Shown here one piece after another: positions 1 through 64,000 of a stretch of 64,000 bases of DNA. Each line of letters starts with the position of its first letter. Position 1 is the stretch's first letter. The translations under genes and the position numbers were made by a program. The DNA lies in NCBI GenBank assembly GCA_015058625.1, contig SVCA01000009.1:1-64000 (forward strand). The letters run 5' to 3'. The DNA comes from Pseudoselenomonas ruminantium (GTDB taxonomy: Bacteria > Bacillota > Negativicutes > Selenomonadales > Selenomonadaceae). The notes beneath the pieces are model-generated. The model had not been told where the DNA came from. It did not search any database and saw only the letters and a list, made by a program, of their open reading frames with translations.

Positions 1-9
1 GACTCATTT

Positions 10-38
10 ATCTTATCGCATTCAGCTTAGCTTGTCAA
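10..38 (-). promoter_or_regulatory. Second (downstream) of two tandem strong promoters pointing left out of the window
   Basis: Read on the minus strand, there is a perfect -35 TTGACA (plus 33-38) and a -10 TAAGAT (plus 10-15), separated by exactly 17 bases. An A/T-rich tract rich in T and A runs lies just upstream, at 40-60. Together with the promoter at 144-172, this forms a closely spaced tandem pair reading off the left end. Tandem consensus promoters with A/T-rich upstream tracts are characteristic of rRNA operons in Firmicutes. The target gene lies outside the window, so the rRNA assignment is inference. Confidence 0.65.
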
Positions 39-143
39 GAACTTTTTTGAAGTTTTTTCGAAGCATTTTGGAACTCATCAGTGCCTCGCCAGTCAAGGCT
101 TCGCTACACCATTTCATGTCCGTGTCTGTCAGCGACTTGTATT

Positions 144-172
144 ATATTACACGAGTCTGATGCTCATGTCAA
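144..172 (-). promoter_or_regulatory. First of two tandem strong promoters pointing left out of the window
   Basis: On the minus strand, TTGACA (plus 167-172) is followed after 17 bases by TAATAT (plus 144-149). A T/A tract (plus 174-195) sits upstream of the -35 like an UP element. The roughly 130 bases between this start and the second promoter hold no open frame and look like an untranslated leader. Confidence 0.65.
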
Positions 173-224
173 CACCTTTTTTGAAAAAAGTTAAAAATGC
201 TGACAAATTGCAGTTTATTTGCTA

Positions 225-481
225 GTTCGTGGTAAAGGTATCCCGTTCATACGAAGTTAGGGGTGAACGGGGAGTGCTTTTTCTGTTTTCCGCTAAACGC
301 CCCCCTCGAAAAAGAGAGATATCCAGTTACCTGCGCCGGGCAGGCCAACGGCGCTGCTTTCAGCGTGTTTGCTTAGCAGGTTTCTTCTGGGTCCGGCCTT
401 CACTTCGTTCAGGCAGTCGCTCCTAACAGAAAAAGCACTCCCCATTCGCCCCAAGTTACGGATTAGACTATCGCCACGAAC
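225..481 (+). repeat. Palindromic element A (family of covarying-arm elements)
   Basis: The arms at 225-287 and 425-481 are inverted repeats of about 60 bases. The inner 25-30 bases (around GGGGAGTGCTTTTTCTGTT) are nearly perfect and the outer part is less so. The 137-base interior contains GTTACCTGCGCCGGGCA (about 327-343) and a GGCAGTCGCTCC block just before the right arm. Both blocks recur in elements B, D and E. It contains no coding signal. An outer inverted repeat (about 204-228 with 787-812) encloses this element and element B. Confidence 0.8.
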
Positions 482-565
482 TCGTCTCTCCCGTAACAAG
501 AACATCGATGTACTTGTTGCTTATCATCGAGGAAAAATACATTTTATGCGGACGCCGCTTAGGGC

Positions 566-751
566 GGAGGTGGTGATGCGTTTCGCCGTGGAACGACTGT
601 CCGAACGCAGTGAGGACTGGCCCACAAACGGTATAAACTAAACACTGATATGAACATACGCGCCGCCGGTCTTGCCCGGCGCAGGTAACAAAAAAACCAT
701 AAGTTTTCTTGTGGGTCATTCAGTGCAACGGCGAAAAGTATTACCACCTCC
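566..751 (-). repeat. Palindromic element B (same family, opposite orientation to A)
   Basis: The arms at 566-589 and 728-751 (GGAGGTGGTGATGCGTTTCG and its partner) form a 24-base inverted repeat with a few mismatches, mostly G-T type. Read on the minus strand, the interior has the same GTTACCTGCGCCGGGCA core and the same GGACAGTCGTTCC pre-arm block as element A. The arm sequences themselves differ from A. It is non-coding. Confidence 0.8.
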
Positions 752-823
752 ACCCAAATTGAGCTGTAACAAAAATATTTCAGCAAGAACTAACCAACAA
801 ACTGCAATTTAATCTACGCAAAA

Positions 824-902
824 GCCCGGTGGCTGATAATGCTTTTCCGTCGCGTTAGGCAAGCCTGCATAAGCAGAGGAAAAGTATTATCAGTCACCGG
901 GC
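824..902. repeat. Palindromic element C (short form)
   Basis: The 25-base arms at 824-848 and 878-902 (GCCCGGTGGCTGATAATGCT... and its complement) enclose only 29 bases. Three differences between the arms leave pairing possible. AATCTACGCA at 811-820 and again at 929-938 flanks the element as a direct repeat, which could be a target duplication. It looks like a core-deleted member of the A/B/D/E family. Confidence 0.7.
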
Positions 903-952
903 GTCTTAGCACCACGATGTAAACCAACAATCTACGCAATACGTAGCTTCTT

Positions 953-1660
953 TTATTTCACCCGTATAACCCCCGGCTGCACAATCACCCATTTCCCCTG
1001 CCGTAGTGTGAAATGCGCAGGCAGTTTCACCTGTACCTGCTTAAAGCTGCCGGTTTCATAATTAGAGGCAAATGTTTCCTTCATGCCTCCTTTGTGATGC
1101 AATTCTTCGTTATACTCAATCAGCGGATTCGGCACCACCGCAAAATCATCCGGCTCGCCCGTCACATTCCAGGCCCAGTACCTGCTGCTCTCCACATTGT
1201 CCACCGCAGTGTATGCCAGCGCTTTCCCATCCTCCGCTTTCTCCGATTCTACGCAGACGAGCAACTGCACCTTATTATTGCGTACGAAGTTTTCACAGGC
1301 TTCTGCCGCCTTGGGGATGTTCATACTGTTGGCCAGATTATTGTAATCATCCACAAACCCCTGCCAGACTTCCGGCTTAACATTCCCTGCTATAGCAGCG
1401 CCCGCTGCCTTATCCATCGCCGGTTTTATATCCGCATTACCCGGCATTGCATCTTTCGGCAGCCTGTCCTGCAAGACCTTTATATCGCGCTGCAAAATCT
1501 TTACATCGCGTTCCAATTCTTCTACACGGGCAATTTTTCCCCGGGTACTTCTAGTAAGGGAATAATTATAGGCAATGCCCACCAGTGCTACCATGCTAAT
1601 GGCGCCCACAAAAATCAGCAATATATGCGCTGCCATAGGCGGAAACAACGCCGCTTCCAT
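953..1660 (-). CDS. Unknown membrane-anchored protein with coiled coil
   Basis: The protein has 235 residues. Residues 12-32 form one hydrophobic segment (ILLIFVGAISMVALVGIAY) that could be a signal anchor. Residues 40-68 form a short heptad-rich coiled coil (VEELERDVKILQRDIKVLQD). The C-terminal 140 residues are soluble and mixed alpha/beta, with no motif I recognise. The start is supported by an AAGGAAG ribosome site 8 bases upstream. It lies 28 bases downstream of the gene at 1689-2414, which is also a single-pass membrane protein with a coiled coil, so the two are probably co-transcribed and may act together at the inner membrane. The function is unknown. Confidence 0.7.
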   Translation of the reverse strand: MEAALFPPMAAHILLIFVGAISMVALVGIAYNYSLTRSTRGKIARVEELERDVKILQRDIKVLQDRLPKDAMPGNADIKPAMDKAAGAAIAGNVKPEVWQGFVDDYNNLANSMNIPKAAEACENFVRNNKVQLLVCVESEKAEDGKALAYTAVDNVESSRYWAWNVTGEPDDFAVVPNPLIEYNEELHHKGGMKETFASNYETGSFKQVQVKLPAHFTLRQGKWVIVQPGVIRVK

Positions 1661-1688
1661 ACAAACACTTCCTTCTGGTCAAACATTA

Positions 1689-2414
1689 TCAGGATGTCTT
1701 TTTCTTGCCGTTCAGGATATCACAGAGTTCCAGCATGTTCTTGATGCGCTGGGCTTCTGTGGCCGACAGCATCCGGTCATCATTTGAGCCGCCGGACACC
1801 CCAAGCATCAGGATTTTCCCGGCCAGCTGGTCACCCACTTCGCGCATGCCCTTCAAGGTTTCTGCATCCGCTACCTGATCGCACCATTCCATAATGCCGC
1901 TGTTGGTATTCGACGTCACCACGTTGCCGCTGGCCTTCACCTGAAAAATATCTTCTTCGCTGGTCTGCAGGCCGACCCCCTTAAAATTCATCGGCTTTTT
2001 CCCCCGATGACGCAGGATTACGTGAATAACCGCCGTCCCGCCGCCATCCTGAACAATATACGGCTGAATGAAAATTCCATCCTCTACGGGGTCTTCATAA
2101 CGATAATAGGTGGAGCCGTCCATTTCTTTGCCCTTCAGCATATCTGCCGTCAAGCCACGGATAACCTGATCTGGCTCCTCGGCCCGCCCGGTGCGTTTAT
2201 CAATCAGCGCCTGTTTGCGCCGTGCCTTTTCTTTCAGCTTCGCTTCCTTGGCTTCCTTAGCATCAATCTCTGCCTGTTTTGCTGCATCTTTCCGGTCCTG
2301 CTCCGCCTGAACAATAGCCCGGGTCTGATCGTACTGGATGGCTGCGTAATAACCGCCCACTCCTGCTACGGCAATGACCAGCACCACCAGAAAAAAATAT
2401 TTCAACTTCGCCAT
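1689..2414 (-). CDS. Unknown membrane-anchored protein with charged coiled coil
   Basis: The protein has 241 residues. I chose the ATG at 2414 because AAGGGAGTG sits 7 bases upstream; a longer frame to 2447 adds 11 residues without a better site. Residues 4-25 are a hydrophobic anchor. Residues 35-75 are a very charged Lys/Glu/Ala helix, likely coiled coil. The remaining 165 residues form a globular domain with no recognised motif. The composition suggests an envelope protein with its C-terminal domain outside the cytoplasm. It is the first gene of a pair with 953-1660. The terminator at 2504-2533 separates both from the upstream amylase gene. Confidence 0.7.
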   Translation of the reverse strand: MAKLKYFFLVVLVIAVAGVGGYYAAIQYDQTRAIVQAEQDRKDAAKQAEIDAKEAKEAKLKEKARRKQALIDKRTGRAEEPDQVIRGLTADMLKGKEMDGSTYYRYEDPVEDGIFIQPYIVQDGGGTAVIHVILRHRGKKPMNFKGVGLQTSEEDIFQVKASGNVVTSNTNSGIMEWCDQVADAETLKGMREVGDQLAGKILMLGVSGGSNDDRMLSATEAQRIKNMLELCDILNGKKKTS

Positions 2415-2503
2415 AACAGACACTCCCTTCCCTGTGCAAAGTGACACTTTTCATTGTAGTTATACGCCCCGAATACAGAAATTTCCTGCAAAATATAGAA
2501 AAA

Positions 2504-2533
2504 ACTGAGACTATGAATAAACATAGTCTCAGT
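2504..2533 (-). terminator. Rho-independent terminator after the secreted amylase gene
   Basis: A perfect 12-base stem, ACTGAGACTATG, has a 6-base loop. On the minus strand it is followed by a run of six T. It lies 21 bases after the stop of the amylase gene at 2555. Confidence 0.85.
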
Positions 2534-2554
2534 AAGGGGATGTAAAGGGATTAT

Positions 2555-5332
2555 TTATTTTACCAGCATTAACCCCTGGTTAGGGTTCAAATGAAGCTTA
2601 ATACGCCCCTCGGACACCATTGCCGCCTGACCTGTAAGCTGGTCTGTAAGCACAGTCCCATCAGCGGCGAAGGCTGCCGGCAGTTCCACGTCCGTGTCTT
2701 TGCCACGATTTAAAACAATCACCGCAGCTTCACCTTTATCATTGGTCCTGGCAAAAGCATAAACATCACCTTTTGCCAGCAGCGTCTCTACATCACCATG
2801 AGCGAAAAGTTGCTTATGCTGCTGCCGCACAGCAATAACCTGCCGATAGAATTCCACCAGGTCCTTGTCCTCCCGCCCCCAAGGGTAAGTGCGGCGACAA
2901 TCCGGATCTGCACTGCCATAGACACCGGCTTCATCTCCATAATAAATGGTGGGCATGCCGGGATACCCCATCAGGAACATGGCCGCCAATTTCAAGCGAG
3001 CTTTTCCCAAACGGTAATTAAAGTCCTGTCTGGTCGCCTGCGCCACATTCTCCTGACCGCCGCCGAATTTATAAATTGCACGGACAGTATCATGAGAATC
3101 AACGATATTCATGAGATTATAGAGCGCTTCCTTCGGATAATTCTGACGCAATACCGTCAGCTCATCATCACAAGCTTCTGCCTTGCCCTGATTCAGGAAC
3201 AAATCCCCAACAGCAAAGGAAAGCTTATAGTTCATCACCGAGTCAAACTGATCCCCCGTCAGGAACTGAGAACCATCCTGCCAGATTTCGCCTAAAAGCA
3301 GAGGTTCTTCACCTGCTTTGGTGCGAATGGATTTTACGTCCTTGCGCACATTGGCCCAGAATCCCGGTGGGACTTCCTTGGCCACATCAAGACGCCAGCC
3401 GGATAAACCATCATCAAACCACTTCATGATGACACCCTTCTGCCCGTTACGCCCCCGCAGCAGATAATCACCCAAATCGGATACCTGTGTCCCGGCTTCA
3501 CTGCCGGGATAATCCGCATCACGGAATGGCGTCAGGCTGTCAAAGCCCTGCCAATCATGATAGGCATACTTCGCCCCCATGCTGTCCTTCGTCTTTTCAT
3601 TACGGATTTCAAACCAGTTTTCCCAATGCCACGGCGAGAATACCTGACCTTCGGCTTCCAGCTGTTTCTTTGCCTCAGCCTTAGCCGCCTCAAGCTTCAT
3701 ATGCTTATCATTCATCAAATCATAGATGCGTGACCAATATTCATAAGCGCCAACCGTCTTGTACTTGCTATAACGGTCAAAATAGATGCTGTCATCTCCC
3801 ACATGATTGAACACACCATCCATAATCAAATGCATACCGCGTTTCTGCATTTCAGCCGCCAAAAACTTCAATTCCGGCAATTTCCCTAAGATGGGGTCGA
3901 TATTGCCATAGTCTACGGCATCATAGCGGTGATTCGAGCAGGCAGCCGACAACGGATTGACATAGATTGCCGTAATACCCAGATTTTGCAAGTAATCGAG
4001 TTTCTGGGTTATTCCGGCAATATCGCCACCAAAAAAGTCATTGCATTCCCAGTTGTCTCCATCTGCCTGCGGTGACTTGCTGGCATTGGCCGGCAAATCC
4101 TGCCATGCACGATGCTGAATGGGCTGATTGCCTCTGGCCGTACTGCGGGCATTATCATTTGACGGATCGCCGTTAAAGAACCGATCTGGGAAAATCTGAT
4201 AGGTCACAGCTTCTTTCGCCCAATCGGGGGTATGAAAATCCGCACTATACACCGTGAGCTGGAATGGTTTAGCTCCTCTGAGCTTCAAAATCCCCGTATG
4301 CCCTGGCTTATCATCATCACCGTATTCCTTGGTATCGTCCAACACGAATTTATAGCCGTAGATACCATTTTCCTGTGGACGCAGGGTTACTTCCCAATAA
4401 TCGCGCCCATCGCGGCTTTCCTTCAGGGCCAACGGATATTCCGTTTTTGTCCCGGCGGCAAAATCCGGGTTATACTCGTCACCACCACTGGCGGTAATCT
4501 TCGCCTTGTAGAGCACGGCCTTGACACTTGACACTTCGTCCTTGCCCACCGCCAGCCGCAGGGTCACAGGCGATCCCGCCTTGACGGCTTCAAAAGGCAC
4601 ACGATATGCCTTACTCCAGGTGTCATGTTCCACCAGCTTATCAGAAATGCGTCCATCATCGGCAATCAGACGTTTTTCCCTGCCATCGTAATAGAAAGTC
4701 ACGGCTCCGTCTTTTTTGATATTCACCGTCTGGGTCAGTGGCTTTTGCCCCTTCTGCGTAACTTTGACTTCATATTTGCCAGCTTTCAAATCCATGGTCT
4801 GCTGATAGAAACCGGCCAGCTGCAAATCCTGCATAGTGCCGTCCTGCTGCGTGCCGAAGCTGCCGCTGATTTTCGGCAGGCTGGCACTATCCAGCATCTT
4901 GTAGCTCGTGCTGTCGGCAATGGCATGGGTCTTATCGTTGTAATAGAAGGTAACCTTCTGAGCCTTGGGCAAAGTCAGCTGCACGTTTGCCCCGTCAAAA
5001 TTGCCGCCGAGGCCATAGTTTTCCGCCCAGCTGCCGCCCACGGCAATCTTGTAATAGTAAGTTCCGGCGGGCAAATCCACTGTCAGGCTGTAAAAACCAT
5101 TTCCTAAAGGCTTCATGCGCGTAGCCATATCTCCCGGATCCCAATCTTTCTGTGCACCGGCCCTGGATTGCAGGGAGCCAACCAGCACCACATCCCGGCT
5201 GGCGGCAGCAGCTTCTGCCTGCGCCGCCCCCATGACGGGAAGGTTTGCGGCAGGTGCCACCAGCGGAGCGGCCAGCAGTCCCAATGTCAAGGACAAGCCA
5301 ATAGCCCGTCCCAATATCTGCTTACGATTCAT
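2555..5332 (-). CDS. Secreted GH13 alpha-amylase/neopullulanase-type enzyme with N-terminal carbohydrate modules
   Basis: The protein has 925 residues. It hydrolyses alpha-1,4 (perhaps alpha-1,6) bonds of starch, pullulan or maltodextrins outside the cytoplasm. Residues 1-44 are a signal peptide, ending in an Ala-rich stretch. Two pullulanase-X25-like modules follow (about 47-140 and 150-225), then a beta-sandwich domain (about 240-365) and the GH13 barrel. The catalytic regions are visible: DGVFNH (505-510), GWRLDVAKE with nucleophile D649, LLGEIW with acid E682, and VDSHD with D748. The start is ATG at 5332 after an AAGGGGG site. Only 12 bases separate it from the SLH-porin gene upstream, so the two form one transcript and presumably one starch-uptake unit in the outer membrane and periplasm. 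The exact specificity cannot be read from the sequence. Confidence 0.93.
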   Translation of the reverse strand: MNRKQILGRAIGLSLTLGLLAAPLVAPAANLPVMGAAQAEAAAASRDVVLVGSLQSRAGAQKDWDPGDMATRMKPLGNGFYSLTVDLPAGTYYYKIAVGGSWAENYGLGGNFDGANVQLTLPKAQKVTFYYNDKTHAIADSTSYKMLDSASLPKISGSFGTQQDGTMQDLQLAGFYQQTMDLKAGKYEVKVTQKGQKPLTQTVNIKKDGAVTFYYDGREKRLIADDGRISDKLVEHDTWSKAYRVPFEAVKAGSPVTLRLAVGKDEVSSVKAVLYKAKITASGGDEYNPDFAAGTKTEYPLALKESRDGRDYWEVTLRPQENGIYGYKFVLDDTKEYGDDDKPGHTGILKLRGAKPFQLTVYSADFHTPDWAKEAVTYQIFPDRFFNGDPSNDNARSTARGNQPIQHRAWQDLPANASKSPQADGDNWECNDFFGGDIAGITQKLDYLQNLGITAIYVNPLSAACSNHRYDAVDYGNIDPILGKLPELKFLAAEMQKRGMHLIMDGVFNHVGDDSIYFDRYSKYKTVGAYEYWSRIYDLMNDKHMKLEAAKAEAKKQLEAEGQVFSPWHWENWFEIRNEKTKDSMGAKYAYHDWQGFDSLTPFRDADYPGSEAGTQVSDLGDYLLRGRNGQKGVIMKWFDDGLSGWRLDVAKEVPPGFWANVRKDVKSIRTKAGEEPLLLGEIWQDGSQFLTGDQFDSVMNYKLSFAVGDLFLNQGKAEACDDELTVLRQNYPKEALYNLMNIVDSHDTVRAIYKFGGGQENVAQATRQDFNYRLGKARLKLAAMFLMGYPGMPTIYYGDEAGVYGSADPDCRRTYPWGREDKDLVEFYRQVIAVRQQHKQLFAHGDVETLLAKGDVYAFARTNDKGEAAVIVLNRGKDTDVELPAAFAADGTVLTDQLTGQAAMVSEGRIKLHLNPNQGLMLVK

Positions 5333-5344
5333 CTTAACGCCCCC

Positions 5345-6874
5345 TTAGAAATGGAAGTCCAGCCAGCTGCGCAGAATGCGGCGGTTATGGGTGGTGGCTC
5401 CGGCCCAGCTGTTATTGGTATTCTCGGTCAGGTTGGCATACATGGTTTCCCATTCCACATTTTTCCAGGGAACGCATTTGAAGCCATAGTACCAGCCACG
5501 CACGCCGTTAATGCCGGTCGGCTCGCGGGTAGCCCATTCATCATCGTGGCCCAGGTCAGCCAGGCAGCCCAGGTCCACCCATTTTGCATAGAGGCCATAA
5601 CTGCCGACCTTGTTTAAGTCCGTGCCCTTGTACTCAACCTTCACCGCCAAATCCCGGTTGGCATGGCCGTTCTGTGCCCAGTTATTGTACGGTTTATTAA
5701 CATCGGCATCGGATTTGACAATAGAACCGGTAATAGACAAATCCTTAAAGGGCTTTACCTTCAAATCAAGACCAAAGAAATTCCTGGCCCCGGAGTAAAA
5801 GCCACTTTTCAAATCGTTTTCATCCAAGGTGTGCTGGATAACCCGGGCATAGGCCACATTGGCATCCACATATTTGCCTAACGGCCCCCAAAAATCCAAG
5901 ACGGCAGCAACAGGTGCACGGTTGGTGTAATGCCTGGTATCCGTAACCTCATAAATCCCATCAGCATTCTTTTTTACGGTTTCTACCGTCTCGCTCCAGT
6001 CAGCAGAGGGCTTGAAATACTGGGCACTGAACCACCAGCCCTTACCTTTGGGTATGGCATGATAAGTGGCCACACCATCTACCTGCCCGCCCAAAAGCAA
6101 ATTCTGCATACCGATACCGTTCCACTTGCGGCCGATATTGGTGTACCAGTCATGATTCTTGCCCAAGGCCAGTTCCACCCAGATGTTGGAGATGGAGCCG
6201 TTATGGTTGGCATCATTATTGGCATTGTCCCGGTCTTCGCCGGAAACCGCCCGCTCAACAATATATGGTTGATTATTTGCGCTCTTATCATTCCTTACCA
6301 CTTTGGTCGTCAGATATTCCCTGTCCCGGAAGCGGGCATTCTTTTCAATGGTGAACCGCGCCGTCGCATAGGGATTGACCTTGAGGGAACCTTCCAGATC
6401 CATATAGAAGCGGTTGTTGTAATCGCCGCCGTAGCCATCATTCTTCAGGCCGTTGTCATTGCCCATCTGTACCCTGGCCAGGCCATGAAGCTGGAAACGG
6501 TCAGCCTTTTCCTTCAACTCCTGAATATCCTTGTCATGAGCAGCCACGCGCTTTTTCAGCGTGTCCAGTTCACCTGCATATTCTGCCGCCAGCTTGTCCA
6601 GCACAGCTTTATCCCCAAAGCTGCCGCCGCCCTTTTGCATGGCCTTGGCCACAATCGAAGCCATTTCATAACGGCTCATGGCGCGGCTCCCCTGGAAGGT
6701 GCTGTCCCCCATGCCCTCGATAATGCCTTCCCTGGCCAGATAGTCCAAAGCCTCATAGCTCCAGTGATCCTTGGGTACATCGGTGAAACTATCTGCGCTG
6801 GCGGCCAAGGTATGACCCATGGCCCCCACAGTAACACCAGCTAAGATTGCGGCAACTTTTTTGCTCATTCTCAT
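5345..6874 (-). CDS. SLH-domain outer-membrane porin (OmpM/Mep45 type)
   Basis: The protein has about 509 residues. It is a major outer-membrane protein of Negativicutes that forms a pore and tethers the outer membrane to peptidoglycan. A signal peptide (about 1-27) is followed by one SLH domain (FTDVPKDHWSYEALDYLA), a coiled coil around residues 95-125 (LDTLKKRVAAHDKDIQELK), and then a long beta-barrel region of alternating hydrophobic strands ending in a C-terminal Phe. I prefer the ATG at 6874, which has AAAGGGAG 8 bases upstream; a TTG at 6880 and an ATG at 6868 are alternatives. It is co-transcribed with the amylase downstream (12-base gap), so it may admit maltodextrins. A second paralogue lies at 30420-31700. 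Confidence 0.92.
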   Translation of the reverse strand: MRMSKKVAAILAGVTVGAMGHTLAASADSFTDVPKDHWSYEALDYLAREGIIEGMGDSTFQGSRAMSRYEMASIVAKAMQKGGGSFGDKAVLDKLAAEYAGELDTLKKRVAAHDKDIQELKEKADRFQLHGLARVQMGNDNGLKNDGYGGDYNNRFYMDLEGSLKVNPYATARFTIEKNARFRDREYLTTKVVRNDKSANNQPYIVERAVSGEDRDNANNDANHNGSISNIWVELALGKNHDWYTNIGRKWNGIGMQNLLLGGQVDGVATYHAIPKGKGWWFSAQYFKPSADWSETVETVKKNADGIYEVTDTRHYTNRAPVAAVLDFWGPLGKYVDANVAYARVIQHTLDENDLKSGFYSGARNFFGLDLKVKPFKDLSITGSIVKSDADVNKPYNNWAQNGHANRDLAVKVEYKGTDLNKVGSYGLYAKWVDLGCLADLGHDDEWATREPTGINGVRGWYYGFKCVPWKNVEWETMYANLTENTNNSWAGATTHNRRILRSWLDFHF

Positions 6875-6932
6875 AACCAAAGCTCCCTTTCTCTAATATT
6901 AACATATAATTATATATTGATATGTATGTATA

Positions 6933-6955
6933 AAGCCCCTCTGCAAAGAGAAGCC
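6933..6955 (-). terminator. Possible weak terminator after the HAD phosphatase gene
   Basis: GGCTTCTC...GAGGGGCTTTATA on the minus strand gives a 7-base stem with G-U pairs and a short T run. It lies 20 bases beyond the HAD stop. Pairing is modest, so read-through into the porin-amylase genes is likely. An A/T-rich -10-like TATAAT (plus 6909-6914) lies between it and the porin gene. Confidence 0.45.
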
Positions 6956-6974
6956 TTATTCACTTGTCCGCTTT

Positions 6975-7748
6975 TTACAAATTTTCCACGAGCATCTCCC
7001 CCACAGAAGCATACACTGCCCGCGCCCGCTTTTTAATGACCTCCCTGGCTGTATTCACGGTAAAGCCTGCAAAGGCTTCGAGCATGGGCAAATCATTGCT
7101 TTCGTCACCAATGGCGCAGACCTCGGCCTCCTGCCATTCCATAAGCTCCAGCAGCTTTTTTATGCCCTGACTCTTGCTTACTCCCGCGGGCGTAATATCC
7201 ACGCTGCAGCCATTGGGATAGGCATGAACAAACATACCATACTTTTCGTTGATAATGGCGCTGGTTTCGTCTGCTTCACCGGCTTCATGATACCCCAGAC
7301 AGAACTGATGAATCTGCGGCAGAGCCATAATGTCCTTTTCCTCTATCTTGACTATCGGAAAATCCCATTCCAGAGCCTCCCGCATAATCCATGAACCTTC
7401 CCGCTCATGGTAAAGATAAGTCTTGTCCACGGCGGAAAACGCAAAGTGGAAGGAACGGCGCACGGAGGGTTCCCGCACGATTTCCGTTAATATTTTCAAG
7501 GGAATACTGCCCTGCCACAGCGGTGTGCCGTCAGCGCGAAAGATTATGCCGCCGTTATTGCAGACGGCATAATCCGATTCAATGCCGTAGTGATTAAGCT
7601 GCGGCATCAGCATGCCATAGTCCCGTCCGCTGACCACGCCAAATTTATTGCCAGCCGCCCGCCAGACCTTTATTCCCTTCACGTCTTCCACAGCAATGGT
7701 TCCCTTTCGGAACAACGTTCCATCGTAATCACTGGCACCTATCTTCAT
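6975..7748 (-). CDS. HAD-superfamily phosphatase, Cof type
   Basis: The protein has 257 residues. It is a soluble Mg-dependent phosphatase of the Cof/YidA group, which acts on sugar phosphates and similar small molecules. Motif I is DYDGTL (nucleophile D8). Motif II lies in the VVSGR region near residue 38. The late motif IGDESNDLPMLE sits near residue 215, with the cap domain between. The start overlaps the stop of the upstream glucosidase gene in ATGA, so the two are translationally coupled. The context suggests it acts on a phosphorylated product of the PTS-glucosidase route, but the substrate is not shown by sequence. Confidence 0.88.
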   Translation of the reverse strand: MKIGASDYDGTLFRKGTIAVEDVKGIKVWRAAGNKFGVVSGRDYGMLMPQLNHYGIESDYAVCNNGGIIFRADGTPLWQGSIPLKILTEIVREPSVRRSFHFAFSAVDKTYLYHEREGSWIMREALEWDFPIVKIEEKDIMALPQIHQFCLGYHEAGEADETSAIINEKYGMFVHAYPNGCSVDITPAGVSKSQGIKKLLELMEWQEAEVCAIGDESNDLPMLEAFAGFTVNTAREVIKKRARAVYASVGEMLVENL

Positions 7749-9439
7749 AAACGTTCACCTGTTTCCTTGATATAAATTACGGCTTCATAAGGCCGCAGGC
7801 TTCCTTGCTGACTGCCAGAAATACTGCCGCTGAGCAGACGCGCCTCCTCCAGCTCCGGCAATTCATAGGTTTGTCTCTGCCCGCTAAAATTCACCAATGT
7901 ATAGACCAGCCGGCAGCCGAAGCGGCGCCGAAAGGCCATAATCGCGGGGTTGTCTGCCAATAGTTCCGTATAATCGCCCTGCTGAAGAACACCTGCCGCT
8001 TCCCCGGACTGGCGCAGGGCGGACAGCTGCCGATACCAGGACAATACGGAATCCTCTGCCAGAGCTTCACTTTCCACGCACTGGCAGGCGTAATCCTCAT
8101 GCACAGGCAGCCACGGAACCCCCGCGCTGAATCCGGCATTTTTCCCTCTTGTCCACTGCATAGGCGTACGGGCATTATCCCGGCTGTATCGATGAACTAT
8201 CGTCATCGCCTCTGCCGGACTTTTTCCCTCTGCTAAAGCCAGTTCATACTGCCCATGGGAAGAAATGTCGTTATAATCCTCAATATTCTCCCATGCCGTA
8301 TTCCCCAGCCCCAGTTCTTGCCCCTGATAAATAAACGGGGTTCCGCGCAGCGTCATCAGCACGGCAGCCATAGCCTTTGCCGCCAGCTTTTTATCGGCCT
8401 CTGCCGGAAAATAATGTTCCACGCAGCGCATCTGGTCGTGATTTTCAAAAAATGCAGGATACCAGCCGTTGTCCGCTGTAGCATGCTGGCTTGCAGACAA
8501 TACCTTCTTCAATTCGGGGATAATCTCCGGCGTATACCCCGTAGCATGACTCCAAAGCTCCCCGTTGGGAAATTCCAGATTCATATGGGAGAATTCAAAG
8601 AGCATATCAAAGGCGCCCTTTTCCCCCACCCATTTATCCAATTCATGAGGCTCCACGCCATTGGCCTCTGCTACGGTAAAAATATCGTGGCCGGCAAAAA
8701 CCTGCTCCTTAAACTCATAGAGAAAATCCAATATTCCCGGAGTATTGGCAATCATGCTATGAATATTGACCATACCGTCATCGCTGTCCGGCTCACCGTC
8801 CACAAACACCTCCGGCTTCTTGATGTAGACAATGGCATCGATGCGGAAGCCGCCCACGCCCTTGTCCAGCCAGAAGTTGGCCGCATCATAGAGTGCCTGG
8901 CGCACAGCGGGATTTTCCCAGTTGAGATCCGGCTGTGCCGCGGCAAAGGTATGCAGATAATACTGCTGCCGCGCTTCGCACCAAGTCCAGGCGCTGCCGC
9001 CAAAGATGGAGCGCCAGTTGGTCGGTGCCGAGCCATCCGGCTTGGCATCCCGCCAGATATACCAGTCGGCATGTTCGCTGTCCCGCGAGGTTGCCGAATC
9101 AATAAACCACGGATGCTTATCGGAGGAATGATTATAGACCAAATCCATAACCATGCGAATCCCCCGCCGCTTGCCCTCAGCAATCAGATTTTCCATGTCT
9201 TCCATTGTGCCATAGGACGGGTCTATAGCGGTAAAATCCGCAATGTCATAGCCGTTGTCCACCATAGGCGAGGGGTAAACCGGCGTCAGCCAGACAGCCC
9301 CTACGCCCAGTGTTTTTAAATAATCCAGCTTCGCGGTAATTCCCTTAATATCACCGGTGCCGCTGCCCGTGGTATCGAGAAAACTCTTGGGATAAACCTG
9401 ATAAACATTAGTCTTTTGCCACCATTTTAATTCGTTCAT
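7745..9439 (-). CDS. GH13 alpha-glucosidase (oligo-1,6-glucosidase / trehalose-6-phosphate hydrolase type)
   Basis: The protein has 564 residues, the normal length for the GH13 subfamily containing MalL and TreC. There is no signal peptide, so it is cytoplasmic. The catalytic regions are MDLVYNH (98-104), GFRIDA with nucleophile D201, TVAEAN with acid E258, and FENHDQ with D335. The gene follows the PTS transporter by 15 bases and overlaps the HAD gene by 4 bases. It therefore probably cleaves the alpha-glucoside, or its 6-phosphate, imported by that PTS. Whether it prefers maltose, isomaltose, sucrose or a phosphorylated disaccharide cannot be decided by eye. Confidence 0.92.
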   Translation of the reverse strand: MNELKWWQKTNVYQVYPKSFLDTTGSGTGDIKGITAKLDYLKTLGVGAVWLTPVYPSPMVDNGYDIADFTAIDPSYGTMEDMENLIAEGKRRGIRMVMDLVYNHSSDKHPWFIDSATSRDSEHADWYIWRDAKPDGSAPTNWRSIFGGSAWTWCEARQQYYLHTFAAAQPDLNWENPAVRQALYDAANFWLDKGVGGFRIDAIVYIKKPEVFVDGEPDSDDGMVNIHSMIANTPGILDFLYEFKEQVFAGHDIFTVAEANGVEPHELDKWVGEKGAFDMLFEFSHMNLEFPNGELWSHATGYTPEIIPELKKVLSASQHATADNGWYPAFFENHDQMRCVEHYFPAEADKKLAAKAMAAVLMTLRGTPFIYQGQELGLGNTAWENIEDYNDISSHGQYELALAEGKSPAEAMTIVHRYSRDNARTPMQWTRGKNAGFSAGVPWLPVHEDYACQCVESEALAEDSVLSWYRQLSALRQSGEAAGVLQQGDYTELLADNPAIMAFRRRFGCRLVYTLVNFSGQRQTYELPELEEARLLSGSISGSQQGSLRPYEAVIYIKETGERL

Positions 9440-9454
9440 ATTGTTCTATCTCCA

Positions 9455-11575
9455 TTAAAATACCAAAACCGGGGTTTCATTGACGGTTACGGCGGCATCT
9501 TTGGCCTTGCGCATCTGCGGATAATCCGCGCTGTTGGTAACGGCCATAATAACCGTGGTCTGATAGCCAGCCGCTTTAATAACCGACTGGTCAAACTTTA
9601 TCAAAGGCGTACCAGCCTTTACCTTATCGCCCGGCTTTACCAGTGCCGTAAAGCCCTGACCATTCAGTTTCACCGTATCAATGCCGATATGAATGAGGAC
9701 TTCCGCGCCGTTCATGAACCGCAGACCGATGGCATGGAGACTTTCCTCCATAATCATCGTCACTTCCGCATCTGCCGGAGCGACCACCGTATCTCCGCTG
9801 GGTTCAATGGCAACGCCATCGCCCATCATCTTCTGGGAGAACATATCGTCCTTGACTTCACTCATATCGATAAGATTTCCCGACACACAGGCGCTAAGTT
9901 TCATGGCCAGCTGATTATCCAGCGCCGCAGCCTGCGGAGCAGTTACAGCCTGTGCTGCTGCACCGTCAATCTTTTCCCCCTTCAGCAATGCGTCAAAATA
10001 GCTGCGCACCTGTGGTACCGACAGACCTACGATAACCTGAATGGCCTTGCCATTTTTCACCAGACCAAAGGCACCGGCCTTAGTAAATTTGCCCACAGCA
10101 GCCACCTTATCCGGGTCGGCTACCGTTACCCGCAAGCGGGTAGCACAGTTGGTTACTTCCCTGATATTATCCGGACCTCCTAAGGAATCGAGGAAAACTT
10201 TTGCCTTGATGGCCAGCGCATTATCGGCCAGCCCCATTTCCTCCATTTCCTTCTTGGCCTGATATTCGGCTTTGGAGAACAATTTATCTTCCACATCATC
10301 AGCCGTACGCCCCGGAGTTGCATAATCAAATTTCAGAATCAAGGTGCGGAAAACCACAAAGTAAATCGCCGTAAAGCACAATCCCACCACAATCTGCATG
10401 ATATAGGTTCCGGCATGATACTGGAACAGCGGTATCCAGTTCTGCACAAAGGCATCAATCAGGCCGCCGCCAAAGTTGCCGGCCAGTCCCAGGGCGTAAA
10501 GTGCCGAAGACAGGCACGCGGAGAGAACAGCATGCACCAGATAAAGCAGCGGTGCCACAAACAGGAAGGTAAATTCCAAAGGTTCCGTAATACCGCAGAT
10601 AACGGCTGTAAGCGTTGCCGGAATCAAAAGCGCTGCCGTTTTCTTGCGTTTTTCCGGCTTAGCACACATGTAAATAGCTAGTGCTGCACCGGGAAGGCCA
10701 AAGACCTTGGAGCTGCCATGCAGAGCAAAGCCGCCCTCCGGGAAAAGTTCTGCCAAAGACTTGCCACTAACGGCAAAATCATTCAGATGCTGCAGCCAGT
10801 AAGCCTGAATGCCGCCATCGCAGACCGCCGGGCCAAAGATAAACGGCAGATAGATGAAGTGATGCAGACCTGCGGGAAGCAAAATGCGTTCCGAGAACGT
10901 ATAGGCCCAAACACCGACCAAACCGCTGGTCTTCAAGAAATCCTGGAACTGCATAATGGCATGCTGTACAGCCGGCCATACCATGCAGAAGATAAAGGCC
11001 AGCGGAATCATCACCGCAAAACCTACCGCCACGACAAAAGCAGGCCCCTTGAAAATCCCCAGCCAGTCGGGAATATTCGTATCATAGAAACGGTTGTGCA
11101 GATACGCGGTCATGCAGGCGATAAAGATGGCACCGAGCATGCCCATATCGAGCGTCTTGATATTGGCAATCATGGCCAGCCCCGTCCCTGCGCCTGCTGC
11201 CTGACTATAATCCACGCCGAAATATGCCCCATGCAGCGTCAGGAATCCGGCAATGAAATAGTTGAACAGCATATAGATGACGAAACCTTCCATCGCGCAG
11301 CGGGCAGGTTCCTTCTTGGCAAAGCCGATAGGCACGGCTATCGCAAAGAGAATGGGCATCTGGGCAAATACCGTCCAGGCTCCCTGTTCCACCACAAACC
11401 AAAAATCATACCATACTGTCCCTTGAGCGGCGATACTCCCCAATATGCCCTCATTCTTACAGATAATGGATAATGCTACCGTCAAACCAAAGAATGCAAA
11501 CAGGATGACCGGCGTATACATCGCGCCGCCAAACCGCTGCATGCCCTGCATCAAACGGTCTTTGCTGATTGTCAT
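9455..11575 (-). CDS. PTS alpha-glucoside transporter, fused EIICBA
   Basis: The protein has 706 residues. It imports and phosphorylates an alpha-glucoside such as maltose using phosphate from HPr. The EIIC membrane domain (about 1-415, roughly ten hydrophobic segments) includes the conserved GITEPLEF loop near 328-335. The EIIB domain (about 450-530) has the phospho-cysteine in NCATRLRV (C477). The EIIA domain (about 560-706) has the Glc-type HIGIDTVKLNG with phospho-histidine H629 and supporting H614. All three domains on one chain in C-B-A order make it self-sufficient apart from EI and HPr. It is the first gene of a transcript with the glucosidase and HAD genes. The RpiR gene upstream is the likely regulator. 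Confidence 0.93.
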   Translation of the reverse strand: MTISKDRLMQGMQRFGGAMYTPVILFAFFGLTVALSIICKNEGILGSIAAQGTVWYDFWFVVEQGAWTVFAQMPILFAIAVPIGFAKKEPARCAMEGFVIYMLFNYFIAGFLTLHGAYFGVDYSQAAGAGTGLAMIANIKTLDMGMLGAIFIACMTAYLHNRFYDTNIPDWLGIFKGPAFVVAVGFAVMIPLAFIFCMVWPAVQHAIMQFQDFLKTSGLVGVWAYTFSERILLPAGLHHFIYLPFIFGPAVCDGGIQAYWLQHLNDFAVSGKSLAELFPEGGFALHGSSKVFGLPGAALAIYMCAKPEKRKKTAALLIPATLTAVICGITEPLEFTFLFVAPLLYLVHAVLSACLSSALYALGLAGNFGGGLIDAFVQNWIPLFQYHAGTYIMQIVVGLCFTAIYFVVFRTLILKFDYATPGRTADDVEDKLFSKAEYQAKKEMEEMGLADNALAIKAKVFLDSLGGPDNIREVTNCATRLRVTVADPDKVAAVGKFTKAGAFGLVKNGKAIQVIVGLSVPQVRSYFDALLKGEKIDGAAAQAVTAPQAAALDNQLAMKLSACVSGNLIDMSEVKDDMFSQKMMGDGVAIEPSGDTVVAPADAEVTMIMEESLHAIGLRFMNGAEVLIHIGIDTVKLNGQGFTALVKPGDKVKAGTPLIKFDQSVIKAAGYQTTVIMAVTNSADYPQMRKAKDAAVTVNETPVLVF

Positions 11576-11641
11576 TGTAATGCCCCCTAATTTTTTCTAG
11601 TTTGTTATTGTTGCTTCGCTAATTAGAGAATAACGCAAAAA

Positions 11642-11668
11642 GCCCGCGAACACAATAGTTTCGCGGGT
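11642..11668 (-). terminator. Terminator after the RpiR regulator gene
   Basis: An 8-base stem, CCCGCGAA/TTCGCGGG, has a 9-base loop. On the minus strand it is followed by CTTTTTG. It separates the RpiR gene (stop 11743) from the PTS operon, whose promoter must lie in the 65 bases beyond it. Confidence 0.8.
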
Positions 11669-11742
11669 TTTCGGCACATCGCCCTGCGCCTGTATTTTGT
11701 TTCATTTGCCGTACTTTGGTACATGGCCTGCTGTACACAAAG

Positions 11743-12513
11743 CTAGTTTTCCTTGCGCTGCAGGTACATGCGATATTTCACAAACCATACCTCTATCAGC
11801 ATAAAATAGGGCATCATGGACTGAAAAGCCGTATACTCGTCCTCACTGTCATAAAGCTGGAACCGGGCCGGCGACACATACAGATTGACGGTGGACAAAC
11901 TGGCTAATGTATTATCATGTAACTTGGTAATCGAGATAAACGGTACATCAAGAAGCTGTAAATTGCGGGCAAATTCCACCACCAGCGGCGTTTCCCCAGA
12001 CAGAGAGACAAAGATAAAGAGGTCATCTGCCGTAAGATTGCGGGAAATCGAGGCAAACTCCTCCCGCCCGCTGATTTCATAAATCAACACATTATCGTAA
12101 AAGAACAAGCGCTTCAGCTCCTGAGCCACATTGCTCTGCACATAACCCGACGCAAAGATAAAGACCCGGTTGGCCTCATGTATCAAGCGGCTGGCGCTGT
12201 CAAAATTCCGCTTGAACACTTTGCTGGCAGTCTGGGAATAGAATTCCTGCAAATCCTGCAGCACATCATCCTTGTAAACAGACTTATCCCCTTCCTCCAA
12301 CTTGAGCACGGCCTTCAAGTCGCCAAAGCCGTCGAAGCCCAGCTTCTGGGCAAAGCGCACGATAGTTGTGGACGACACCGCACAGTTCTTCGCCAGTTCG
12401 TGAATGGAAATATGACGTGCCTGCGCGCGATGCTGAACAATATATTTATAGATAACCATATCGGTATCATTCAGATTTTGCCGATGCTGGTTGATGATTT
12501 CTTCCAATCGCAT
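11743..12513 (-). CDS. MurR/RpiR-family transcriptional regulator
   Basis: The protein has 256 residues from the ATG at 12513, which has a GGGGGGA site; an upstream start at 12567 lacks one. The N-terminal helix-turn-helix (about 1-77) contains the family signature region ISIHELAKNCAVSSTTIVRF. The C-terminal SIS domain (about 100-240) has the phosphosugar-binding loop FVSLSGETPLVVE. Members usually respond to a sugar phosphate and control adjacent sugar genes. Its position directly ahead of the PTS-glucosidase operon, on the same strand and separated by a terminator, makes that operon the probable target. Confidence 0.9.
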   Translation of the reverse strand: MRLEEIINQHRQNLNDTDMVIYKYIVQHRAQARHISIHELAKNCAVSSTTIVRFAQKLGFDGFGDLKAVLKLEEGDKSVYKDDVLQDLQEFYSQTASKVFKRNFDSASRLIHEANRVFIFASGYVQSNVAQELKRLFFYDNVLIYEISGREEFASISRNLTADDLFIFVSLSGETPLVVEFARNLQLLDVPFISITKLHDNTLASLSTVNLYVSPARFQLYDSEDEYTAFQSMMPYFMLIEVWFVKYRMYLQRKEN

Positions 12514-12658
12514 GAAAATCCCCCCTGTTTCCCCCTTAGTATAGCAAATCAGACGGAAATACACCAAATAAATCCCCCGATTTTCGTATAAATCCTGCTT
12601 CGCCCAAATTACTTGCAGCCTCTAAACTGAGTGCAGTAAAGCAAAGGAGGAAGCAGCC

Positions 12659-13252
12659 ATGTACAGCCTGCAGGAAGAAAATGAACTCATCCACCATGCA
12701 CAAGCAGGAAATCAGTCTGCCTGTGCCCAATTATTAGCCGCCTATGACGGTCTTATCGACCATATGCGCCGCCGCTACCAATACACGCCCACCGGAAAAC
12801 TGCTGGCCGATGATGCCCGGGGCATTCTGCAGCTGGCATTTATGGAAGCAATCCGTGATTTTAACCCGTCCCTGGGTATTCACTTTGCCGCGTTCCTGCA
12901 AAGCCGTCTTCACGCAGCCCTGTACAAAGCCTTCAAACAAACCTGCAGATACAATGCGCGCACCGCCCATCCCACCGCCCCGGCAGGGGAGGATGACCAC
13001 GATTTTTTCGCCCTGCAGGAAAGTCCGCGCCCCACGCCGGAACGCTACCTGCTGGCCCGTGAGGAAGTCGCAAATCTTCTGCACCAGCTGACGCCGCAGG
13101 AAAAAGAACTGCTACAGCTTATCTATGCTCAGGGGCTCCCCCAGATAACTGCCGCCCGCATCCTGCATATCAGCCCCCAGACACTGAACAAGCGCAAAAA
13201 AAGATTGCAGGAACACTGCCTGCAAATCCAGGAAAATAAAAACCGCCCTTAG
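12659..13252 (+). CDS. Small RNA polymerase sigma-70-like factor
   Basis: The protein has 197 residues. A strong AAAGGAGG site precedes the ATG. Residues about 8-100 resemble sigma region 2 (NPSLGIHFAAFLQSRLHAAL corresponds to the 2.3-2.4 area). Residues about 133-185 form a region-4 helix-turn-helix (LTPQEKELLQLIYAQGLPQ, then ISPQTLNKRKKRL). The size fits an alternative sigma factor of the SigH/SigI or ECF kind, but no anti-sigma gene adjoins it. It is transcribed divergently from the RpiR gene. Its 3' end overlaps the terminator of the convergent LacI gene. The regulon is unknown. Confidence 0.8.
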   Translation: MYSLQEENELIHHAQAGNQSACAQLLAAYDGLIDHMRRRYQYTPTGKLLADDARGILQLAFMEAIRDFNPSLGIHFAAFLQSRLHAALYKAFKQTCRYNARTAHPTAPAGEDDHDFFALQESPRPTPERYLLAREEVANLLHQLTPQEKELLQLIYAQGLPQITAARILHISPQTLNKRKKRLQEHCLQIQENKNRP

Positions 13253-13262
13253 TTAAGGACGG
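13243..13262 (-). terminator. Terminator after the LacI-family gene
   Basis: The stem CCGCCCTTA/TAAGGACGG has a 2-base loop. On the minus strand it runs straight into TTTTT. It overlaps the last codons of the convergent sigma-like gene. Confidence 0.75.
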
Positions 13263-13285
13263 CATACAAATTATAGTTTTATCGT

Positions 13286-14326
13286 TCAGGCCATGCCGGG
13301 CATGGCATTCAGTGAAGGTTCATCCACAGCAGCGTTAAGGTCACGCACGCTCTCACGCTCCACGAAGAACAAGGGCATATCGAGATTTGTCTCCTCCCGG
13401 CCCTTGCCCCGTAACAGGTTCAGAATATAGCTGGCCGCCTTCATGCCCATGAGTTCGTAATCAAAGGCCACGGTAGTCAACGCCGGATAGACAACGGCGC
13501 CCACATCATAACCGCCGAATCCCACCACGGAGATATCCTCCGGCACATGGACGCCCCGCTCATGGAAATAACGCAGAATACCCAGACTGATATTATCCGT
13601 AGCCCCCACGACAACGCTGGGGGCTAATTTGCGTATTTCCTCTGCCTGATTGTAGGCGGACAGGAAATCAAAGCCTGTTTCGACAAAGTCCACTTTGGCA
13701 TCCGTCCGGCCTTCGCAGAAACCTGCCACAAAGCCTGCCTTACGCTCAATGCCGACAGCTTCATCACTTTCCGTGACACCGGCAAAGACCGCATGCTTAT
13801 GCCCCATCTGCCGCAAGTAAACACCCATGCGGTGCCCGGCAGCAGCATCATCGATTTTGAGGCAGTGCACCTCCGCCTGCTGCTGGCCGGTATAAAGGAT
13901 TGGCAAAGACCATTCCTTGGCCCGCCGCACATGCTCCGGCGTGATGCCTACCGAATCCACCAAAATGGCATCCACACCCTGTTGCTGGAGCTTCTGCATA
14001 TTCTCTAATTCCTTTTCGCCGGACAGCTGACTTACCAGCAAAATGCTCTGATAGCCCTCCGGTTCCAGTACCCGGGTAATCCCCGCCAGGAGTTTGCCCA
14101 CGGTAACGGAATCCATGCGGGGCAGCACAATGCCAATCAATTTGCTCTCGCGGGTTTTGAGCCGCTTGGCAAAAAAGTTTGACTGAAAGCCCGTCTCCTC
14201 AATAGCCTTGCGCACCCGCACCTGTTTTTCTACACTGATATAACCGTTATTCAAATAGCGGGACACTGTGCTCTTGGATACGCCCGCCAGTTCTGCCACA
14301 TCTTTTATGGTTACTTTTTGTTCCAT
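13286..14326 (-). CDS. LacI-family transcriptional regulator
   Basis: The protein has 346 residues from the ATG at 14326 (MEQKVTIKDVAELAGVS). The N-terminal LacI helix-turn-helix has VTIKDVAELAGVSKSTVSRY followed by a hinge helix. Residues about 65-330 form a periplasmic-binding-protein-like sugar-sensing domain. The sequence resembles sucrose or raffinose operon repressors (ScrR/MsmR group). No sugar operon adjoins it directly: its neighbours are ung and the sigma-like gene. It may act on the starch/alpha-glucoside locus 1 kb away or elsewhere. The ligand is unknown. Confidence 0.88.
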   Translation of the reverse strand: MEQKVTIKDVAELAGVSKSTVSRYLNNGYISVEKQVRVRKAIEETGFQSNFFAKRLKTRESKLIGIVLPRMDSVTVGKLLAGITRVLEPEGYQSILLVSQLSGEKELENMQKLQQQGVDAILVDSVGITPEHVRRAKEWSLPILYTGQQQAEVHCLKIDDAAAGHRMGVYLRQMGHKHAVFAGVTESDEAVGIERKAGFVAGFCEGRTDAKVDFVETGFDFLSAYNQAEEIRKLAPSVVVGATDNISLGILRYFHERGVHVPEDISVVGFGGYDVGAVVYPALTTVAFDYELMGMKAASYILNLLRGKGREETNLDMPLFFVERESVRDLNAAVDEPSLNAMPGMA

Positions 14327-14422
14327 ATAATACCCCAACTTCCCCAAGTATCGAGTTTTCTAATAATATCTTAGGAGATTTTGGTCAAAAAAGCAAGAAA
14401 AATATGGAACTAATTCCACATA

Positions 14423-15097
14423 TCAAATATTAGGCAGCTGCCAGTTGATAGGTTCCTGTCCTGTGCTCTGCAAAAAGTCATTAACCCGCGAGAAAGGACG
14501 GCTGCCAAAGAAGCCACGGAAAGCCGACAGAGGACTTGGATGCGGGGATTCCACGATAAAGTGTTTCGGATTGGTAATCATGGCCTTCTTGCGCCGAGCT
14601 GGTGAGCCCCAAAGGATAAAGGCCATGGGCTTTTCGCGGGCATTCAGCAGTTCGATAATCTTATCGGTAAACTGCTCCCATCCTTTCCCCTGATGGGAAG
14701 CCGCCTGATGGGCGCGGACCGTCAGTACCGTGTTCAAAAGCAGCACGCCCTGCTCCGCCCAGGGCTTCAAGCAGCCGTTATTAGGCACCGTACAGCCCAA
14801 GTCCGTAGAGAGTTCCTTAAAGATATTGATAAGCGACGGCGGCGGCTCCACGCCCGGCATTACCGAAAAAGAAAGCCCATGCGCCTGCCCATCCCCATGA
14901 TAAGGGTCCTGCCCTAAGATAACCACCTTCGTATCGGCATAACTCGTATAATGCAGGGCATTGAAAATCGAATACATATCCGGGAAAATCTGGCGGGTAC
15001 GGTATTCGCTAATCAAAAACTGCCGCAGTTCGCGGTAATAGGGCTTGGCCATTTCGTCCCGCAAAAGGTCAGCCCAATCATTATGAAAAATCTCCAT
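14423..15097 (-). CDS. ung: Uracil-DNA glycosylase
   Basis: The protein has 224 residues, the standard length. It removes uracil from DNA to start base-excision repair. Motif 1 is GQDPYHG (catalytic Asp, near residue 63) and motif 2 is HPSPLSA (near 185), as in family 1 enzymes. The chosen ATG at 15097 follows AAGGAG; an upstream in-frame start at 15172 would run into the palindromic repeat region and is unlikely. The gene is transcribed alone, downstream of a repeat-rich gap. Confidence 0.95.
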
Positions 15098-15133
15098 TGA
15101 AATTACCAACTCCTTGAATTTGATGCAAAAGGC

Positions 15134-15330
15134 GCGGCGAGAGGGGGATAGAACCACGCTGTGCTGGGACAACCTGCTAAAAAAATTTTTTGTCTCCCAA
15201 TTAATCCTTTGGCGGGAGTTAAACGCGCTAACGCTTGAACGAAACTCCCGCCAAAGGACGGGGCGACAAAAAATTTTTTCTTAACGCAGAACGTCCACGC
15301 TCCGCTTAGGTTCTATCCCCCTCTCTCCGC
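15134..15330. repeat. Palindromic element F, triple nested inverted repeat
   Basis: Three nested arms are visible. The outer arms are 15134-15155 with 15309-15330 (GAGGGGGATAGAACC and its complement). The middle arms are 15172-15197 with 15259-15285 (AAAAAATTTTTTGTC). The inner arms are 15206-15220 with 15243-15257 (CCTTTGGCGGGAGTT, perfect 15). The outer arm has the same G-run-then-ATA pattern as element E. The element lies just upstream of ung on the minus strand and is non-coding. Confidence 0.8.
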
Positions 15331-15383
15331 TCACTGCCGTCTTCGATAGCATATTGCTCATCATCCCTGCGCCACTAGAAACG

Positions 15384-15491
15384 CCCTCTCCCAAAGTCAC
15401 TCTGGCAATGCCGCAGGCGAGCCACTCCGAAAAGTATCTACCCGCGCTCACCCCAAAAGTCACGCGGGCAAAGCCGCTCTACGGCGAGCCC
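15384..15491. repeat. Two imperfect direct repeats in the ung-folK gap
   Basis: Unit 1 (15384-15424) and unit 2 (15445-15491) share the pattern CTCNCCCAAAGTCAC, then GGGCAAAGCC-like sequence, then GGCGAGCC. They are separated by about 20 bases. The rest of 15492-15720 is G/C-rich and holds no convincing gene. It includes a stretch near 15550-15620 with weak similarity to the element A/B pre-arm block. Confidence 0.6.
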
Positions 15492-15720
15492 ACCACCAGC
15501 CCCGCAAAGCAAGTACATACCCAAACGACCACGCAGTCCCAAAGCATGCCACTTCGCTGTAACAGGGGCGGGGGCTGGCTGTTTTTCGCCCCGGCGCGAC
15601 TGTTTTGCGCAGCAAAACTGGCCTGCAACGCCAACCAACAATGCACCAAGATGTAAACCAGCCGCAACCCATAAAGGTGCGGCGCACTCCCTAAAGTGCC
15701 AACCTAACCATGCATGTCAT

Positions 15721-16716
15721 TTAGCGGCGGGGCGAAAAATAGTCAGCCCCCGCCCGCCATAACCTGACAAATGAAAGCCCACTCCGAGCCTCCCTTGCCA
15801 CCTCGAAAAACTCTTCGTGAGCCGGAAAGAAAGTATCCGCCGCGAACCTGCCCGCAACTTCCGTCAGCCAAATCTCCTTTGCATAGGGCATCAGCAAGGC
15901 GTACACCTCCCCGCCCCCTATGCAGATAAACTTCCTGTCCGGCTCTTCCCTTCGCAGCTCCCCCAGCATCGTCCAAAGTTCAGCCAGATTGCGGCATATC
16001 CGTACATCATCGCGCACAAGGTTTCGGGATAACACGATATTTACGCGCCCCGGCAATGGATTCCCATCCGGCAGGGATTCCAAAGTCTTGCGCCCCATAA
16101 TCACTACCTGCCCGAGCGTTTCCTGCCGAAAATGCTGCATATCCTCCGCATGATGCACCAAGAGCTTGCCCTGCCGTCCAATGCCCATCTGTTCATCCAC
16201 GCAGGCAATCATCGACAAAGGGTACGGCTCACAAAGCTCTGCGGCAGGATGGATTTCCTGCTGCTGAATCGTTTCTTCCCTGCACCAATCTGCCACCGTG
16301 CGCCCCCGCACTACTAAATCCGGCGCAATATCCCGCAGGGGCAGCAATACAAAGGCCCGCTCCGTCAGATAGGGATGGGGCAGTTTTAATTCTTCCGTAT
16401 CCGAGACAACATCTTCTGCCCAAAGCAAATCAATATCAATGGTGCGGGCCCCCCAATGTTCATGGCGCACCCGCCCCAGAGCAATTTCAATCTGCTGGGT
16501 CTTATGCAAAAATTTCAGCGGCGACAGTTCCGTTTCCACCATCGCCGCCGTATTGATAAATGCTGGCTGCTCCAGATTGCCCCAAGGGGCCGTTTCATAA
16601 AAAGGAGCCACCGCTTTTAAGGCCGTTTGGGGCAGACAGGCGATTTGCCGCAGGGCTTCCCGCAGGGTCTCCCCGCGATTGCCTAAATTGGCCCCCAAAC
16701 TCAGATAAATTTTCAT
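15721..16716 (-). CDS. folK: FolK-dihydrofolate reductase fusion
   Basis: The protein has 331 residues. Residues about 1-150 are 6-hydroxymethyl-7,8-dihydropterin pyrophosphokinase, with SLGANLGNR at the start and RTIDIDLLW as the metal/ATP motif. Residues about 168-325 are dihydrofolate reductase, with SMIACVDEQMGIGRQGKL, HHAEDMQHF (carboxylate Asp), VVIMGRKTLESLP and IGGGEVYALLMPYA. The fused protein would carry out the first pterin activation step and the final reduction of folate synthesis. The Trp usual in the DHFR LPW motif is Val here. The ATG at 16716 lies 1 base after the folB stop. It is the last gene of the folE-folP-folB-folK/DHFR operon. The fusion is unusual; folB-folK and folK-folP fusions are better known. 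Confidence 0.9.
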   Translation of the reverse strand: MKIYLSLGANLGNRGETLREALRQIACLPQTALKAVAPFYETAPWGNLEQPAFINTAAMVETELSPLKFLHKTQQIEIALGRVRHEHWGARTIDIDLLWAEDVVSDTEELKLPHPYLTERAFVLLPLRDIAPDLVVRGRTVADWCREETIQQQEIHPAAELCEPYPLSMIACVDEQMGIGRQGKLLVHHAEDMQHFRQETLGQVVIMGRKTLESLPDGNPLPGRVNIVLSRNLVRDDVRICRNLAELWTMLGELRREEPDRKFICIGGGEVYALLMPYAKEIWLTEVAGRFAADTFFPAHEEFFEVAREARSGLSFVRLWRAGADYFSPRR

Positions 16717-16717
16717 A

Positions 16718-17080
16718 TCAGCTCCGCGAACGCACGACACTAATTGAAGCGTCCGTGAATCTTCCCGGCAGAGGCGCATGGGGCTTATGTACTGTTACCC
16801 GCACTTTTTCCACCAAACGGAAATCTTTCAAAACGGTCTGGGCGATTTCTTCGCCAACCACTTCAATGAGCTTGCGCGGTTCGCCTTCCACGATTTTCTT
16901 CACTACGTCGTAAACTTCGGCATAATTCACCGTGGCCGTCAATTTATCGGATTTGCCTGCTTCCTTCAAATCCAGATACATGGAAATATCCACGATAAAT
17001 TCCTGCCCCATCTGCCGTTCACTAGGCAAGCAGCCATGATAACCATAGAAATTCAAGCCCGTCAGTTTTATCTTATCCAT
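16718..17080 (-). CDS. folB: Dihydroneopterin aldolase
   Basis: The protein has 120 residues, the normal length. It cleaves dihydroneopterin to 6-hydroxymethyl-dihydropterin and glycolaldehyde. The N-terminal GLNFYGYHGCLPSER contains the family YHG motif. The catalytic Glu/Lys region follows as NYAEVYDVV and the C-terminal VHKPHAPLPG carries the conserved Lys-Pro. The ATG at 17080 follows GGGAGTG and overlaps the folP stop by 8 bases, indicating translational coupling. Confidence 0.95.
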   Translation of the reverse strand: MDKIKLTGLNFYGYHGCLPSERQMGQEFIVDISMYLDLKEAGKSDKLTATVNYAEVYDVVKKIVEGEPRKLIEVVGEEIAQTVLKDFRLVEKVRVTVHKPHAPLPGRFTDASISVVRSRS

Positions 17081-17930
17081 TTTTCGCACTCCCTAAAATC
17101 ACATCTGTCATCCGGCACATCCGCACAATAGGCTTCACATCATGCACCCGCACGATGGACGCGCCCTTCATAATACCAACCACGCAGGCAGCCCCGGTGG
17201 CCTCCATACGCTCCTCAACAGGCAGATTCAACGTCTTGCCAATAAAACTCTTGCGGCTGGCAGCCAGCAGCAATGGATATTCCTTTCCAGCCACCGTTAA
17301 GAGTTCCTCCTGCCGCCGCAGAACCTCCACATTCTGCTCAGCCGTCTTGCCAAAGCCTATGCCCGGGTCAAAGATAAACTGTTCATCCTGCATGCCGGCC
17401 TCCCGGCCAATGCGCAAGGATTCGCGGAAAAAGCCCTGCATGGAATCGATAATATCGCCGCTGTACTCCGTCCCCTGCTGATTGTGCATCACCACCACGG
17501 GCAAACCGAACTCCGCCGCCACTTTTGCCATCTCTCCCGGTTCGGCTGCATACTGCAAGCCCCAGATATCATTGAGGATATGCGCCCCGGCGCGAGCCGC
17601 CGCCCGCGCGGTTTCTGACTTGAACGTATCCACCGATACCGACACCGGCGAGTTCTTGAGGATTTCTTCCAACAAAGGCATGAGCCGTTCCATTTCCTCG
17701 CTGGCCGGCATGGGCGTAAAGCCCGGACGGCTGGATTCGGCCCCCACGTCAATGATATCGGCACCATCGGCCACCATTTCTTCCAAATGGCGCAGTGCCT
17801 TGTCCCGCGTATTGAATTTGCCGCCATCGGAAAAGGAATCCGGCGTGATGTTAAGTATGCCCATGACCAGCGTTTTTTCGCCTAAAGTCAACGTCTTGCC
17901 ATCCGCAAACGTGTATTTCCGTTGTACCAT
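17073..17930 (-). CDS. folP: Dihydropteroate synthase
   Basis: The protein has 285 residues. It condenses hydroxymethyl-dihydropterin pyrophosphate with p-aminobenzoate and is the sulfonamide target. It has the TIM-barrel signatures MGILNITPDSFSDGG (near residue 23), DVGAESSRPG, MHNQQG and SRKSFIG. The ATG at 17930 overlaps the folE stop in TAATG. Confidence 0.95.
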   Translation of the reverse strand: MVQRKYTFADGKTLTLGEKTLVMGILNITPDSFSDGGKFNTRDKALRHLEEMVADGADIIDVGAESSRPGFTPMPASEEMERLMPLLEEILKNSPVSVSVDTFKSETARAAARAGAHILNDIWGLQYAAEPGEMAKVAAEFGLPVVVMHNQQGTEYSGDIIDSMQGFFRESLRIGREAGMQDEQFIFDPGIGFGKTAEQNVEVLRRQEELLTVAGKEYPLLLAASRKSFIGKTLNLPVEERMEATGAACVVGIMKGASIVRVHDVKPIVRMCRMTDVILGSAKNG

Positions 17931-18496
17931 TATGCCTTTTCTCCTCCCAAAATCATCCATGCCTGTTGATAAAGGGCGGTATCTTCCTTAAATACGCCAT
18001 TGCATTCCGAGGTTACCGTGCGGGTGCCATGTGCCAAATCCCCCCGCATAGTCATACAGAGCTGCTGAGCCTCCACAACGACTAACACGCCGCGAGCCCC
18101 CAAATCCTTTCGCACCGCAGCCGCAATCTGTGCGGTGAGCCGTTCCTGCAACTGGGGCTGATGGGAGAGCTGCTCCACCAGTTTGGAGAACTTGCTGAAG
18201 CCTGCTACCCGGCCATTTTCCGGCAAATAAGCAATGCTAGCCTCCCCGAAGAAGGGAACCAGATGATGCTCACACATGGAGTAAAACGGCACATGACGCA
18301 CCGCCACAATGCCATCCGAACCTGCATCAAATGTTTCTCCCCAAAGCGGTTCCGTCTCCTTGCCCATTCCGTTAAACAGAAACTCATACATCTGTGCCAC
18401 CCGGGCCGGCGTCTTTTCCATGCCCCGGGCCTTTATATCCACGCCTACGGCTTCCAAAAATTCACTCATGGCCTTTATCGCCCGCTCATTTGCCAA
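17930..18496 (-). CDS. folE: GTP cyclohydrolase I
   Basis: The protein has 188 residues from a TTG at 18496, chosen because CGGGGAGG lies 7 bases upstream and the length matches the family. It converts GTP to dihydroneopterin triphosphate, the first step of folate synthesis. The zinc and active-site motif SMCEHHLVPF and the C-terminal TSECNGVF region with QLCMTMRG are present. It is the first gene of the folate operon, transcribed divergently from the PHP gene. I saw no tetrahydrofolate riboswitch in the 110-base upstream gap. Confidence 0.95.
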   Translation of the reverse strand: MANERAIKAMSEFLEAVGVDIKARGMEKTPARVAQMYEFLFNGMGKETEPLWGETFDAGSDGIVAVRHVPFYSMCEHHLVPFFGEASIAYLPENGRVAGFSKFSKLVEQLSHQPQLQERLTAQIAAAVRKDLGARGVLVVVEAQQLCMTMRGDLAHGTRTVTSECNGVFKEDTALYQQAWMILGGEKA

Positions 18497-18625
18497 AAAA
18501 AAACCTCCCCGCAACTTTCTCCCTATAATATACTACAATCATACGCGATAAGCTAGGTTTTGCTATGGTAAAATATCCCTAACTGCGCTATGATGATAAG
18601 GAATATTTTAATTGGAGGTTTTTTT

Positions 18626-19336
18626 ATGTTAGATTTGCTCGATGTCCATACCCATACCATTGCCAGTGTTCACGCTTACAGCACCCTGCGGGAAATGATT
18701 ACCGCCGCCAAGGAAAAGGGACTCAAACTTATCGGCATTTCCGACCACGCTCCCTCCATGCCCGGCGCCTTCCATGAATATTATTTCTGCAACTTCAAGG
18801 TCATCCGCCGTGATGCCTACGGCATTGATTTAGTCATGGGGGCTGAACTCAACATCATCGACTATTCCGGCAGCACAGACCTGCGTCAGGATTTGCTCGA
18901 CCGCATGGACTATGCCATCGCCAGCCTCCACGACCCTTGCATAAAGCCCGGCACGAAAGAGCAGAACACCGCCGCCCTGATTGGTGCCATGAAAAATCCC
19001 CGGGTCAAAATCATCGGCCACCCGGACAATCCCAAATATCCTGTGGATTTTGATGCATTGGCCAAAGCCGCCAAGGAAAATCATGTGCTGCTCGAATGCA
19101 ACAACAGCTCCTACACCCCCGGCGGCAGCCGCCAGGGTTCAAGAGAGCTTGCCGGAGAGCTCCTCTCAGCCTGCCAGAAACACGGTACCATGGTAATTAT
19201 GGGCAGCGACGCCCATATTGATTTGGACGTTGGCAATCATGCCTGCGCGCAGGAACTCATACAAAAATACCAGTTCCCGGAGGAACTGGTGATAAACAGC
19301 AGACCTGACCTCTTCAAAGAGTGGATTGGGGCCTGA
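18626..19336 (+). CDS. PHP-domain phosphoesterase (YcdX type)
   Basis: The protein has 236 residues from the ATG at 18626, which has TTGGAGG upstream. It is a trinuclear-metal phosphatase or phosphoesterase of the PHP superfamily. The metal motifs visible in order are DVHTHT (near residue 6), SDHAP (near 41), a GAE, ASLHD, GHPDNP, and GSDAHI near the C-terminus. This order matches the YcdX subgroup, whose substrates are poorly known. Its stop codon directly abuts the stop of the convergent NlpC/P60 gene, with no base between them. Confidence 0.88.
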   Translation: MLDLLDVHTHTIASVHAYSTLREMITAAKEKGLKLIGISDHAPSMPGAFHEYYFCNFKVIRRDAYGIDLVMGAELNIIDYSGSTDLRQDLLDRMDYAIASLHDPCIKPGTKEQNTAALIGAMKNPRVKIIGHPDNPKYPVDFDALAKAAKENHVLLECNNSSYTPGGSRQGSRELAGELLSACQKHGTMVIMGSDAHIDLDVGNHACAQELIQKYQFPEELVINSRPDLFKEWIGA

Positions 19337-19951
19337 TTATTTTCCTGTATAGCGGTAAACCTCTGTCCAGCCGCGCCCATAGGCACTATAGCAGTCGATT
19401 TCGCCGCCCTGGTCGCCGGTGCGCCAATCGCCGCCCTGCCCGTTTTGCACGCCTTTGGCTTCCACGGTCCAGCCATTGCCAACATACAAAGCCACATGAT
19501 GTGCCGGGTCACAGAGAATATCGCCACGCTTCAGATTGTTTTTCACAGCCTGCCAGGAATAGCGGGTAAAACCGCCAATTCGCTGCAAATCAGGCCAGAT
19601 GGTATCCGCATCACCCGTATACTGCTTGCCATGATAAAGCTTCCTATAATCAGGATTTTTATGCCAGGCCTCAATAATCGGAAAGCCCGCATGCTCCAGC
19701 GCGTGATAGATGAAGGATGAGCAGTCATAGTCCGGGCCTTCGCGGGAACCTGTATAAGGACGGCTAGCCGTGGCGTTTTCCTTTCCCTGACTATAGCCAT
19801 GGCGATTATCGGCCGCTGTCTTCATGGCCCAAACAATGGCTTTTTCCATGGGATTGCTGTTTGACGCACCTGCCTGGGCAATAGTGCCCCCCAGCAGCAT
19901 AAATTGCACCACCAACATCGAAATTATCAATACACAGTTTATTCTTTTCAT
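19337..19951 (-). CDS. Secreted NlpC/P60-like peptidoglycan amidohydrolase
   Basis: The protein has 204 residues. The signal peptide (about 1-27) has a hydrophobic core VLIISMLVVQFMLLGG. The catalytic domain has the Cys motif DYDCSSFIYHAL and a downstream histidine motif PAHHVALYVGNG. This fits a cysteine peptidase or amidase acting on cell-wall peptides in the periplasm, similar to small phage-type wall hydrolases. There is no cell-wall-binding domain. The start is the ATG at 19951; a longer frame to 19987 would run into the araA terminator hairpin. Confidence 0.8.
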   Translation of the reverse strand: MKRINCVLIISMLVVQFMLLGGTIAQAGASNSNPMEKAIVWAMKTAADNRHGYSQGKENATASRPYTGSREGPDYDCSSFIYHALEHAGFPIIEAWHKNPDYRKLYHGKQYTGDADTIWPDLQRIGGFTRYSWQAVKNNLKRGDILCDPAHHVALYVGNGWTVEAKGVQNGQGGDWRTGDQGGEIDCYSAYGRGWTEVYRYTGK

Positions 19952-19976
19952 AATTTCACCAGCTTCATAAAAAAAC

Positions 19977-20016
19977 GAGTCGTTCATCTGTACTTATCAT
20001 ACAAGATGAACGACTC
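19977..20016 (-). terminator. Terminator of the arabinose operon
   Basis: A perfect 13-base stem, GAGTCGTTCATCT, has a 14-base loop and is followed on the minus strand by GTTTTTT. It lies 28 bases after the araA stop. The NlpC/P60 gene begins 25 bases further on. Confidence 0.9.
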
Positions 20017-20044
20017 TATTACAATAGGGGCTTTTTATAGGAAC

Positions 20045-21469
20045 TTAGCAGATTTCAACGAGATTTACGCCCAGCATTACGCCCAGGTCATGAATCTGTT
20101 CTTCCGTGAGGCGGAAGGACAGTACCGTATGATGGCCGCCGCCAGCTTTAATCCATTCGGTGGAGCCTTTCTTGAGGCCGCATTTCGGCGTCCAAAGCTG
20201 TTTTGCCACCGGCAGATGCGGGGTTTCAGCCTCTGCTTTGCGGCAGTCAACAGGATAGCTGATCATGCGGAAGCCATCGCGGAAGTCAGCGACCGTTACA
20301 TCGACTGCTTCACCATCAGCGCCGGTGAATACCAGACGGGCCGGATCATCCTTGCCGCCGATATCGAGCGGATGAACTTCCACTTTCGGTTTGTCGCTGG
20401 CAATCGTCGGGTCAACTTCGAGCATATGCGCACCGAGAATTGCTTCATGGCCTTTGCGCAGGTCAAGGGTGTAGTCTTCCATAAATACCGTACGGTCATT
20501 GTGGGCCATGATTTTCAGCAGGCGGGTCAGAGCAGCATGCTTCCAGTCGCCTTCAGCAGCGAAGCCATAGCCGTCACGCATCAGCATCTGGGCAGCCAGA
20601 CCTGGCAGCTGTTTGAGGCCCTTGAGGTCCTGGAAGTTGGTGCAGAAAGCGTTGTAGCCTCTATCATCGAGGAATTTCTTGATGGCAATGTATTCGCGGA
20701 GCTGATAGCGTACAGATGCCTCGAATTTTTCCTGCGGGTTGTCCTGCGGATTGAGCGTGTACATTTCAGCCAGTTTCTTGTATTCCGCATCGATGTCAGC
20801 TTCCGAAACAGCATCTACCTCGTCCACGAGTTCACCGACCGGCCAATAGTCAACCGTCCAGCCGAGCTGAATCTGAGCTTCTACTTTATCACCTTCGGTA
20901 ACAGCTACGTCACGCATGGTATCACCGAAACGGCAGACGCGGATATGGAAGCTTTCGTTGTAAGCTACAGCTACATCCTGCCAATCAGCAATTTTCTTCT
21001 GAACTTCCTCGTCACCCCAGTAGCCATAAACAATCTTGTTGTTAATGTTCAGACGGGAGTTAAGATAGCCGTATTCACGGTCGCCATGAGCACTCTGGTT
21101 GAGGTTCATGTAGTCAAAGTCAATCGTCGCGTAGGGAATTTCGTTGAGATACTGGGTAGCCAGATGCAGGAGCGGTTTCTGCAGGAGTTTCGTGCCACGA
21201 ATCCAGTTCTTGGCCGGAGAGAAGGTGTGCATCCACGTGATGATACCAGCAACTTCATCATGGTAGTTGACATCCTTCATGAACTGCGTGATGCCATCAG
21301 CCGTGGTCATAACGCCTTTGCAGACTACCTTATACGGCAGTTTGCCACTGGCATTGAGTTTGTCCACAATGTCCTGCGTGTCACGTTCTACATTTTTGAG
21401 CTGTTCTTCACCATAGAGATGCTGGCTGCCTGCAACAAACCAAAATTCATAATTTTTTACTTCCAACAT
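20045..21469 (-). CDS. araA: L-arabinose isomerase
   Basis: The protein has 474 residues. It converts L-arabinose to L-ribulose in the cytoplasm. Recognisable AraA features are the N-terminal [30 protein letters not shown], the catalytic/metal glutamate region near [15 protein letters not shown], and the C-terminal metal histidine region [13 protein letters not shown]. The ATG is preceded by AAGGGAAG. It is the last gene of the operon and lies 29 bases after the kinase gene. No L-ribulose-5-phosphate epimerase (araD) is present in the window. Confidence 0.95.
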
Positions 21470-21498
21470 TGAAATTACTTCCCTTCTACATTATTGAC

Positions 21499-23106
21499 TT
21501 ATTTATCCGCGACGACTTTACCGGCCTGCTGTTCCAGCGGCAGACCTTCCTGATAAGCCGCAATAAACTTCTTGCAGCCCTCAACACCTTCTGCGTTAGG
21601 TGTCAGCGTGGTGCTTTGAGGATTCTTAAAGACCTTGGTATCCAGGAAATCCGGCAGGCTTTCCTGACCTGCATTTGTCTTGGCGTAGACTGCCAGTACT
21701 GCCATGCCCCAAGGACCGCCTTCGCTGGCGGTTTCCATTACGGTAATGGGAATCCCCAGACTGTCGGACAGCACCTGCTGCGCAATGACCGGCGTCTTGA
21801 ACAGACCGCCCTGAGCCACCATCACATCCGTCTTTACACCTTCATCCTTAATCAGCACATCCATGCCGATTTTCAGCGGTGCAAAGGCACCGTAGAGCTG
21901 CGCCAGCATGAAATTGCCCAGGCTCATGTGGCTGTGCGGGGTTCTGACAAACAACGGCCGGCCGGCTTCCACGTTGGTGATATTCTCACCGGAAAGGCAG
22001 CTGTAATTCACCAGACCGCCTGCATCCTTGTCGGCGCCCTGTACAGTGTTGAACAAGGTGCTGTAGAGTTTTGCCGGCGTCTGTTCGTGGCCAATGGCCT
22101 TGGCAAATTCACCGAACATGTTCACCCAGGCATTGATATCGGAAGAACAGTTGTTAACATGCACCATGGCAACATTGGCACCGTCAGGGGTTGTTACGAT
22201 GTCGATATCGCGATGTACCTGCTTCAAGGGTTCATCCAACACATTCATGGAGAATGCGGAAGTACCTACAGAAATATTGCCCGTGCGTTTGCGTACGCTG
22301 TTGGTGGATACCATCCCCGTGCCGGCATCCCCTTCCGGCGGTGCCATGAGGGCACCGGCCTGCAATGTGCCGGTGGGGTCGAGCAATCTTGCCCCGGCTT
22401 CCGTCAGATGGCCGGCCTCCACGCCAGCCCGCAGGGATTTCGGCAAGATTGCCGTCAGCTTCCAGGGGAAAGCTGCCACTTCCGGCAGGCCATCGAAAAT
22501 CTTGACCATGCCAGCATCATAATCGCCCGTTGCCTCATCAATTGGGAACATGCCCGAGGCATCGCCGACGCCCAAAACCTTCTCACCGCAGAGCTGCCAA
22601 TGAATGTAGCCTGCCAAAGTCGTTAAGAAGTCAATATCCTTTACATGTTCCTCACCATTCAGAATGGCCTGGTACAGATGGGCAATGCTCCAGCGCTGCG
22701 GAATATTGAAGGAAAGTTTCTCCGTCAGCTTGTCTGCCGCTTCACCTGTGATATTGTTCCGCCAGGTGCGGAAGGGCGCCAGCTGCTTGCCGTCCTTGTC
22801 AAAGGGCAGGTAGCCGTGCATCATGGCACTGATGCCGATGGAACCAATCTGCGTCAGGGACACATGATAGCGACTCTTGACATCCGCTGCCAGCTCCTTA
22901 AAGCAGGTCTGAATTCCCTTCCAGGCTTCGGACATTTCGTAAGTCCAGATGCCGTCCACCAGTTGGTTTTCCCATTCAAAACTGGAAGTTGCCAACGTTT
23001 CGCAGTTCTCGTTCACGAGCACGGCCTTGATGCGTGTGGAACCCAGCTCCACCCCCAGTGCCGTAGCACCGCTTTCAATGCTTGCCGCATTTTTTACCAA
23101 ATCCAT
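21499..23106 (-). CDS. araB: FGGY-family ribulokinase
   Basis: The protein has about 535 residues from the ATG at 23106 (AGGAGG upstream). It phosphorylates L-ribulose to L-ribulose-5-phosphate. It shows the FGGY ATPase fold: the N-terminal phosphate loop LGVELGSTRIKAVLVN, the substrate region GYLPFDKDGKQL and MAPPEGDAGTGM, and the C-terminal ASEGGPWGMAVLA. It is closer to the xylulokinase-like FGGY group than to Escherichia coli AraB. Its place between an MFS sugar carrier and araA supports the ribulokinase role. Confidence 0.88.
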   Translation of the reverse strand: MDLVKNAASIESGATALGVELGSTRIKAVLVNENCETLATSSFEWENQLVDGIWTYEMSEAWKGIQTCFKELAADVKSRYHVSLTQIGSIGISAMMHGYLPFDKDGKQLAPFRTWRNNITGEAADKLTEKLSFNIPQRWSIAHLYQAILNGEEHVKDIDFLTTLAGYIHWQLCGEKVLGVGDASGMFPIDEATGDYDAGMVKIFDGLPEVAAFPWKLTAILPKSLRAGVEAGHLTEAGARLLDPTGTLQAGALMAPPEGDAGTGMVSTNSVRKRTGNISVGTSAFSMNVLDEPLKQVHRDIDIVTTPDGANVAMVHVNNCSSDINAWVNMFGEFAKAIGHEQTPAKLYSTLFNTVQGADKDAGGLVNYSCLSGENITNVEAGRPLFVRTPHSHMSLGNFMLAQLYGAFAPLKIGMDVLIKDEGVKTDVMVAQGGLFKTPVIAQQVLSDSLGIPITVMETASEGGPWGMAVLAVYAKTNAGQESLPDFLDTKVFKNPQSTTLTPNAEGVEGCKKFIAAYQEGLPLEQQAGKVVADK

Positions 23107-23140
23107 AACCAATAGCCTCCTATATGATGATGGTTATATT

Positions 23141-24568
23141 TTATCCCACATTGGTTGCGGGACGAGCGTCTTCTTCCTGCGCATGCGCAATGCCGGCAGC
23201 TTCAATTTCTTCCAGCGTAGCACCACGCGTTTCCGGTACACACATTCTGATAAAGGCTACGCCTAAGAGGCAGATGCAGCCAAAGATGGCAAATACGGCG
23301 GCCTGCGAAATGCTGGCGGTCATAATGGGGAATAACAGACCGACCAGGAAGGAGCCAATCCAGTTGAAGGAGGAAGCCATACCGGAAGCACGGCCGCGAA
23401 TTGCCAAGGGGAATATTTCACCAACAATTACCCAGGTAAGGGGTGCCCAGGTAAAGGAGTAAAACGCAACATACACACACAGGAAACCAACAATCATCAT
23501 GGGGTCCGTATCCGGCACAATGCTGTTGATAACAGCCGGCAGGATGAAGGAAAGGCCCATAACCGTGCCGCCCAAAGTCAGCAGCGTGCGGCGATTGAAA
23601 CGGTCAGCCACAGCTAGGAATACCAGAGAACCAAGAACCAGCAGAATGCCCTGAATAATCGGCCACATCAGCTGGGAGCTGGCGGCCTGCCCCGTAGCCT
23701 GTTCCACAATCAGCGGAATGTAATAGAAAATTGCATTAGCGCCCTGGAACTGCTGGAAGGCAGCCACACCAACGCCAGCGGTAACCAGATAGCGGTATTT
23801 ATCAGAGAGAAGCGTACGAAAGGAAGTGTTGGCAGCTGCTGCCGATTCTTCCTGAGCCGTTTCCTGAATGTCGCGGAGTTCTGCATCCACTTCATGTTTT
23901 TCACGGATAAAGCCAAGCACCTGACGAGCTTCCTCAATTTTGCCATGACGGACGAGGAAACGCGGAGATTCCGGCAGGCGAAGTACGCCCAAGAACAAAA
24001 TGATGGCAGGTACGGCGGCCAGACTCAGCATGAGTCTCCAAGCCAGCGTTTCCGGCATATCTTTTAATAAGAAGTCAACTATATAAGACAGGAGCATACC
24101 GGATACAATCATGGTCTGGTTGATACCGGAGAGCCGCCCGCGCAGACGAGCTGGAGACATTTCCGACATATAGGCCGGCACGAGTGCAGATGCTGCACCA
24201 ACAGCCAAGCCCAAAAGCATACGAACCGCAATCAGATATAAGGAACCGTCCTGCGGTGCCAAACCGGATAAAATCGAACCAACGACAAAAATAAGTGCTG
24301 ATAAAAGAATCATTTTGCGGCGGCCCAGCTTATCGGAAAGCTGACCTGCTAAAACGCCGCCAAAGATGGCGCCGAACATTACAGAAGAAGTAATCCAGCC
24401 GATAATGCTGGCGTTGCCTGCCAGGCCCCAGTCATTCTGCAGAAAGGGAAGTGCGCCGGTCATAACGCCGATATCATAGCCGAAAAGAATACCACCAAAC
24501 GAACCAAAGAAATAAATGAATGCGCTGGAGATTTTCTTCTCTTGTGCATTAGAGGAACCCATTGTCAT
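23141..24568 (-). CDS. MFS sugar:proton symporter, probably for arabinose
   Basis: The protein has 475 residues with twelve hydrophobic segments. Sugar-porter signatures are visible: GYDIGVMTGALPF near residue 31, the loop 2-3 motif DKLGRRK, PESPRFL after TM6, GANAIFYYIP in TM7, the second RFNRR, and PETRG near the C-terminus. It is the first gene of the transporter-araB-araA operon. A 34-base gap to the kinase and the consensus promoter upstream support this. The arabinose substrate is inferred from context. Confidence 0.9.
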   Translation of the reverse strand: MTMGSSNAQEKKISSAFIYFFGSFGGILFGYDIGVMTGALPFLQNDWGLAGNASIIGWITSSVMFGAIFGGVLAGQLSDKLGRRKMILLSALIFVVGSILSGLAPQDGSLYLIAVRMLLGLAVGAASALVPAYMSEMSPARLRGRLSGINQTMIVSGMLLSYIVDFLLKDMPETLAWRLMLSLAAVPAIILFLGVLRLPESPRFLVRHGKIEEARQVLGFIREKHEVDAELRDIQETAQEESAAAANTSFRTLLSDKYRYLVTAGVGVAAFQQFQGANAIFYYIPLIVEQATGQAASSQLMWPIIQGILLVLGSLVFLAVADRFNRRTLLTLGGTVMGLSFILPAVINSIVPDTDPMMIVGFLCVYVAFYSFTWAPLTWVIVGEIFPLAIRGRASGMASSFNWIGSFLVGLLFPIMTASISQAAVFAIFGCICLLGVAFIRMCVPETRGATLEEIEAAGIAHAQEEDARPATNVG

Positions 24569-24617
24569 TGTGTACTAACCTCGCTTCTTTGTTGTCTACC
24601 ATTGTGATTTACCATTC

Positions 24618-24631
24618 TGTGTTCGAGCACA
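24618..24631. promoter_or_regulatory. Candidate operator of the arabinose operon
   Basis: TGTGTTCGAGCACA is a 14-base imperfect palindrome lying 6 bases downstream of the -10 element. A repressor bound there would block initiation. The protein that binds it cannot be named from this sequence. Confidence 0.4.
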
Positions 24632-24636
24632 TTTAT

Positions 24637-24665
24637 AATATAACATTGTCAAATTGCTTTGTCAA
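24637..24665 (-). promoter_or_regulatory. Promoter of the arabinose operon
   Basis: On the minus strand, TTGACA (plus 24660-24665) and TATATT (plus 24637-24642) are separated by exactly 17 bases. They lie 70 bases upstream of the transporter start. Confidence 0.8.
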
Positions 24666-24742
24666 TGTTTTTATCGTTTTTTATTTGTGCTATATTTATA
24701 AATCTATATGGTATTTTCAGTAAATTCTTTTTTATTAAAAGA

Positions 24743-24768
24743 CCCTCGGCAGAGAAATCTGCTGGGGG
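24743..24768 (-). terminator. Terminator after the LysR gene
   Basis: An 11-base stem, CCCCCAGCAGA/TCTGCCGAGGG, has a 4-base loop and is followed on the minus strand by TCTTTTA. It lies 12 bases after the LysR stop and insulates the arabinose operon promoter. Confidence 0.75.
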
Positions 24769-24779
24769 CCAGTATTGTG

Positions 24780-25667
24780 TCACCGAGCACAGTTGCCGGT
24801 GATTTCCTTTAGATACTTAATGAGCAGCCGCTCGTCATCATAGACCTGCCGGCCTTTCTTGGTGACGATGCCGGAATTGATATAGAAGGGCTCTTTCATG
24901 GGAATAACAACCAAATCATCCCGCTGCAGAACAGCCTGACGTGTTAGGAAGGTACTGCCAATCCCTGCCCGCACTAGATTTTTGATGGTATGCAGATACG
25001 GCGAATAATGCACGACCTGCGGCTTGCAGTTCTCCTTGGCATACATATCATGTACCATACGATAGACAAAGAAACTGCTGTCCAATAAAACCAGCGGTTC
25101 TTCCTGCACATCCTCCAATGTAATATATGATTTTGCCGCCAAGGGATTTTCCGGACGGGTTACGAGACAGCATTCGCAGGCAAAGAGCTTTTCATAATTG
25201 AGTTTCTGGCTGAAACCGGCTTCATAGTTGGTAAAGGCGATATCGAGCTTCTCCTCCTCCACCATGTGCAAGGCAGAGATACCGCCGGATTCAATGATAT
25301 CCAGACGTATTTCCGGATGCTGCTGACGGAACTCGCCCAGAATCCGGGGCAGGAATTGTGTCCCAAGCTGCAAGGGCATCGCCATGCGAATATGATTGCG
25401 ATTGTGCGCCATATCCTGAATTTCATCATCTAACTGGTCTATCTGGTCCAAAATGTGTTTGACTTTGCCAAGTAATTTGCTTCCCTCATTGGTAATGAGT
25501 ATCTTCCTTCCTTCACGATGGAAGAGATTCAAGCCCGTCTCTGCCTCCAGAGTCTGCATGGCTACACTGATGGTAGGCTGGGAAACATGCAGATGTTCCG
25601 CTGCTTTGGTGATATTCTGCCATTGGCAGACTTCATAAAAATAACGCATCTGTATAAGGGTCATCAT
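24780..25667 (-). CDS. LysR-family transcriptional regulator
   Basis: The protein has 295 residues. The N-terminal helix-turn-helix (about 1-62) is MRYFYEVCQWQNITKAAEHL followed by SQPTISVAMQTLE. The co-inducer domain covers about 90-290. It sits on the same strand just upstream of the arabinose operon but is separated from it by a terminator. It could regulate that operon or the divergent small-RNA/sbcDC side. The ligand is unknown. Confidence 0.9.
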   Translation of the reverse strand: MMTLIQMRYFYEVCQWQNITKAAEHLHVSQPTISVAMQTLEAETGLNLFHREGRKILITNEGSKLLGKVKHILDQIDQLDDEIQDMAHNRNHIRMAMPLQLGTQFLPRILGEFRQQHPEIRLDIIESGGISALHMVEEEKLDIAFTNYEAGFSQKLNYEKLFACECCLVTRPENPLAAKSYITLEDVQEEPLVLLDSSFFVYRMVHDMYAKENCKPQVVHYSPYLHTIKNLVRAGIGSTFLTRQAVLQRDDLVVIPMKEPFYINSGIVTKKGRQVYDDERLLIKYLKEITGNCAR

Positions 25668-25794
25668 TCTTCACCTCATCATTCTGTTCTTTTTATTATA
25701 ACCCCGTTGTTCCACTTTTACCACAGGCAAAACCTCCTCTTGCCAGGACACAAAACATATAGGAAAAACTTATACATTTATCAAAAAACCGTAT

Positions 25795-25823
25795 TTTACA
25801 CTTCCTTGTTTCTATGACATAAT
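25795..25823 (+). promoter_or_regulatory. Promoter of a candidate small RNA
   Basis: TTTACA (25795-25800) and CATAAT (25818-25823) are separated by 17 bases on the plus strand. No open frame begins between here and the terminator at 25908, so the transcript would be non-coding. Confidence 0.6.
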
Positions 25824-25829
25824 ACTATT

Positions 25830-25934
25830 TATCGAAGACTTGAGAGTATATAACTATTGTATATTCTCTCTTCCTTTCCATAACACAACATCACATTAGA
25901 AAAAGTCAGGCCAGTCCCCTTGGGCTGGCTTTTT
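25830..25934 (+). ncRNA. Candidate small RNA of about 105 nt
   Basis: The predicted transcript starts near 25830. It has a hairpin at 25842-25870 (GAGAGTATA and its partner TATATTCTCTC), a pyrimidine-rich single-stranded stretch, and a terminator hairpin at 25908-25934. The two flanking protein genes point away from each other (LysR left, sbcD right), so neither would need a terminator here. A dedicated short transcript is the simplest explanation. No family was recognised. Confidence 0.55.
25908..25934 (+). terminator. Rho-independent terminator of the candidate small RNA
   Basis: An 8-base G/C-rich stem, GGCCAGTCC/GGGCTGGC, has a loop of 4 and is followed by TTTTT. It lies between divergent genes. 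The flanking A and T runs make it symmetrical, so it could also work leftward. Confidence 0.75.
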
Positions 25935-25952
25935 CGTGTGCACTTTTAGCGG

Positions 25953-25958
25953 TATAAT
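25953..25958 (+). promoter_or_regulatory. -10 element for sbcDC
   Basis: A perfect TATAAT lies 34 bases upstream of the sbcD start and just beyond the small-RNA terminator. The -35 is poor (TCGTGT region at 25934-25939). AGGAGG precedes the sbcD ATG. Confidence 0.55.
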
Positions 25959-25991
25959 AGATAGAGCAATTATCGTACAGGAGGCACCGCC

Positions 25992-27161
25992 ATGAAATTC
26001 TTCCACCTTTCCGACCTGCATATCGGTCTGAAACTGGTCAATCATGACCTGACAGCGGACCAGCGGTATATATTGGCACAAATCGTTACCAAAGCCCGTG
26101 AACGCCAGCCAGATGCTATTGTAATCGCCGGAGATATTTATGATAAGGCCATTCCTTCAGCAGAAGCTGTTGGCCTATTCGATGAGTTTATCACCCAACT
26201 GCATCAGGCGGTACCTGCTGCGGAAATCATGTTGATTTCCGGCAACCATGACAGTGCCCAGCGAGTCAATGTCTTCCGACAGGTGCTGGCCAGTCATAAA
26301 ATCCATCTCATCGGTCTGCCCCCCATGGAAGAAGATGAATACATCCCCAAAGTCACCCTTAGCGATGAATACGGCCCGGTAAACTTCTACCTGCTGCCCT
26401 TCGTCAAGCCCTCCATGGTCAAACGCATCACAGGTACGGATGAGAACGGAAATAATCTATCCTATGACGCCGCCCTCCATACTCTTGTTGCACGTGAAAC
26501 AATTGATCAGACGCAGCGCAATGTGCTGGTCAGCCATCAATTCTACCTTTCCACCGGCGGCAGTGCTGATGATGTCACTCGCAGTGATTCCGAAATCATC
26601 ACGGTGGGCAATATCGACTCCATCAACGGCGATATGCTGGAGCAGTTCGACTACGCCGCCCTTGGCCATATTCATAAGCCTCAAAAACTCAACGGCAAGG
26701 ATTGTTACCGTTATTGCGGTACACCTTTGGCCTGCTCCATCAGCGAGGCTGGCCAAGCCAAGGGAATCATTGAGGTGGAACTGGTGGAAAAAAACAGTGT
26801 TAAGACCACCATGCTCCCCCTGGAACCACTGCACCCTGTCCGCAAACTGAAAGATACGCTCCGAAATATACTGGCCCTGCCTTCTGATGATTATGTCAGC
26901 ATCACCCTCACGGATAAAGAGGACTTGGATGTCTTCGACATGCAGGACAGACTGCGCGAAGCCTTCCCCAACCTGTTAGAAATCCAACGGGAAAGTCAGC
27001 ATCAGGTCAACTATCAGCAAAGGATTACGGCTCAGGATATCCTTTCCCCCTTCGACCTCTGTAAAAATTTCTTGGAAGATATTGACCCGGAAGAAGAAAA
27101 ACTGCTTACAGAAATCATCAACGACATACAGCAGTCGAACGAAAAGGAGAAACAGGCATGA
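25992..27161 (+). CDS. sbcD: Exonuclease subunit SbcD (Mre11-like nuclease)
   Basis: The protein has 389 residues. It is the Mn-dependent nuclease of the SbcCD complex, which trims hairpins, palindromes and protein-blocked DNA ends. The metallophosphatase motifs run in order: FHLSDLHIG (4-12), AGDIYD (near 46), SGNHD (near 82), VSHQF (near 178) and GHIH (near 221). A capping domain fills the C-terminal third. The stop overlaps the sbcC start in ATGA. A near-perfect parS site lies inside the coding region at 26487-26502. A hairpin nuclease in a chromosome with many long palindromic elements is a notable pairing. Confidence 0.95.
   Translation: MKFFHLSDLHIGLKLVNHDLTADQRYILAQIVTKARERQPDAIVIAGDIYDKAIPSAEAVGLFDEFITQLHQAVPAAEIMLISGNHDSAQRVNVFRQVLASHKIHLIGLPPMEEDEYIPKVTLSDEYGPVNFYLLPFVKPSMVKRITGTDENGNNLSYDAALHTLVARETIDQTQRNVLVSHQFYLSTGGSADDVTRSDSEIITVGNIDSINGDMLEQFDYAALGHIHKPQKLNGKDCYRYCGTPLACSISEAGQAKGIIEVELVEKNSVKTTMLPLEPLHPVRKLKDTLRNILALPSDDYVSITLTDKEDLDVFDMQDRLREAFPNLLEIQRESQHQVNYQQRITAQDILSPFDLCKNFLEDIDPEEEKLLTEIINDIQQSNEKEKQA
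26487..26502. promoter_or_regulatory. parS site, one mismatch, inside sbcD
   Basis: TGTTGCACGTGAAACA differs from the consensus TGTTTCACGTGAAACA at position 5, a position known to tolerate change. It encodes Val-Ala-Arg-Glu-Thr within SbcD and does not disturb the frame. Confidence 0.7.
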
Positions 27162-30100
27162 AACCCATAAAACTAACCCTGCAGGCCTTTGGTTCCTACG
27201 GGGAGCGAACCAGCATTGACTTTACCCGTCCCGTACAAAGTCTTTTTCTCGTTACCGGAGATACCGGTGCCGGCAAGACCACGATTTTTGATGCCCTGGT
27301 CTACGCCCTTTATGGCGAAAACAGCTCCAATACCAACAAAAAAACCGGCAACGACCTGCAAAGCCAGTTTGTCGGCAGGGATGTCACACCTTTTGTGGAG
27401 CTGACCTTCAGTGAAGCTAACGGCGGCGCTGAGGAAATCTATACCGTCCACCGCTCCCCTGCCCATCTGCGCAAACGCCAACGTGGCCAGGGCGGGGATA
27501 TCCCTGTCAATGAAACCATTGCGCTGACCATGCCTGATGGCCGGGATTTCAGCGGCAAGAATAACGAAATCAACAATAAACTGCAGGAAATCATCGGCCT
27601 GACCAAGGAGCAGTTCATGCAGGTCGGCATGATTGCCCAAGGGGAATTTATGGAACTCCTGCGCACAGACTCAGGCACAAAAAAGGAGATTTTCCGCAAG
27701 CTGTTCAACACCGCGATTTTCCAGCAGATTACGGATAACTTAAAGGAGCGGAACAAGGCAGCCCAGAGTGAAATGGATAAACTCCTGCTGCGCTGCAAAC
27801 TGAAAGCCGAAGATATACAGCTGCCGGAAAGTATAGCCTCTGACCATCCTATAGCCGAACTAAAAGCAGCCATTATCAAGTCCGAAAAGCCGAATATCGT
27901 CACCATCGAAAAACTGCTGGAAGAATTGCCCTCTCTCTGTGAAAGCCTTGCCCAACAGGAAAAGGAACTCAAGCAGGACTTTACGACGCTATCGGCGCAA
28001 AGAGAACAGAGCATATCCCAGTATACTGCGGGAAAACTTCTCGCAGGCGCTTATGCTGAATTGGATAAGATTACGGAACAAGAAAAGGAACTCGCAGTCC
28101 AGCAGAGCGATCAGGAAAAAAATGCCCAACTCGCTCAGGCAATCATGGATGCCTATCAGATAAAGTCAGCCCATGACCTCTACGCCAGTCAGGCAAAACT
28201 CCTGCAGGATACCATGGCCCAAAAGGAACGCGAAACAGCCCGCCTTCCCGAACTCAAAACAGCTGAAGAAACAGCCACGAGCCAAAGTCAGGCAGCCAAG
28301 AAGGCATACACACAGGAATTATCCGCCTTCTCCGCACTGCAGACAAAAGTTACGGCCGCCAAAGAAAATTTTGCCGCCATAGCAGCAGCCGAAAAAGCCT
28401 GTGCTGCTGCCCAAGCGCAAGCTGCTGCTGCCCAAATAGAAAAAGAGAAGGCACAAAAAAGCTTAGCCGCTTTTAACGAGGACATCAAGCAATGGAACAA
28501 GCGCTTTCAGGAATTATCCTCAGCCACAGGTGAAAAACAGAAATGGGCAGAGAAACAAGGAAAAGTAGAAGCCTGGCAAAAACAACAGCTGGACTTGGCA
28601 GACCTGGACAAAAAGCGGTCAGCCGCTCATGACGCAGCAACACAGGCGCAAAATTCCTTCAAACAGGCAGAAGATAACTACCAGCAGAAACGCGATGCCT
28701 ATGAACACGCCCATCGGATTTTCCTGAATGCTCAGGCTGGCCTTTTAGCGGCCGACTTAGAGCCCAATACCCCCTGCCCGGTCTGCGGTTCCACCACACA
28801 CCCCCATCCCTATGTCCTGTCTGCCAGCGAACAACCGCTTGAGCGGCAGGCATTGGAAGACTTACAGAAACAGGTCAATCAACTCAACATTCAGCAGAGC
28901 AAGGCCGCGCAAAAAGCCAGTGAAGCTCTGACTAACTGCAAAAATCTCACGGAACAATACCAGTCTGCCAAGGAAAAATTCACGGCCAGTCTGCAGGAAG
29001 CAAAAATTTCCGCCGACACCAGCCTGTCTGCTATCGCTCAGGAATTGCATAAATGGGCCGCCGTCATCCAGCAGAAACTGCAAAAATATTCGCTGGAAGT
29101 ACAGGAAGCCAATGCACTCAAAGAGAATCTAGCCACCAGCAGCAATAAGCTAGCAGAACTGGAACAGACCGCCCAAAAGGCCGACACAAAGCACAGGGAA
29201 CTCGAAACCAAGTGGCAGAGCCTTTCCAGCCAGCTGACCACCTTAAAAGGACAACAGACTTATACTTCTCCTGCCGCTGCCGAAGCAGCGTTAGCAGCAG
29301 GTCAAACACAACTCCAACAGGCACAGGAAAAAGCGAAAAAAGCCGAAGGCGAACTGACAGCAGCCCAGAAGTCCCGGCAGGAAGCCGAAACCATCATCAA
29401 TGACTGCAGCCAAAAAATTCCCCAGCAAACTACAGCCAAGGAAACAACCTATGAAGCCTATCAAAAACAATGCACAGCCAAAAATATGACGGAAGCGCAA
29501 TGGCAAGCCCTGACTGCTGAATACACAGCTCAAGATGGCGAGGATAAACGAACGCGTTATCAACAGTATAAAAATACCGCCTTAAAAGTCCAGGGACAGA
29601 AAGAGACACAGCTAAAAAATATCAACGGCCAGCAACGCCCAGACTTAACCGCTCTTGCCGCCACACAGGATACGCTTAATGTTCAATGGCAAGAGCTTGG
29701 TGACAAGCTGAAACACCTGCAGCAGTTGCGACAGCGCAACGAAGAAGCCACTGCATCCTTACGCGACCTTATGGGCAATCGCAACAATAAAATTGCCGCG
29801 GCGGCACGCATCGAAAACCTCTACAGCCGCCTCTCCGGTAAAATGACGGGCAGCCGCATGGACATTGAAACCTTCGTTCAGCGCCATTATCTGCAGCAAA
29901 TCCTTCTGGCTGCCAATTACCGCTTTGCTGAGATGTCCGCCGGACAATTCGAATTGCGCCTAATGCCTGTGGAAGATGCGGGACAGGGCAAGAATCGCGG
30001 GCTTGACCTTCGGGTTTACTCCACTGTCACCGGTCAGGAGCGCGATATCAAAACGCTCTCTGGCGGCGAGTCCTTTATGGCAGCCCTGTCACTGGCGCTT

Positions 30101-30349
30101 GGTATGTCTGACCAGATTCAGGCCAACACAGCCGCCATTAACCTCGATATCATGTTTATCGATGAAGGATTCGGTTCCCTTGATGACCACTCCCGCAGTC
30201 AGGCCATCAAAGTTCTCAAGCGCCTCTCTGCCGGCAATAAACTCATTGGCATTATCTCCCATGTAACGGAGCTTAAACAGGAAATCGACAACCAACTCAT
30301 CGTCAATAAAAACGAAAAAGGCAGTCATGTTACATGGCAAATCAGCTGA
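27158..30349 (+). CDS. sbcC: Exonuclease subunit SbcC (Rad50-like SMC ATPase)
   Basis: The protein has 1063 residues. It is the ATPase and tether partner of SbcD. Walker A is GDTGAGKTT (34-42). Two long coiled coils rich in Ala, Gln, Glu and Lys flank the zinc hook CPVC (C540). The ABC signature LSGGES is near 967, and Walker B with the D-loop (MFIDEGFGSLD) is near 998-1008. The length is normal for the family. Transcription ends at the hairpin at 30356-30390. Confidence 0.95.
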   Translation: MKPIKLTLQAFGSYGERTSIDFTRPVQSLFLVTGDTGAGKTTIFDALVYALYGENSSNTNKKTGNDLQSQFVGRDVTPFVELTFSEANGGAEEIYTVHRSPAHLRKRQRGQGGDIPVNETIALTMPDGRDFSGKNNEINNKLQEIIGLTKEQFMQVGMIAQGEFMELLRTDSGTKKEIFRKLFNTAIFQQITDNLKERNKAAQSEMDKLLLRCKLKAEDIQLPESIASDHPIAELKAAIIKSEKPNIVTIEKLLEELPSLCESLAQQEKELKQDFTTLSAQREQSISQYTAGKLLAGAYAELDKITEQEKELAVQQSDQEKNAQLAQAIMDAYQIKSAHDLYASQAKLLQDTMAQKERETARLPELKTAEETATSQSQAAKKAYTQELSAFSALQTKVTAAKENFAAIAAAEKACAAAQAQAAAAQIEKEKAQKSLAAFNEDIKQWNKRFQELSSATGEKQKWAEKQGKVEAWQKQQLDLADLDKKRSAAHDAATQAQNSFKQAEDNYQQKRDAYEHAHRIFLNAQAGLLAADLEPNTPCPVCGSTTHPHPYVLSASEQPLERQALEDLQKQVNQLNIQQSKAAQKASEALTNCKNLTEQYQSAKEKFTASLQEAKISADTSLSAIAQELHKWAAVIQQKLQKYSLEVQEANALKENLATSSNKLAELEQTAQKADTKHRELETKWQSLSSQLTTLKGQQTYTSPAAAEAALAAGQTQLQQAQEKAKKAEGELTAAQKSRQEAETIINDCSQKIPQQTTAKETTYEAYQKQCTAKNMTEAQWQALTAEYTAQDGEDKRTRYQQYKNTALKVQGQKETQLKNINGQQRPDLTALAATQDTLNVQWQELGDKLKHLQQLRQRNEEATASLRDLMGNRNNKIAAAARIENLYSRLSGKMTGSRMDIETFVQRHYLQQILLAANYRFAEMSAGQFELRLMPVEDAGQGKNRGLDLRVYSTVTGQERDIKTLSGGESFMAALSLALGMSDQIQANTAAINLDIMFIDEGFGSLDDHSRSQAIKVLKRLSAGNKLIGIISHVTELKQEIDNQLIVNKNEKGSHVTWQIS

Positions 30350-30355
30350 CACAAA

Positions 30356-30390
30356 GGCCCTGCAAGCAAAAACGCTTGCAGGGCCTTGTT
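30356..30390 (+). terminator. Terminator after sbcC, joined to a parS-like site
   Basis: A 12-base stem, GGCCCTGCAAGC/GCTTGCAGGGCC, has a 6-base loop and is followed by TTGTTT. The T tail is the start of the parS-like sequence at 30387. Confidence 0.85.
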
Positions 30391-30402
30391 TCACGTGCAA
30401 CA
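30387..30402. promoter_or_regulatory. parS-like site, one mismatch
   Basis: TGTTTCACGTGCAACA matches the ParB-binding consensus at 15 of 16 positions (C for A at position 12). It sits between the convergent sbcC and SLH-porin genes and overlaps the sbcC terminator tail. Confidence 0.65.
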
Positions 30403-30419
30403 TGAAGGAAACGATTGGA

Positions 30420-31700
30420 TTAGAACCAATACTCTACGCGGGCGAACAGTTTTTCTGCCTTACGGTCATTTTCGAGCTGCTTGCCCCGAAAATAAATTGC
30501 CTTAGCCTGCACATTGGGGAAAATGGTATACTGTGCGCTAACTTCTACGCCCTTCGTATTATAGAAGGCGCCATCACAGGAGGGATACATGGATGTATTG
30601 GCGCCTTGATGACGATACGATAGATAAGCCCCCCACGAGCCTTGATGCAATTTATTGGCGCCCTTATAGGCAAGATGCAGCAGTCCGGAACGATTATAGT
30701 AATCTGCGGCTGTATTCTGCATATAAGCACCGGTCAGAGAAACATTCTTGTCAAAGCGATAAGTTGCCGCTGCTTCCCAGATATGAGCATTTTCCTCATT
30801 GGCTCCTCTGCTGTAAAACGTGTCCTTAAACATACCACTCTTAAGGTGATAATAAGCACCGGTCAATGACAGCTTTCCCGGATTAACCGTTACGGCCAAA
30901 CTTTGTATAGATGCTACATCTTCAGAAGCTTTGCGCTTGGTGGCTCGATTCAGTGCTTGTTCATAGCGCAAATTAGCTTTATTTATGCGTCCTGCACGAG
31001 CCTGCACCTTAACCTTATTCCCAAAATTAACCTCTACACCGGATAATTGGGTAAAGAACATTAAATTCTTGTCATAACTTGTCGCATCCGGAATACGCCC
31101 TATCTTCACATTGAAATTCTTATAATTTCCCTGCGCCCACAAACGCTTTAATTCCACATCACCCGTGTCATCTTTTTTTGTATCAATGCTCGAATCTAGC
31201 CGTGCATGCACATTCCAATTCTTATTGACCTGTGCTTTAGGTTCAAGACGCAATAAAAGCGCCTCCTTGGTGGAATCCTTCGTTTTTCCCGTGGTGTCCT
31301 CGGTCCGTTCACTGGTGTAAGTATATCGAACTTCGCCAGACCACTTTACCATATCAGCATTTCTCTCTAACTTGGCCACACGCACACCAAAATTATTTAA
31401 TTCCTCAGCAAACTCAGCTGCCAGCTTATCCACAAGGCCTTTGTCAGCTGGATTGCCCGTTTCTTTTGCCATGGCCTTAGCCACCATCTGCGCCATTTCA
31501 TAGCGGGTGATATTGCGTGCCCCTTGATAGCGGCCATCACCATAACCTTCGATAACCCCGTCAGCAGCCAGTGTCGCTATGGCCTCGTACGCCCAATGGT
31601 CTGCGGGTACATCAGAAAAAGGATTTGCGGCAGCGCTGGCCCCCGCAGCCGTTCCCACTACCAGACTGGCTGACAACATGGCTAAAACTGTTTTTTTCAT
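30420..31700 (-). CDS. SLH-domain outer-membrane porin (second paralogue)
   Basis: The protein has 426 residues from the ATG at 31700 (AGGAGTG upstream). The signal peptide (about 1-25) is followed by one SLH domain (FSDVPADHWAYEAIATLAAD), a short coiled-coil segment near residue 100 and a beta-barrel ending in WF. It has the same architecture as the porin at 5345-6874 but is shorter. It follows the DcuC-type carrier by 32 bases with no terminator between, so the M20 peptidase, DcuC and porin genes form one unit. This suggests a dedicated outer-membrane entry for the same substrate. Confidence 0.9.
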   Translation of the reverse strand: MKKTVLAMLSASLVVGTAAGASAAANPFSDVPADHWAYEAIATLAADGVIEGYGDGRYQGARNITRYEMAQMVAKAMAKETGNPADKGLVDKLAAEFAEELNNFGVRVAKLERNADMVKWSGEVRYTYTSERTEDTTGKTKDSTKEALLLRLEPKAQVNKNWNVHARLDSSIDTKKDDTGDVELKRLWAQGNYKNFNVKIGRIPDATSYDKNLMFFTQLSGVEVNFGNKVKVQARAGRINKANLRYEQALNRATKRKASEDVASIQSLAVTVNPGKLSLTGAYYHLKSGMFKDTFYSRGANEENAHIWEAAATYRFDKNVSLTGAYMQNTAADYYNRSGLLHLAYKGANKLHQGSWGAYLSYRHQGANTSMYPSCDGAFYNTKGVEVSAQYTIFPNVQAKAIYFRGKQLENDRKAEKLFARVEYWF

Positions 31701-31732
31701 AACCTGCACTCCTCTTTATCCTAAAATATTAA

Positions 31733-33088
31733 TTACACCAGTACAGACATCACAAAAGAGGTAACCAAGGCCACCAACATCGGAATTGCAGTTCTTTTTA
31801 CTACGTCAACCGGCGATACATCAGCCACCCCAGCCACAGCAACCACCGCTGCAGTAATCGGCGAAGCGCTGCGCGCAATACTGGACGCCATCTGCATGGG
31901 CGTTATCATTGCAGCAGGCAAAATGGCCATTTTTGCAGCAATGTCCGGTACCAATGCCCCGAACGAATAAAAAGGAGCATTGCCTGACCCCATAATGACA
32001 GCAGATACCGTAACAATCAGAACCATCACCAAGGTGATTCCGGCTGCGCCGAAACCAGAACTCTGGGCACCGCTGATAATCATATCCACGGCCCCAATTT
32101 TCGTCAAGCCATAGGCAAATGTCTCACCTGCAACAATTAGGGTAATGACCGTAGCAAAAATCTTTCCCATCCCATCAAAGAAAACTTTAATGCTGTCAAA
32201 TACAGTCTTTACGTCCCTTGTACGGACTAATTCAAACAACATGGCCAGCGAGATGCTGATAATCATCGCCGTAACCACCGGCATCTTGATGGTAGATATA
32301 CACAGCTTGCTGAAAACAAGCACAAGTGCTATGGGAACCAGCGGTAAAATCGCATAAATAGCAGGCGGCAGGGAATCGTCCTTTTCAGCGGCCACAAACG
32401 TCATCGACTTCGCCTCTACACCATCCCTCCGGTCAAACCAGCGCTGTACAAAAAAATGCGCTACGGCAATCGCGAAAATTGTAACCACCGCTATGGGAAT
32501 CTGCTCGCCAACAAAATAATCCGCCACGTCCAAACCGGCCGTTTTCGCCGCAAACACAGCAGTACCAGATGCCGGTCCTAAATCCAGACAAGGTGCTGTG
32601 GCAATGACCGCCGCCGCTGATAAACGGCTGACCCCCAAACTGGTCAGTACAGGATAAAGCGTTGCCATCAGCAATACACACAAGCCTGCCGCGCTGGGGA
32701 TAACGATATTCAGCAGCTGCCCTACCACATAGCTGGCCGCTAAAAGCAAATACGGAGATTTCATCATACTTAACGGTTTAGCAGATAAATGAACCAAAAC
32801 ACGACTTGCCCCGATATGCTCCATATACTTAGCAAAGCCGCCCACAGCCATAATGAGCAAACCTATCCCAGCTGCGCGGGAGCTAAAAGTATCCTCGATA
32901 AACTTAAAGATATCAAACCAGACCATTCCTGTTGTTTTCTTGCCATCCAGCAAAGGATACCCCATTAGTATTGTCATGGCCATCAGAAATATGCCGCCAG
33001 CAAAAAGCACCGTCTGGGCATTTTTCTTCTTTAGAATCATATAGGCCACAATCACAGTAGTTATCAGAGCCAAGGCCAACGCTAACAT
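31733..33088 (-). CDS. DcuC-family C4-dicarboxylate (or related anion) transporter
   Basis: The protein has 451 residues from the ATG at 33088 (GAGGAGAG upstream). It has about 12 hydrophobic segments. The layout fits DcuC/ArsB-type carriers: IPSAAGLCVLLMATLYPVL in one half and MGSGNAPFYSFGALVPDIA in the other. The family exchanges or takes up dicarboxylates such as fumarate and succinate, and some members carry other anions. Its operon with a cytoplasmic M20 peptidase suggests an N-acyl or N-carboxyl amino-acid substrate; this is inference. Confidence 0.85.
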   Translation of the reverse strand: MLALALALITTVIVAYMILKKKNAQTVLFAGGIFLMAMTILMGYPLLDGKKTTGMVWFDIFKFIEDTFSSRAAGIGLLIMAVGGFAKYMEHIGASRVLVHLSAKPLSMMKSPYLLLAASYVVGQLLNIVIPSAAGLCVLLMATLYPVLTSLGVSRLSAAAVIATAPCLDLGPASGTAVFAAKTAGLDVADYFVGEQIPIAVVTIFAIAVAHFFVQRWFDRRDGVEAKSMTFVAAEKDDSLPPAIYAILPLVPIALVLVFSKLCISTIKMPVVTAMIISISLAMLFELVRTRDVKTVFDSIKVFFDGMGKIFATVITLIVAGETFAYGLTKIGAVDMIISGAQSSGFGAAGITLVMVLIVTVSAVIMGSGNAPFYSFGALVPDIAAKMAILPAAMITPMQMASSIARSASPITAAVVAVAGVADVSPVDVVKRTAIPMLVALVTSFVMSVLV

Positions 33089-33104
33089 AAACTCTCCTCC
33101 TCTT

Positions 33105-34238
33105 TTACCGTAAACCGACAATATGCTGTATAATCCGGCACAGCAATTCGTAGCGGGGAATAATACTATCGATTTCCAGATACTCACCCTCACTATGGGC
33201 GCCACCGCCCACTGGCCCTAAACCATCAATTGTGGGGATTCCTTCAGCTGCGGAAAAACTGCCATCAGAACCGCCACCGCTGGCAGTCCAGCCAAAATCG
33301 ACCCCGATTTCCTGCCCTATTTCATCAATGCGTCGGCAAAGTTCCATGGTTTTTTCCGTAGGAAGCATCGGCGGTCTTGTTATGCCACCTTCCACGGTAG
33401 CTGCCGTTCCCTCTACATGCGGCTGATTATGTAATGCATTCATAACCCCAGACACACGCTCTATTTCGGCCTTGTCATAATAACGTACATCAATTGCAGC
33501 ACCGGCTTCTCCCGGTACGGCACTTATGCCAGTCCCCCCCCAGACCTTGCCTACATTTACCGTAGTCTCCTTGGTAAGATTGGTGGCCGACTGCAGGGCA
33601 ATAATCCAATGAGCTAATTCCTCAACGGCATTTCTACCTGCTTGATAATCCACACCTGCATGCGCAGCTACCCCTTTGATATTGATATGGTACCTGGCAA
33701 TTCCTTTGCGTTTATGAACCAGGTTTCCATTGGCACGACCAGCTTCCAGGACAAGAACGTAGCGGCTTTTTCTGGCTAATTCCGTAGAATACGCTGCCGA
33801 ATACCTTGAACTTATGCCTTCGTGGTCACTATTGAGAAACACACAAATAGATGCTTCTTGCAGAGCACCTCGCGCCTGTAGATTTGCCAGTGCATAAAAA
33901 CCGCTCAACATACCTGCCTTACAATCGATTACCCCAGGACCATAAGCGCGGTTCCCCTCTACTCTAAAGGGGCGCTTAGCAGCCGTTCCCAGTGGAAATA
34001 CCGTATCCATATGCGCCAGCACCAATACATCATAATGGTCAGTCTCTCTGTTTACAATTCGCAGACAAGGTGCAATGGTCGGTGACAACCTGACTTCTTC
34101 GACCAGCCAGCCGAGCGATTCATACTTTCCCTTCATAAAAGCAGCAATCTTACCGGCACCTTCTGGCTCAGAGGAAACACTGTCGATATTGACGAGTTCA
34201 GCCAGTTCGTCCAAATAGTGCTGTTTTTCCAGCTCCAT
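33105..34238 (-). CDS. M20-family metallopeptidase (carboxypeptidase G2-like)
   Basis: The protein has 377 residues with no signal peptide, so it is cytoplasmic. The di-zinc motifs of the M20 family are visible: LAHMDTVFP (His and catalytic Asp, near 75), GPGVIDCKAGM (bridging Asp), LNSDHEG (catalytic Glu), VLEAGRANG, and GGGAHSEGEYL (C-terminal His). The middle third forms the dimerisation domain. It probably releases an amino acid from an N-acyl or dipeptide substrate brought in by the DcuC-type carrier 16 bases downstream. It is transcribed divergently from a LysR gene. Confidence 0.88.
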   Translation of the reverse strand: MELEKQHYLDELAELVNIDSVSSEPEGAGKIAAFMKGKYESLGWLVEEVRLSPTIAPCLRIVNRETDHYDVLVLAHMDTVFPLGTAAKRPFRVEGNRAYGPGVIDCKAGMLSGFYALANLQARGALQEASICVFLNSDHEGISSRYSAAYSTELARKSRYVLVLEAGRANGNLVHKRKGIARYHINIKGVAAHAGVDYQAGRNAVEELAHWIIALQSATNLTKETTVNVGKVWGGTGISAVPGEAGAAIDVRYYDKAEIERVSGVMNALHNQPHVEGTAATVEGGITRPPMLPTEKTMELCRRIDEIGQEIGVDFGWTASGGGSDGSFSAAEGIPTIDGLGPVGGGAHSEGEYLEIDSIIPRYELLCRIIQHIVGLR

Positions 34239-34346
34239 ACCAACTACCTCCTGTAAAACATTATTGGATAAAACAAAATGTCATGGCCACACCATTATCA
34301 TAATATTTGCTAGACTAAATGTAAAATTCGCAATACTTCTAAATTT

Positions 34347-34361
34347 ATTAGTCAATCTAAT
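34347..34361. promoter_or_regulatory. LysR-type operator between the M20 gene and lysR
   Basis: ATTAGTCAATCTAAT is a perfect ATTAG-N5-CTAAT palindrome with the LysR T-N11-A geometry. It abuts a TTGGAC -35-like hexamer (34361-34366). A TATAAT (34386-34391) 19 bases on serves the lysR gene. Autoregulation plus divergent control of the M20-DcuC-porin operon is the likely arrangement. Confidence 0.7.
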
Positions 34362-34429
34362 TGGACAAAATATGACAAAGCAGTATATAATGATGGCGAA
34401 ATCGAAAAAACGCAGAAAGGTGATGCGTC

Positions 34430-35332
34430 ATGCTCTTGCGGCAAATACAGTATTTTATGGCGGTAGCAGAATCACACCACTTTACCAAAGCAGCGAAACA
34501 ACTCTTTGTCTCCCAGTCTGCTCTATCGCAGCAAATAAACAAACTCGAAGATGATTTAGGGGTTAAACTTCTTGACCGCATTTCACATCCCATTACATTA
34601 ACTCCAGCTGGTGAAGAATTTTACCGCTGCGCCCAAAAAATAATATCCGATATCAATCATCTTGAGCTGCAAATGCAGCATTATGCCCGCGACAATCAAG
34701 GAACTTTACACGTTGGCGTGATTACAGGTCTGGGAAAACTCCCCCTCACAGACATATTTTCCAAATTCAATACCGAAATCTCCCCACAGATGCAATTTTC
34801 CCTAACCAATTGTCTTAGTAAGAAACTCTGCCATATGCTGGGCAATCACGAAATAGACATTGCCATTATGGCTGTCCCCGACGAATTGTCCACAACGGAC
34901 TTTGAACTGCTCTCCTTGCAGCATGAACCGTTTATGGTTATTCTTCCACCAGCCCATCCGATGGCGAATCAAGCACAAATAAACCTAAAAGACTTGCAGA
35001 CCGAAAATTTTATTTTCCCTACGGCCGAAAATGTTTCCTATGATGTCTTTATGGCAGCCTGCCAGAAAGCAGGTTTCACCCCTAATATTGTTACCTACTG
35101 CAATACACCCGGCCAGCGGATTGACCTCGTCCAATCCGGATTAGGCATCAGTCTGATTTCGGAAAGCGGTTTTACTTATTTCAACCACCATGCTGATGTT
35201 GTATCCCGCACTTTAACAGAGCCCTTTTACAAGCACATTGCTATGGTAAGACGGCGGGAAGAAAAACATCCACCGTTGGTCGATAAATTCTGGGAATATA
35301 TCCGTACAAACTACGGTCAGGATGAAGCATAA
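34430..35332 (+). CDS. LysR-family regulator of the M20-DcuC-porin operon
   Basis: The protein has 300 residues. The helix-turn-helix is MAVAESHHFTKAAKQLF followed by SQSALSQQINKLEDDLG. The effector domain spans about 90-295. It is transcribed divergently from the M20 gene, with a LysR-type palindrome in the shared 190-base gap. Its ligand is probably the transported substrate or a product of the peptidase. Confidence 0.9.
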   Translation: MLLRQIQYFMAVAESHHFTKAAKQLFVSQSALSQQINKLEDDLGVKLLDRISHPITLTPAGEEFYRCAQKIISDINHLELQMQHYARDNQGTLHVGVITGLGKLPLTDIFSKFNTEISPQMQFSLTNCLSKKLCHMLGNHEIDIAIMAVPDELSTTDFELLSLQHEPFMVILPPAHPMANQAQINLKDLQTENFIFPTAENVSYDVFMAACQKAGFTPNIVTYCNTPGQRIDLVQSGLGISLISESGFTYFNHHADVVSRTLTEPFYKHIAMVRRREEKHPPLVDKFWEYIRTNYGQDEA

Positions 35333-35391
35333 ATAGCAGATTCTTACCGTTAGAATATTATTTATATCACCCTTGAAAGGAGTGCTTTTTA

Positions 35392-36300
35392 ATGAAGGGT
35401 CGTTCTCTACTTATGGGGTTGCTGCTGTTATTAACGTGCATCCTTTTGCCATCTCACGATGTTCATGCACAAAAACAGCCACTCCCCACCGGTCTAAGTG
35501 ATTTTTCCATGGCTGAAACGGCTGGCGCCACTACCGATTCACTAAAGGTATATACCTACAAGCCAGCCGCCTGGCAAGACGGCCGCCCCATTGTCGTCGT
35601 CTTTCACGGTTTGAAACGGAATGCGGAAGAATACTGTCAAGGCTGGAAGGAATATGCGGAAAAGCATAATTTCCTCATCGCCTGTCCAGAATTCACCGAA
35701 AGTAAATTTCCCGGCGTGCGTTATTACAACTTCGGTAACGTTATCGACAACGACAATACAGGTGGAAACATACAGCCAACAAAACAGTGGATTTTCCCAG
35801 TAATCGATAACATCATCAAAGAAACCAAAAAACAGGCTAACGCTAAGAAAAGCCGTGTCATCATCTATGGTCACTCTGCTGGTGCTCAACTCGTTCACCG
35901 TTATGTGCTCTTAAACAAAGGTACCTCTGCTGACCTCATCATTGCGGCCAATTCAGGCTGGTACACCATGCCAGATGAAAACATTCCTTACTCCTATGGC
36001 ATAAAAGGACTGAATCTGACGAAGAAAGAGTTCCGTAATGCCTTTACTAAACCAGTTGTCATTCTCTTAGGTGAAAATGATACACTCCGCTCCAAGGTGC
36101 TTCGCAAAACACCGGAAGCCGATGCCCAAGGGCAAAACCGTCTGGAGCGTGGACGTAACTTCTACAACAATGCACAAGACAAGGCCACAAGTTTAGGGTT
36201 AAAGTTTAACTGGCAGCTTATCACAGTCCCCGGCGTCGGCCATGACGGTACAGGTATGGCAAAAGGCGCAATTCCCCTTATTGAAGCACTTGCCCGTTAA
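35392..36300 (+). CDS. Secreted alpha/beta hydrolase (esterase-like)
   Basis: The protein has 302 residues. The signal peptide (about 1-26) has a Leu-rich core ending at HA. The alpha/beta-hydrolase fold shows VVVFHGLKRNAEEY (oxyanion region), the nucleophile elbow IYGHSAGAQ (Ser), a late GEND (acid candidate) and VPGVGHDGTG (catalytic His). It resembles secreted polyhydroxybutyrate-depolymerase-like or feruloyl-esterase-like proteins. The natural substrate is unknown. A GAAAGGAG site precedes the ATG, and it is transcribed alone, ending at the hairpin at 36324-36354. Confidence 0.82.
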   Translation: MKGRSLLMGLLLLLTCILLPSHDVHAQKQPLPTGLSDFSMAETAGATTDSLKVYTYKPAAWQDGRPIVVVFHGLKRNAEEYCQGWKEYAEKHNFLIACPEFTESKFPGVRYYNFGNVIDNDNTGGNIQPTKQWIFPVIDNIIKETKKQANAKKSRVIIYGHSAGAQLVHRYVLLNKGTSADLIIAANSGWYTMPDENIPYSYGIKGLNLTKKEFRNAFTKPVVILLGENDTLRSKVLRKTPEADAQGQNRLERGRNFYNNAQDKATSLGLKFNWQLITVPGVGHDGTGMAKGAIPLIEALAR

Positions 36301-36323
36301 AAAAGAAAAATTAACGCACACTA

Positions 36324-36354
36324 AATCCCCTGCAAGCAAAATTTGCAGGGGATT
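36324..36354 (+). terminator. Terminator after the hydrolase gene, joined to a parS-like site
   Basis: A 12-base stem, AATCCCCTGCAA/TTGCAGGGGATT, is followed by GTTT. That tail is part of the parS-like site at 36354-36369. Confidence 0.85.
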
Positions 36355-36369
36355 GTTTCACGTGCAACA
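36354..36369. promoter_or_regulatory. parS-like site, one mismatch
   Basis: TGTTTCACGTGCAACA is identical to the site at 30387 and likewise abuts a terminator between convergent genes. Confidence 0.65.
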
Positions 36370-36380
36370 TATCAAATTCT

Positions 36381-37091
36381 TTATGCAATCATGGTTCCAT
36401 CCGAGATTTCTGCTTTCGCAAACTTCACAGCCGCTTTAGCCAGTTCATCCGTGGAATCAATAAACGTGCCTTCCAAACCATACATGGACACGGCGACAGG
36501 CACTTCCGTACAGCCAAGGATAAAGGCTTCGGCGCCTTGCGCCTGCATTTCCGCCAGCAATTCCCGGACTGCGGTCGTGTCGTAGTCCTCGTTCATAGCC
36601 TTGACCCCATCGTAAATCATATCATCAATCAGATGCTGTTTTTCTGCTGCTGGCATAATACATTCAATCCCGTTGGCCTCCAGTGTCTTCTGATAAAGAC
36701 CTGTGCGGACAGTACCGCTGGTAGCCAGTAAGCCCACAGACTTAAAGCCCTTTTCCTTAATGCTGGCAGTCGCTACATCAATGATGGAGAGCACCGGAAT
36801 GCTAATTTGTGGCAGAATTTCCGGCAGAAAATAATGGGCCGTATTGCAGGCAATGATGATGAAATCCGCTCCAGCCATCATCAGCCGTTTGGCACTTTTT
36901 ACCATTTCAGGAGCCGGAGATGCGCCCAGCCCCATAATCGCCTTGGTACGGTCGGGAACCTGCGAGTTGTTATCCACCAACATGGGAATATGCTCCTGGT
37001 CATTCTTCGCCGGTGTAGCCAAAATGATTTTCTTCATCAAATCCACCGTTGCCATGGGGCCCATGCCCCCCATAATGCCAATCGTCTTCAT
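36381..37091 (-). CDS. Aspartate/glutamate racemase family protein
   Basis: The protein has 236 residues from the ATG at 37091. It is a cofactor-independent racemase with two catalytic cysteines: the first in IIACNTAHYFLP (near residue 81) and the second in FILGCTEVPVAV (near 192). The N-terminal GIMGGMGPMATVDL is the aspartate-racemase signature. It probably interconverts L- and D-aspartate for cell-wall or other use. It is transcribed divergently from a LysR gene 134 bases away, which may control it. Confidence 0.9.
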   Translation of the reverse strand: MKTIGIMGGMGPMATVDLMKKIILATPAKNDQEHIPMLVDNNSQVPDRTKAIMGLGASPAPEMVKSAKRLMMAGADFIIIACNTAHYFLPEILPQISIPVLSIIDVATASIKEKGFKSVGLLATSGTVRTGLYQKTLEANGIECIMPAAEKQHLIDDMIYDGVKAMNEDYDTTAVRELLAEMQAQGAEAFILGCTEVPVAVSMYGLEGTFIDSTDELAKAAVKFAKAEISDGTMIA

Positions 37092-37225
37092 ATCCGTCAC
37101 GCCCCCTATAACACCGATTATTGTCTGACTTTTCCCTTGCCTAAAGCATAACATCAGCGTAGAATATAATCAAATACTTATAATAATATAAAAGATATAA
37201 AATATTTTTATATGGAGATGATTGC

Positions 37226-38182
37226 ATGACCGGCATGGATTACGTCTATACCGTTTACGAGGAAAAGAGCTTTTCTGCCGCCGCCAAGAAACTCTTCATG
37301 ACCCAGCCTGCCCTGTCCGCGGCCGTAAAAAAAGTAGAACAGGAGCTCGGCATGGCTATCTTCGACCGCTCCCATTCCCCACTGCGACTCACAGATGCGG
37401 GACAGGCCTACATCGAAGCGGCGGAAAAAATCTTCCAGATTCAGCGCAATCTACAGCGTTATGTAGACGATTTAGCCCAGCTGGAAAGCGGCAATCTGGC
37501 CATTGGCGGCACCAACTTCGTAACCGCCTGCTTTCTGCCAACACTCATCCGGCAATTCAGCGAAAAACACCCCTTGATAAAACTTTCCGTGGTGGAATCC
37601 AGCAGTGCGGAACTATTCGCCGGCTTGAAAAACGGCACCATTGACCTCGTCATCGACAGCGGCGAATGCGATACGAAGGAGTTTGAATCCCTGACCTTCT
37701 TTACCGACCGCATCATGTTGGCCGTCCCCAAGAGCATGGATACAGGGGCCACCGAACTTGCCTACTCCCGGCAGGATATCATTGCCGGCCGGCATCTTGC
37801 CCCCGGTGCGCCCGCCGCTGACCTCAAGCACTATGCCCACACCGCTTTTCTGCTGCTCAGCCGGGGCAACGATATGAACCGCCGGGCCAAAGGCCTGCTC
37901 CGGGCTGTGGACATCGAGCCCCCCGTGCGCCTTTACCTCAATCAGCTGATGACGGCCTATCACATGGCGGCCGCAGGCCTGGGGGCTACCTTTCTCACAG
38001 ACACGCTTATCCGCATGGCCGCTCCCAATGACAGCCTCAATTACTACCTCATAAATCATCCGCTGATGGAACGGGAAATCTTTATCGCGGCACCACAGAA
38101 AAAATACCGCCCCAAAGCCTTGCAGGCATTTTGGGACAGCGTGGCGAATATCTACGTCAACGATGTGAATACATGCCAATAG
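37226..38182 (+). CDS. LysR-family transcriptional regulator
   Basis: The protein has 318 residues. The helix-turn-helix is VYEEKSFSAAAKKLF followed by TQPALSAAVKKVEQELG. The effector domain covers about 90-300. It lies 13 bases upstream of the PreA-like gene on the same strand, so they are probably co-transcribed, and it is divergent from the racemase gene. One or both are likely targets. Confidence 0.9.
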   Translation: MTGMDYVYTVYEEKSFSAAAKKLFMTQPALSAAVKKVEQELGMAIFDRSHSPLRLTDAGQAYIEAAEKIFQIQRNLQRYVDDLAQLESGNLAIGGTNFVTACFLPTLIRQFSEKHPLIKLSVVESSSAELFAGLKNGTIDLVIDSGECDTKEFESLTFFTDRIMLAVPKSMDTGATELAYSRQDIIAGRHLAPGAPAADLKHYAHTAFLLLSRGNDMNRRAKGLLRAVDIEPPVRLYLNQLMTAYHMAAAGLGATFLTDTLIRMAAPNDSLNYYLINHPLMEREIFIAAPQKKYRPKALQAFWDSVANIYVNDVNTCQ

Positions 38183-38195
38183 GAGGATTATCGTC

Positions 38196-39701
38196 ATGAA
38201 ACTGCACAGCATAACCCGACGCAGTGATATGCTAAAATGTATGCTCTGTCATAATGCCCCCTGCTCCACTGCCTGCCCCCACGGAGTAGAGCCTGAAAAA
38301 ATTCTCCGCCATATTTGGTTCAACAATGAGGATTATGCTGCAGCCGGACTGGCGGAGAGCAATCCCTGCGCCAACTGTCCAGCGCCCTGCCAACAGGCCT
38401 GCCTGCGTCCGGGGGAAGTTCCTATACAAGAGCTTATCACTCGTCTCCATGAAGATGTGGCCCCTTATCTGGATATTCCCCAGCCTGGCGACGAGTCGTC
38501 ACTGCAAACAGACCTCTGCGGCATTCCGCTTAAAAATCCCTTCCTGCTGTCCTCATCCGTTGTGGCCAGTACCTATGATATGTGCGCCCGTGCCTTTGAA
38601 GCCGGCTGGGCGGGTGCTGCCTTCAAGACCATCTGCACTTTGGACATTCACGAAGCCTCTCCCCGCTTTGCCTCCATTAATGGCGCTGACGGCAGTATGA
38701 TTGGCTTCAAGAATATCGAACAGCTCTCTGACCACAGTGTCCCGGAAAACATGGCCGTATTCCGCCACCTCAAAGAAAAATATCCCTCAAAATTCATTTT
38801 AGCCTCTATCATGGGACAAAATGAAGCCGAGTGGGGAGAACTTGCCCATACCTGTCAGGAAAACGGTGCCGATGCCATCGAACTGAATTTTTCCTGTCCG
38901 AATATGATGGAGGAAGGACTGGGGTCGGATATTGGCCAGGTACCAGAACTGGTCGAACGCTTCACCACAGCGGCAAAAAAATGCACGAACATTCCGGTTC
39001 TGGCAAAACTCACCCCCAATGTTGCGACAATGAGTCCTGCGGCAGAAGCTGCCCTGCGTGGAGGCGCCGATGGCATTGCGGCCATCAATACCATCAAGAG
39101 CATTATGAACGTCAATCCCCATACCTATATTTCCAGCCCTGCTGTGCATGGACAATCCGCTGTGGGTGGCTACAGCGGCAACGCCGTAAAGCCCATCGCT
39201 TTGCGCTTTATCGCGGAACTGGCCAAAAATCCTCACCTAAAAAACTTACATATCAGCGGCATGGGCGGTATCGAAACCTGGCAGGATGGTTTGGAGTTTT
39301 TGCTGTTGGGCGCGAGTTCCCTGCAAGTCACGACAGCGGTCATGCAATATGGCTACCGCATAATCGAGGATTTGAAAACCGGCCTGAACTACTATCTCCA
39401 TGCCAAAGACTTTAATTCCGTAAAAGAGGTCACTGGTCTGGCACTCGACTCCATAAGCGAGACTACCGATATACTCGAACGAGATACCATTATTTTTCCC
39501 CAATTTAATCACGACAATTGTCTAGGTTGCGGCCGCTGCGTTATCTCCTGTGCGGATGGCGGCCATCAAGCCATTCACTTAAATGAAAAACGCCAACCTA
39601 TTTTGGACGGAAAAAAATGCGTTGGCTGCCACCTTTGCCGCCTGGTCTGCCCCACACACTCGATATCTTCAGCCAAAAAGCGGATAAGCAGACAACATTG
39701 A
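38196..39701 (+). CDS. Compact dihydropyrimidine-dehydrogenase-like iron-sulfur flavoprotein (PreA-like)
   Basis: The protein has 501 residues. Residues about 13-90 hold a helical Fe-S domain of the kind found at the N-terminus of GltD/PreT/DPD (CMLCHNAPCSTACPHG, then CANCPAPCQQACLRPG). Residues about 105-415 are the FMN barrel of the PreA/dihydroorotate-dehydrogenase group, with ELNFSCPN carrying the active-site Cys. Residues about 430-495 are a two-cluster ferredoxin domain (CLGCGRCVISC and CVGCHLCRLVCP). It should reduce or oxidise a pyrimidine-like substrate. The FAD/NADPH domains that normally link the N-terminal clusters to the barrel are absent, so electrons must come from a separate partner such as ferredoxin. 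AGGAGG precedes the ATG. Confidence 0.85.
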   Translation: MKLHSITRRSDMLKCMLCHNAPCSTACPHGVEPEKILRHIWFNNEDYAAAGLAESNPCANCPAPCQQACLRPGEVPIQELITRLHEDVAPYLDIPQPGDESSLQTDLCGIPLKNPFLLSSSVVASTYDMCARAFEAGWAGAAFKTICTLDIHEASPRFASINGADGSMIGFKNIEQLSDHSVPENMAVFRHLKEKYPSKFILASIMGQNEAEWGELAHTCQENGADAIELNFSCPNMMEEGLGSDIGQVPELVERFTTAAKKCTNIPVLAKLTPNVATMSPAAEAALRGGADGIAAINTIKSIMNVNPHTYISSPAVHGQSAVGGYSGNAVKPIALRFIAELAKNPHLKNLHISGMGGIETWQDGLEFLLLGASSLQVTTAVMQYGYRIIEDLKTGLNYYLHAKDFNSVKEVTGLALDSISETTDILERDTIIFPQFNHDNCLGCGRCVISCADGGHQAIHLNEKRQPILDGKKCVGCHLCRLVCPTHSISSAKKRISRQH

Positions 39702-39712
39702 ATGCCCTCATA

Positions 39713-39728
39713 TGTTTCACGTGAAACA
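39713..39728. promoter_or_regulatory. parS site, perfect
   Basis: TGTTTCACGTGAAACA is the exact 16-base ParB (Spo0J) binding palindrome. It lies 11 bases after the PreA-like stop, between two plus-strand genes. No other terminator hairpin is seen there. Confidence 0.92.
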
Positions 39729-39806
39729 AAACTTCAGTAGGATAATATCCACATCATGGCGAATATATATTAGAAATACTTATACGCCAGGAAAGGAAGT
39801 CTCTCT

Positions 39807-41162
39807 ATGAAGAAAAAATTTCTGACTGCTGTGAGCGGATGTTGCTTTGGACTTTGTGCCATGATGTTTTCACCACTTCCGACATTTGCTGCAGATACCA
39901 TTGCTATTACCGACCAGCGCGCCACACCGTCATATTGGACAAAACATACCATCAATGGGGACAAAGTCTTGCTCACCCAGCAGGAAATCAGCACCCTCAA
40001 TCGCACAATGCGGGAAAAAAGCAAAACGCTAGTGGATTTAGCAGCCTATAATATCCACCAATCTGCTGCAACGGTAAAAGAAATGATACTAGCCGCCCAA
40101 CAGGATTACCGCGGTGAAGAAACACCCGGTGAGGCCTATGATGCGAACGGCAAACAAGTTCCTACAGCGCACTTCAAACAAGTAAAGGCTAACTGTAATC
40201 TTGAAGGCTTAACGGGCAATATCACCGGCCAATACGCGCTGGTCACAGAACGCACGAATATGCGTCTGCTGCCCACAGCTGACAATTACTTTGATGATGT
40301 GACCTGCCTCCACTACGACTCCATGCAGGCTACAGCACTCGACCCGGCAGAACCCGTGATTATCCTGCACAAGAGTAAAGATGGTGCCTTTGCCTTTTGT
40401 CAGGCCCGCCATTATATGGGCTGGGTAAGCCTGGGCGCACTGGCGGTAACTGACCGCAAACATTGGCAGCGCTATGTAAAGCCCAAGGATTTCCTTGTCG
40501 TAACGGCCAATAAAAAAGAAGTTGCCGTCGGCGGCGCATGGAAGATTTTATTCCAGATGGGCAGCATTATCCCACTGGCCGCGAACAAAATGCAGGAGCA
40601 TAACACCTGGCTTGCCTATGTTCCCGTAGAAGTAAACGGCGTCCTGACGGAAGTGCAGGTAAAAATTGCCAATGATGACAGTATCCATAAGGGATTTCTT
40701 CCCTGCACCCCAAACAACTTTATCCGTCAGAGTATGAAATTTCTCGGCGATGAATATGGCTGGGGTGGCATGGATGACAGCGTGGACTGCTCCTCCTACA
40801 CCGCTGATATCTACCGCAGCATGGGCATTGAACTTCCGCGCGATGCTGACCAGCAGGAACTGGCTATGCCCAAGAGCCTGAAATTTGACGGCCTCACCAC
40901 ATCCCAGCGTTTCGCCAAGGTAAAAGAAGCACCTGTCGGTGCACTTCTGTTCAAGCCCGGTCATGTGATGATGTACTTAGGTCAGGACGCGAACGGAAAT
41001 CCCCTCGTCATTCACTCAGCCAGCAGCTACTTCACCTTTGACAAAGGCAAGAAACAGAAACACTATATTCGCAAAGTGCTTGTATCGGATTTGCACTATC
41101 AAAACGGCAAAGCCGTTGAAACCATCGATGGTCTGACCAGCGCAGGTTTTTGCGCCAAATAA
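39807..41162 (+). CDS. Secreted SH3/NlpC-P60 cell-wall peptidase (YkfC-like)
   Basis: The protein has 451 residues. The signal peptide (about 1-28) ends at AFA-like TFAAD. The central part (about 140-290) matches tandem bacterial SH3-like domains (RTNMRLLPTADNYFD and GWVSLGALAV). The C-terminal NlpC/P60 domain has the catalytic Cys in VDCSSYTADIYRSMG, His in KPGHVMMYLG, and VIHSAS. It fits gamma-D-glutamyl-diamino-acid endopeptidases that cut peptidoglycan stem peptides in the periplasm. It is transcribed alone and ends at a strong terminator fused to a parS site. Confidence 0.88.
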   Translation: MKKKFLTAVSGCCFGLCAMMFSPLPTFAADTIAITDQRATPSYWTKHTINGDKVLLTQQEISTLNRTMREKSKTLVDLAAYNIHQSAATVKEMILAAQQDYRGEETPGEAYDANGKQVPTAHFKQVKANCNLEGLTGNITGQYALVTERTNMRLLPTADNYFDDVTCLHYDSMQATALDPAEPVIILHKSKDGAFAFCQARHYMGWVSLGALAVTDRKHWQRYVKPKDFLVVTANKKEVAVGGAWKILFQMGSIIPLAANKMQEHNTWLAYVPVEVNGVLTEVQVKIANDDSIHKGFLPCTPNNFIRQSMKFLGDEYGWGGMDDSVDCSSYTADIYRSMGIELPRDADQQELAMPKSLKFDGLTTSQRFAKVKEAPVGALLFKPGHVMMYLGQDANGNPLVIHSASSYFTFDKGKKQKHYIRKVLVSDLHYQNGKAVETIDGLTSAGFCAK

Positions 41163-41172
41163 ACGTATCGAA

Positions 41173-41211
41173 AACAAAGAGGATTGCCCACCATGAGCAA
41201 TCCTCTTTGTT
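41173..41211 (+). terminator. Terminator after the cell-wall peptidase gene, joined to a parS site
   Basis: A perfect 15-base stem, AACAAAGAGGATTGC, has a 9-base loop. Its last T is the first base of the perfect parS at 41211. Confidence 0.88.
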
Positions 41212-41226
41212 GTTTCACGTGAAACA
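41211..41226. promoter_or_regulatory. parS site, perfect
   Basis: TGTTTCACGTGAAACA is an exact match, placed between the convergent peptidase and glutamate-synthase genes and directly after the terminator hairpin. Confidence 0.92.
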
Positions 41227-41236
41227 ATATCTAATT

Positions 41237-43579
41237 TTAGGCTTTTGCACCTGTAGAATACATCTTAATCGGTTCCGGATTATCCTCTATGCTCCAGACA
41301 CCGCAGGGGCAGACACCGGCGCAGATACCGCAGCCAATGCACTTATCGGGGTCGGATACGTATTCCCAGCTGCCATCTGCTTTTTCAATGCGGGTGATGG
41401 CTTTTTCCGGACAGGATTCCAGACACATCTTACAGTCACGGCAGGTACCGCAGCTGACGCAACGTGCATGGTCGTCCACCGGGTCGCCTAGCAGGCAGTG
41501 ATGGCATTTGTCAAAGTAAGCCTTGGAGAGCCTACCCGCCGGAATCTGCTGTTTCTGCGGAAAAGGCTTAACCTCCTGCCCCATCACATACTGGTCAACG
41601 TAGTAAGCCGCTTTACGGCCGCTGCCGATGGCGTCCGTAAGTCTGCCCGGCTTGATGGTATCACCGGCCGTGAATACGCCCTTGGCAATGGACTGGTCAG
41701 CCTTCGGCACGAGCCAACTCTTGCGGAAGAATTCAATACCTTCGTCTTCGGGCAGGAAATCAAGTACCGGCTCCTCGCCGATGGACACGATAACCTGGTC
41801 GGCAGGAATGAAAGTGCCATCATTGGCATATACGCCTTCAGCCGTAATCTTATTGGTGAAGAACGGCCAAACGAGCTTACCGCCCAAACCTTCTACATAG
41901 TCGATTTCCTCTTTGAACGCCGCCGGTTTCTGTACGTCCACTGCCACTACCGTTTCTGCGCCCATTTCATAAGCGCCGCGGCAGGTATCCATACCGGAGT
42001 TGCCGGCACCGATAACGACAACATGCTTGCCGGTTTTCGGATGCTCACCACGGTTGATGGCCTTGAGGTATTCAAGCCCCATAGTCAGCCGTTCTGCGCC
42101 TTCCCAGGGGAAGAAGCGGGATTTCGTGCCGCCCGTTGCCACAACAACAGCATCATGTTCACCGCGCAGCTGGGTAAATTTTTCTTTATCCACCTTACAG
42201 GAAGATACGAATTTTACCCCCACGCTTTCAATGCGTTTTAGTTCAGCTTCCAACAGCTCATGAGACAGACGCCCGCGCGGGATAACCTGTTCCAATTTGC
42301 CGCCGATATGGGCCGCTTCATCATAGACCGTTACGCTATGACCTTTGCGCGCCAACTGCCAAGCGGCAGACAAACCTGCTACACCGCCGCCGATAACGGC
42401 AATTTTCTTGCCCGTCTGTACAGAGGGCTTCGCCACGGGCAGGAAGGCCGAGCGATAGCCCAAAGCGCCAATCTGAATCGGCTCATCAATGCCGCCGCGG
42501 GTACAGCCATCCATACACGGATTCGGACATACGGAACCGCAGACCGAGCCAGGGAATGGCGTATAATCGAGTTCCAGCTGGAAAGCTTCATCGAGCTTGC
42601 CCTGACGAATCAGGTCAAAGCGGCGCTGAGTCGGAATGCCCGTCGGGCAGTTGAATTCGCAGGGTGCCGCAAATTTGGCATTATCCCAGCTCGGTACACG
42701 CAGACGGTAAAGCCCTGTCGACAGCGTGTTATGCACTGCAAAATCGTCATGGGCAACGTCGGAGAAGATACCGCCCTTAACCCATTCATTCAGGCGGAAA
42801 GCCTGCATGGATGGCTTGTTGTTGCCCTTGGCTGTCTTTTCCGCAAAAGTCAGCGGCGTGAGCTTCTGCCATTCCTGCCAGTTGGTGAGTTCAGCTTTCA
42901 GCTCACTGCGTTCGATATGGTTCAGGAAATCGTCCATACCGCCCTGCAGGAAAGCAATATCCTCATCATCTAAGGGCAGGCATTTGATATCCGCGGGGAA
43001 GTCATCGACATTGCCACGGACATAAACGACACCACCGACCATGCCGACACAGGCACGTTCACCGAGCACAGAAGTAAATTCTGCGCTGTCATAGCCGCAG
43101 ACCACGGCCCGGCCGCCGCCCATAAATTCAAAAGAGAAAGAACCTGTGTTCTTGAGAATCCAGAGTTCCGGTTCTTCGTAAAGCGGGTCATGCTTCATGA
43201 GCGAGCCGGTACGGGTACCACTGCGGCCGCCGATAAAGATTTTACCGCCTGAGGAGCAATGTCCGGCCGTATCACCGGCATCGCCCTTGACGGTGATGAT
43301 ACCGCCGGCGTTGAGCCAGCCCACATCAGCAGAGGTTGCCCCCTCCACCACGATTTCCGTGCCCGGCAGGCACATGGAACCTGCACGCTGACCGGCATTC
43401 GTAATATGGAAATGCAGCGTCTTGCCTTCCGGATGCCAGAGCGGGCCGCCAATATCATGCTGGCCGGAAGCCGCTACTTCAAATTCCGTTTCGCCCTGCC
43501 GTACGGCTTCTTCAATAGCCAGCAGCAGGTCCTGGGTGGACATACGGTCATGTCCCTTCATGGTATTAATCTTGAACAT
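41237..43579 (-). CDS. gltD: Glutamate synthase GXGXG domain fused to GltD-like NADPH oxidoreductase and ferredoxin
   Basis: The protein has 780 residues. Residues about 15-240 are the GltB C-terminal GXGXG beta-helix (GGIITVKGDAGDTAGH, GRSGTRTG, GGRAVVCG). Residues about 325-395 are the GltD N-terminal Fe-S domain (CEFNCPTGIPTQ, CGSVCPNPCMDGCTRG). Residues about 410-690 bind FAD (IAVIGGGVAGLSAAWQL) and NADPH (VVVIGAGNSGMDTCRG). The C-terminus has a two-cluster ferredoxin (CKMCLESCP and CIGCGICAGVCP). It passes electrons from NAD(P)H to the FMN subunit encoded upstream. It is the third gene of the operon, 15 bases after the FMN-domain gene. Confidence 0.9.
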   Translation of the reverse strand: MFKINTMKGHDRMSTQDLLLAIEEAVRQGETEFEVAASGQHDIGGPLWHPEGKTLHFHITNAGQRAGSMCLPGTEIVVEGATSADVGWLNAGGIITVKGDAGDTAGHCSSGGKIFIGGRSGTRTGSLMKHDPLYEEPELWILKNTGSFSFEFMGGGRAVVCGYDSAEFTSVLGERACVGMVGGVVYVRGNVDDFPADIKCLPLDDEDIAFLQGGMDDFLNHIERSELKAELTNWQEWQKLTPLTFAEKTAKGNNKPSMQAFRLNEWVKGGIFSDVAHDDFAVHNTLSTGLYRLRVPSWDNAKFAAPCEFNCPTGIPTQRRFDLIRQGKLDEAFQLELDYTPFPGSVCGSVCPNPCMDGCTRGGIDEPIQIGALGYRSAFLPVAKPSVQTGKKIAVIGGGVAGLSAAWQLARKGHSVTVYDEAAHIGGKLEQVIPRGRLSHELLEAELKRIESVGVKFVSSCKVDKEKFTQLRGEHDAVVVATGGTKSRFFPWEGAERLTMGLEYLKAINRGEHPKTGKHVVVIGAGNSGMDTCRGAYEMGAETVVAVDVQKPAAFKEEIDYVEGLGGKLVWPFFTNKITAEGVYANDGTFIPADQVIVSIGEEPVLDFLPEDEGIEFFRKSWLVPKADQSIAKGVFTAGDTIKPGRLTDAIGSGRKAAYYVDQYVMGQEVKPFPQKQQIPAGRLSKAYFDKCHHCLLGDPVDDHARCVSCGTCRDCKMCLESCPEKAITRIEKADGSWEYVSDPDKCIGCGICAGVCPCGVWSIEDNPEPIKMYSTGAKA

Positions 43580-43594
43580 TACGCTATCCCCCTA

Positions 43595-45226
43595 TTAACA
43601 TACATACTGAATGCCGAGCTGGTCGGCCACGGCCTTGTCCGTGGACACCAGTGCATCGCTGCGGCCGATAGGCAGTGAGCTGTTGCCGATAGGCGCCATA
43701 AGCTTTTTGAGCTCGGAGTCGAAGGCCAGTACATAATCCACAATCTTCTGTGCGCCCTTGTCGATATCCAGACGTTTGACCAGACGCGGGTCCTGCGTGC
43801 AGATACCCATTGGGCATTTGCCGGTATTGCAGGAATTGCAGCGCCCCTGCTCGTTGCCGACACAACCTAAGAGCTGAATGAGTACCTTACCGACGAATAC
43901 GCCGTTGGCACCAAGGCACATGAGCTTAAAGGCATCGGCTGCCGCATTGCCGGTCATGCCGATACCGCCGCCACCATAGAGGGGAATCTGCCCCTGCAGG
44001 CCCTGCTTGACAGCCGCCAGATAGCAGTCACGAATCTTCGAAACCACAGGATGGCCCGTATGGTCGAGGGAAACCTCGTTCGCCGCACCGGTACCGCCCT
44101 GAATGCCATCGAGGAAGAAGCCGCCGCAAATTTTATAGGGGTCACGCAGCAGGTTGTTGTATACCGATACGGAAGTTGCCGAAGCCGCGCACTTGATGCC
44201 GACCGGCACGCGGAAACCGAACGCCGCATTCATGGACAGGTGCATTTTCTGTACCGATTCTTCAATGGAGTACAAGCCCTGATGGTTCGGCGGTGAAGCC
44301 AAGGTTGCCTTTGGTACGCCGCGGATAGCCTGTACATGCTCAGCAACCTTCGCACTGGGCAAAAGGCCGCCATCACCGGGCTTTGCGCCCTGACCGATTT
44401 TTATGAGAATACCTGCCGGGTCCGTGACCATATGCGGCATGGCCTTGATGATACGGTTCCAGCCGAAATGACCGGAAGCAATCTGAATAATGAAGTATTT
44501 GAGATAATCCGATTCCAGAAGTTTAACGGGCATCCCGCCTTCACCGGAGCTCATGCGCACCGGCAGGCCGCATTTCTCATTGAGATAGCCGACAGCCAGC
44601 GCCACAGCCTCCCATGCGCGGGTAGACAGAGCACCAATGGACATATCGGAGAAAATCAGCGGATAAATCCAATCCACGGGCGGCGTCTTTGTCTTCTGCA
44701 CCAATTTGCCGTCCTTGATTTCAAAGGGCAGGTCTTTAGCCGGCAGTACCCGCCCGAAAGGCGCGCGGATATCAAAGGTATGGCGGGCAGCATCCAAAGA
44801 AGGGTCAGTCATCTGGGAGATACGGCCCACCACAATGCTGTCCAGCGTGCGCTGGGCGTTAAGGTTGGTGCGGCCGCCCCGCTTGATGGGGCCGTTATCC
44901 TTCGAGAGCAGGGTCTTGCGGGTATCCGGATTGCGCACCGGACGGATGGCATTATTCGGACAAATCTTTTCACACATGCCACAGCCACGGCAGAAATCCG
45001 TGAGGCTGGCCACCTGCTTGATGATTGGTCTTGCGATATGCGTATGTTTCGGTTCCGGCTGGCTGCCTTCCGATACCGTCAGCGACTGTTTCTGCACCTC
45101 TACCTTGATGGCCTTGAAGGAGCAGCCAGCCACGCAGCTGCCGCACATGGTACAGCGCTCTGCGTGATATTCAATTTTCCACGGCAGGTCATTAACGCCG
45201 ATATCCTGTGTTTTTACTGCTTCCAT
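43595..45226 (-). CDS. gltB: Glutamate synthase FMN-barrel subunit with N-terminal ferredoxin
   Basis: The protein has 543 residues. Residues about 20-95 carry two ferredoxin-type clusters (CTMCGSCVAGC and CRGCGMCEKICPNN). Residues about 150-520 are the FMN-binding TIM barrel of glutamate synthase, with GEGGMPVKL, KIGQGAKPGDGG, GIQGGTGAANEVS and YGGGGIGMTGNAAADA. The three-cysteine cluster CNTGKCPMGIC is near 470. It makes glutamate from 2-oxoglutarate and ammonia delivered by the amidotransferase subunit. It overlaps that gene by 13 bases. This matches the archaeal-type split GOGAT rather than the 1500-residue bacterial GltB. Confidence 0.92.
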   Translation of the reverse strand: MEAVKTQDIGVNDLPWKIEYHAERCTMCGSCVAGCSFKAIKVEVQKQSLTVSEGSQPEPKHTHIARPIIKQVASLTDFCRGCGMCEKICPNNAIRPVRNPDTRKTLLSKDNGPIKRGGRTNLNAQRTLDSIVVGRISQMTDPSLDAARHTFDIRAPFGRVLPAKDLPFEIKDGKLVQKTKTPPVDWIYPLIFSDMSIGALSTRAWEAVALAVGYLNEKCGLPVRMSSGEGGMPVKLLESDYLKYFIIQIASGHFGWNRIIKAMPHMVTDPAGILIKIGQGAKPGDGGLLPSAKVAEHVQAIRGVPKATLASPPNHQGLYSIEESVQKMHLSMNAAFGFRVPVGIKCAASATSVSVYNNLLRDPYKICGGFFLDGIQGGTGAANEVSLDHTGHPVVSKIRDCYLAAVKQGLQGQIPLYGGGGIGMTGNAAADAFKLMCLGANGVFVGKVLIQLLGCVGNEQGRCNSCNTGKCPMGICTQDPRLVKRLDIDKGAQKIVDYVLAFDSELKKLMAPIGNSSLPIGRSDALVSTDKAVADQLGIQYVC

Positions 45227-46320
45227 CTCTGTACCTCCAGGTCATTGTCAATCACGACAATCTCACGTTCATTGGGATAAATATCCTGCGACTGGTCACG
45301 GTTGGGCATGATTTCGTTTATACCACAAACCTCCGAAGAAATCGCCACCATGTTTTCATCACGGCCCACCACTACCGGGCGCAGCTTCTTGGAATCACAG
45401 CAGGTAATCATACGGCAGTCCGGCAGCACGCCGATAACCGTATTCGGCCCGTTGATTTCGAGATTGGCCAGCGACTGGCGGATAGCCGTAAGCACTTCCT
45501 TATCCTCACGCTGTTCGCATTCCTCAAAGGGCAGCGGCGTAATGACATGCTTATAATAGGTCAGCGGCCATTTGAGTTCGTGATGTACATAATGCAGGGT
45601 ATTCAGGAAGCACTGGGAGTCGGACTCAAAACCGATATAGCCGCGGTGCAGGGAGGACTGAAACTCCTTGTTCTTCGTATAGAAGGTATTTTCGCCGTTG
45701 GCACAGAGCGTATAGCCCTGCAGAAAGAACGGATGCGCTGCATAGCGCACGATATCATAGTTGGTATTCTGACGGCACTGCGCCACGATGGACTTAGCCA
45801 CGAGGCAGCCATTGTCATCCCAAAGATGGAAATAAGTAGCAATATCTGCAGGGTCACCGATTTCCTTCAGCGTCAGCACATCCGGCCAGAAGGAATACAC
45901 GAAACCGGCATTGTTTTCCGTGAGGATTTTGCGCAGAGCCAGTCTTGTATCGAGCAGGAGGTTTTCCTTCTCCTCCTTCGTCATATGACCTGCTTCTTCC
46001 GGATAATCATAGTTGCGGAAGATATAGTAAGGCATTGCCTTGATATCAAGGCCAGGACGCTTATCCGGAACCGGAATCCACTCAGCCAGCGGCACAAAGT
46101 TATGCGCATCCATATAGTCCTCGACCAACTGTGCGCCGCGCTGCGTGCAAGCCAGAGAAAGCAATGGCTTATCTTTATAATCGGAGAATATACCATAGAG
46201 ATCCTGCATAACCATGGCAAAGCCCGAATTATCATGGCCTTCCTGCTGAGGCAGCATCAAATGCAAAGCCTTGGATGGCTGGATAGGCACCTTGCTCTTA
46301 ATCGAACCAATTCTGCACAT
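45214..46320 (-). CDS. Glutamate synthase glutamine-amidotransferase subunit (class II)
   Basis: The protein has 368 residues. It begins Met-Cys-Arg-Ile-Gly, so after Met removal Cys2 is the N-terminal nucleophile of class II glutamine amidotransferases. LPQQEGHDNSGFAMVMQD and the later YVHHELKWPLTYY and IGVLPDCRMITCCDSKKLRP are typical of the GltB1 domain. It hydrolyses glutamine and channels ammonia to the FMN subunit. It is the first gene of a three-gene operon behind a consensus promoter. AAAGGAG precedes the ATG. Confidence 0.9.
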   Translation of the reverse strand: MCRIGSIKSKVPIQPSKALHLMLPQQEGHDNSGFAMVMQDLYGIFSDYKDKPLLSLACTQRGAQLVEDYMDAHNFVPLAEWIPVPDKRPGLDIKAMPYYIFRNYDYPEEAGHMTKEEKENLLLDTRLALRKILTENNAGFVYSFWPDVLTLKEIGDPADIATYFHLWDDNGCLVAKSIVAQCRQNTNYDIVRYAAHPFFLQGYTLCANGENTFYTKNKEFQSSLHRGYIGFESDSQCFLNTLHYVHHELKWPLTYYKHVITPLPFEECEQREDKEVLTAIRQSLANLEINGPNTVIGVLPDCRMITCCDSKKLRPVVVGRDENMVAISSEVCGINEIMPNRDQSQDIYPNEREIVVIDNDLEVQRWKQ

Positions 46321-46401
46321 AACTGTCGCTCCTTTGCGAATGTATACAAAATAGTATATCTTTGTCCTTACTCGATGTATTTTTATTACAACGTAATTAA
46401 C

Positions 46402-46430
46402 ATTATAAAAACTTTGTAAACCTGTGTCAA
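46402..46430 (-). promoter_or_regulatory. Perfect-consensus promoter of the glutamate synthase operon
   Basis: On the minus strand, TTGACA (plus 46425-46430), 17 bases, then TATAAT (plus 46402-46407) make an exact consensus match. The leader is about 75 bases and holds a GTATAC-AAAAT-AGTATAT near-palindrome (46341-46357) that could be an operator. Confidence 0.88.
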
Positions 46431-46592
46431 TAACTCAAAAGCCGAATTTTATGCATTTATGATTGGCATAACCCCCAATAAAAAGCCGTGCTAAGCCTAT
46501 AGTCTTGTATATTTATTCATATTTATGTAAATTTTATAAAGCTATATATTTACATTGTTACAGATTTGTTATACCAATGAAGGCAATAAAAA

Positions 46593-46620
46593 AGCCCTAT
46601 GCAACAATGTGCATAGGACT
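46593..46620 (-). terminator. Terminator of the par/M23 operon
   Basis: An 11-base stem, AGTCCTATGCA/TGCATAGGGCT, has a 6-base loop and runs into TTTTTT on the minus strand. It lies 107 bases after the M23 stop. The rest of 46440-46726 is A/T-rich with no gene seen. Confidence 0.85.
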
Positions 46621-46726
46621 TTCGATAATATAATGCATTTGTTATGTTATGTATTTTTTTACGGTATACAAGAATACAAAGGCTGTTTTTATCCTCTGCT
46701 TCCCCATGTAAGTATACATAATACTT

Positions 46727-47686
46727 TTAATGGAGGTAAGCTGCAGGGTTCACGGCCTGTCCGTTAATCCGCACTTCATAATGAACATGAGGGCCAGTGG
46801 AAAAACCGGTACTGCCCATATAGGCGATGACCTGGCCGCGATGCACATGCTGGCCCGCAGTAACTGCCACCTGCATAGCATGGCCGTAACGGGTCATAAT
46901 GCCGTTGCCATGGTCAATATCCACCATGTTGCCATAGCCGCCATCATTCCAGCCAGCTACCCGCACAACACCATCTGCCGTAGCAATGATGGGCGTCCCC
47001 ATATCATTGGCAATGTCGATACCGGGATGGAAATCCGAGCCATTCCAACGCAGGCCGTAAGGTGAGCTCACAACACCTCTGGCCGGCCAAATAGCCGGCG
47101 TAGTTCCGCCCGGCAGGGATACGGCAGGAATCCCCAGTGCCTGCTGACGCTGGCTCAGTTCTTCCTTCAAGGCCGTAAGGGACTGACGGCGCACAGCCAG
47201 CCCCTGCTCCACAAGTGCCAGCGTATCGCTGACATTCTGCACGGTGGGTGTGCTTATAGGGCCGCCCTGCCCATTGTGGGTGGCAGGGTCAACACCCTGT
47301 TCACCGCTGGCATTCTCCTGCTGATTTTCCTGCAGAGGCTGTGCACCGGACAGACGCCTAATATCCTTTTCCAGTTTTTTCAACTGGTTCATTTCTTCCT
47401 GCAGGCTGTTGGCCTTTTTCGCGAGCTGCAGCAGCTGTTCCTGCTGAATGCTGTTGACCTGGCGCAAATCCTCGATTTCAGCCGCACCATTGCGGTTAGC
47501 AAAAGTGCTGTACACCGCATAACTGAAAGCCCCTACAAAGAGCAGGGCACCAGCCAGCAGCGATACCACACCGTATTTTAAGAGATTGATGGGCAGGCGG
47601 ATGGTTCTCACATCACCGCCCTGGGGAGGGATAAATTTTATCGTATATTCCTCAGCAGTTTTGCTTATTTCTTTTTCTGCTGACAT
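46727..47686 (-). CDS. Membrane-anchored M23 peptidase (LytM domain)
   Basis: The protein has 319 residues. Residues 36-58 form one transmembrane helix (YGVVSLLAGALLFVGAFSYAV). A coiled coil covers about 68-115 (NSIQQEQLLQLAKKANSLQ), then a Gln/Gly-rich linker, then the LytM domain (about 200-319) with zinc and catalytic motifs HPGIDIA, GHAMQV and HVHYEV. It cuts peptidoglycan cross-bridges or, in EnvC-like fashion, activates other hydrolases. Being last in the parA-parB-DUF4446 operon links it to chromosome segregation and division. Confidence 0.9.
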   Translation of the reverse strand: MSAEKEISKTAEEYTIKFIPPQGGDVRTIRLPINLLKYGVVSLLAGALLFVGAFSYAVYSTFANRNGAAEIEDLRQVNSIQQEQLLQLAKKANSLQEEMNQLKKLEKDIRRLSGAQPLQENQQENASGEQGVDPATHNGQGGPISTPTVQNVSDTLALVEQGLAVRRQSLTALKEELSQRQQALGIPAVSLPGGTTPAIWPARGVVSSPYGLRWNGSDFHPGIDIANDMGTPIIATADGVVRVAGWNDGGYGNMVDIDHGNGIMTRYGHAMQVAVTAGQHVHRGQVIAYMGSTGFSTGPHVHYEVRINGQAVNPAAYLH

Positions 47687-47714
47687 TAAAAGCCTTCCTT
47701 TCTAAGTACCTTTA

Positions 47715-48224
47715 TTACTGGGCTTTGGCCATAGCTTCCTTCAGGGCCTGTTCTTCTTCCTGCGTCATGGGGTAGGAAGACTTACCATCCTCAATGGGCT
47801 TAGCATAGCTGCGGGAATCTTCCCGGCCAAAGATGCTGGACAGTACCACACCATTGTTATGCGCATCGAGCAGCGCCACAGCATAGCTCAAATCGCTGCC
47901 CATGTCCTCGAAGGCACGGAAACGCACCATGCCCACCCTGGTAACTGCCATATTCAAAAGTTCATCCATGCGGCGATTTTCCGTATCCAAACGCTGGTTT
48001 TCTTCCACCACATGACGAACCTCGTCAATATGGCCCATCAACAGGCGTTCCAGATTATCCCCATCCACGCCATTCATCATCTTCCGATAGCGCTTCTTCA
48101 TATAGCTGAGGCTCCATGCCTGCTTAATCATCACACACAGCATGATGAACATAATCACTGCCATAGCCACCACAATAAAAGGCATATTATCTGCCATAAA
48201 CTTCATAAAATAGTTCATATTCAT
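47715..48224 (-). CDS. DUF4446 family membrane protein
   Basis: The protein has 169 residues. The N-terminal transmembrane helix (about 14-33) is followed by a helical, probably coiled-coil, segment (about 40-88). The conserved block VGMVRFRAFEDMGSDLSYAV is typical of DUF4446 proteins, which are often found next to parB in Firmicutes. The function is unknown; the location suggests a role tied to the segregation complex. It lies 24 bases after parB. Confidence 0.85.
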   Translation of the reverse strand: MNMNYFMKFMADNMPFIVVAMAVIMFIMLCVMIKQAWSLSYMKKRYRKMMNGVDGDNLERLLMGHIDEVRHVVEENQRLDTENRRMDELLNMAVTRVGMVRFRAFEDMGSDLSYAVALLDAHNNGVVLSSIFGREDSRSYAKPIEDGKSSYPMTQEEEQALKEAMAKAQ

Positions 48225-48248
48225 TCGAAACCAAAACTCCCTAATCGT

Positions 48249-49202
48249 TTATACCGTAAACTTCCCCGTCTGCGAAAACTGCCGCAAGGCATCCATCTTC
48301 GCCTGTTTCGTACTCTGCTGACGCTCCAACATGGTTCCCATAATGCGTTCCAAATCTTCATTGGAGTAAAACTCAATTTCCAGCTTACTCTTTTTCTTCC
48401 CCGTCTGAATCCGCACCTGGGTGCCGAACATCTGCTTCAGCTTATCCACCGCATCCCGGATAAAAATATCCTGCTGCGGCTTTTCCTTCGCCGCATGCTC
48501 CCCACTCTGTTCATGAAGCAGTTCCGGATTTTCCAGCAGCTTCTTCACGAGCTGTTCGGACTGGCGGGCCGAAAGCTCCTTGCTCTGAATGTAATCTGCC
48601 GCCTCCAGCTGCAGCTCCTTATTCTCCAGTGCCAGCAGCGGCTTGGCCTGCCCCATGGAAAGGCTGCCGTTAGCCACATAGGCCTGCACCTGTTCTGCCA
48701 GATTCAACAAGCGCAGGAAATTGGCAATATGGGAACGGCTGCGGCCGACTTTCTTGGCCACGGTTTCCTGCGTGAGCTTAAATTCCTTCATCAAGCGCTC
48801 ATACGCCTTGGCTTCTTCCATGGCATTTAAGTTTTCTCGCTGAATGTTTTCGATCAGCGCAATCTGAGCGATTTCCTCATTGTTGAATTCCCGTACATCT
48901 ACGGGCACTTCCTGCAGACCTGCCAGCTTAGCCGCCCGCAAACGGCGCTCCCCGGCAATCAGTTCATAACTGCCCTCGGAGAGTTTGCGCACCAGCAAAG
49001 GCTGCAGCACGCCGAATTCCTTGACGGATTCCTTGAGTTCCTCCAACGCGCTTTCATCAAACTCCATACGGGGTTGATAGCGGTTCGGCTTTATGCAAGC
49101 AATCGCAACCTTCTGCGATTTTTCCGCCTTCTCCGGCTCCACTTTGGCTTTCACCAAGCCAAAAGCGCCTAACCCTTTGCCCAAGCCACCTTTCTTAGCC
49201 AC
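48249..49202 (-). CDS. parB: Chromosome partitioning protein ParB (Spo0J)
   Basis: The protein has 317 residues. It is a CTPase clamp that loads at parS sites and spreads to organise the origin region. The N-terminal tail KKGGLGKGLGAFG is followed by the CTP-binding ParB/Srx domain with GERRLRAAKLAG (near residue 86) and ENIQRENLNAMEEA (near 115). The helix-turn-helix is TQETVAKKVGRSRSHIANFL (near 140), with a C-terminal dimer domain. GTG at 49202 is preferred because AGAGGTGA is 6 bases upstream. It overlaps parA by 8 bases. Confidence 0.95.
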   Translation of the reverse strand: MAKKGGLGKGLGAFGLVKAKVEPEKAEKSQKVAIACIKPNRYQPRMEFDESALEELKESVKEFGVLQPLLVRKLSEGSYELIAGERRLRAAKLAGLQEVPVDVREFNNEEIAQIALIENIQRENLNAMEEAKAYERLMKEFKLTQETVAKKVGRSRSHIANFLRLLNLAEQVQAYVANGSLSMGQAKPLLALENKELQLEAADYIQSKELSARQSEQLVKKLLENPELLHEQSGEHAAKEKPQQDIFIRDAVDKLKQMFGTQVRIQTGKKKSKLEIEFYSNEDLERIMGTMLERQQSTKQAKMDALRQFSQTGKFTV

Positions 49203-49953
49203 GGGCAATCACCTCTTTCGCAAGCTTCATATAAACCTCGGCTCCCTTGGATTTCTTGTCGTAATAAAGAATTGGCTGGCCAAAGGACGGCGCTTCGCTA
49301 AGGCGTACCGTGCGAGGAATCATGGTCTTGTACACCGCAGTATCGAAGCTGTTGCGGACTTCATCCACTACCTGCTCCGCCAGTTTCGTGCGGGAGTCGT
49401 ACATGGTCATAACCACACCCTCTACGGCCAATTCAGCATTGAGGTTGTTGCGCACCAGCTCAATGGTTTTCATCAGCTGGGCCACACCTTCCAAAGCGTA
49501 GAATTCGCACTGAATGGGCATGATTACAGAATCTGCTGCTGCCAGCGAATTAAGGGTCAACAATCCCAAGGAGGGCGGGCAGTCAATCAGGATGTAATCG
49601 TAATTATCCCGCACCGCATCCAGAGCTTTTTTCAGCCGCGTTTCCCGGGAAATGGCAGCCACCAGCTCCACTTCTGCTCCTGCCAGTTCAATATTAGCGG
49701 GCAGTATATCCACCTTAAATTCCGTCTTCTGAATAACTTCGCTGACGGGCACATTGTCAATCAATACATGATAAATGGTCTTATCCAATGCGGATTTTTC
49801 CACGCCAAAACCACTGCTGGCATTCCCCTGCGGGTCACAATCCACCAGCAGGACTTTTTTCTTCTTGGCCGCTATACAGGCAGCCAAATTTACCGACGTG
49901 GTGGTTTTGCCCACGCCGCCCTTTTGATTGGCAACTGCGATAATCTTTGCCAA
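49195..49953 (-). CDS. parA: Chromosome partitioning ATPase ParA (Soj)
   Basis: The protein has 252 residues. It is a Walker-type ATPase that moves or regulates ParB-parS complexes and, in Bacillus, controls DnaA. The deviant Walker A is KGGVGKTTT (11-19), the A' motif is LLVDCDPQGNASSG, and Walker B is ILIDCPPSLGLLT. The start codon is TTG at 49953, with GTGGTGA upstream. A perfect parS lies 172 bases upstream. The gidA-gidB genes that often precede this pair are not adjacent here. Confidence 0.95.
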   Translation of the reverse strand: MAKIIAVANQKGGVGKTTTSVNLAACIAAKKKKVLLVDCDPQGNASSGFGVEKSALDKTIYHVLIDNVPVSEVIQKTEFKVDILPANIELAGAEVELVAAISRETRLKKALDAVRDNYDYILIDCPPSLGLLTLNSLAAADSVIMPIQCEFYALEGVAQLMKTIELVRNNLNAELAVEGVVMTMYDSRTKLAEQVVDEVRNSFDTAVYKTMIPRTVRLSEAPSFGQPILYYDKKSKGAEVYMKLAKEVIARG

Positions 49954-50125
49954 AACTTTTCACCACTTTCTTTCACTGTGCGTTAAGTTACAGTAATGCT
50001 TGTATATTTCCCTTAAAATAAGTATAATTGTTACATTAAAGGTTTTATTTTGGACAGTTGTAATTATTACCCCATCCGAAAATAAGCATACCTATATAAT
50101 AATATGAAATGCAAAAAAATGCTAT

Positions 50126-50141
50126 TGTTTCACGTGAAACA
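50126..50141. promoter_or_regulatory. parS site, perfect, upstream of parA
   Basis: TGTTTCACGTGAAACA is an exact match in the divergent gap between parA and the MetH-activation gene. ParB bound here could autoregulate the par operon. Confidence 0.92.
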
Positions 50142-50165
50142 GTAAAAAAAATTTAAGGTGGTGAG

Positions 50166-50843
50166 ATGATGCCCGTTTATAATGCGCCCCTGCTCTCCAT
50201 AGATGCCAAGGAAACCCGCCGTTATGCGGGACTGCAAAAAGCCGTTGATTTTGACGAAGAAAAAATCCTCGCCGCCTGCGAAGATGCCCGGCTTATGGCC
50301 GCCCCCAAAGGAATATGGGAAGTCTATGATTATGACTGTGAGAATCAGGTCATTAAGTCTGCCCCGCCCTGTACCATCCATGGGAAAAAAATAGGCCAGC
50401 ATCTGGCTGGCTGTGAAAAGATTATCGCCCTGTCGGCAACCGTTGGCGAAGAAGTCGAAGAAGAAGTGACCCGCCGCTTCAATGCCGGTGAATACAGCAC
50501 CGCGGTCATCATGGATGCAGCTGCTACCGCCGCTGTGGAACAGATTGCCGATGGCATGGAAAAAGCCCTGACTCCCAAAATGGCCGCCCAAGGCTTTGCC
50601 ATGAAGTGGCGGTTCAGCCCCGGTTATGGGGACTGGCCCTTGGAACAGCAGCCGGAGTTAATCCGTCTGGCCCATGCAGATAAAATTGGTGTCAGCCTCA
50701 GTTCCTCCCTGATGCTCATGCCCCGCAAGAGCATTACAGCGATTATCGGCCTCTACCGCAAACAGGCAGAAACTGCCCCAAGCCACAGTCCTCATGGTTG
50801 TGCAATGTGCAATAAGACCGACTGTCCCTCCCGTAAACAATAA
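50166..50843 (+). CDS. Stand-alone cobalamin-dependent methionine synthase activation-domain protein
   Basis: The protein has 225 residues. It resembles the C-terminal activation domain of MetH, which binds S-adenosylmethionine for reductive repair of oxidised cobalamin. RFSPGYGDWPLEQQPEL is the conserved RxxPGY signature, followed by LGVSLSSSLMLMPRKSIT-like sequence. The last 15 residues carry a Cys cluster (CAMCNKTDC), an addition seen in clostridial stand-alone versions. AAGGTGGTG precedes the ATG. It lies 24 bases upstream of the methionine synthase gene, whose product lacks this domain. Confidence 0.88.
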   Translation: MMPVYNAPLLSIDAKETRRYAGLQKAVDFDEEKILAACEDARLMAAPKGIWEVYDYDCENQVIKSAPPCTIHGKKIGQHLAGCEKIIALSATVGEEVEEEVTRRFNAGEYSTAVIMDAAATAAVEQIADGMEKALTPKMAAQGFAMKWRFSPGYGDWPLEQQPELIRLAHADKIGVSLSSSLMLMPRKSITAIIGLYRKQAETAPSHSPHGCAMCNKTDCPSRKQ

Positions 50844-50867
50844 ATCTCCAGAACAGGAGCTGAATGT

Positions 50868-53246
50868 ATGTGTAAAATCGAAATCTTTGATGGTGCCATG
50901 GGCACCATGCTGCAAGCCGGTGGCCTTCAGCCCGGAGCCTGCCCGGAACTCATGAATATCGAAAATCCGGATGTGGTAAAGAACATCCACAATGCCTATA
51001 TAGAAGCGGGCGCCACCATTATCGAAACCAATACCTTTGGTGCCAGCCCCTTAAAGCTCGAACACTATGGCTTAACAGACCGCATGGCAGAGCTCAACAC
51101 GGCCGCCGTAAAAATCGCTAAGGCAGCCGCCAAGGGGCAGGCTAAAGTTGCCGGCTCCATGGGCCCCACAGGCCGCTTTATCGAACCATTGGGCGATTTA
51201 TCCTTTGACGAAGCCTATCAGAACTTCTACGACCAAGCAAAAGCCCTTGCGGAAGCCGGTGCCGATTTCCTCATTATCGAAACCTGTATCGACATTCAGG
51301 AAATGCGCGCCGCACTTCTGGCCGCCAAGGATGCCTGTGACATTCCGGTTATCTGTCAGCTCTCCTACAGCGAGGACGGGCGCACCGTAACGGGTACCGA
51401 CCCGCAATCGGCCGCGATTCTGCTCGACGCCATGGGCGCGGATATCATCGGTGTCAACTGTTCCCTTGGCCCGGAAGAACTCGTGCCCATCGTCAAAACG
51501 CTGGCCGAAAACTGTACCTGCCCCATCAGCGTTCTGCCCAACGCCGGTATGCCCTATCTGAAAGACGGACATACCGTATTTCCCATGGGGCCGGAGGACT
51601 TCGGTAAATGGGGCGTAAAACTCTTGGAAGCCGGTGCAAGCTATCTGGGCGGCTGCTGCGGTACCACACCGGAACATATCCGCGAGCTTGCCAAAGCCGT
51701 AAAGGATATGCCCCTGCCAGAACGCAGACTGCCCGCGAAAAAACTCTGGCTGACCAGCCGCAGCAAATCCGTCTGCATTGATAAGAGCCTGCCCACCCGC
51801 CTCATTGGCGAGCGCATCAATCCTACAGGCCGCAAGAAGCTGGCCGCCGAAATCCGGGACGGTTCTCTTTTGGGTGTCAAAAAAGAAGCCGTCAATCAGG
51901 TCAAAGCAGGCGCCCATCTGCTCGATGTAAATATGGGCGTTGGCGGCATTGACCAGGCTGCCGCTATGAAAAAGGCCGTCACTGAAATCGCCCAGCTCAC
52001 GGATGCTCCGCTGGCTATTGATACCAGTGATGCAGAAGCCTTGGAAGCAGGCCTCAAAGCCTATCCCGGCCGTGCGCTTATCAACTCCGTAAGCTATGAG
52101 CCGGAGCGCATCGCCCAGTTCCTGCCCTTGGCAAAAAAATACGGTGCCGCTATTCTCTGCCTGCCTATTACGCCGGACGGCGTACCTAAAACCGCCGAAG
52201 AACGCATCGAAGTCATGCGTCAAATCATTGCCGCCGCTAAGAATGCGGGCTTGGATGATGGCGACTTCCTGCTGGACGCTCTGGTTATGACCGTATCTGC
52301 TGATCAGAACGCCTGTTATGAAGTGCTGATTACCCTGCAGATGTATCGGGAAAGATTCGGCTATCCGACCACCATGGGCCTGTCCAATATCTCCTTTGGC
52401 CTGCCCAACCGCCCGCTGATTAACAGCACCTTCTTTGCCATGTGTCTGGCGGCAGGTCTGGATGCCCCCATTATGAATCCTTATGACGAGTCCATGCAAA
52501 AGGCCCTGATGGCCAGCGCCGCCCTGCTAGGTGATGACCCCAACGGCCTTGCCTACAGCAAGAATGAAGCCAATCTGGCCGTTCCGAAGGCAGCCGCCAC
52601 CGCCAAGGTCACGGAACTTACCCCGCTGGAAGCAATCAAACAGGCAGTCATTGACGGGGAAAAGGATGAAATCCCCCTGCTGGTGGAAAACGCGCTCAAA
52701 GCCGGTATGGCTGCCAATACCATCACCGAACAGGCCCTGACCGCCGCCATGACAGATATCGGCGTGGATTTTGGCGCAGGCCGCATGTTCCTGCCCCAGG
52801 TATTGCTATCCGCTGAAACCATGCGAGCCGCCTTCAACAAAATCAAGGAATTGACCCCGGCCAGCACCGCCCCAGAACAGGGCACAGTCGTTATCGCCAC
52901 CGTCAAAGGTGATGTTCACGATTTGGGCAAGAACATCACGGGCGCATTGCTTGCCAACAGTGGCTTCAAACTTATCGATTTGGGCAAGGATGTAGACAGC
53001 ACCGAAATCGTCAGAGCAGCAATCGAAAACAACGCCGATATTGTGGGCCTCTGCGCACTGATGACCACGACCATGGTGCAGATTGACAAGGTTATTGAAG
53101 ACCTCAAAGAAGCAGGCTGCAATGCCAAAGTCATGGTCGGCGGTGCCGCCGTCACCCAGGAATATGCCGACAGCGCCGGAGCTGATGCCTATGCTCCGGA
53201 TGGCGTAAAGGCTGTGGAATTGGCTAAAGAATTAGTACAAAAATAA
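50868..53246 (+). CDS. metH: Cobalamin-dependent methionine synthase without activation domain
   Basis: The protein has 792 residues, against about 1200 for Escherichia coli MetH. It transfers a methyl group from methyltetrahydrofolate to homocysteine. The homocysteine domain (about 1-285) has the zinc cysteines in GVNCS and GGCCGTTPEHI. The pterin-binding domain (about 305-565) starts at GERINPTGRKK. The cap and B12-binding domain (about 590-792) has the cobalt-ligand motif DVHDLGKN. The activation domain is supplied by the upstream gene. No SAM or cobalamin riboswitch was seen upstream. Confidence 0.92.
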   Translation: MCKIEIFDGAMGTMLQAGGLQPGACPELMNIENPDVVKNIHNAYIEAGATIIETNTFGASPLKLEHYGLTDRMAELNTAAVKIAKAAAKGQAKVAGSMGPTGRFIEPLGDLSFDEAYQNFYDQAKALAEAGADFLIIETCIDIQEMRAALLAAKDACDIPVICQLSYSEDGRTVTGTDPQSAAILLDAMGADIIGVNCSLGPEELVPIVKTLAENCTCPISVLPNAGMPYLKDGHTVFPMGPEDFGKWGVKLLEAGASYLGGCCGTTPEHIRELAKAVKDMPLPERRLPAKKLWLTSRSKSVCIDKSLPTRLIGERINPTGRKKLAAEIRDGSLLGVKKEAVNQVKAGAHLLDVNMGVGGIDQAAAMKKAVTEIAQLTDAPLAIDTSDAEALEAGLKAYPGRALINSVSYEPERIAQFLPLAKKYGAAILCLPITPDGVPKTAEERIEVMRQIIAAAKNAGLDDGDFLLDALVMTVSADQNACYEVLITLQMYRERFGYPTTMGLSNISFGLPNRPLINSTFFAMCLAAGLDAPIMNPYDESMQKALMASAALLGDDPNGLAYSKNEANLAVPKAAATAKVTELTPLEAIKQAVIDGEKDEIPLLVENALKAGMAANTITEQALTAAMTDIGVDFGAGRMFLPQVLLSAETMRAAFNKIKELTPASTAPEQGTVVIATVKGDVHDLGKNITGALLANSGFKLIDLGKDVDSTEIVRAAIENNADIVGLCALMTTTMVQIDKVIEDLKEAGCNAKVMVGGAAVTQEYADSAGADAYAPDGVKAVELAKELVQK

Positions 53247-53284
53247 AAAATTAGGATGTTGCAATAGCAACATCCTAATTTTTT
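53247..53284. terminator. Bidirectional terminator between metH and pfkA
   Basis: A perfect 14-base stem, AATTAGGATGTTGC, has a 4-base loop. T runs follow on both strands. It serves the convergent metH and pfkA genes. Confidence 0.92.
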
Positions 53285-53301
53285 GCATTTTATTCGTTTA
53301 A

Positions 53302-54264
53302 TCAGAACAATACCTTTGCCAGATGCAAGTATTCCGGGTCAAGCTGTTTCTTGTTGTTTACAGAGTCATGCAGGTCAATGGATACTACGCGGCCTTTGCT
53401 GAAGCCGAATACCACATCAGACAGACCGGAGATAAGCGCAAGTGCTGCCTGCTCGCCGAGCTGGCTGGCGCGCACACGGTCGATAACCGTCGGCGAACCG
53501 CCACGCTGAATGTGACCAAGAACCGTTACACGGGTATCGAGTTCCGTTTTCTTGGCAATGAAATCACCGATTTCCTGTGCATTTCCAGCACCTTCAGCAA
53601 CAACTACGAGGATATAGCGCTTGCCTTCTGCATAAGCATTCTTCATGTCATCGCAGAGTTTATCCAGATCATAGGGTTCTTCCGGCACGAGAATGTATTC
53701 AGCACCGCCGGAAATACCGGAAACAAGTGCCAGCCATCCCGAGCTGCGGCCCATTACTTCCATAACGATGACACGACGATGGGCCGAAGCCGTGTCACGT
53801 AACTTATTGATGGCATCAATGATGGTGTTGGCTGCCGTATCACAGCCAATCGTGTAGTCAGAACCCCAAACGTCATTGTCGATAGTGCCCGGCAAGCCTA
53901 CGATAGGAATGCCCGTTTCCTGAGACAGCAGGGAAGCACCGCGCAGGGAACCGTCACCACCGATAACGCAGAGGCCCTGAATCCCGCGGTCAACGAGATG
54001 CTGATAGCCGAGCATACGGCCTTCCGGCGTCTTCCAGCGTTTGCAGCGAGCCGTGCCGAGGAACGTGCCGCCACGCTGAATGATATCGCCTACGTCTTTG
54101 GATTCCATTTCAAACATATTTTCTTCGAGCAGACCATGATAACCATCACGGATGCCCCAAACTTTTACACCTTCATAGAGCGCCGTGCGCACAACAGCAC
54201 GGGCTGCCGCATTCATACCGGGGCTGTCGCCGCCGCTGGTCATGACTGCAATGCTTTTTAACAT
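53302..54264 (-). CDS. pfkA: 6-phosphofructokinase
   Basis: The protein has 320 residues from the ATG at 54264, the standard length. It phosphorylates fructose-6-phosphate with ATP. Signatures are TSGGDSPGMNAAAR near the start, CVIGGDGSLRGA (ATP site), GLPGTIDNDVWGSDYTIG with the catalytic Asp, EVMGRSSGWLAL, and LGHIQRGGSPT near residue 250. The Gly of GGDGS indicates the ATP-dependent rather than pyrophosphate-dependent group. It is transcribed alone. Confidence 0.95.
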   Translation of the reverse strand: MLKSIAVMTSGGDSPGMNAAARAVVRTALYEGVKVWGIRDGYHGLLEENMFEMESKDVGDIIQRGGTFLGTARCKRWKTPEGRMLGYQHLVDRGIQGLCVIGGDGSLRGASLLSQETGIPIVGLPGTIDNDVWGSDYTIGCDTAANTIIDAINKLRDTASAHRRVIVMEVMGRSSGWLALVSGISGGAEYILVPEEPYDLDKLCDDMKNAYAEGKRYILVVVAEGAGNAQEIGDFIAKKTELDTRVTVLGHIQRGGSPTVIDRVRASQLGEQAALALISGLSDVVFGFSKGRVVSIDLHDSVNNKKQLDPEYLHLAKVLF

Positions 54265-54411
54265 AATCGAAGTTCCCCCTTGAATTATAAGCAATCTGCG
54301 GTCATTTTTGCTGGCCGCAGGAAAAAACAAACCTCACTAATCCCTATCATACCATAAAAAGAAGAAATCTAACAGAAATTTTTTCAAACTACCATCAAGT
54401 TAATGCAGTCA

Positions 54412-54586
54412 GGGGACGGGGACATATTTTGTGGGCATCGCTAAATGGCCGGCTACAGCAATACGGTATTTCTAGTTACCTGCTCCGGTTACCACGTCGC
54501 GGCTTTCAAATCTATGTCCAGATACGATTTTTCACCGGCCAGCCTTACGGCAATCGCTCACGCCCACAAAATATGTCCCCGTCCCC
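54412..54586 (+). repeat. Palindromic element D
   Basis: Perfect 25-base arms at 54412-54436 and 54562-54586 (GGGGACGGGGACATATTTTG...) enclose 125 bases. The interior has GTTACCTGCTCCGGTTACC (54476-54494), CGCGGCTTTCA and a GCAATCGCTC pre-arm block, all shared with elements A, B and E. It is an inverted paralogue of element E, with about 70 percent identity by eye over most of its length. Confidence 0.88.
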
Positions 54587-54629
54587 TTCGTCCAGTTTGT
54601 AACGGCAATGAAAAAATTTCTTCACAGCA

Positions 54630-54668
54630 ACAGTGCGCTCCTGACCAAAAAGTATCCCCCTTTCGCCA
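54630..54668 (+). repeat. Half-element G (right arm only)
   Basis: The sequence around GCGCTCCTGACCAAAAAGTA and its following CCCCCTTTCGCC aligns well with the pre-arm block and right arm of element A. No complementary left arm was found nearby. It lies between elements D and E and looks like a truncated copy. Confidence 0.55.
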
Positions 54669-54730
54669 AGATACGAAGTACCTTCGAAATCAACGCTGAA
54701 AAAACTGCCTACGAGCCACAAGTGCAACGA

Positions 54731-54906
54731 GGGGCGAGGGGATATGTTTTGCGGGCAGGAGCGACTGCCGTCAGGCTGGCCGGAAGTCGAAAATTTCTGG
54801 ACACCACGCTGAAAGCCGCGACGTGGTAACCGGAGCATTTAACTAAAAAGCTGGACTTTACGAACCGGTCATTTAGCGACGCCCGCAAAACATACCCCCT
54901 CGCCCT
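54731..54906 (-). repeat. Palindromic element E (inverted paralogue of D)
   Basis: The arms at 54731-54756 and 54881-54906 (26 bases, two differences) read GGGCGAGGGGGTATGTTTTG... on the minus strand. The interior on that strand has GTTAAATGCTCCGGTTACC, CGCGGCTTTCAGCG and GGCAGTCGCTCC, matching D. The arms differ from those of D at several paired positions, yet each copy remains self-complementary. Confidence 0.88.
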
Positions 54907-54929
54907 GACAAACGTAACTTGAAAACCTC

Positions 54930-54958
54930 TTGACAAGAACTTACCTTTCGTGTTAAAT
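54930..54958 (+). promoter_or_regulatory. Promoter of the ZTP-riboswitch/purH transcript
   Basis: TTGACA (54930-54935), 17 bases, then TTAAAT (54953-54958). The predicted start near 54965 coincides with the beginning of the riboswitch. Confidence 0.75.
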
Positions 54959-54971
54959 TCGTTGTAGTTGA

Positions 54972-55064
54972 TGCTGTGCGACTGACGGAAGTGGATAACC
55001 ACAGGGAGCACAGGGAAGAAAAGCCGACCGTCTGGGTGAATACCTGGATTTGTGTCGGCTTTTT
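54972..55064 (+). ncRNA. ZTP (pfl) riboswitch with intrinsic terminator
   Basis: The RNA has the two conserved blocks of the ZTP/pfl motif. The first is GACTGACGG with a GTGG-AAC-CCAC-type hairpin and AGGGAGCA. The second is GCCGACCGTCTGGGT after a short linker. The second block overlaps a terminator formed by AAGCCGAC (about 55021-55028) and GTCGGCTT (55054-55061) followed by TTTT. Binding of ZTP or ZMP, the folate-shortage alarmone, should free the terminator strand and turn on the downstream AICAR transformylase gene. The placement upstream of purH is classic for this family. Confidence 0.9.
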
Positions 55065-55087
55065 ACGTTATATGGAGGAGATTTGCA

Positions 55088-56257
55088 ATGACGGAAATGG
55101 AACTGAAATACGGCTGTAACCCCAATCAGAAACCGGCCAGAGTTTTCTGCGAAAAAGGGTTGCCCTTTACGGTGATAAATGGCAAACCGGGTTATATCAA
55201 CCTGCTCGATGCCTTTAACAGCTGGCAACTTGTGCGTGAACTAAAAGAAGCTACCGGCCTGCCTGCCGCCGCGTCCTTCAAGCACGTCAGCCCGGCAGGT
55301 GCCGCCGTTGCTGTTCCCCTCTCCGAAGCCCTGCAAAAGGCTTACTTTGTTGAAGGCGTGGAGCTCAGCCCCGTGGCAACCGCCTATATCCGCGCCCGCG
55401 GTGCGGACCGCATGTCCTCTTACGGTGATTTTGTTGCCCTGTCGGATGAATGTGATGCCCAGACCGCCAGCTTCCTGAAACGCGAAGTTTCCGACGGCAT
55501 TATTGCCCCCTCCTACTCTGCCGAAGCACTGGAAATCTTGAAATCCAAGCGCAAAGGCACGTACCTTGTCATTCAAATGGATACGAACTACCAGCCGGAG
55601 CCTTTGGAACAGAAACAGGTCTTTGGCATTACCTTTGAACAGCAGCGCAATGACATCAAGCTTACGCCTGACTGTCTGACGGAAATTCCCACGGTCAACA
55701 AGGAACTGCCGGAAAGCGCCAAGCGCGACCTCCTGATTTCCCTGATTACCCTGAAATACACCCAGTCCAATTCCGTCTGCTATGCCAAGGACGGTCAGGC
55801 CATCGGCATTGGTGCCGGCCAGCAGTCCCGCGTACATTGCACCCGCCTTGCTGGCAATAAGGCCGATATCTGGTATCTGCGCCAGTGCCCCAAGGTAATG
55901 AACCTGCCGTTCAAAGAAGAAGTTCGCCGCCCGGACAGGGACAATGCCATTGATGTATACGTTGGCGAAGAAAGCGAAGACCTCTTAACCGACGGCAACT
56001 GGGAACACCTGTTTACCGAAAAGCCAGCACCGCTTACCCGCGAGGAAAAGAAAGTATGGCTGGCCACCCAAACGGGGGTAGCCCTTGGCTCGGATGCCTT
56101 CTTCCCCTTTGGCGATAATATCGAACGCGCCCGCAAGAGTGGTGTCAGCTACATCGCACAAGCAGGCGGCTCCATCCGTGACGATAATGTTATCGCCACC
56201 TGTGACAAGTACAATATAACCATGGCTATGACGCATATTCGCTTGTTCCATCATTAA
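55088..56257 (+). CDS. purH: AICAR transformylase-type PurH lacking the IMP cyclohydrolase domain
   Basis: The protein has 389 residues from the ATG at 55088 (TGGAGGAG upstream). It matches the formyltransferase half of PurH, with the catalytic Lys-His in SFKHVSPAGAAV (near residue 61) and the N10-formyl-THF side in the later LGSDAFFPFGDNIERA and AQAGGSIRD. The N-terminal MGS-like cyclohydrolase domain (about 200 residues) of ordinary PurH is absent, and the start is clear, so this is not a truncation by frameshift. Short versions of this kind occur in other Firmicutes. Another enzyme must close the IMP ring. It is under a ZTP riboswitch. Confidence 0.9.
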   Translation: MTEMELKYGCNPNQKPARVFCEKGLPFTVINGKPGYINLLDAFNSWQLVRELKEATGLPAAASFKHVSPAGAAVAVPLSEALQKAYFVEGVELSPVATAYIRARGADRMSSYGDFVALSDECDAQTASFLKREVSDGIIAPSYSAEALEILKSKRKGTYLVIQMDTNYQPEPLEQKQVFGITFEQQRNDIKLTPDCLTEIPTVNKELPESAKRDLLISLITLKYTQSNSVCYAKDGQAIGIGAGQQSRVHCTRLAGNKADIWYLRQCPKVMNLPFKEEVRRPDRDNAIDVYVGEESEDLLTDGNWEHLFTEKPAPLTREEKKVWLATQTGVALGSDAFFPFGDNIERARKSGVSYIAQAGGSIRDDNVIATCDKYNITMAMTHIRLFHH

Positions 56258-56292
56258 TTTGCTTACCCCGTTCTTACATACATACACACAGC

Positions 56293-56327
56293 AAAAATCG
56301 CTGGCGGCTCATCCGTCAGCGATTTTT
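56293..56327. terminator. Bidirectional terminator after purH
   Basis: A 15-base stem, AAAAATCGCTGGCGG/CCGTCAGCGATTTTT, has one G-T pair and a 5-base loop. It serves the convergent purH and unknown gene at 56339. Confidence 0.88.
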
Positions 56328-56338
56328 GTCTTATATCC

Positions 56339-57025
56339 TTATAGCGATATACGGAAAATATCTTCCAATACATCCCGCACGCTCTTATGCTTCGGCCAGA
56401 ATTGTTCGTTCTTCTTTACTACCTTTAACACACTGTGGTAAATCTCATCTTCCAATGACCCGGACACGATATTTTCCCAGTTGTGCACACTATAGGGCCG
56501 TTCCTTGATGGCGTTATCTGGACGGCCTGTGACCTCCAATTCACTTAGGAACTGAATTTGCTTTCTATCCGGCCGCAGGTAATAATGCTCCAAAAAATAT
56601 TTCTGGGGATAGCTGTACTCCTCGTCTGGAGCCACCTTGATTAACTTAATCCAGATATCCAAAATCTCCTCAGTTTCCGAATAGGGAATTGGCTTCCATT
56701 TTACATTCTGATTGTCCAGATAATAGACAAAGCCATTATCCTCAAACAGGTAGATATAGCGTACTTTTTTATCCGACTGCTGGTCTGTATCCTGACCTGT
56801 TTCCTGACGCTTGCGTTCCATTGCCCTGCCTAAAGCGCCTTTTTCTGAACTGCTGTTATCCTGTTTGCTAAACCAATCATCAGCACGACTGGTATCGTTT
56901 TTTATTTCACTACTAGTTGTTTCCTTCGGTTCTACACCAATCTCCTCTACGGCCTGCGCAGTCAAGGGTACCCACAAACCTACGGCGGTCATCCCCACAA
57001 CCGCCCATCTTTTCCACGTATCCAT
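56339..57025 (-). CDS. Unknown exported protein
   Basis: The protein has 228 residues from the ATG at 57025 (AGAGGTGG upstream). The signal peptide (about 1-25) is MDTWKRWAVVGMTAVGLWVP followed by an AQA cleavage site. A low-complexity Ser/Asp/Gln-rich segment (about 35-85) precedes a folded domain (about 88-228) rich in Tyr and Trp, with YIYLFEDNGFVYYLDNQ and WVKWKPIPY-like strands. I do not recognise it. It is probably periplasmic and is transcribed alone. Confidence 0.7.
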   Translation of the reverse strand: MDTWKRWAVVGMTAVGLWVPLTAQAVEEIGVEPKETTSSEIKNDTSRADDWFSKQDNSSSEKGALGRAMERKRQETGQDTDQQSDKKVRYIYLFEDNGFVYYLDNQNVKWKPIPYSETEEILDIWIKLIKVAPDEEYSYPQKYFLEHYYLRPDRKQIQFLSELEVTGRPDNAIKERPYSVHNWENIVSGSLEDEIYHSVLKVVKKNEQFWPKHKSVRDVLEDIFRISL

Positions 57026-57106
57026 GTTTCCACCTCTATTCCTAGACAATAGTATCTTGCCTGTATTATTCTCCATCCGTCAAAAATATCCTTTTCCCTA
57101 GACAAA

Positions 57107-58874
57107 ATCGAGTAGGAGGCTGGCCATTAATTGACCAGCCGACCTCTCACACCACCGTGCGTACCGTTCGGTACACGGCGGTTCTCTAGTTTTCACATAC
57201 TTGCTCGTAATAGCTCGTCAGGCTTATATAGCCTTGGCGGGCTATTTCTTTGTTTGTCAGAATTTGGTTCAGCATTAGTGCTGCTCTCCATATCCCTTTT
57301 CGGCAATTGGCCAGTTCGTGTACCTTCCAATCCGGCAGATTATAGCGCCTTATCATCCGGCACCGTGTCTTGACCTTCTTCCATTGTTTCCAATAGATTG
57401 CCCTTATCCTCCGCCAGAGCCATTCATCTAGCTGCCTCAGCATGTTCTTCATATCCGCCAGCTTGAAGTAGTTTACCCATCCTTTAACAAATCGTTTCAG
57501 AATAAGCGGTCTTTCTTCGTTGCTTATCGCCTTGCTTCGATTCGTTATCGCCCGCAGGCGCTTCTTCATCTTGGCAAGGGATTTCTTATGTACCTTGAAC
57601 CGGCATTTCCCTTTGTAGCGGTAGAAACCGTATCCAAGATACTTCACCTTTGAGATATGTGCCACACTGGTCTTTTCCCGGTTCACTTTGAGAAATAGTT
57701 TCTTTTCTATGAACGGGATTATGCTGGCTAAAGTCCTTTCTGCACTTCTCCTGCTCTTGCAGAGTATCATGCAGTCATCAGCGTAACGGACAAATTTATG
57801 TCCGCGCCTCTCTAGTTCCTTGTCCAGCTCGTTCAGCATGACATTGCTGAGCAGCGGGCTTAGCGGCCCGCCCTGTGGAACGCCCTGCTCACTGCGTTCA
57901 AACACTCCCTGCCGGATTACTCCCGCGTTGAGGTATTTGTGTATCAGCGAAATTACTCTGCCGTCTTTTATGCTTCTTGAAAGAATTTCTATCAGCTTGC
58001 TTTGACAAACTGTGTCGAAGAACTTTTCCAAGTCCATATCGACTACATAGACATAGCCTTCATCGGCATATCGCTGGCAGGTTTTCAGCGCGTCATGGGC
58101 TCCTCGTTTTGGCCGGAAGCCAAAACTTGCTTCTGAAAACTGCGGTTCGTAAATCGGCGTGAGTATCTGCGCTATGGCCTGCTGTATCACGCGGTCTACG
58201 ACCGTTGGAATTCCCAGTTTACGGGTTTTGCCTCTTTCTTCTTTGGGTATCTCTACCCGACGGACGGGGTTCGGCTTGTATTTGCCATCCCTTATCTGCT
58301 GAAGGAGGCTCAGTCGGTGTTCTCGAAGGTACGGTAGAAGTTCATCTACACTCATCTTATCGACACCGCCTGCTCCTCGATTGGATTTTACCTTGAAGTA
58401 TGCGGTATTCATGTTGTCGCGTGATATAATCCGCTTCAGCAAACTGTCCGTTGGCAAGTCTGTGATGATGTCGCTCGTTTCAGCAATCCGCACAGAAGCA
58501 GGCACTCCCGCATATCCTCGCTGTTCCGCAGCTACCTTTTGCGGGCAGTTTTCGTTATGAAATTTTCTGCCTTTATATTTCTGCTTGGTTACATTCATTT
58601 ACTGACATCTCCTAAAGTTCAGTCCTTCCGAAACGGTCTATAGCCCGCTTCGTACTATGACCTCGGCTGACTTCTCACGATAAATCTTATTTCAACCATG
58701 ACCGCCAAGGTTATATGGCTTTGGTTGGTTTCTGTTCGTCAGACCAGAGATTTGCCTGCACCTTCCTTCAGATTCCACCTCGCGGTGGACACCCTTGGTG
58801 TTCGGCTATGACCTTCCCGCTACCGGGCAGTCTAGGGACTTTCACCCATTAGAGTGCGCCCATGCCGGGCGCAC
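57107..58874 (-). mobile_element. Group II intron (class C type), full length
   Basis: On the minus strand it begins GTGCGCCCGGCATGGGCGC (58874 inward), which fits the GUGYG 5' end and domain I start. It ends with domain V (AGAACCGCCGTGTACCGAAC with its paired GGTACGCACGGTGG, about 57141-57187), a domain VI hairpin and CTACTCGAT at about 57107. Total length is about 1.77 kb. It encodes a reverse transcriptase. It sits directly after a terminator-like hairpin (58877-58912), the insertion preference of class C introns. It seems intact. Confidence 0.85.
57186..58598 (-). CDS. ltrA: Group II intron reverse transcriptase/maturase
   Basis: The protein has 470 residues. The RT domain blocks are NRGAGGVDKMSVDEL, REIP-like RRVEIPKEERGKTRKLGIP, ASFGFRPKRGAHDAL, VVDMDLEKFFDT, GVPQGGPLSPLLSNVMLNEL, and the catalytic FVRYADDCMI. 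The maturase X domain follows (about 350-460). There is no HNH endonuclease domain, consistent with class C introns that use other primers for insertion. AGGAGATG precedes the ATG. Confidence 0.95.
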   Translation of the reverse strand: MNVTKQKYKGRKFHNENCPQKVAAEQRGYAGVPASVRIAETSDIITDLPTDSLLKRIISRDNMNTAYFKVKSNRGAGGVDKMSVDELLPYLREHRLSLLQQIRDGKYKPNPVRRVEIPKEERGKTRKLGIPTVVDRVIQQAIAQILTPIYEPQFSEASFGFRPKRGAHDALKTCQRYADEGYVYVVDMDLEKFFDTVCQSKLIEILSRSIKDGRVISLIHKYLNAGVIRQGVFERSEQGVPQGGPLSPLLSNVMLNELDKELERRGHKFVRYADDCMILCKSRRSAERTLASIIPFIEKKLFLKVNREKTSVAHISKVKYLGYGFYRYKGKCRFKVHKKSLAKMKKRLRAITNRSKAISNEERPLILKRFVKGWVNYFKLADMKNMLRQLDEWLWRRIRAIYWKQWKKVKTRCRMIRRYNLPDWKVHELANCRKGIWRAALMLNQILTNKEIARQGYISLTSYYEQVCEN

Positions 58875-58876
58875 GC

Positions 58877-58912
58877 AAAAAGGCCGCCGGACTGTCATCC
58901 TGCGGCCTTCTT
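58877..58912 (-). terminator. Terminator-like hairpin at the intron insertion point
   Basis: The stem AAGGCCGC/GCGGCCTT is followed on the minus strand by TTTTTGC and then the intron 5' end. It probably terminated the methyltransferase transcript before the intron landed. A second 9-base hairpin (GAGCCTGTT/AACAGGCTC, 59053-59088) lies nearer the methyltransferase stop. The rest of 58913-59114 holds no gene. Confidence 0.7.
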
Positions 58913-59114
58913 GCGGAATGACAACCCAAATATATCAAGCGCCTCGCGCCAGATACCCATAAAATTTGTCATTTCCGAAAATGTATTCAGTTCGGGATGT
59001 TATAGGAAAGACTCTTTACAGTCCCTATATTAGCGAGTTGACAAGTCAAATGCAAGAGCCTGTTAGTGAAAATATACACCAACAGGCTCAATTACTTACT
59101 TGGGTTGTAATTTA

Positions 59115-60548
59115 CTATGCTGTAACTTTCTTCTTATCCATTACGAGAAAGACATCCCTCTTATCTGCAGTGGGTGTTGGATATTGATACTTGCAAGTAT
59201 CATGGTTATCGTCTCGATTAGCAGTTTCTTTCAACACTTTGATTACTTCCAAGGCTACGGCTTTTGCTAGAAGTGGAGGAACGGCATTGCCCACCTGCGT
59301 ATACTGGGGAACTTCTACCCGGCGCAAGAGTCCGCCCGTGGTACGTTTGCCCAAAAATTCAAAGGAGTCATCAAAGGATTGACAGCGTGCCATTTCCCTT
59401 ACGCTAAAGGTACGATTTTCCCAGGGACTGATATAGTCATCAGCAATGGTCACAACAGTTGCTGACGGGGAGTTTTCATCCCAACGCTGGCGGATGTTCT
59501 TCTTCGTCAGTAATATGTCAAGTTTATCCGGATCAGACGTACCGGCCTTAAACAGGTCAACAACATCCTGCTCCGAAATTCCCATTTTTTCACTGCACAT
59601 GGTCACAAGGTTGGGGGTATTGCTTAAATCAATGCCCTTTTCCTGTACTCTTTTCCGCAAATTGGTACCCGTTTCCCCCTGCTCAAACAGTGAGAAACGC
59701 TCCTTGATTAAATCCATACTGCGGGGCAGTTCCATATTGGTCAAGCCGTCTGCGGCAATGGGCTTTCCATTAACAGCAGGAGTTCTGCCTGCACGGCTGT
59801 CCTTTTGGAACTGGCTGGCCTCTTTGCTTACCTTCTCTTTTATAGCAGGGTCGGTAATAAGGTCAGAAATGGCTTCATGCAGGCTGATATGATGCGGCTC
59901 TGGCGTGGTGGGTTCAGGATATTTCGGCGGTTTTAGACCCCGGCGATAGCCCATGAAGATAACACGCTTGCGCCGCTGGGGCACGCCGTAGTCAGCAGCA
60001 TCCAGGATCTGCAATGGCAGGGTATCATAGCCGATTTCCTTCAACTCACTGCAAAGAATATCCGGCGTGACACTGCCATCCGGGTACTTTATCCCCGTAA
60101 TGCCCACATAATCCATGAACTGCATATCCACAAAGCCCACGACATTTTCCAGAATGATGTATTTGGGGCGCACGTCATTGATGACCCGGACATATTCCCC
60201 AAAGAGCAGGTTGCGGGGGTCTTTCTTGTCCCGGCGTCCAGCGCGGGAAAACCCCTGACAACTGGGGCCACCAATCATCAGGTCGATTTCCGGAACATTT
60301 TTTCCTGCAAACATTTGCAGGCCTTTTATCTTTTCCCAGATAAGATCGCCGGTCAAATTGCGAATGTCAGCACACTCGAACCATGTATTCTTTCCTTGGA
60401 TAAGACCCAACTGTTCATGACGATTTTGATAGGTCTTACCCGCCATGGGGCTTATATCTGAACTGAATAATATATGAAAACCAGCTTGGATAAGCCCTTC
60501 CGAGCAACCGCCAGCACCGCAGAAAAGGTCTACTGCGTAAAAAGGCAT
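59115..60548 (-). CDS. DNA (cytosine-5) methyltransferase of a type II restriction-modification system
   Basis: The protein has 477 residues. C5-methyltransferase motifs run in order: I DLFCGAGG (7-14), IV GGPSCQGFS (C97 nucleophile, with Ser in place of the usual second Pro), VI ILENVVGF, VIII VPQRRKRVIFMG, IX region near 400, and X QVGNAVPPLLA. The target-recognition region lies about 230-395. It protects host DNA from the adjacent endonuclease. AGGAGGAA precedes the ATG. A 19-base perfect hairpin lies just upstream, between it and the endonuclease gene. Confidence 0.93.
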   Translation of the reverse strand: MPFYAVDLFCGAGGCSEGLIQAGFHILFSSDISPMAGKTYQNRHEQLGLIQGKNTWFECADIRNLTGDLIWEKIKGLQMFAGKNVPEIDLMIGGPSCQGFSRAGRRDKKDPRNLLFGEYVRVINDVRPKYIILENVVGFVDMQFMDYVGITGIKYPDGSVTPDILCSELKEIGYDTLPLQILDAADYGVPQRRKRVIFMGYRRGLKPPKYPEPTTPEPHHISLHEAISDLITDPAIKEKVSKEASQFQKDSRAGRTPAVNGKPIAADGLTNMELPRSMDLIKERFSLFEQGETGTNLRKRVQEKGIDLSNTPNLVTMCSEKMGISEQDVVDLFKAGTSDPDKLDILLTKKNIRQRWDENSPSATVVTIADDYISPWENRTFSVREMARCQSFDDSFEFLGKRTTGGLLRRVEVPQYTQVGNAVPPLLAKAVALEVIKVLKETANRDDNHDTCKYQYPTPTADKRDVFLVMDKKKVTA

Positions 60549-60586
60549 ATGTGTATTTCCTCCTAAAGCAATTCTGTAATAGATAT

Positions 60587-60630
60587 GCTACCACAAAAAT
60601 CCCTGCTTGTCCAGGGATTTTTGTGGTAGC
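60587..60630 (-). terminator. Strong perfect hairpin between endonuclease and methyltransferase genes
   Basis: The 19-base perfect stem GCTACCACAAAAATCCCTG has a 6-base loop. It begins 11 bases after the endonuclease stop and ends 39 bases before the methyltransferase start. It lacks a clean T run after the stem on the minus strand (the T5 is inside it), so it may act as a processing or attenuation hairpin rather than a simple terminator. Confidence 0.7.
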
Positions 60631-60640
60631 ACGTTGATAT

Positions 60641-61849
60641 TTATTGTAAGTCGTAAATTAAAGGTTTCCCAAAAAGCAAAGGCAGGTCAGAGGGCAGCAT
60701 TTTGAATAATAAGCCATGATCACGCCATTTACCAGTATCTGGTACAATGTGGGCAGCAAGGTCAAGCGTTATAATATCTTTCTCTATAAGTGGTGCCAAC
60801 AGAGAGACATTTGGATTTTTCGTATGTTGTATTTGGTCGTATCGGAAAAATTCTTTTCCGTCATGGTTTTCGGACACAGCCTTAACCCAGAAAGTTTCAG
60901 GATGCTTCTGTAATAAGGTAGAACGTAGATTTTGCATAAGCCAGCCGGAGACATACTTCCTTACTGCCGCATCTGGATGATAAATCATTTTTAACTTATC
61001 ATTATTGGAGTCCATTTCCAGCATAAGGTCATAGGCGTTAGCTCGGGAAACACGGAATGTTTCGTATAGTTGTAACCTAGCGATAGTAGAGCCTCTTGGA
61101 ATTTGGTATTTACCATATGTCTCGACAATCTGCCTATACGTTAAGCCTTCATCTGGAACCTTCGTAAACAAGGTTGCTCTAGTGGTTTGACGTTTCCCGC
61201 CATTCCTTGTTAAACGTGTCGCCTTTAGCTCAATGCCCTTATAATCAGGTTTCTTAGAGTTGTTGCGACTTATTCCTAAAGCATGTTCAAGAGTATCGCC
61301 AACGCCAGGGTCTCCGGGCGTTATGGAAGGAATAAAGCCCATATCGTGAATATGTTGAATTTTTAGCCGTAACTCATTGGCTATAAAGGCGTTCTTATGG
61401 GCTATTTCAGATAGTAAATCATAAACAAGAGCTTTTTCCGTTATAGAACGTCTTACAGCTGGATCCGACAAATTGATAACATAAATGTTACCATTCAATA
61501 CTACCAAAGCCAATAAATTACATGGCGAACAATATTTTTTTAGGTTGGAAAACCATATACGCGGGTCGCCTTGCTTGGTTTGGGGGCGATATAGAGATGC
61601 TGTTGTTTCTGTCATATTATCGTCAGACACAAAGTAGCTTTTGACAATGACTTTCCCATCTTGCCCCTGTGGTTGCTGCTCATAATCATGTATATGATTA
61701 TCCTTTAGTAAATCCCTGACTGGGCTGGTGGCATCCATTATGGACTTTGTATATCCATTTGGCGTAGGAACAAGGAAGGCAACGGAAACTCCTAAATCTG
61801 CGAATAATGGTAAAAATTGTTGAATATCAATATCTGACATAGCTAACAT
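60641..61849 (-). CDS. MvaI/BcnI-family type II restriction endonuclease
   Basis: The protein has about 402 residues. The core GVGDTLEHALGISRN followed by PDYKGIELKA (about 202-209) matches the MvaI/BcnI nuclease signature, in which the Asp, Glu and Lys are the catalytic residues. Known members cut CCWGG or CCSGG and can act as monomers. The N-terminal 140 residues are an extra domain compared with MvaI. The start is uncertain among GTG 61858 and ATG 61852, 61849 and 61840; GGCGGTG favours 61849. It lies upstream of the cognate methyltransferase on the same strand. Confidence 0.85.
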   Translation of the reverse strand: MLAMSDIDIQQFLPLFADLGVSVAFLVPTPNGYTKSIMDATSPVRDLLKDNHIHDYEQQPQGQDGKVIVKSYFVSDDNMTETTASLYRPQTKQGDPRIWFSNLKKYCSPCNLLALVVLNGNIYVINLSDPAVRRSITEKALVYDLLSEIAHKNAFIANELRLKIQHIHDMGFIPSITPGDPGVGDTLEHALGISRNNSKKPDYKGIELKATRLTRNGGKRQTTRATLFTKVPDEGLTYRQIVETYGKYQIPRGSTIARLQLYETFRVSRANAYDLMLEMDSNNDKLKMIYHPDAAVRKYVSGWLMQNLRSTLLQKHPETFWVKAVSENHDGKEFFRYDQIQHTKNPNVSLLAPLIEKDIITLDLAAHIVPDTGKWRDHGLLFKMLPSDLPLLFGKPLIYDLQ

Positions 61850-61908
61850 CATAATCACCGCCTTGCTGGATATTATACTACAAACAACTTGACAGGTAAA
61901 TATAAGGG

Positions 61909-62888
61909 GCTGTGAAATAACACATCTCCAATAACAAAGGCGGACCGCTGACTAGAAATAGTCGGCGGCCCGCCTTTTGTGGTAAAATTTACATACCACA
62001 TGAAAACTTTAACCACCAATCATTCTAAACCAAAACAGGCTGTTCTCATTACGCGAGCTGGAGGACAATTGCAAGGTCAACCTGCGTTTCATGTATCTCA
62101 TGGAACACAAAACACCATCTTACCGTACCTTTGGCTATTTTATCAACGAAATACTAAAACCGTCAGTGGAAGAATTGTTCAGCGATATCAACAAAAAAAT
62201 ATTTGCCGAGCAGCATGTCGACCTAAGTCACCTGTATATTGACGGCTCAAAATTTGAGGCTAATGCCAATAAATACAGTTGGGTATGGCGCAAAGCAACA
62301 GAAAAGTCCAGATACCGCCTGTTTGCCAAAATCACAGCGCTGCTGGACGAAATCAATGACGAGCTGGCTGGCTTTGGCATCAAAATCGAAACAAACACGG
62401 AATATGTTCCTGCCTATTTGGACGAGATAATAGATCGATATACCAAAATACAGAATATCGATGAAAACAGCTTCGTTCACGGGCGAGGCCATCATAAGAC
62501 ACCTCAGCAGCGTCATTTTGAGCGCCTTCAGGAATATAAAAACAAGCTGAGCGAATATGTTGAGAAACTGGATACCTGCGGGGATGGCAGAAACAGCTAT
62601 TCTAAAACGGACACTTCCGCTACCTTTATGCGGATGAAGAAAGATTATATGCGCAACGACCAGCTGCTCCCTGCCTACAATGTTCAGTTTGGTGTGGCAG
62701 ATGAATACATTGCGGTGGCGGATGTTAATCACTACCGTTCCGACATGGACTGTTTCGTTCCTTTAATCGAGCAGTTTCATAAGCTTTATGGCTTCTATCC
62801 GAAATCCCCCGTTGCCGATGTAGGCTATGGCTCATATAACAACTATATCTACTGTGAGCAAAAAGGCATGGAGAAATGGAACAGGTAA
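61909..62888 (+). pseudogene. IS1182-family transposase remnant
   Basis: From about 62065 one frame reads LRFMYLMEHKTPSYRTFGYF and continues to 62888 with LYIDGSKFEANANKYSWVWR, FGVADEYIAVADVNHYRSD and PVADVGYGSYNNYIYCEQKG. These are the middle and start of the catalytic part of IS1182-type DDE transposases. The N-terminal portion is disrupted: a stop-free segment from 61979 is in another frame. The protein stops after GMEKWNR, well short of the usual C-terminus. GGGGCTGTGAAATAACACA at 61909 looks like the left inverted repeat. No right end was found. It is inactive. Confidence 0.8.
61939..61977. repeat. Hairpin at the left end of the IS remnant
   Basis: AAAGGCGGACCGCTGACTA and AGTCGGCGGCCCGCCTTTT form a long imperfect stem with a 4-base loop, followed by T on the plus strand. 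Such hairpins near IS ends can stop incoming transcription. Confidence 0.6.
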
Positions 62889-63059
62889 GACTAGAGATTT
62901 TTCTGTTTTCTATAGGGCATAATCTTTATAAGTACCATAATAAAATCAATCGCACTAAATTAGCCGCATAAACAAGCAGAGTGCTGTTCTATTGGGAAAG
63001 GGGCATTGTGCTCTTTTTTAGATTGCAATGATATAAAATATAAAATCGCGCAATCAAAA

Positions 63060-63100
63060 GGCGCTGTGGATAAAATGCTTTCGCATTTCATCACAGCGCC
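63060..63100 (-). terminator. Terminator of the small unknown gene
   Basis: The stem GGCGCTGTG/CACAGCGCC continues as GATGAAATGC/GCATTTTATC, is nearly perfect over 18 bases and is followed on the minus strand by TTTTG. It lies 7 bases after the stop at 63107. The gap 62889-63059 is A/T-rich and holds no gene. Confidence 0.8.
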
Positions 63101-63106
63101 CTAATA

Positions 63107-63379
63107 TTAAAAACCCGAGGCATTTTCAAAGCCTCCATCTTTTGAAAATTCCATGATAAGATGGGCGGTAGACCTTATCACTTCCATGTATTTTTCCTGT
63201 TCTTCCTTGTCAAACCCATATACATCAGTTATTTCGTAACTCGGCAGATAACAGGTCAAATGATGAAATCCATCTTTTTCATCAGCTTTTTCCACATAGA
63301 CTTTCACTCTGCCATCATCCATATATTCTGAATGGGTTATTTCTGCTTCATTATCCAATGTCATAAACGGATACATCAT
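63107..63379 (-). CDS. Unknown small acidic protein
   Basis: The protein has about 90 residues. It is soluble and acidic, with strands (DDGRVKVYVEK, HHLTCYLPSYEITDVYGF) followed by a helix (KEEQEKYMEVIRSTAHLIMEF). There is no signal peptide or known motif. The fold could resemble DUF4160-like or toxin-antitoxin partner proteins, but I cannot support that. The start lies among GTG 63388 and ATG 63385, 63379 and 63376; AGGTG spacing favours 63379. It ends at a strong terminator, which supports expression. Confidence 0.6.
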   Translation of the reverse strand: MMYPFMTLDNEAEITHSEYMDDGRVKVYVEKADEKDGFHHLTCYLPSYEITDVYGFDKEEQEKYMEVIRSTAHLIMEFSKDGGFENASGF

Positions 63380-63434
63380 AATCATCACCTGCCAATTTAG
63401 TTATCGCAAAAAATTCTTCTTTAGTCAAGTATTT

Positions 63435-63500
63435 TCACTTAATATCAATGGCTATATCATTCATGGCCTCTGTCATAGCCTGATCAACAGCTTTTTTCAT
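63435..63500 (-). CDS. Possible 21-residue peptide or gene fragment
   Basis: ATG at 63500 opens MKKAVDQAMTEAMNDIAIDI plus one Lys, then stops at 63435, upstream of the small gene at 63107. The amphipathic helical look and good codon use suggest the remnant of a larger protein or a short peptide. The ribosome site is weak. Confidence 0.25.
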   Translation of the reverse strand: MKKAVDQAMTEAMNDIAIDIK

Positions 63501-63581
63501 CTCACATCTTTTATCTGCACCTTACATTATAGCGTAAATTTTCACAAAAGTCCATTTTTATATTCTTCCACAACGAAAAAA

Positions 63582-63605
63582 GCCACTCTCGTCTCCAAGA
63601 GTGAC
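63582..63605 (-). terminator. Terminator after the FAD oxidoreductase gene
   Basis: The 8-base stem GTCACTCT/AGAGTGGC has an 8-base loop and is followed by TTTTTT on the minus strand. It lies 17 bases after the stop at 63622. Confidence 0.85.
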
Positions 63606-63621
63606 TCGTCAGGCTTCCTTA

Positions 63622-64000
63622 TTATCCTTCACTTACATAACTGCGCTCATTCGCAGGAATCTTATCCCACTCCACGGCGTTGACCGCAACATTATTTTTT
63701 AACCCCCAGGCAGCGGCAATCCCTGCTGCTTCTCCCATGCTCATGCAGGTTGGCTGGATGCGAAACGAGGCCTGCGCCGCAAAACTGCCGCTGGCACAGC
63801 GCCCCACCACCAGCAGGTTAGAGCGTTCATTCGTCACCAATGCACGGTAGGGAATTTCATAGTACTGGCCTTTTTTCAGCTTTTCAAAGAGATTCAGCTT
63901 AACATCGTGAATGTCAACGGGGTATGCCGTGCGGCAGACCGCGTCAGGGAAATGACGGGCTTTCGTATAGTCCTCAACATCCATGTAATACTTGCCACGA
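63622..64000 (-). CDS. FAD-dependent oxidoreductase, C-terminal part (runs off the window)
   Basis: The last 126 codons are present and the frame stays open to the window edge, so the start is outside. The C-terminal block NERSNLLVVGRCASGSFAAQ and PTCMSMGEAAGIAAAWGL is the flavin-contacting end of the FAD-dependent oxidoreductase group (pfam FAD_oxidored, also seen in xanthan-lyase-associated proteins). These often act on sugar-derived or secondary-metabolite substrates. The substrate is unknown. Confidence 0.8.
   Translation of the reverse strand, partial: RGKYYMDVEDYTKARHFPDAVCRTAYPVDIHDVKLNLFEKLKKGQYYEIPYRALVTNERSNLLVVGRCASGSFAAQASFRIQPTCMSMGEAAGIAAAWGLKNNVAVNAVEWDKIPANERSYVSEG

Follow-up and report, generated by a model that had tools for sequence, protein, structure and literature searches.

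Intergenic palindromic elements of Selenomonas are found inverted or replaced by other copies when sister species are compared site by site

Introduction

Integron attC sites are palindromes of variable sequence and conserved structure that are used as folded single-stranded DNA. Among non-coding repeats, bcr1–bcr18 of the Bacillus cereus group are described in passages of one source (PMC6542083) as 100–400 bp long and restricted to that one bacterial group; according to the same passages, bcr1 has tens of copies, the repeats are thought to be mobile, and a mechanism resembling site-specific recombination has been suggested. REP palindromes have stems of 5–13 bp in the sections of PMC3733652 that deal with them.

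The window analysed here is a stretch of 64,000 nucleotides (positions 1–64,000 of contig SVCA01000009.1) from a member of the Selenomonas ruminantium group. A first-pass annotation, made from the letters alone, had singled out an unrecognised family of intergenic palindromes in this window, with a conserved core and covarying arms. The Selenomonas element, of which these rumen bacteria have dozens of copies between their genes, is probably a mobile palindrome of an unusual kind that was not met in the literature searched.

Results

Composite elements and their ends

Elements A and B, listed as separate in the first-pass annotation, were found to be two head-to-head halves of a single 607-bp composite, and D and E make up a second one (Table 1). 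The elements are near-perfect palindromes, each composite has one module per strand, and a composite matched its own reverse complement at ~60% identity, compared to 85–90% between copies in the same orientation. Terminal inverted repeats of ~14–17 nt bound the 607-bp pair, with AAATTGCAGTTTAT / AAACTGCAATTT as the termini of composite 1. Two alignments set these ends, one with 28 copies from the same genome and the other with 27 copies drawn from 14 species, and the ends AAATTGCAGTTTG.../...CAAACTGCAATTT were recognisable in most of the 28 copies and across the 14 species (left end uncovered in 3 of the 27 rows). In the cross-species alignment, inspected outside its centre, the composite interior dropped to ~66% identity between species, while the terminal repeats could still be recognised in most copies. 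Within the own genome, the mean column identity over 28 copies was 0.78–0.82 in the terminal repeats versus 0.92–0.98 in the inner arms, and several copies had worn terminal repeats and an indistinct left end, a pattern unlike that predicted for an active enzyme dependent on terminal inverted repeats. The arms had been described as pairing within each element while differing in sequence; this applies between module types, but members of the composite family have conserved inner arms. The argument from the identical arms expected of a MITE is thus weak: it is the outer terminal repeats that form the ends of the composite, and in every aligned carrier species most copies have them in recognisable form.

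Table 1. Positions in the window of the composites, their terminal repeats and their modules
Feature	Position	Strand	Remarks
Composite element 1 (A+B)	205..812	+	Two inverted modules between terminal inverted repeats; 607 bp
Composite 1, left terminal inverted repeat AAATTGCAGTTTAT	205..218	+	1 mismatch to query AAATTGCAGTTTGT; recurs across species
Module A with outer stem AGTTCGTGG / CCACGAACT	224..482	+	Predicted fold
Module A, covariance-model match (P1–P4)	263..449	+	130 bits, E 2.2e-28
Module B, covariance-model match	564..753	-	Inverted relative to A; 119 bits, E 6e-26
Composite 1, right terminal inverted repeat	797..810	-	Exact AAATTGCAGTTTGT on minus strand
Diverged single module	15567..15754	-	78 bits, E 1.5e-16; nhmmer E 1.3e-6
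Composite element 2 (D+E)	54411..54905	.	Sole full-length match in its own genome is itself
Module D, left half of composite 2	54411..54587	+	146 bits, E 3.7e-32
Module E, right half of composite 2	54731..54906	-	163 bits, E 5.4e-36

The module

The unit common to all members is a ~174-nt module with a conserved core and four helices that covary between module types, found singly and as head-to-head pairs. A long outer stem P1 (~25 bp), an inner stem P2 and two small hairpins, P3 and P4, are arranged around the core. The covariance model was built from 28 module types, including A, D and E, and it bore out the homology of A, B, D and E, although the nhmmer and covariance-model E values in Table 1 are circular for the members used in training. 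The module at 15.6 kb in the window, a second genus (G049 and G072) and G015 stood outside the training set, and this untrained window member was matched at E 1.5e-16; after the five module matches, the next one in the window reached only E 1.1. The first-pass labels C, F and G were given without coordinates; the palindrome at 15567–15754 is a member, and another at 15126–15340 was unmatched by the model. The motifs proposed as shared are not found in every element: E reads GTTAAATGC instead of GTTACCTGC; GGCTTTC is exact in D and E only, A having TGCTTTC and B lacking it, and the block before the right arm, GGCAGTCGCTCC, is exact in A and E only.

The covariation noted at first pass exceeded all 500 shuffles and all slid controls and was strong in both alignments, A1 and A2. 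In P2–P4 both sides of a stem have changed and mismatched intermediates are nearly absent, the hairpins show a recurrent mid-stem mismatch zone, and the core nucleotides outside the stems are strongly conserved, in the second genus too.

Genomic context and distribution

The claim that all copies are intergenic held for composite 1, which is overlapped by no ORF of at least 100 aa, but E shares bases with a mechanical 100-aa ORF (54709–55011), and the final ~34 bases of ORF 15721–16779 lie within an arm of the 15.6-kb module. A coding element was rejected because the ORFs over the composites differ in start and end between copies.

The A half has 33 near-full copies in its own genome, itself included, the other 32 being 79–90% identical to it. 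The composite was present in 14 of 19 same-genus genomes (own included) and in none of 12 outsiders. In a search of phage and plasmid records, the S. ruminantium record pSR1 held a partial copy and the phage records gave no match. A core-pattern search of IMG/VR returned 11 stretches, all of them module-free (the best nhmmer match covered 33 positions, with E 5e-5 within the set), which we read as chance. The element had no Rfam match at E up to 10, and at E up to 1 the modules of ten further loci had none either, the listed matches falling outside the modules. Such a family was not met in the literature searched either, in agreement with its description as unrecognised.

Inversion and replacement between sister species

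All comparisons of orientation and exchange were made between species, with one genome per species. Twenty-two sites with a copy in both the own genome (G000) and that of a sister species (G011) were compared, and at nine of them the cassette was inverted relative to its flanks (median flank identity 95.2%). Cassette identity was 78–91% for inverted cassettes (two over only ~310–350 bp, long variants) and 83–98% for uninverted ones. At 17 of the 22 sites, the cassette was as diverged as a random copy between flanks that were ~95% identical; G000 paralogues average 86.8% identity, and the replaced cassettes are therefore as far apart as random copies. None of the five cassettes with >93% identity was inverted, compared to 9 of the remaining 17, a borderline association between inversion and replacement (Fisher p 0.054). 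After removal of one cluster whose flanks are paralogous, 23 shared loci were left, and 11 of these showed mixed orientation across species.

Junctions were aligned for five inverted pairs. In four, the match extended in both flanks up to the terminal repeat and then failed, and in the fifth (L030) a single flank was alignable; at the aligned junctions, the breakpoints lie at the terminal repeats. Variant terminal repeats at L010, L022, L034 and L038 are common to both species, while the interior differs. The G011 cassettes at L317 and L315 best matched those at different G000 loci, L027 (93.3%) and L026 (93.6%), respectively, and the composite 2 locus in G011 has a left module of another type. 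The cassette at L032 is a mosaic, with 98–100% identity in the first four 60-base windows and 77–97% thereafter. Concerted evolution was rejected as the whole explanation because five loci, one of them mosaic, keep 93–98% identity with their orthologue.

No target-site duplication was visible by eye beside 28 copies, and the comparison between species yielded neither a clean empty site nor such a duplication because the intergenic sequence around the insertions is too different. A terminal-repeat scan of G000 and G011, in which part of the listed sites was fetched, turned up no longer element sharing these ends; of 10 loci fetched around these sites, seven were ordinary composites and three were not.

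Pairing in RNA or DNA

The first-pass annotation had left open a folded RNA or a cruciform. In 30 genomes of the same bacterial family, variable pairs of RNase P RNA comprised 39 G-U versus 8 A-C, whereas those of module helices P2–P4 on the core strand comprised 4 G-U versus 8 A-C (Fisher p 0.0016), and in 281 modules, many of them related copies, P2–P4 had 5 G-T versus 6 A-C. These counts speak against an RNA fold of the core strand, and of the two options a cruciform or single-stranded DNA fits better. When non-Watson–Crick pairs are pooled, A-C predominates on the core strand, equivalent to G-U on the minus strand (61 vs 29, p 0.001), and 25 of 34 such pairs in the arms of alignment A1 sit in columns 16–21; given this lean of the minus-strand arms to G-U, an RNA of that strand is conceivable though improbable. 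At 8 of 10 hand-grouped single-module loci, the core and the gene immediately upstream shared a strand, while composites showed no clear orientation preference relative to neighbouring genes (5 vs 8 in co-directional gaps). Replication strand was set aside by eye as the cause of module orientation, the G011 loci being mixed.

Discussion

Considering the results of the present study, the Selenomonas element is probably a mobile or exchangeable palindrome that acts at the DNA level, and we read it as a cassette moved by a putative enzyme or by palindrome breakage and repair, readings that, like the others considered below, are not mutually exclusive. We tentatively propose the following scenario, which as a whole we find plausible but hold with reserve: the non-coding, hairpin-forming DNA modules form cassettes that are exchanged by a putative trans-acting enzyme. 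Between species, the abundant 607-bp pair does behave as an exchangeable cassette: what lies between the terminal repeats of one chromosomal site is swapped for another copy in either orientation, with the flanks and the locus-specific repeat variants staying in place. A recombinase or transposase acting in trans would perform the exchange, guided by the terminal repeats, the folded DNA hairpins or both; the analysis yielded no candidate for it. That a single trans-acting enzyme flips and swaps dozens of dispersed invertible cassettes with common short inverted repeats and folded hairpins, in a genome-wide network of recombinase-mediated cassette exchange, seems unlikely.

A dedicated enzyme may not be required at all. 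Large palindromes are acted on by hairpin nucleases such as SbcCD, and quasi-palindrome correction keeps stems complementary without selection. The palindromes could break or stall replication and then be mended by gene conversion or template switching with other copies as donors; inversion mediated by the inverted repeats would be a by-product. This is possible though doubtful. The near-perfect palindromes, the conversion-like mosaic at L032, the two-sided changes in P2–P4, the terminal repeats not being the best conserved part and the missing enzyme candidate all fit it. However, conversion driven by homology should prefer copies in the same orientation (85–90% identity) to inverse ones (~60%), whereas inversion was seen in 9 of the 17 cassettes that had been replaced; the homology common to both ends is merely ~14–30 nt by eye; and the core nucleotides outside the stems are strongly conserved, even in the second genus. 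Conserved junction and loop nucleotides, together with strong covariation in A1 and A2, would suit a structured non-coding RNA or 3′-UTR element spread by amplification, with a covarying three-way junction selected as RNA, as would the single-module cores on the upstream gene's strand and the minus-strand lean to G-U. We consider this quite improbable, because the core strand lacks the G-U excess that the same analysis found in RNase P RNA, composites carry one module per strand, flip and show no clear orientation preference to genes, and Rfam gave no match.

Two classes of transposition were given less weight. An ordinary MITE of a DDE transposon since lost, its patterns reflecting old insertions, deletion and re-insertion, would account for terminal inverted repeats, partly worn in several copies, no conserved ORF, high copy number and taxon restriction. 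We give it little credence: no target-site duplication was seen by eye beside the 28 copies or in the comparison between species, and re-insertion would not let site-specific repeat variants persist while the interior changes or flips. Very little credence is due to REP/BIME-type elements mobilised by RAYT or another Y1 (IS200/IS605-like) transposase. Palindromic, mostly intergenic units, often in inverted pairs, are common to both, and the mid-stem mismatch zone recalls single-strand hairpin substrates. However, a RAYT/Y1 link was rejected because Y1_Tnp is absent from 6 of 14 composite-carrying genomes, including the own genome, and none of 30 fetched Y1 loci had a module or composite match; in addition, the stems of ~25 bp and units of 174–607 bp contrast with the REP stem lengths given in those sections of PMC3733652.

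Covariation is the usual sign of a functional RNA. Here the inner helices covary although G-U pairs are nearly absent from them, which points to DNA-level pairing, and other 'covarying' repeats can be tested simply by a count of G-U versus A-C. Since intergenic palindromes at shared sites of sister species differ in orientation as well as in content, palindrome recombination by a dedicated enzyme as against breakage and repair, and its effect on neighbouring genes, becomes testable.

Among known systems, the BCR repeats, as presented in the passages cited from PMC6542083, resemble the Selenomonas element in being group-restricted, non-coding, present (in the case of bcr1) in tens of copies and thought mobile; the latter is set apart by its head-to-head architecture between ~14-nt terminal repeats, its covarying helices and the inversion and replacement observed in place between species. 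REP/BIME elements with RAYT are likewise intergenic palindromes, single or as inverted pairs, in the portions of PMC2817692 and PMC3733652 relied on here, but the Selenomonas stems and cores are much longer, no linked Y1 gene was found at the 30 Y1 loci fetched, and no shared tag like the unpaired GTAG or CGTC of REPs was seen by eye in alignment A1. With MITEs, the element shares terminal inverted repeats, lack of coding capacity and high copy number; it differs in its in-place exchange, with no target-site duplication visible by eye and, among the sites fetched in G000 and G011, no autonomous partner found. With integron attC sites, which have R/L boxes and are recombined by an integron integrase, the Selenomonas modules would share palindromes of variable sequence and conserved structure, but the modules are dispersed and not in cassette arrays. 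Invertons and invertible promoters are segments between inverted repeats that occur in both orientations, as outlined in part of PMC11892184; in Selenomonas, both orientations at one site are seen between species only (9 of 22 sites, 11 of 23 loci). Known from this between-species comparison, the Selenomonas segments differ from invertons in being dispersed, related to one another and present in dozens per genome, with their contents exchanged as well.

Composite elements and their modules

The first-pass annotation had treated A and B as two repeat elements; their repetition was upheld but their separateness was not, as both are halves of one element, the unit 205–812 matching as one piece. 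Of the 35 loci inspected, most matched this composite in a single piece; three were longer forms, two had the A half only and two were cut by contig ends. The 2.86-Mb host genome (G000) contains 33 near-full matches to DNA 225–490, itself counted, two of which end at approximately 230 of the 266 bases. In alignments of copies, the composite begins with AAATTGCAGTTTG... and ends with ...CAAACTGCAATTT. Among 28 aligned copies, mean column identity was 0.92–0.98 in the inner arms, 0.78–0.82 in the terminal repeats, the left of which is worn or missing in several, and 0.43–0.57 in the flanks. Longer composites of approximately 740–880 bp with a partly duplicated middle were found at L011, L012, L018 and G016:C156:2688-3429, and one locus can carry the long form in one species and the normal form in another. 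L312 (G000:C7:388197) has the right end alone, about 40 nt, as a truncated remnant.

A second head-to-head pair consists of D and E. In the window, a covariance model with 28 module types as input identified five members, the next match having an E value of 1.1.

Module members found in the window
Feature	Position	Strand	Basis
Module	263–449	+	Covariance model
Module	564–753	-	Covariance model
Module	15567–15754	-	Covariance model
Module	54411–54587	+	Covariance model
Module	54731–54906	-	Covariance model

At the D/E locus, the left module is of a different type in the sister species G011 and in G007. A ZMP/ZTP riboswitch (54968–55044; 51 bits) lies directly downstream of module E, and in G007 a single module precedes the riboswitch at the corresponding place. 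The large nested palindrome at 15126–15340 (inner stem ACTCCCGCCAAAGGA) gives no match to the module model and is either a repeat of another kind or a palindrome without further copies. Six sites in the window (26486, 30387, 36354, 39713, 41211 and 50126; three exact, three with one mismatch) match TGTTTCACGTGAAACA, the parS consensus; a location of the window close to the replication origin is possible. At 58679–58789, only 111 bases match the group II intron family D1D4-3 (58.7 bits), possibly a shortened intron fragment.

Structure and covariation

The 281 distinct near-full modules formed 29 clusters at 80% identity, bearing out across module types the shared core with differing arms described in the annotation. 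One cluster representative with N was removed, leaving 28 types in alignment A1. The expected covariation was also found: the four-helix structure (outer stem P1, inner stem P2 and hairpins P3 and P4) paired 82.0% of A1 cells, whereas shuffles reached 68.4% and slid controls no more than 48.8%; doubly changed cells numbered 160, versus 54 in shuffles. P1 was undercounted because the right arm is two columns off in 11 of the 28 rows; row-by-row arm alignment gave Watson–Crick pairs at 628 of 684 positions. Four P2 pairs had 35 double changes and zero broken cells; columns 47–148 and 52–143, assigned to P2, fail in 21 and 8 of the 28 rows, respectively, and two P4 pairs fail in 9 rows. Under the same model, 27 modules from a second genus and G015 (25 + 2), aligned by fitting to the covariance model itself, had 88.3% of cells paired and 266 double changes versus 84 in shuffles; their pair types, one of five measures, were reached by 14 of 500 shuffles.

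Pairing in RNA or DNA

Evolving RNA helices pass through G–U intermediates. In RNase P RNA, the control, for which a search of 41 family genomes gave loci to align in 30, variable pairs from folding both strands included 39 G–T and 8 A–C, or 45 and 13 when pairs of either fold were admitted. The variable pairs of module P2–P4 in A1 and A2 (the second-genus and G015 alignment) included 4 G–T and 8 A–C (p = 0.0016 versus RNase P). When all P2–P4 pairs were counted in the 281 modules, many of which are related copies, omitting the poorly paired columns 47–148, 52–143, 87–105, 88–104 and 154–166, there were 5 G–T and 6 A–C (p = 0.017 versus RNase P), together with 3,496 Watson–Crick cells and 56 other mismatches. 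The arms in A2 had 14 G–T versus 19 A–C among pairs passing a 60% filter, and 24 versus 19 unfiltered. Those in A1 had 11 versus 34, with 25 of the 34 A–C in columns 16–21 and 7 G–T versus 9 A–C elsewhere. Thus, nothing in the G–T and A–C counts points to selection at the RNA level on the core strand.

A mid-stem A–C mismatch, equivalent to G–T on the opposite strand, recurs in the arms. Because the core strand lacks a G–U excess and this mismatch is recurrent, we read module pairing as acting at the DNA level. The annotation had proposed a folded RNA or a cruciform; measured against RNase P, the G–U counts favour DNA pairing and lend no support to RNA on the core strand. Two caveats apply to the DNA reading: pooled minus-strand counts lean to G–U (61:29), and quasi-palindrome correction, which could maintain stem complementarity without selection, could explain the complementary stems.

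Distribution

In named genomes, the core pattern had at least 80 matches, all 80 listed carrying a Selenomonas title and nearly all being S. ruminantium. The composite was present in 14 of 19 same-genus genomes, host included, and in 0 of 12 others, and by covariance model 18 of the 22 genus genomes have modules, one marginally (E = 9e-4). With stricter filters than this genus count, a class-wide sample had modules in 8 of 150 genomes and 2 of 70 genera, both in the same family; modules of the second genus also occur in tandem (L393, L396 and L397). The S. ruminantium record pSR1 (L233, NC_002139.1) contains a partial composite near its start. Two radical SAM genes, a hypothetical gene and a HAMP-domain gene make up the four annotated in this 4.7-kb record, which may represent circular chromosomal DNA and not a plasmid. 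No description of such a Selenomonas element was found among the matches listed in openly licensed PMC literature.

Insertion sites

Target-site duplications, which the annotation named together with conserved arms as marking a simple MITE, were not found at the insertion sites compared, nor were clean empty sites at those compared across species. Two sites carry the composite in both G000 and G011; no composite was found in the remaining regions inspected, 17 of the 19 at one site and 13 of the 15 at the other, with two weak matches set aside. Other palindromes occupy the same place as composites elsewhere: beside a gene presumably pth-like, G000 has a terminator and a composite, G011 a different palindrome of approximately 120 bp, and G003, G016 and G031 a short hairpin.

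By eye, a terminator-like hairpin (AAAAGTCCGCTGAC...GTCAGCGGACTTTT or AAAGTGCGTTGAC...) lies within approximately 15 bases of nine composites (L014, L016, L022, L023, L025, L026, L027, L033 and L035), in many cases with another small hairpin after it; such hairpins are a possible target preference. Another repeated hairpin (AAAGCCCGGTGGCTGATAATGCTTTTCC..., window 820–905) adjoins the right terminal repeat, likewise at L015 and L032, and its L015 form has many matches of approximately 75% in related genomes.

Inversion and replacement between species

The flanks of G000 and G011 are approximately 95% identical. We compared the 22 sites with a compared copy in both, excluding loci empty, partial or otherwise uncompared in G011 (e.g., L014, L021, L026 and L027), and 9 of the 22 cassettes, the stretches between terminal repeats, were inverted relative to their flanks. 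Five keep 93–98% identity, none inverted; the remaining 17, at 78–91%, are about as similar as random paralogues (mean 86.8%) and include all the inverted ones (0/5 versus 9/17; Fisher p = 0.054). Junctions were aligned for eleven pairs, five of them inverted; in four of these five, both flanks match as far as the terminal repeat, and in the other, L030, one flank is unrelated. Among uninverted pairs, L009 and L024 have no visible break, and the left flank of L013 is unalignable in the junction view. At L010, L022, L034 and L038, unusual terminal-repeat variants are common to both species and the interior differs.

Across all compared species, both orientations occur at 11 of 23 shared loci, a tally omitting one cluster with paralogous flanks; L037, uniform here with the G011 copy not included, is inverted in the 22-site comparison. 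The 30 copies with simple ORF calls lie in 11 convergent, 5 divergent and 13 co-directional gaps (1 undecided), with orientations of 5 and 8 in the co-directional gaps, and had no clear orientation preference relative to neighbouring genes.

Discussion

The composites have a defined anatomy and distribution, and their modules covary without a G–U excess on the core strand. Between species, they are inverted in place and replaced, with breakpoints at the terminal repeats where junctions were aligned. We propose a putative enzyme that would act on either the terminal repeats or the folded hairpins. The chief alternative dispenses with an enzyme and invokes palindrome breakage followed by ectopic repair, and the worn terminal repeats count against the enzyme model. 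We nevertheless slightly prefer the enzyme model over enzyme-free repair, because replacement is inverted about as often as it is direct, unlike what repair through long homology would be expected to yield.
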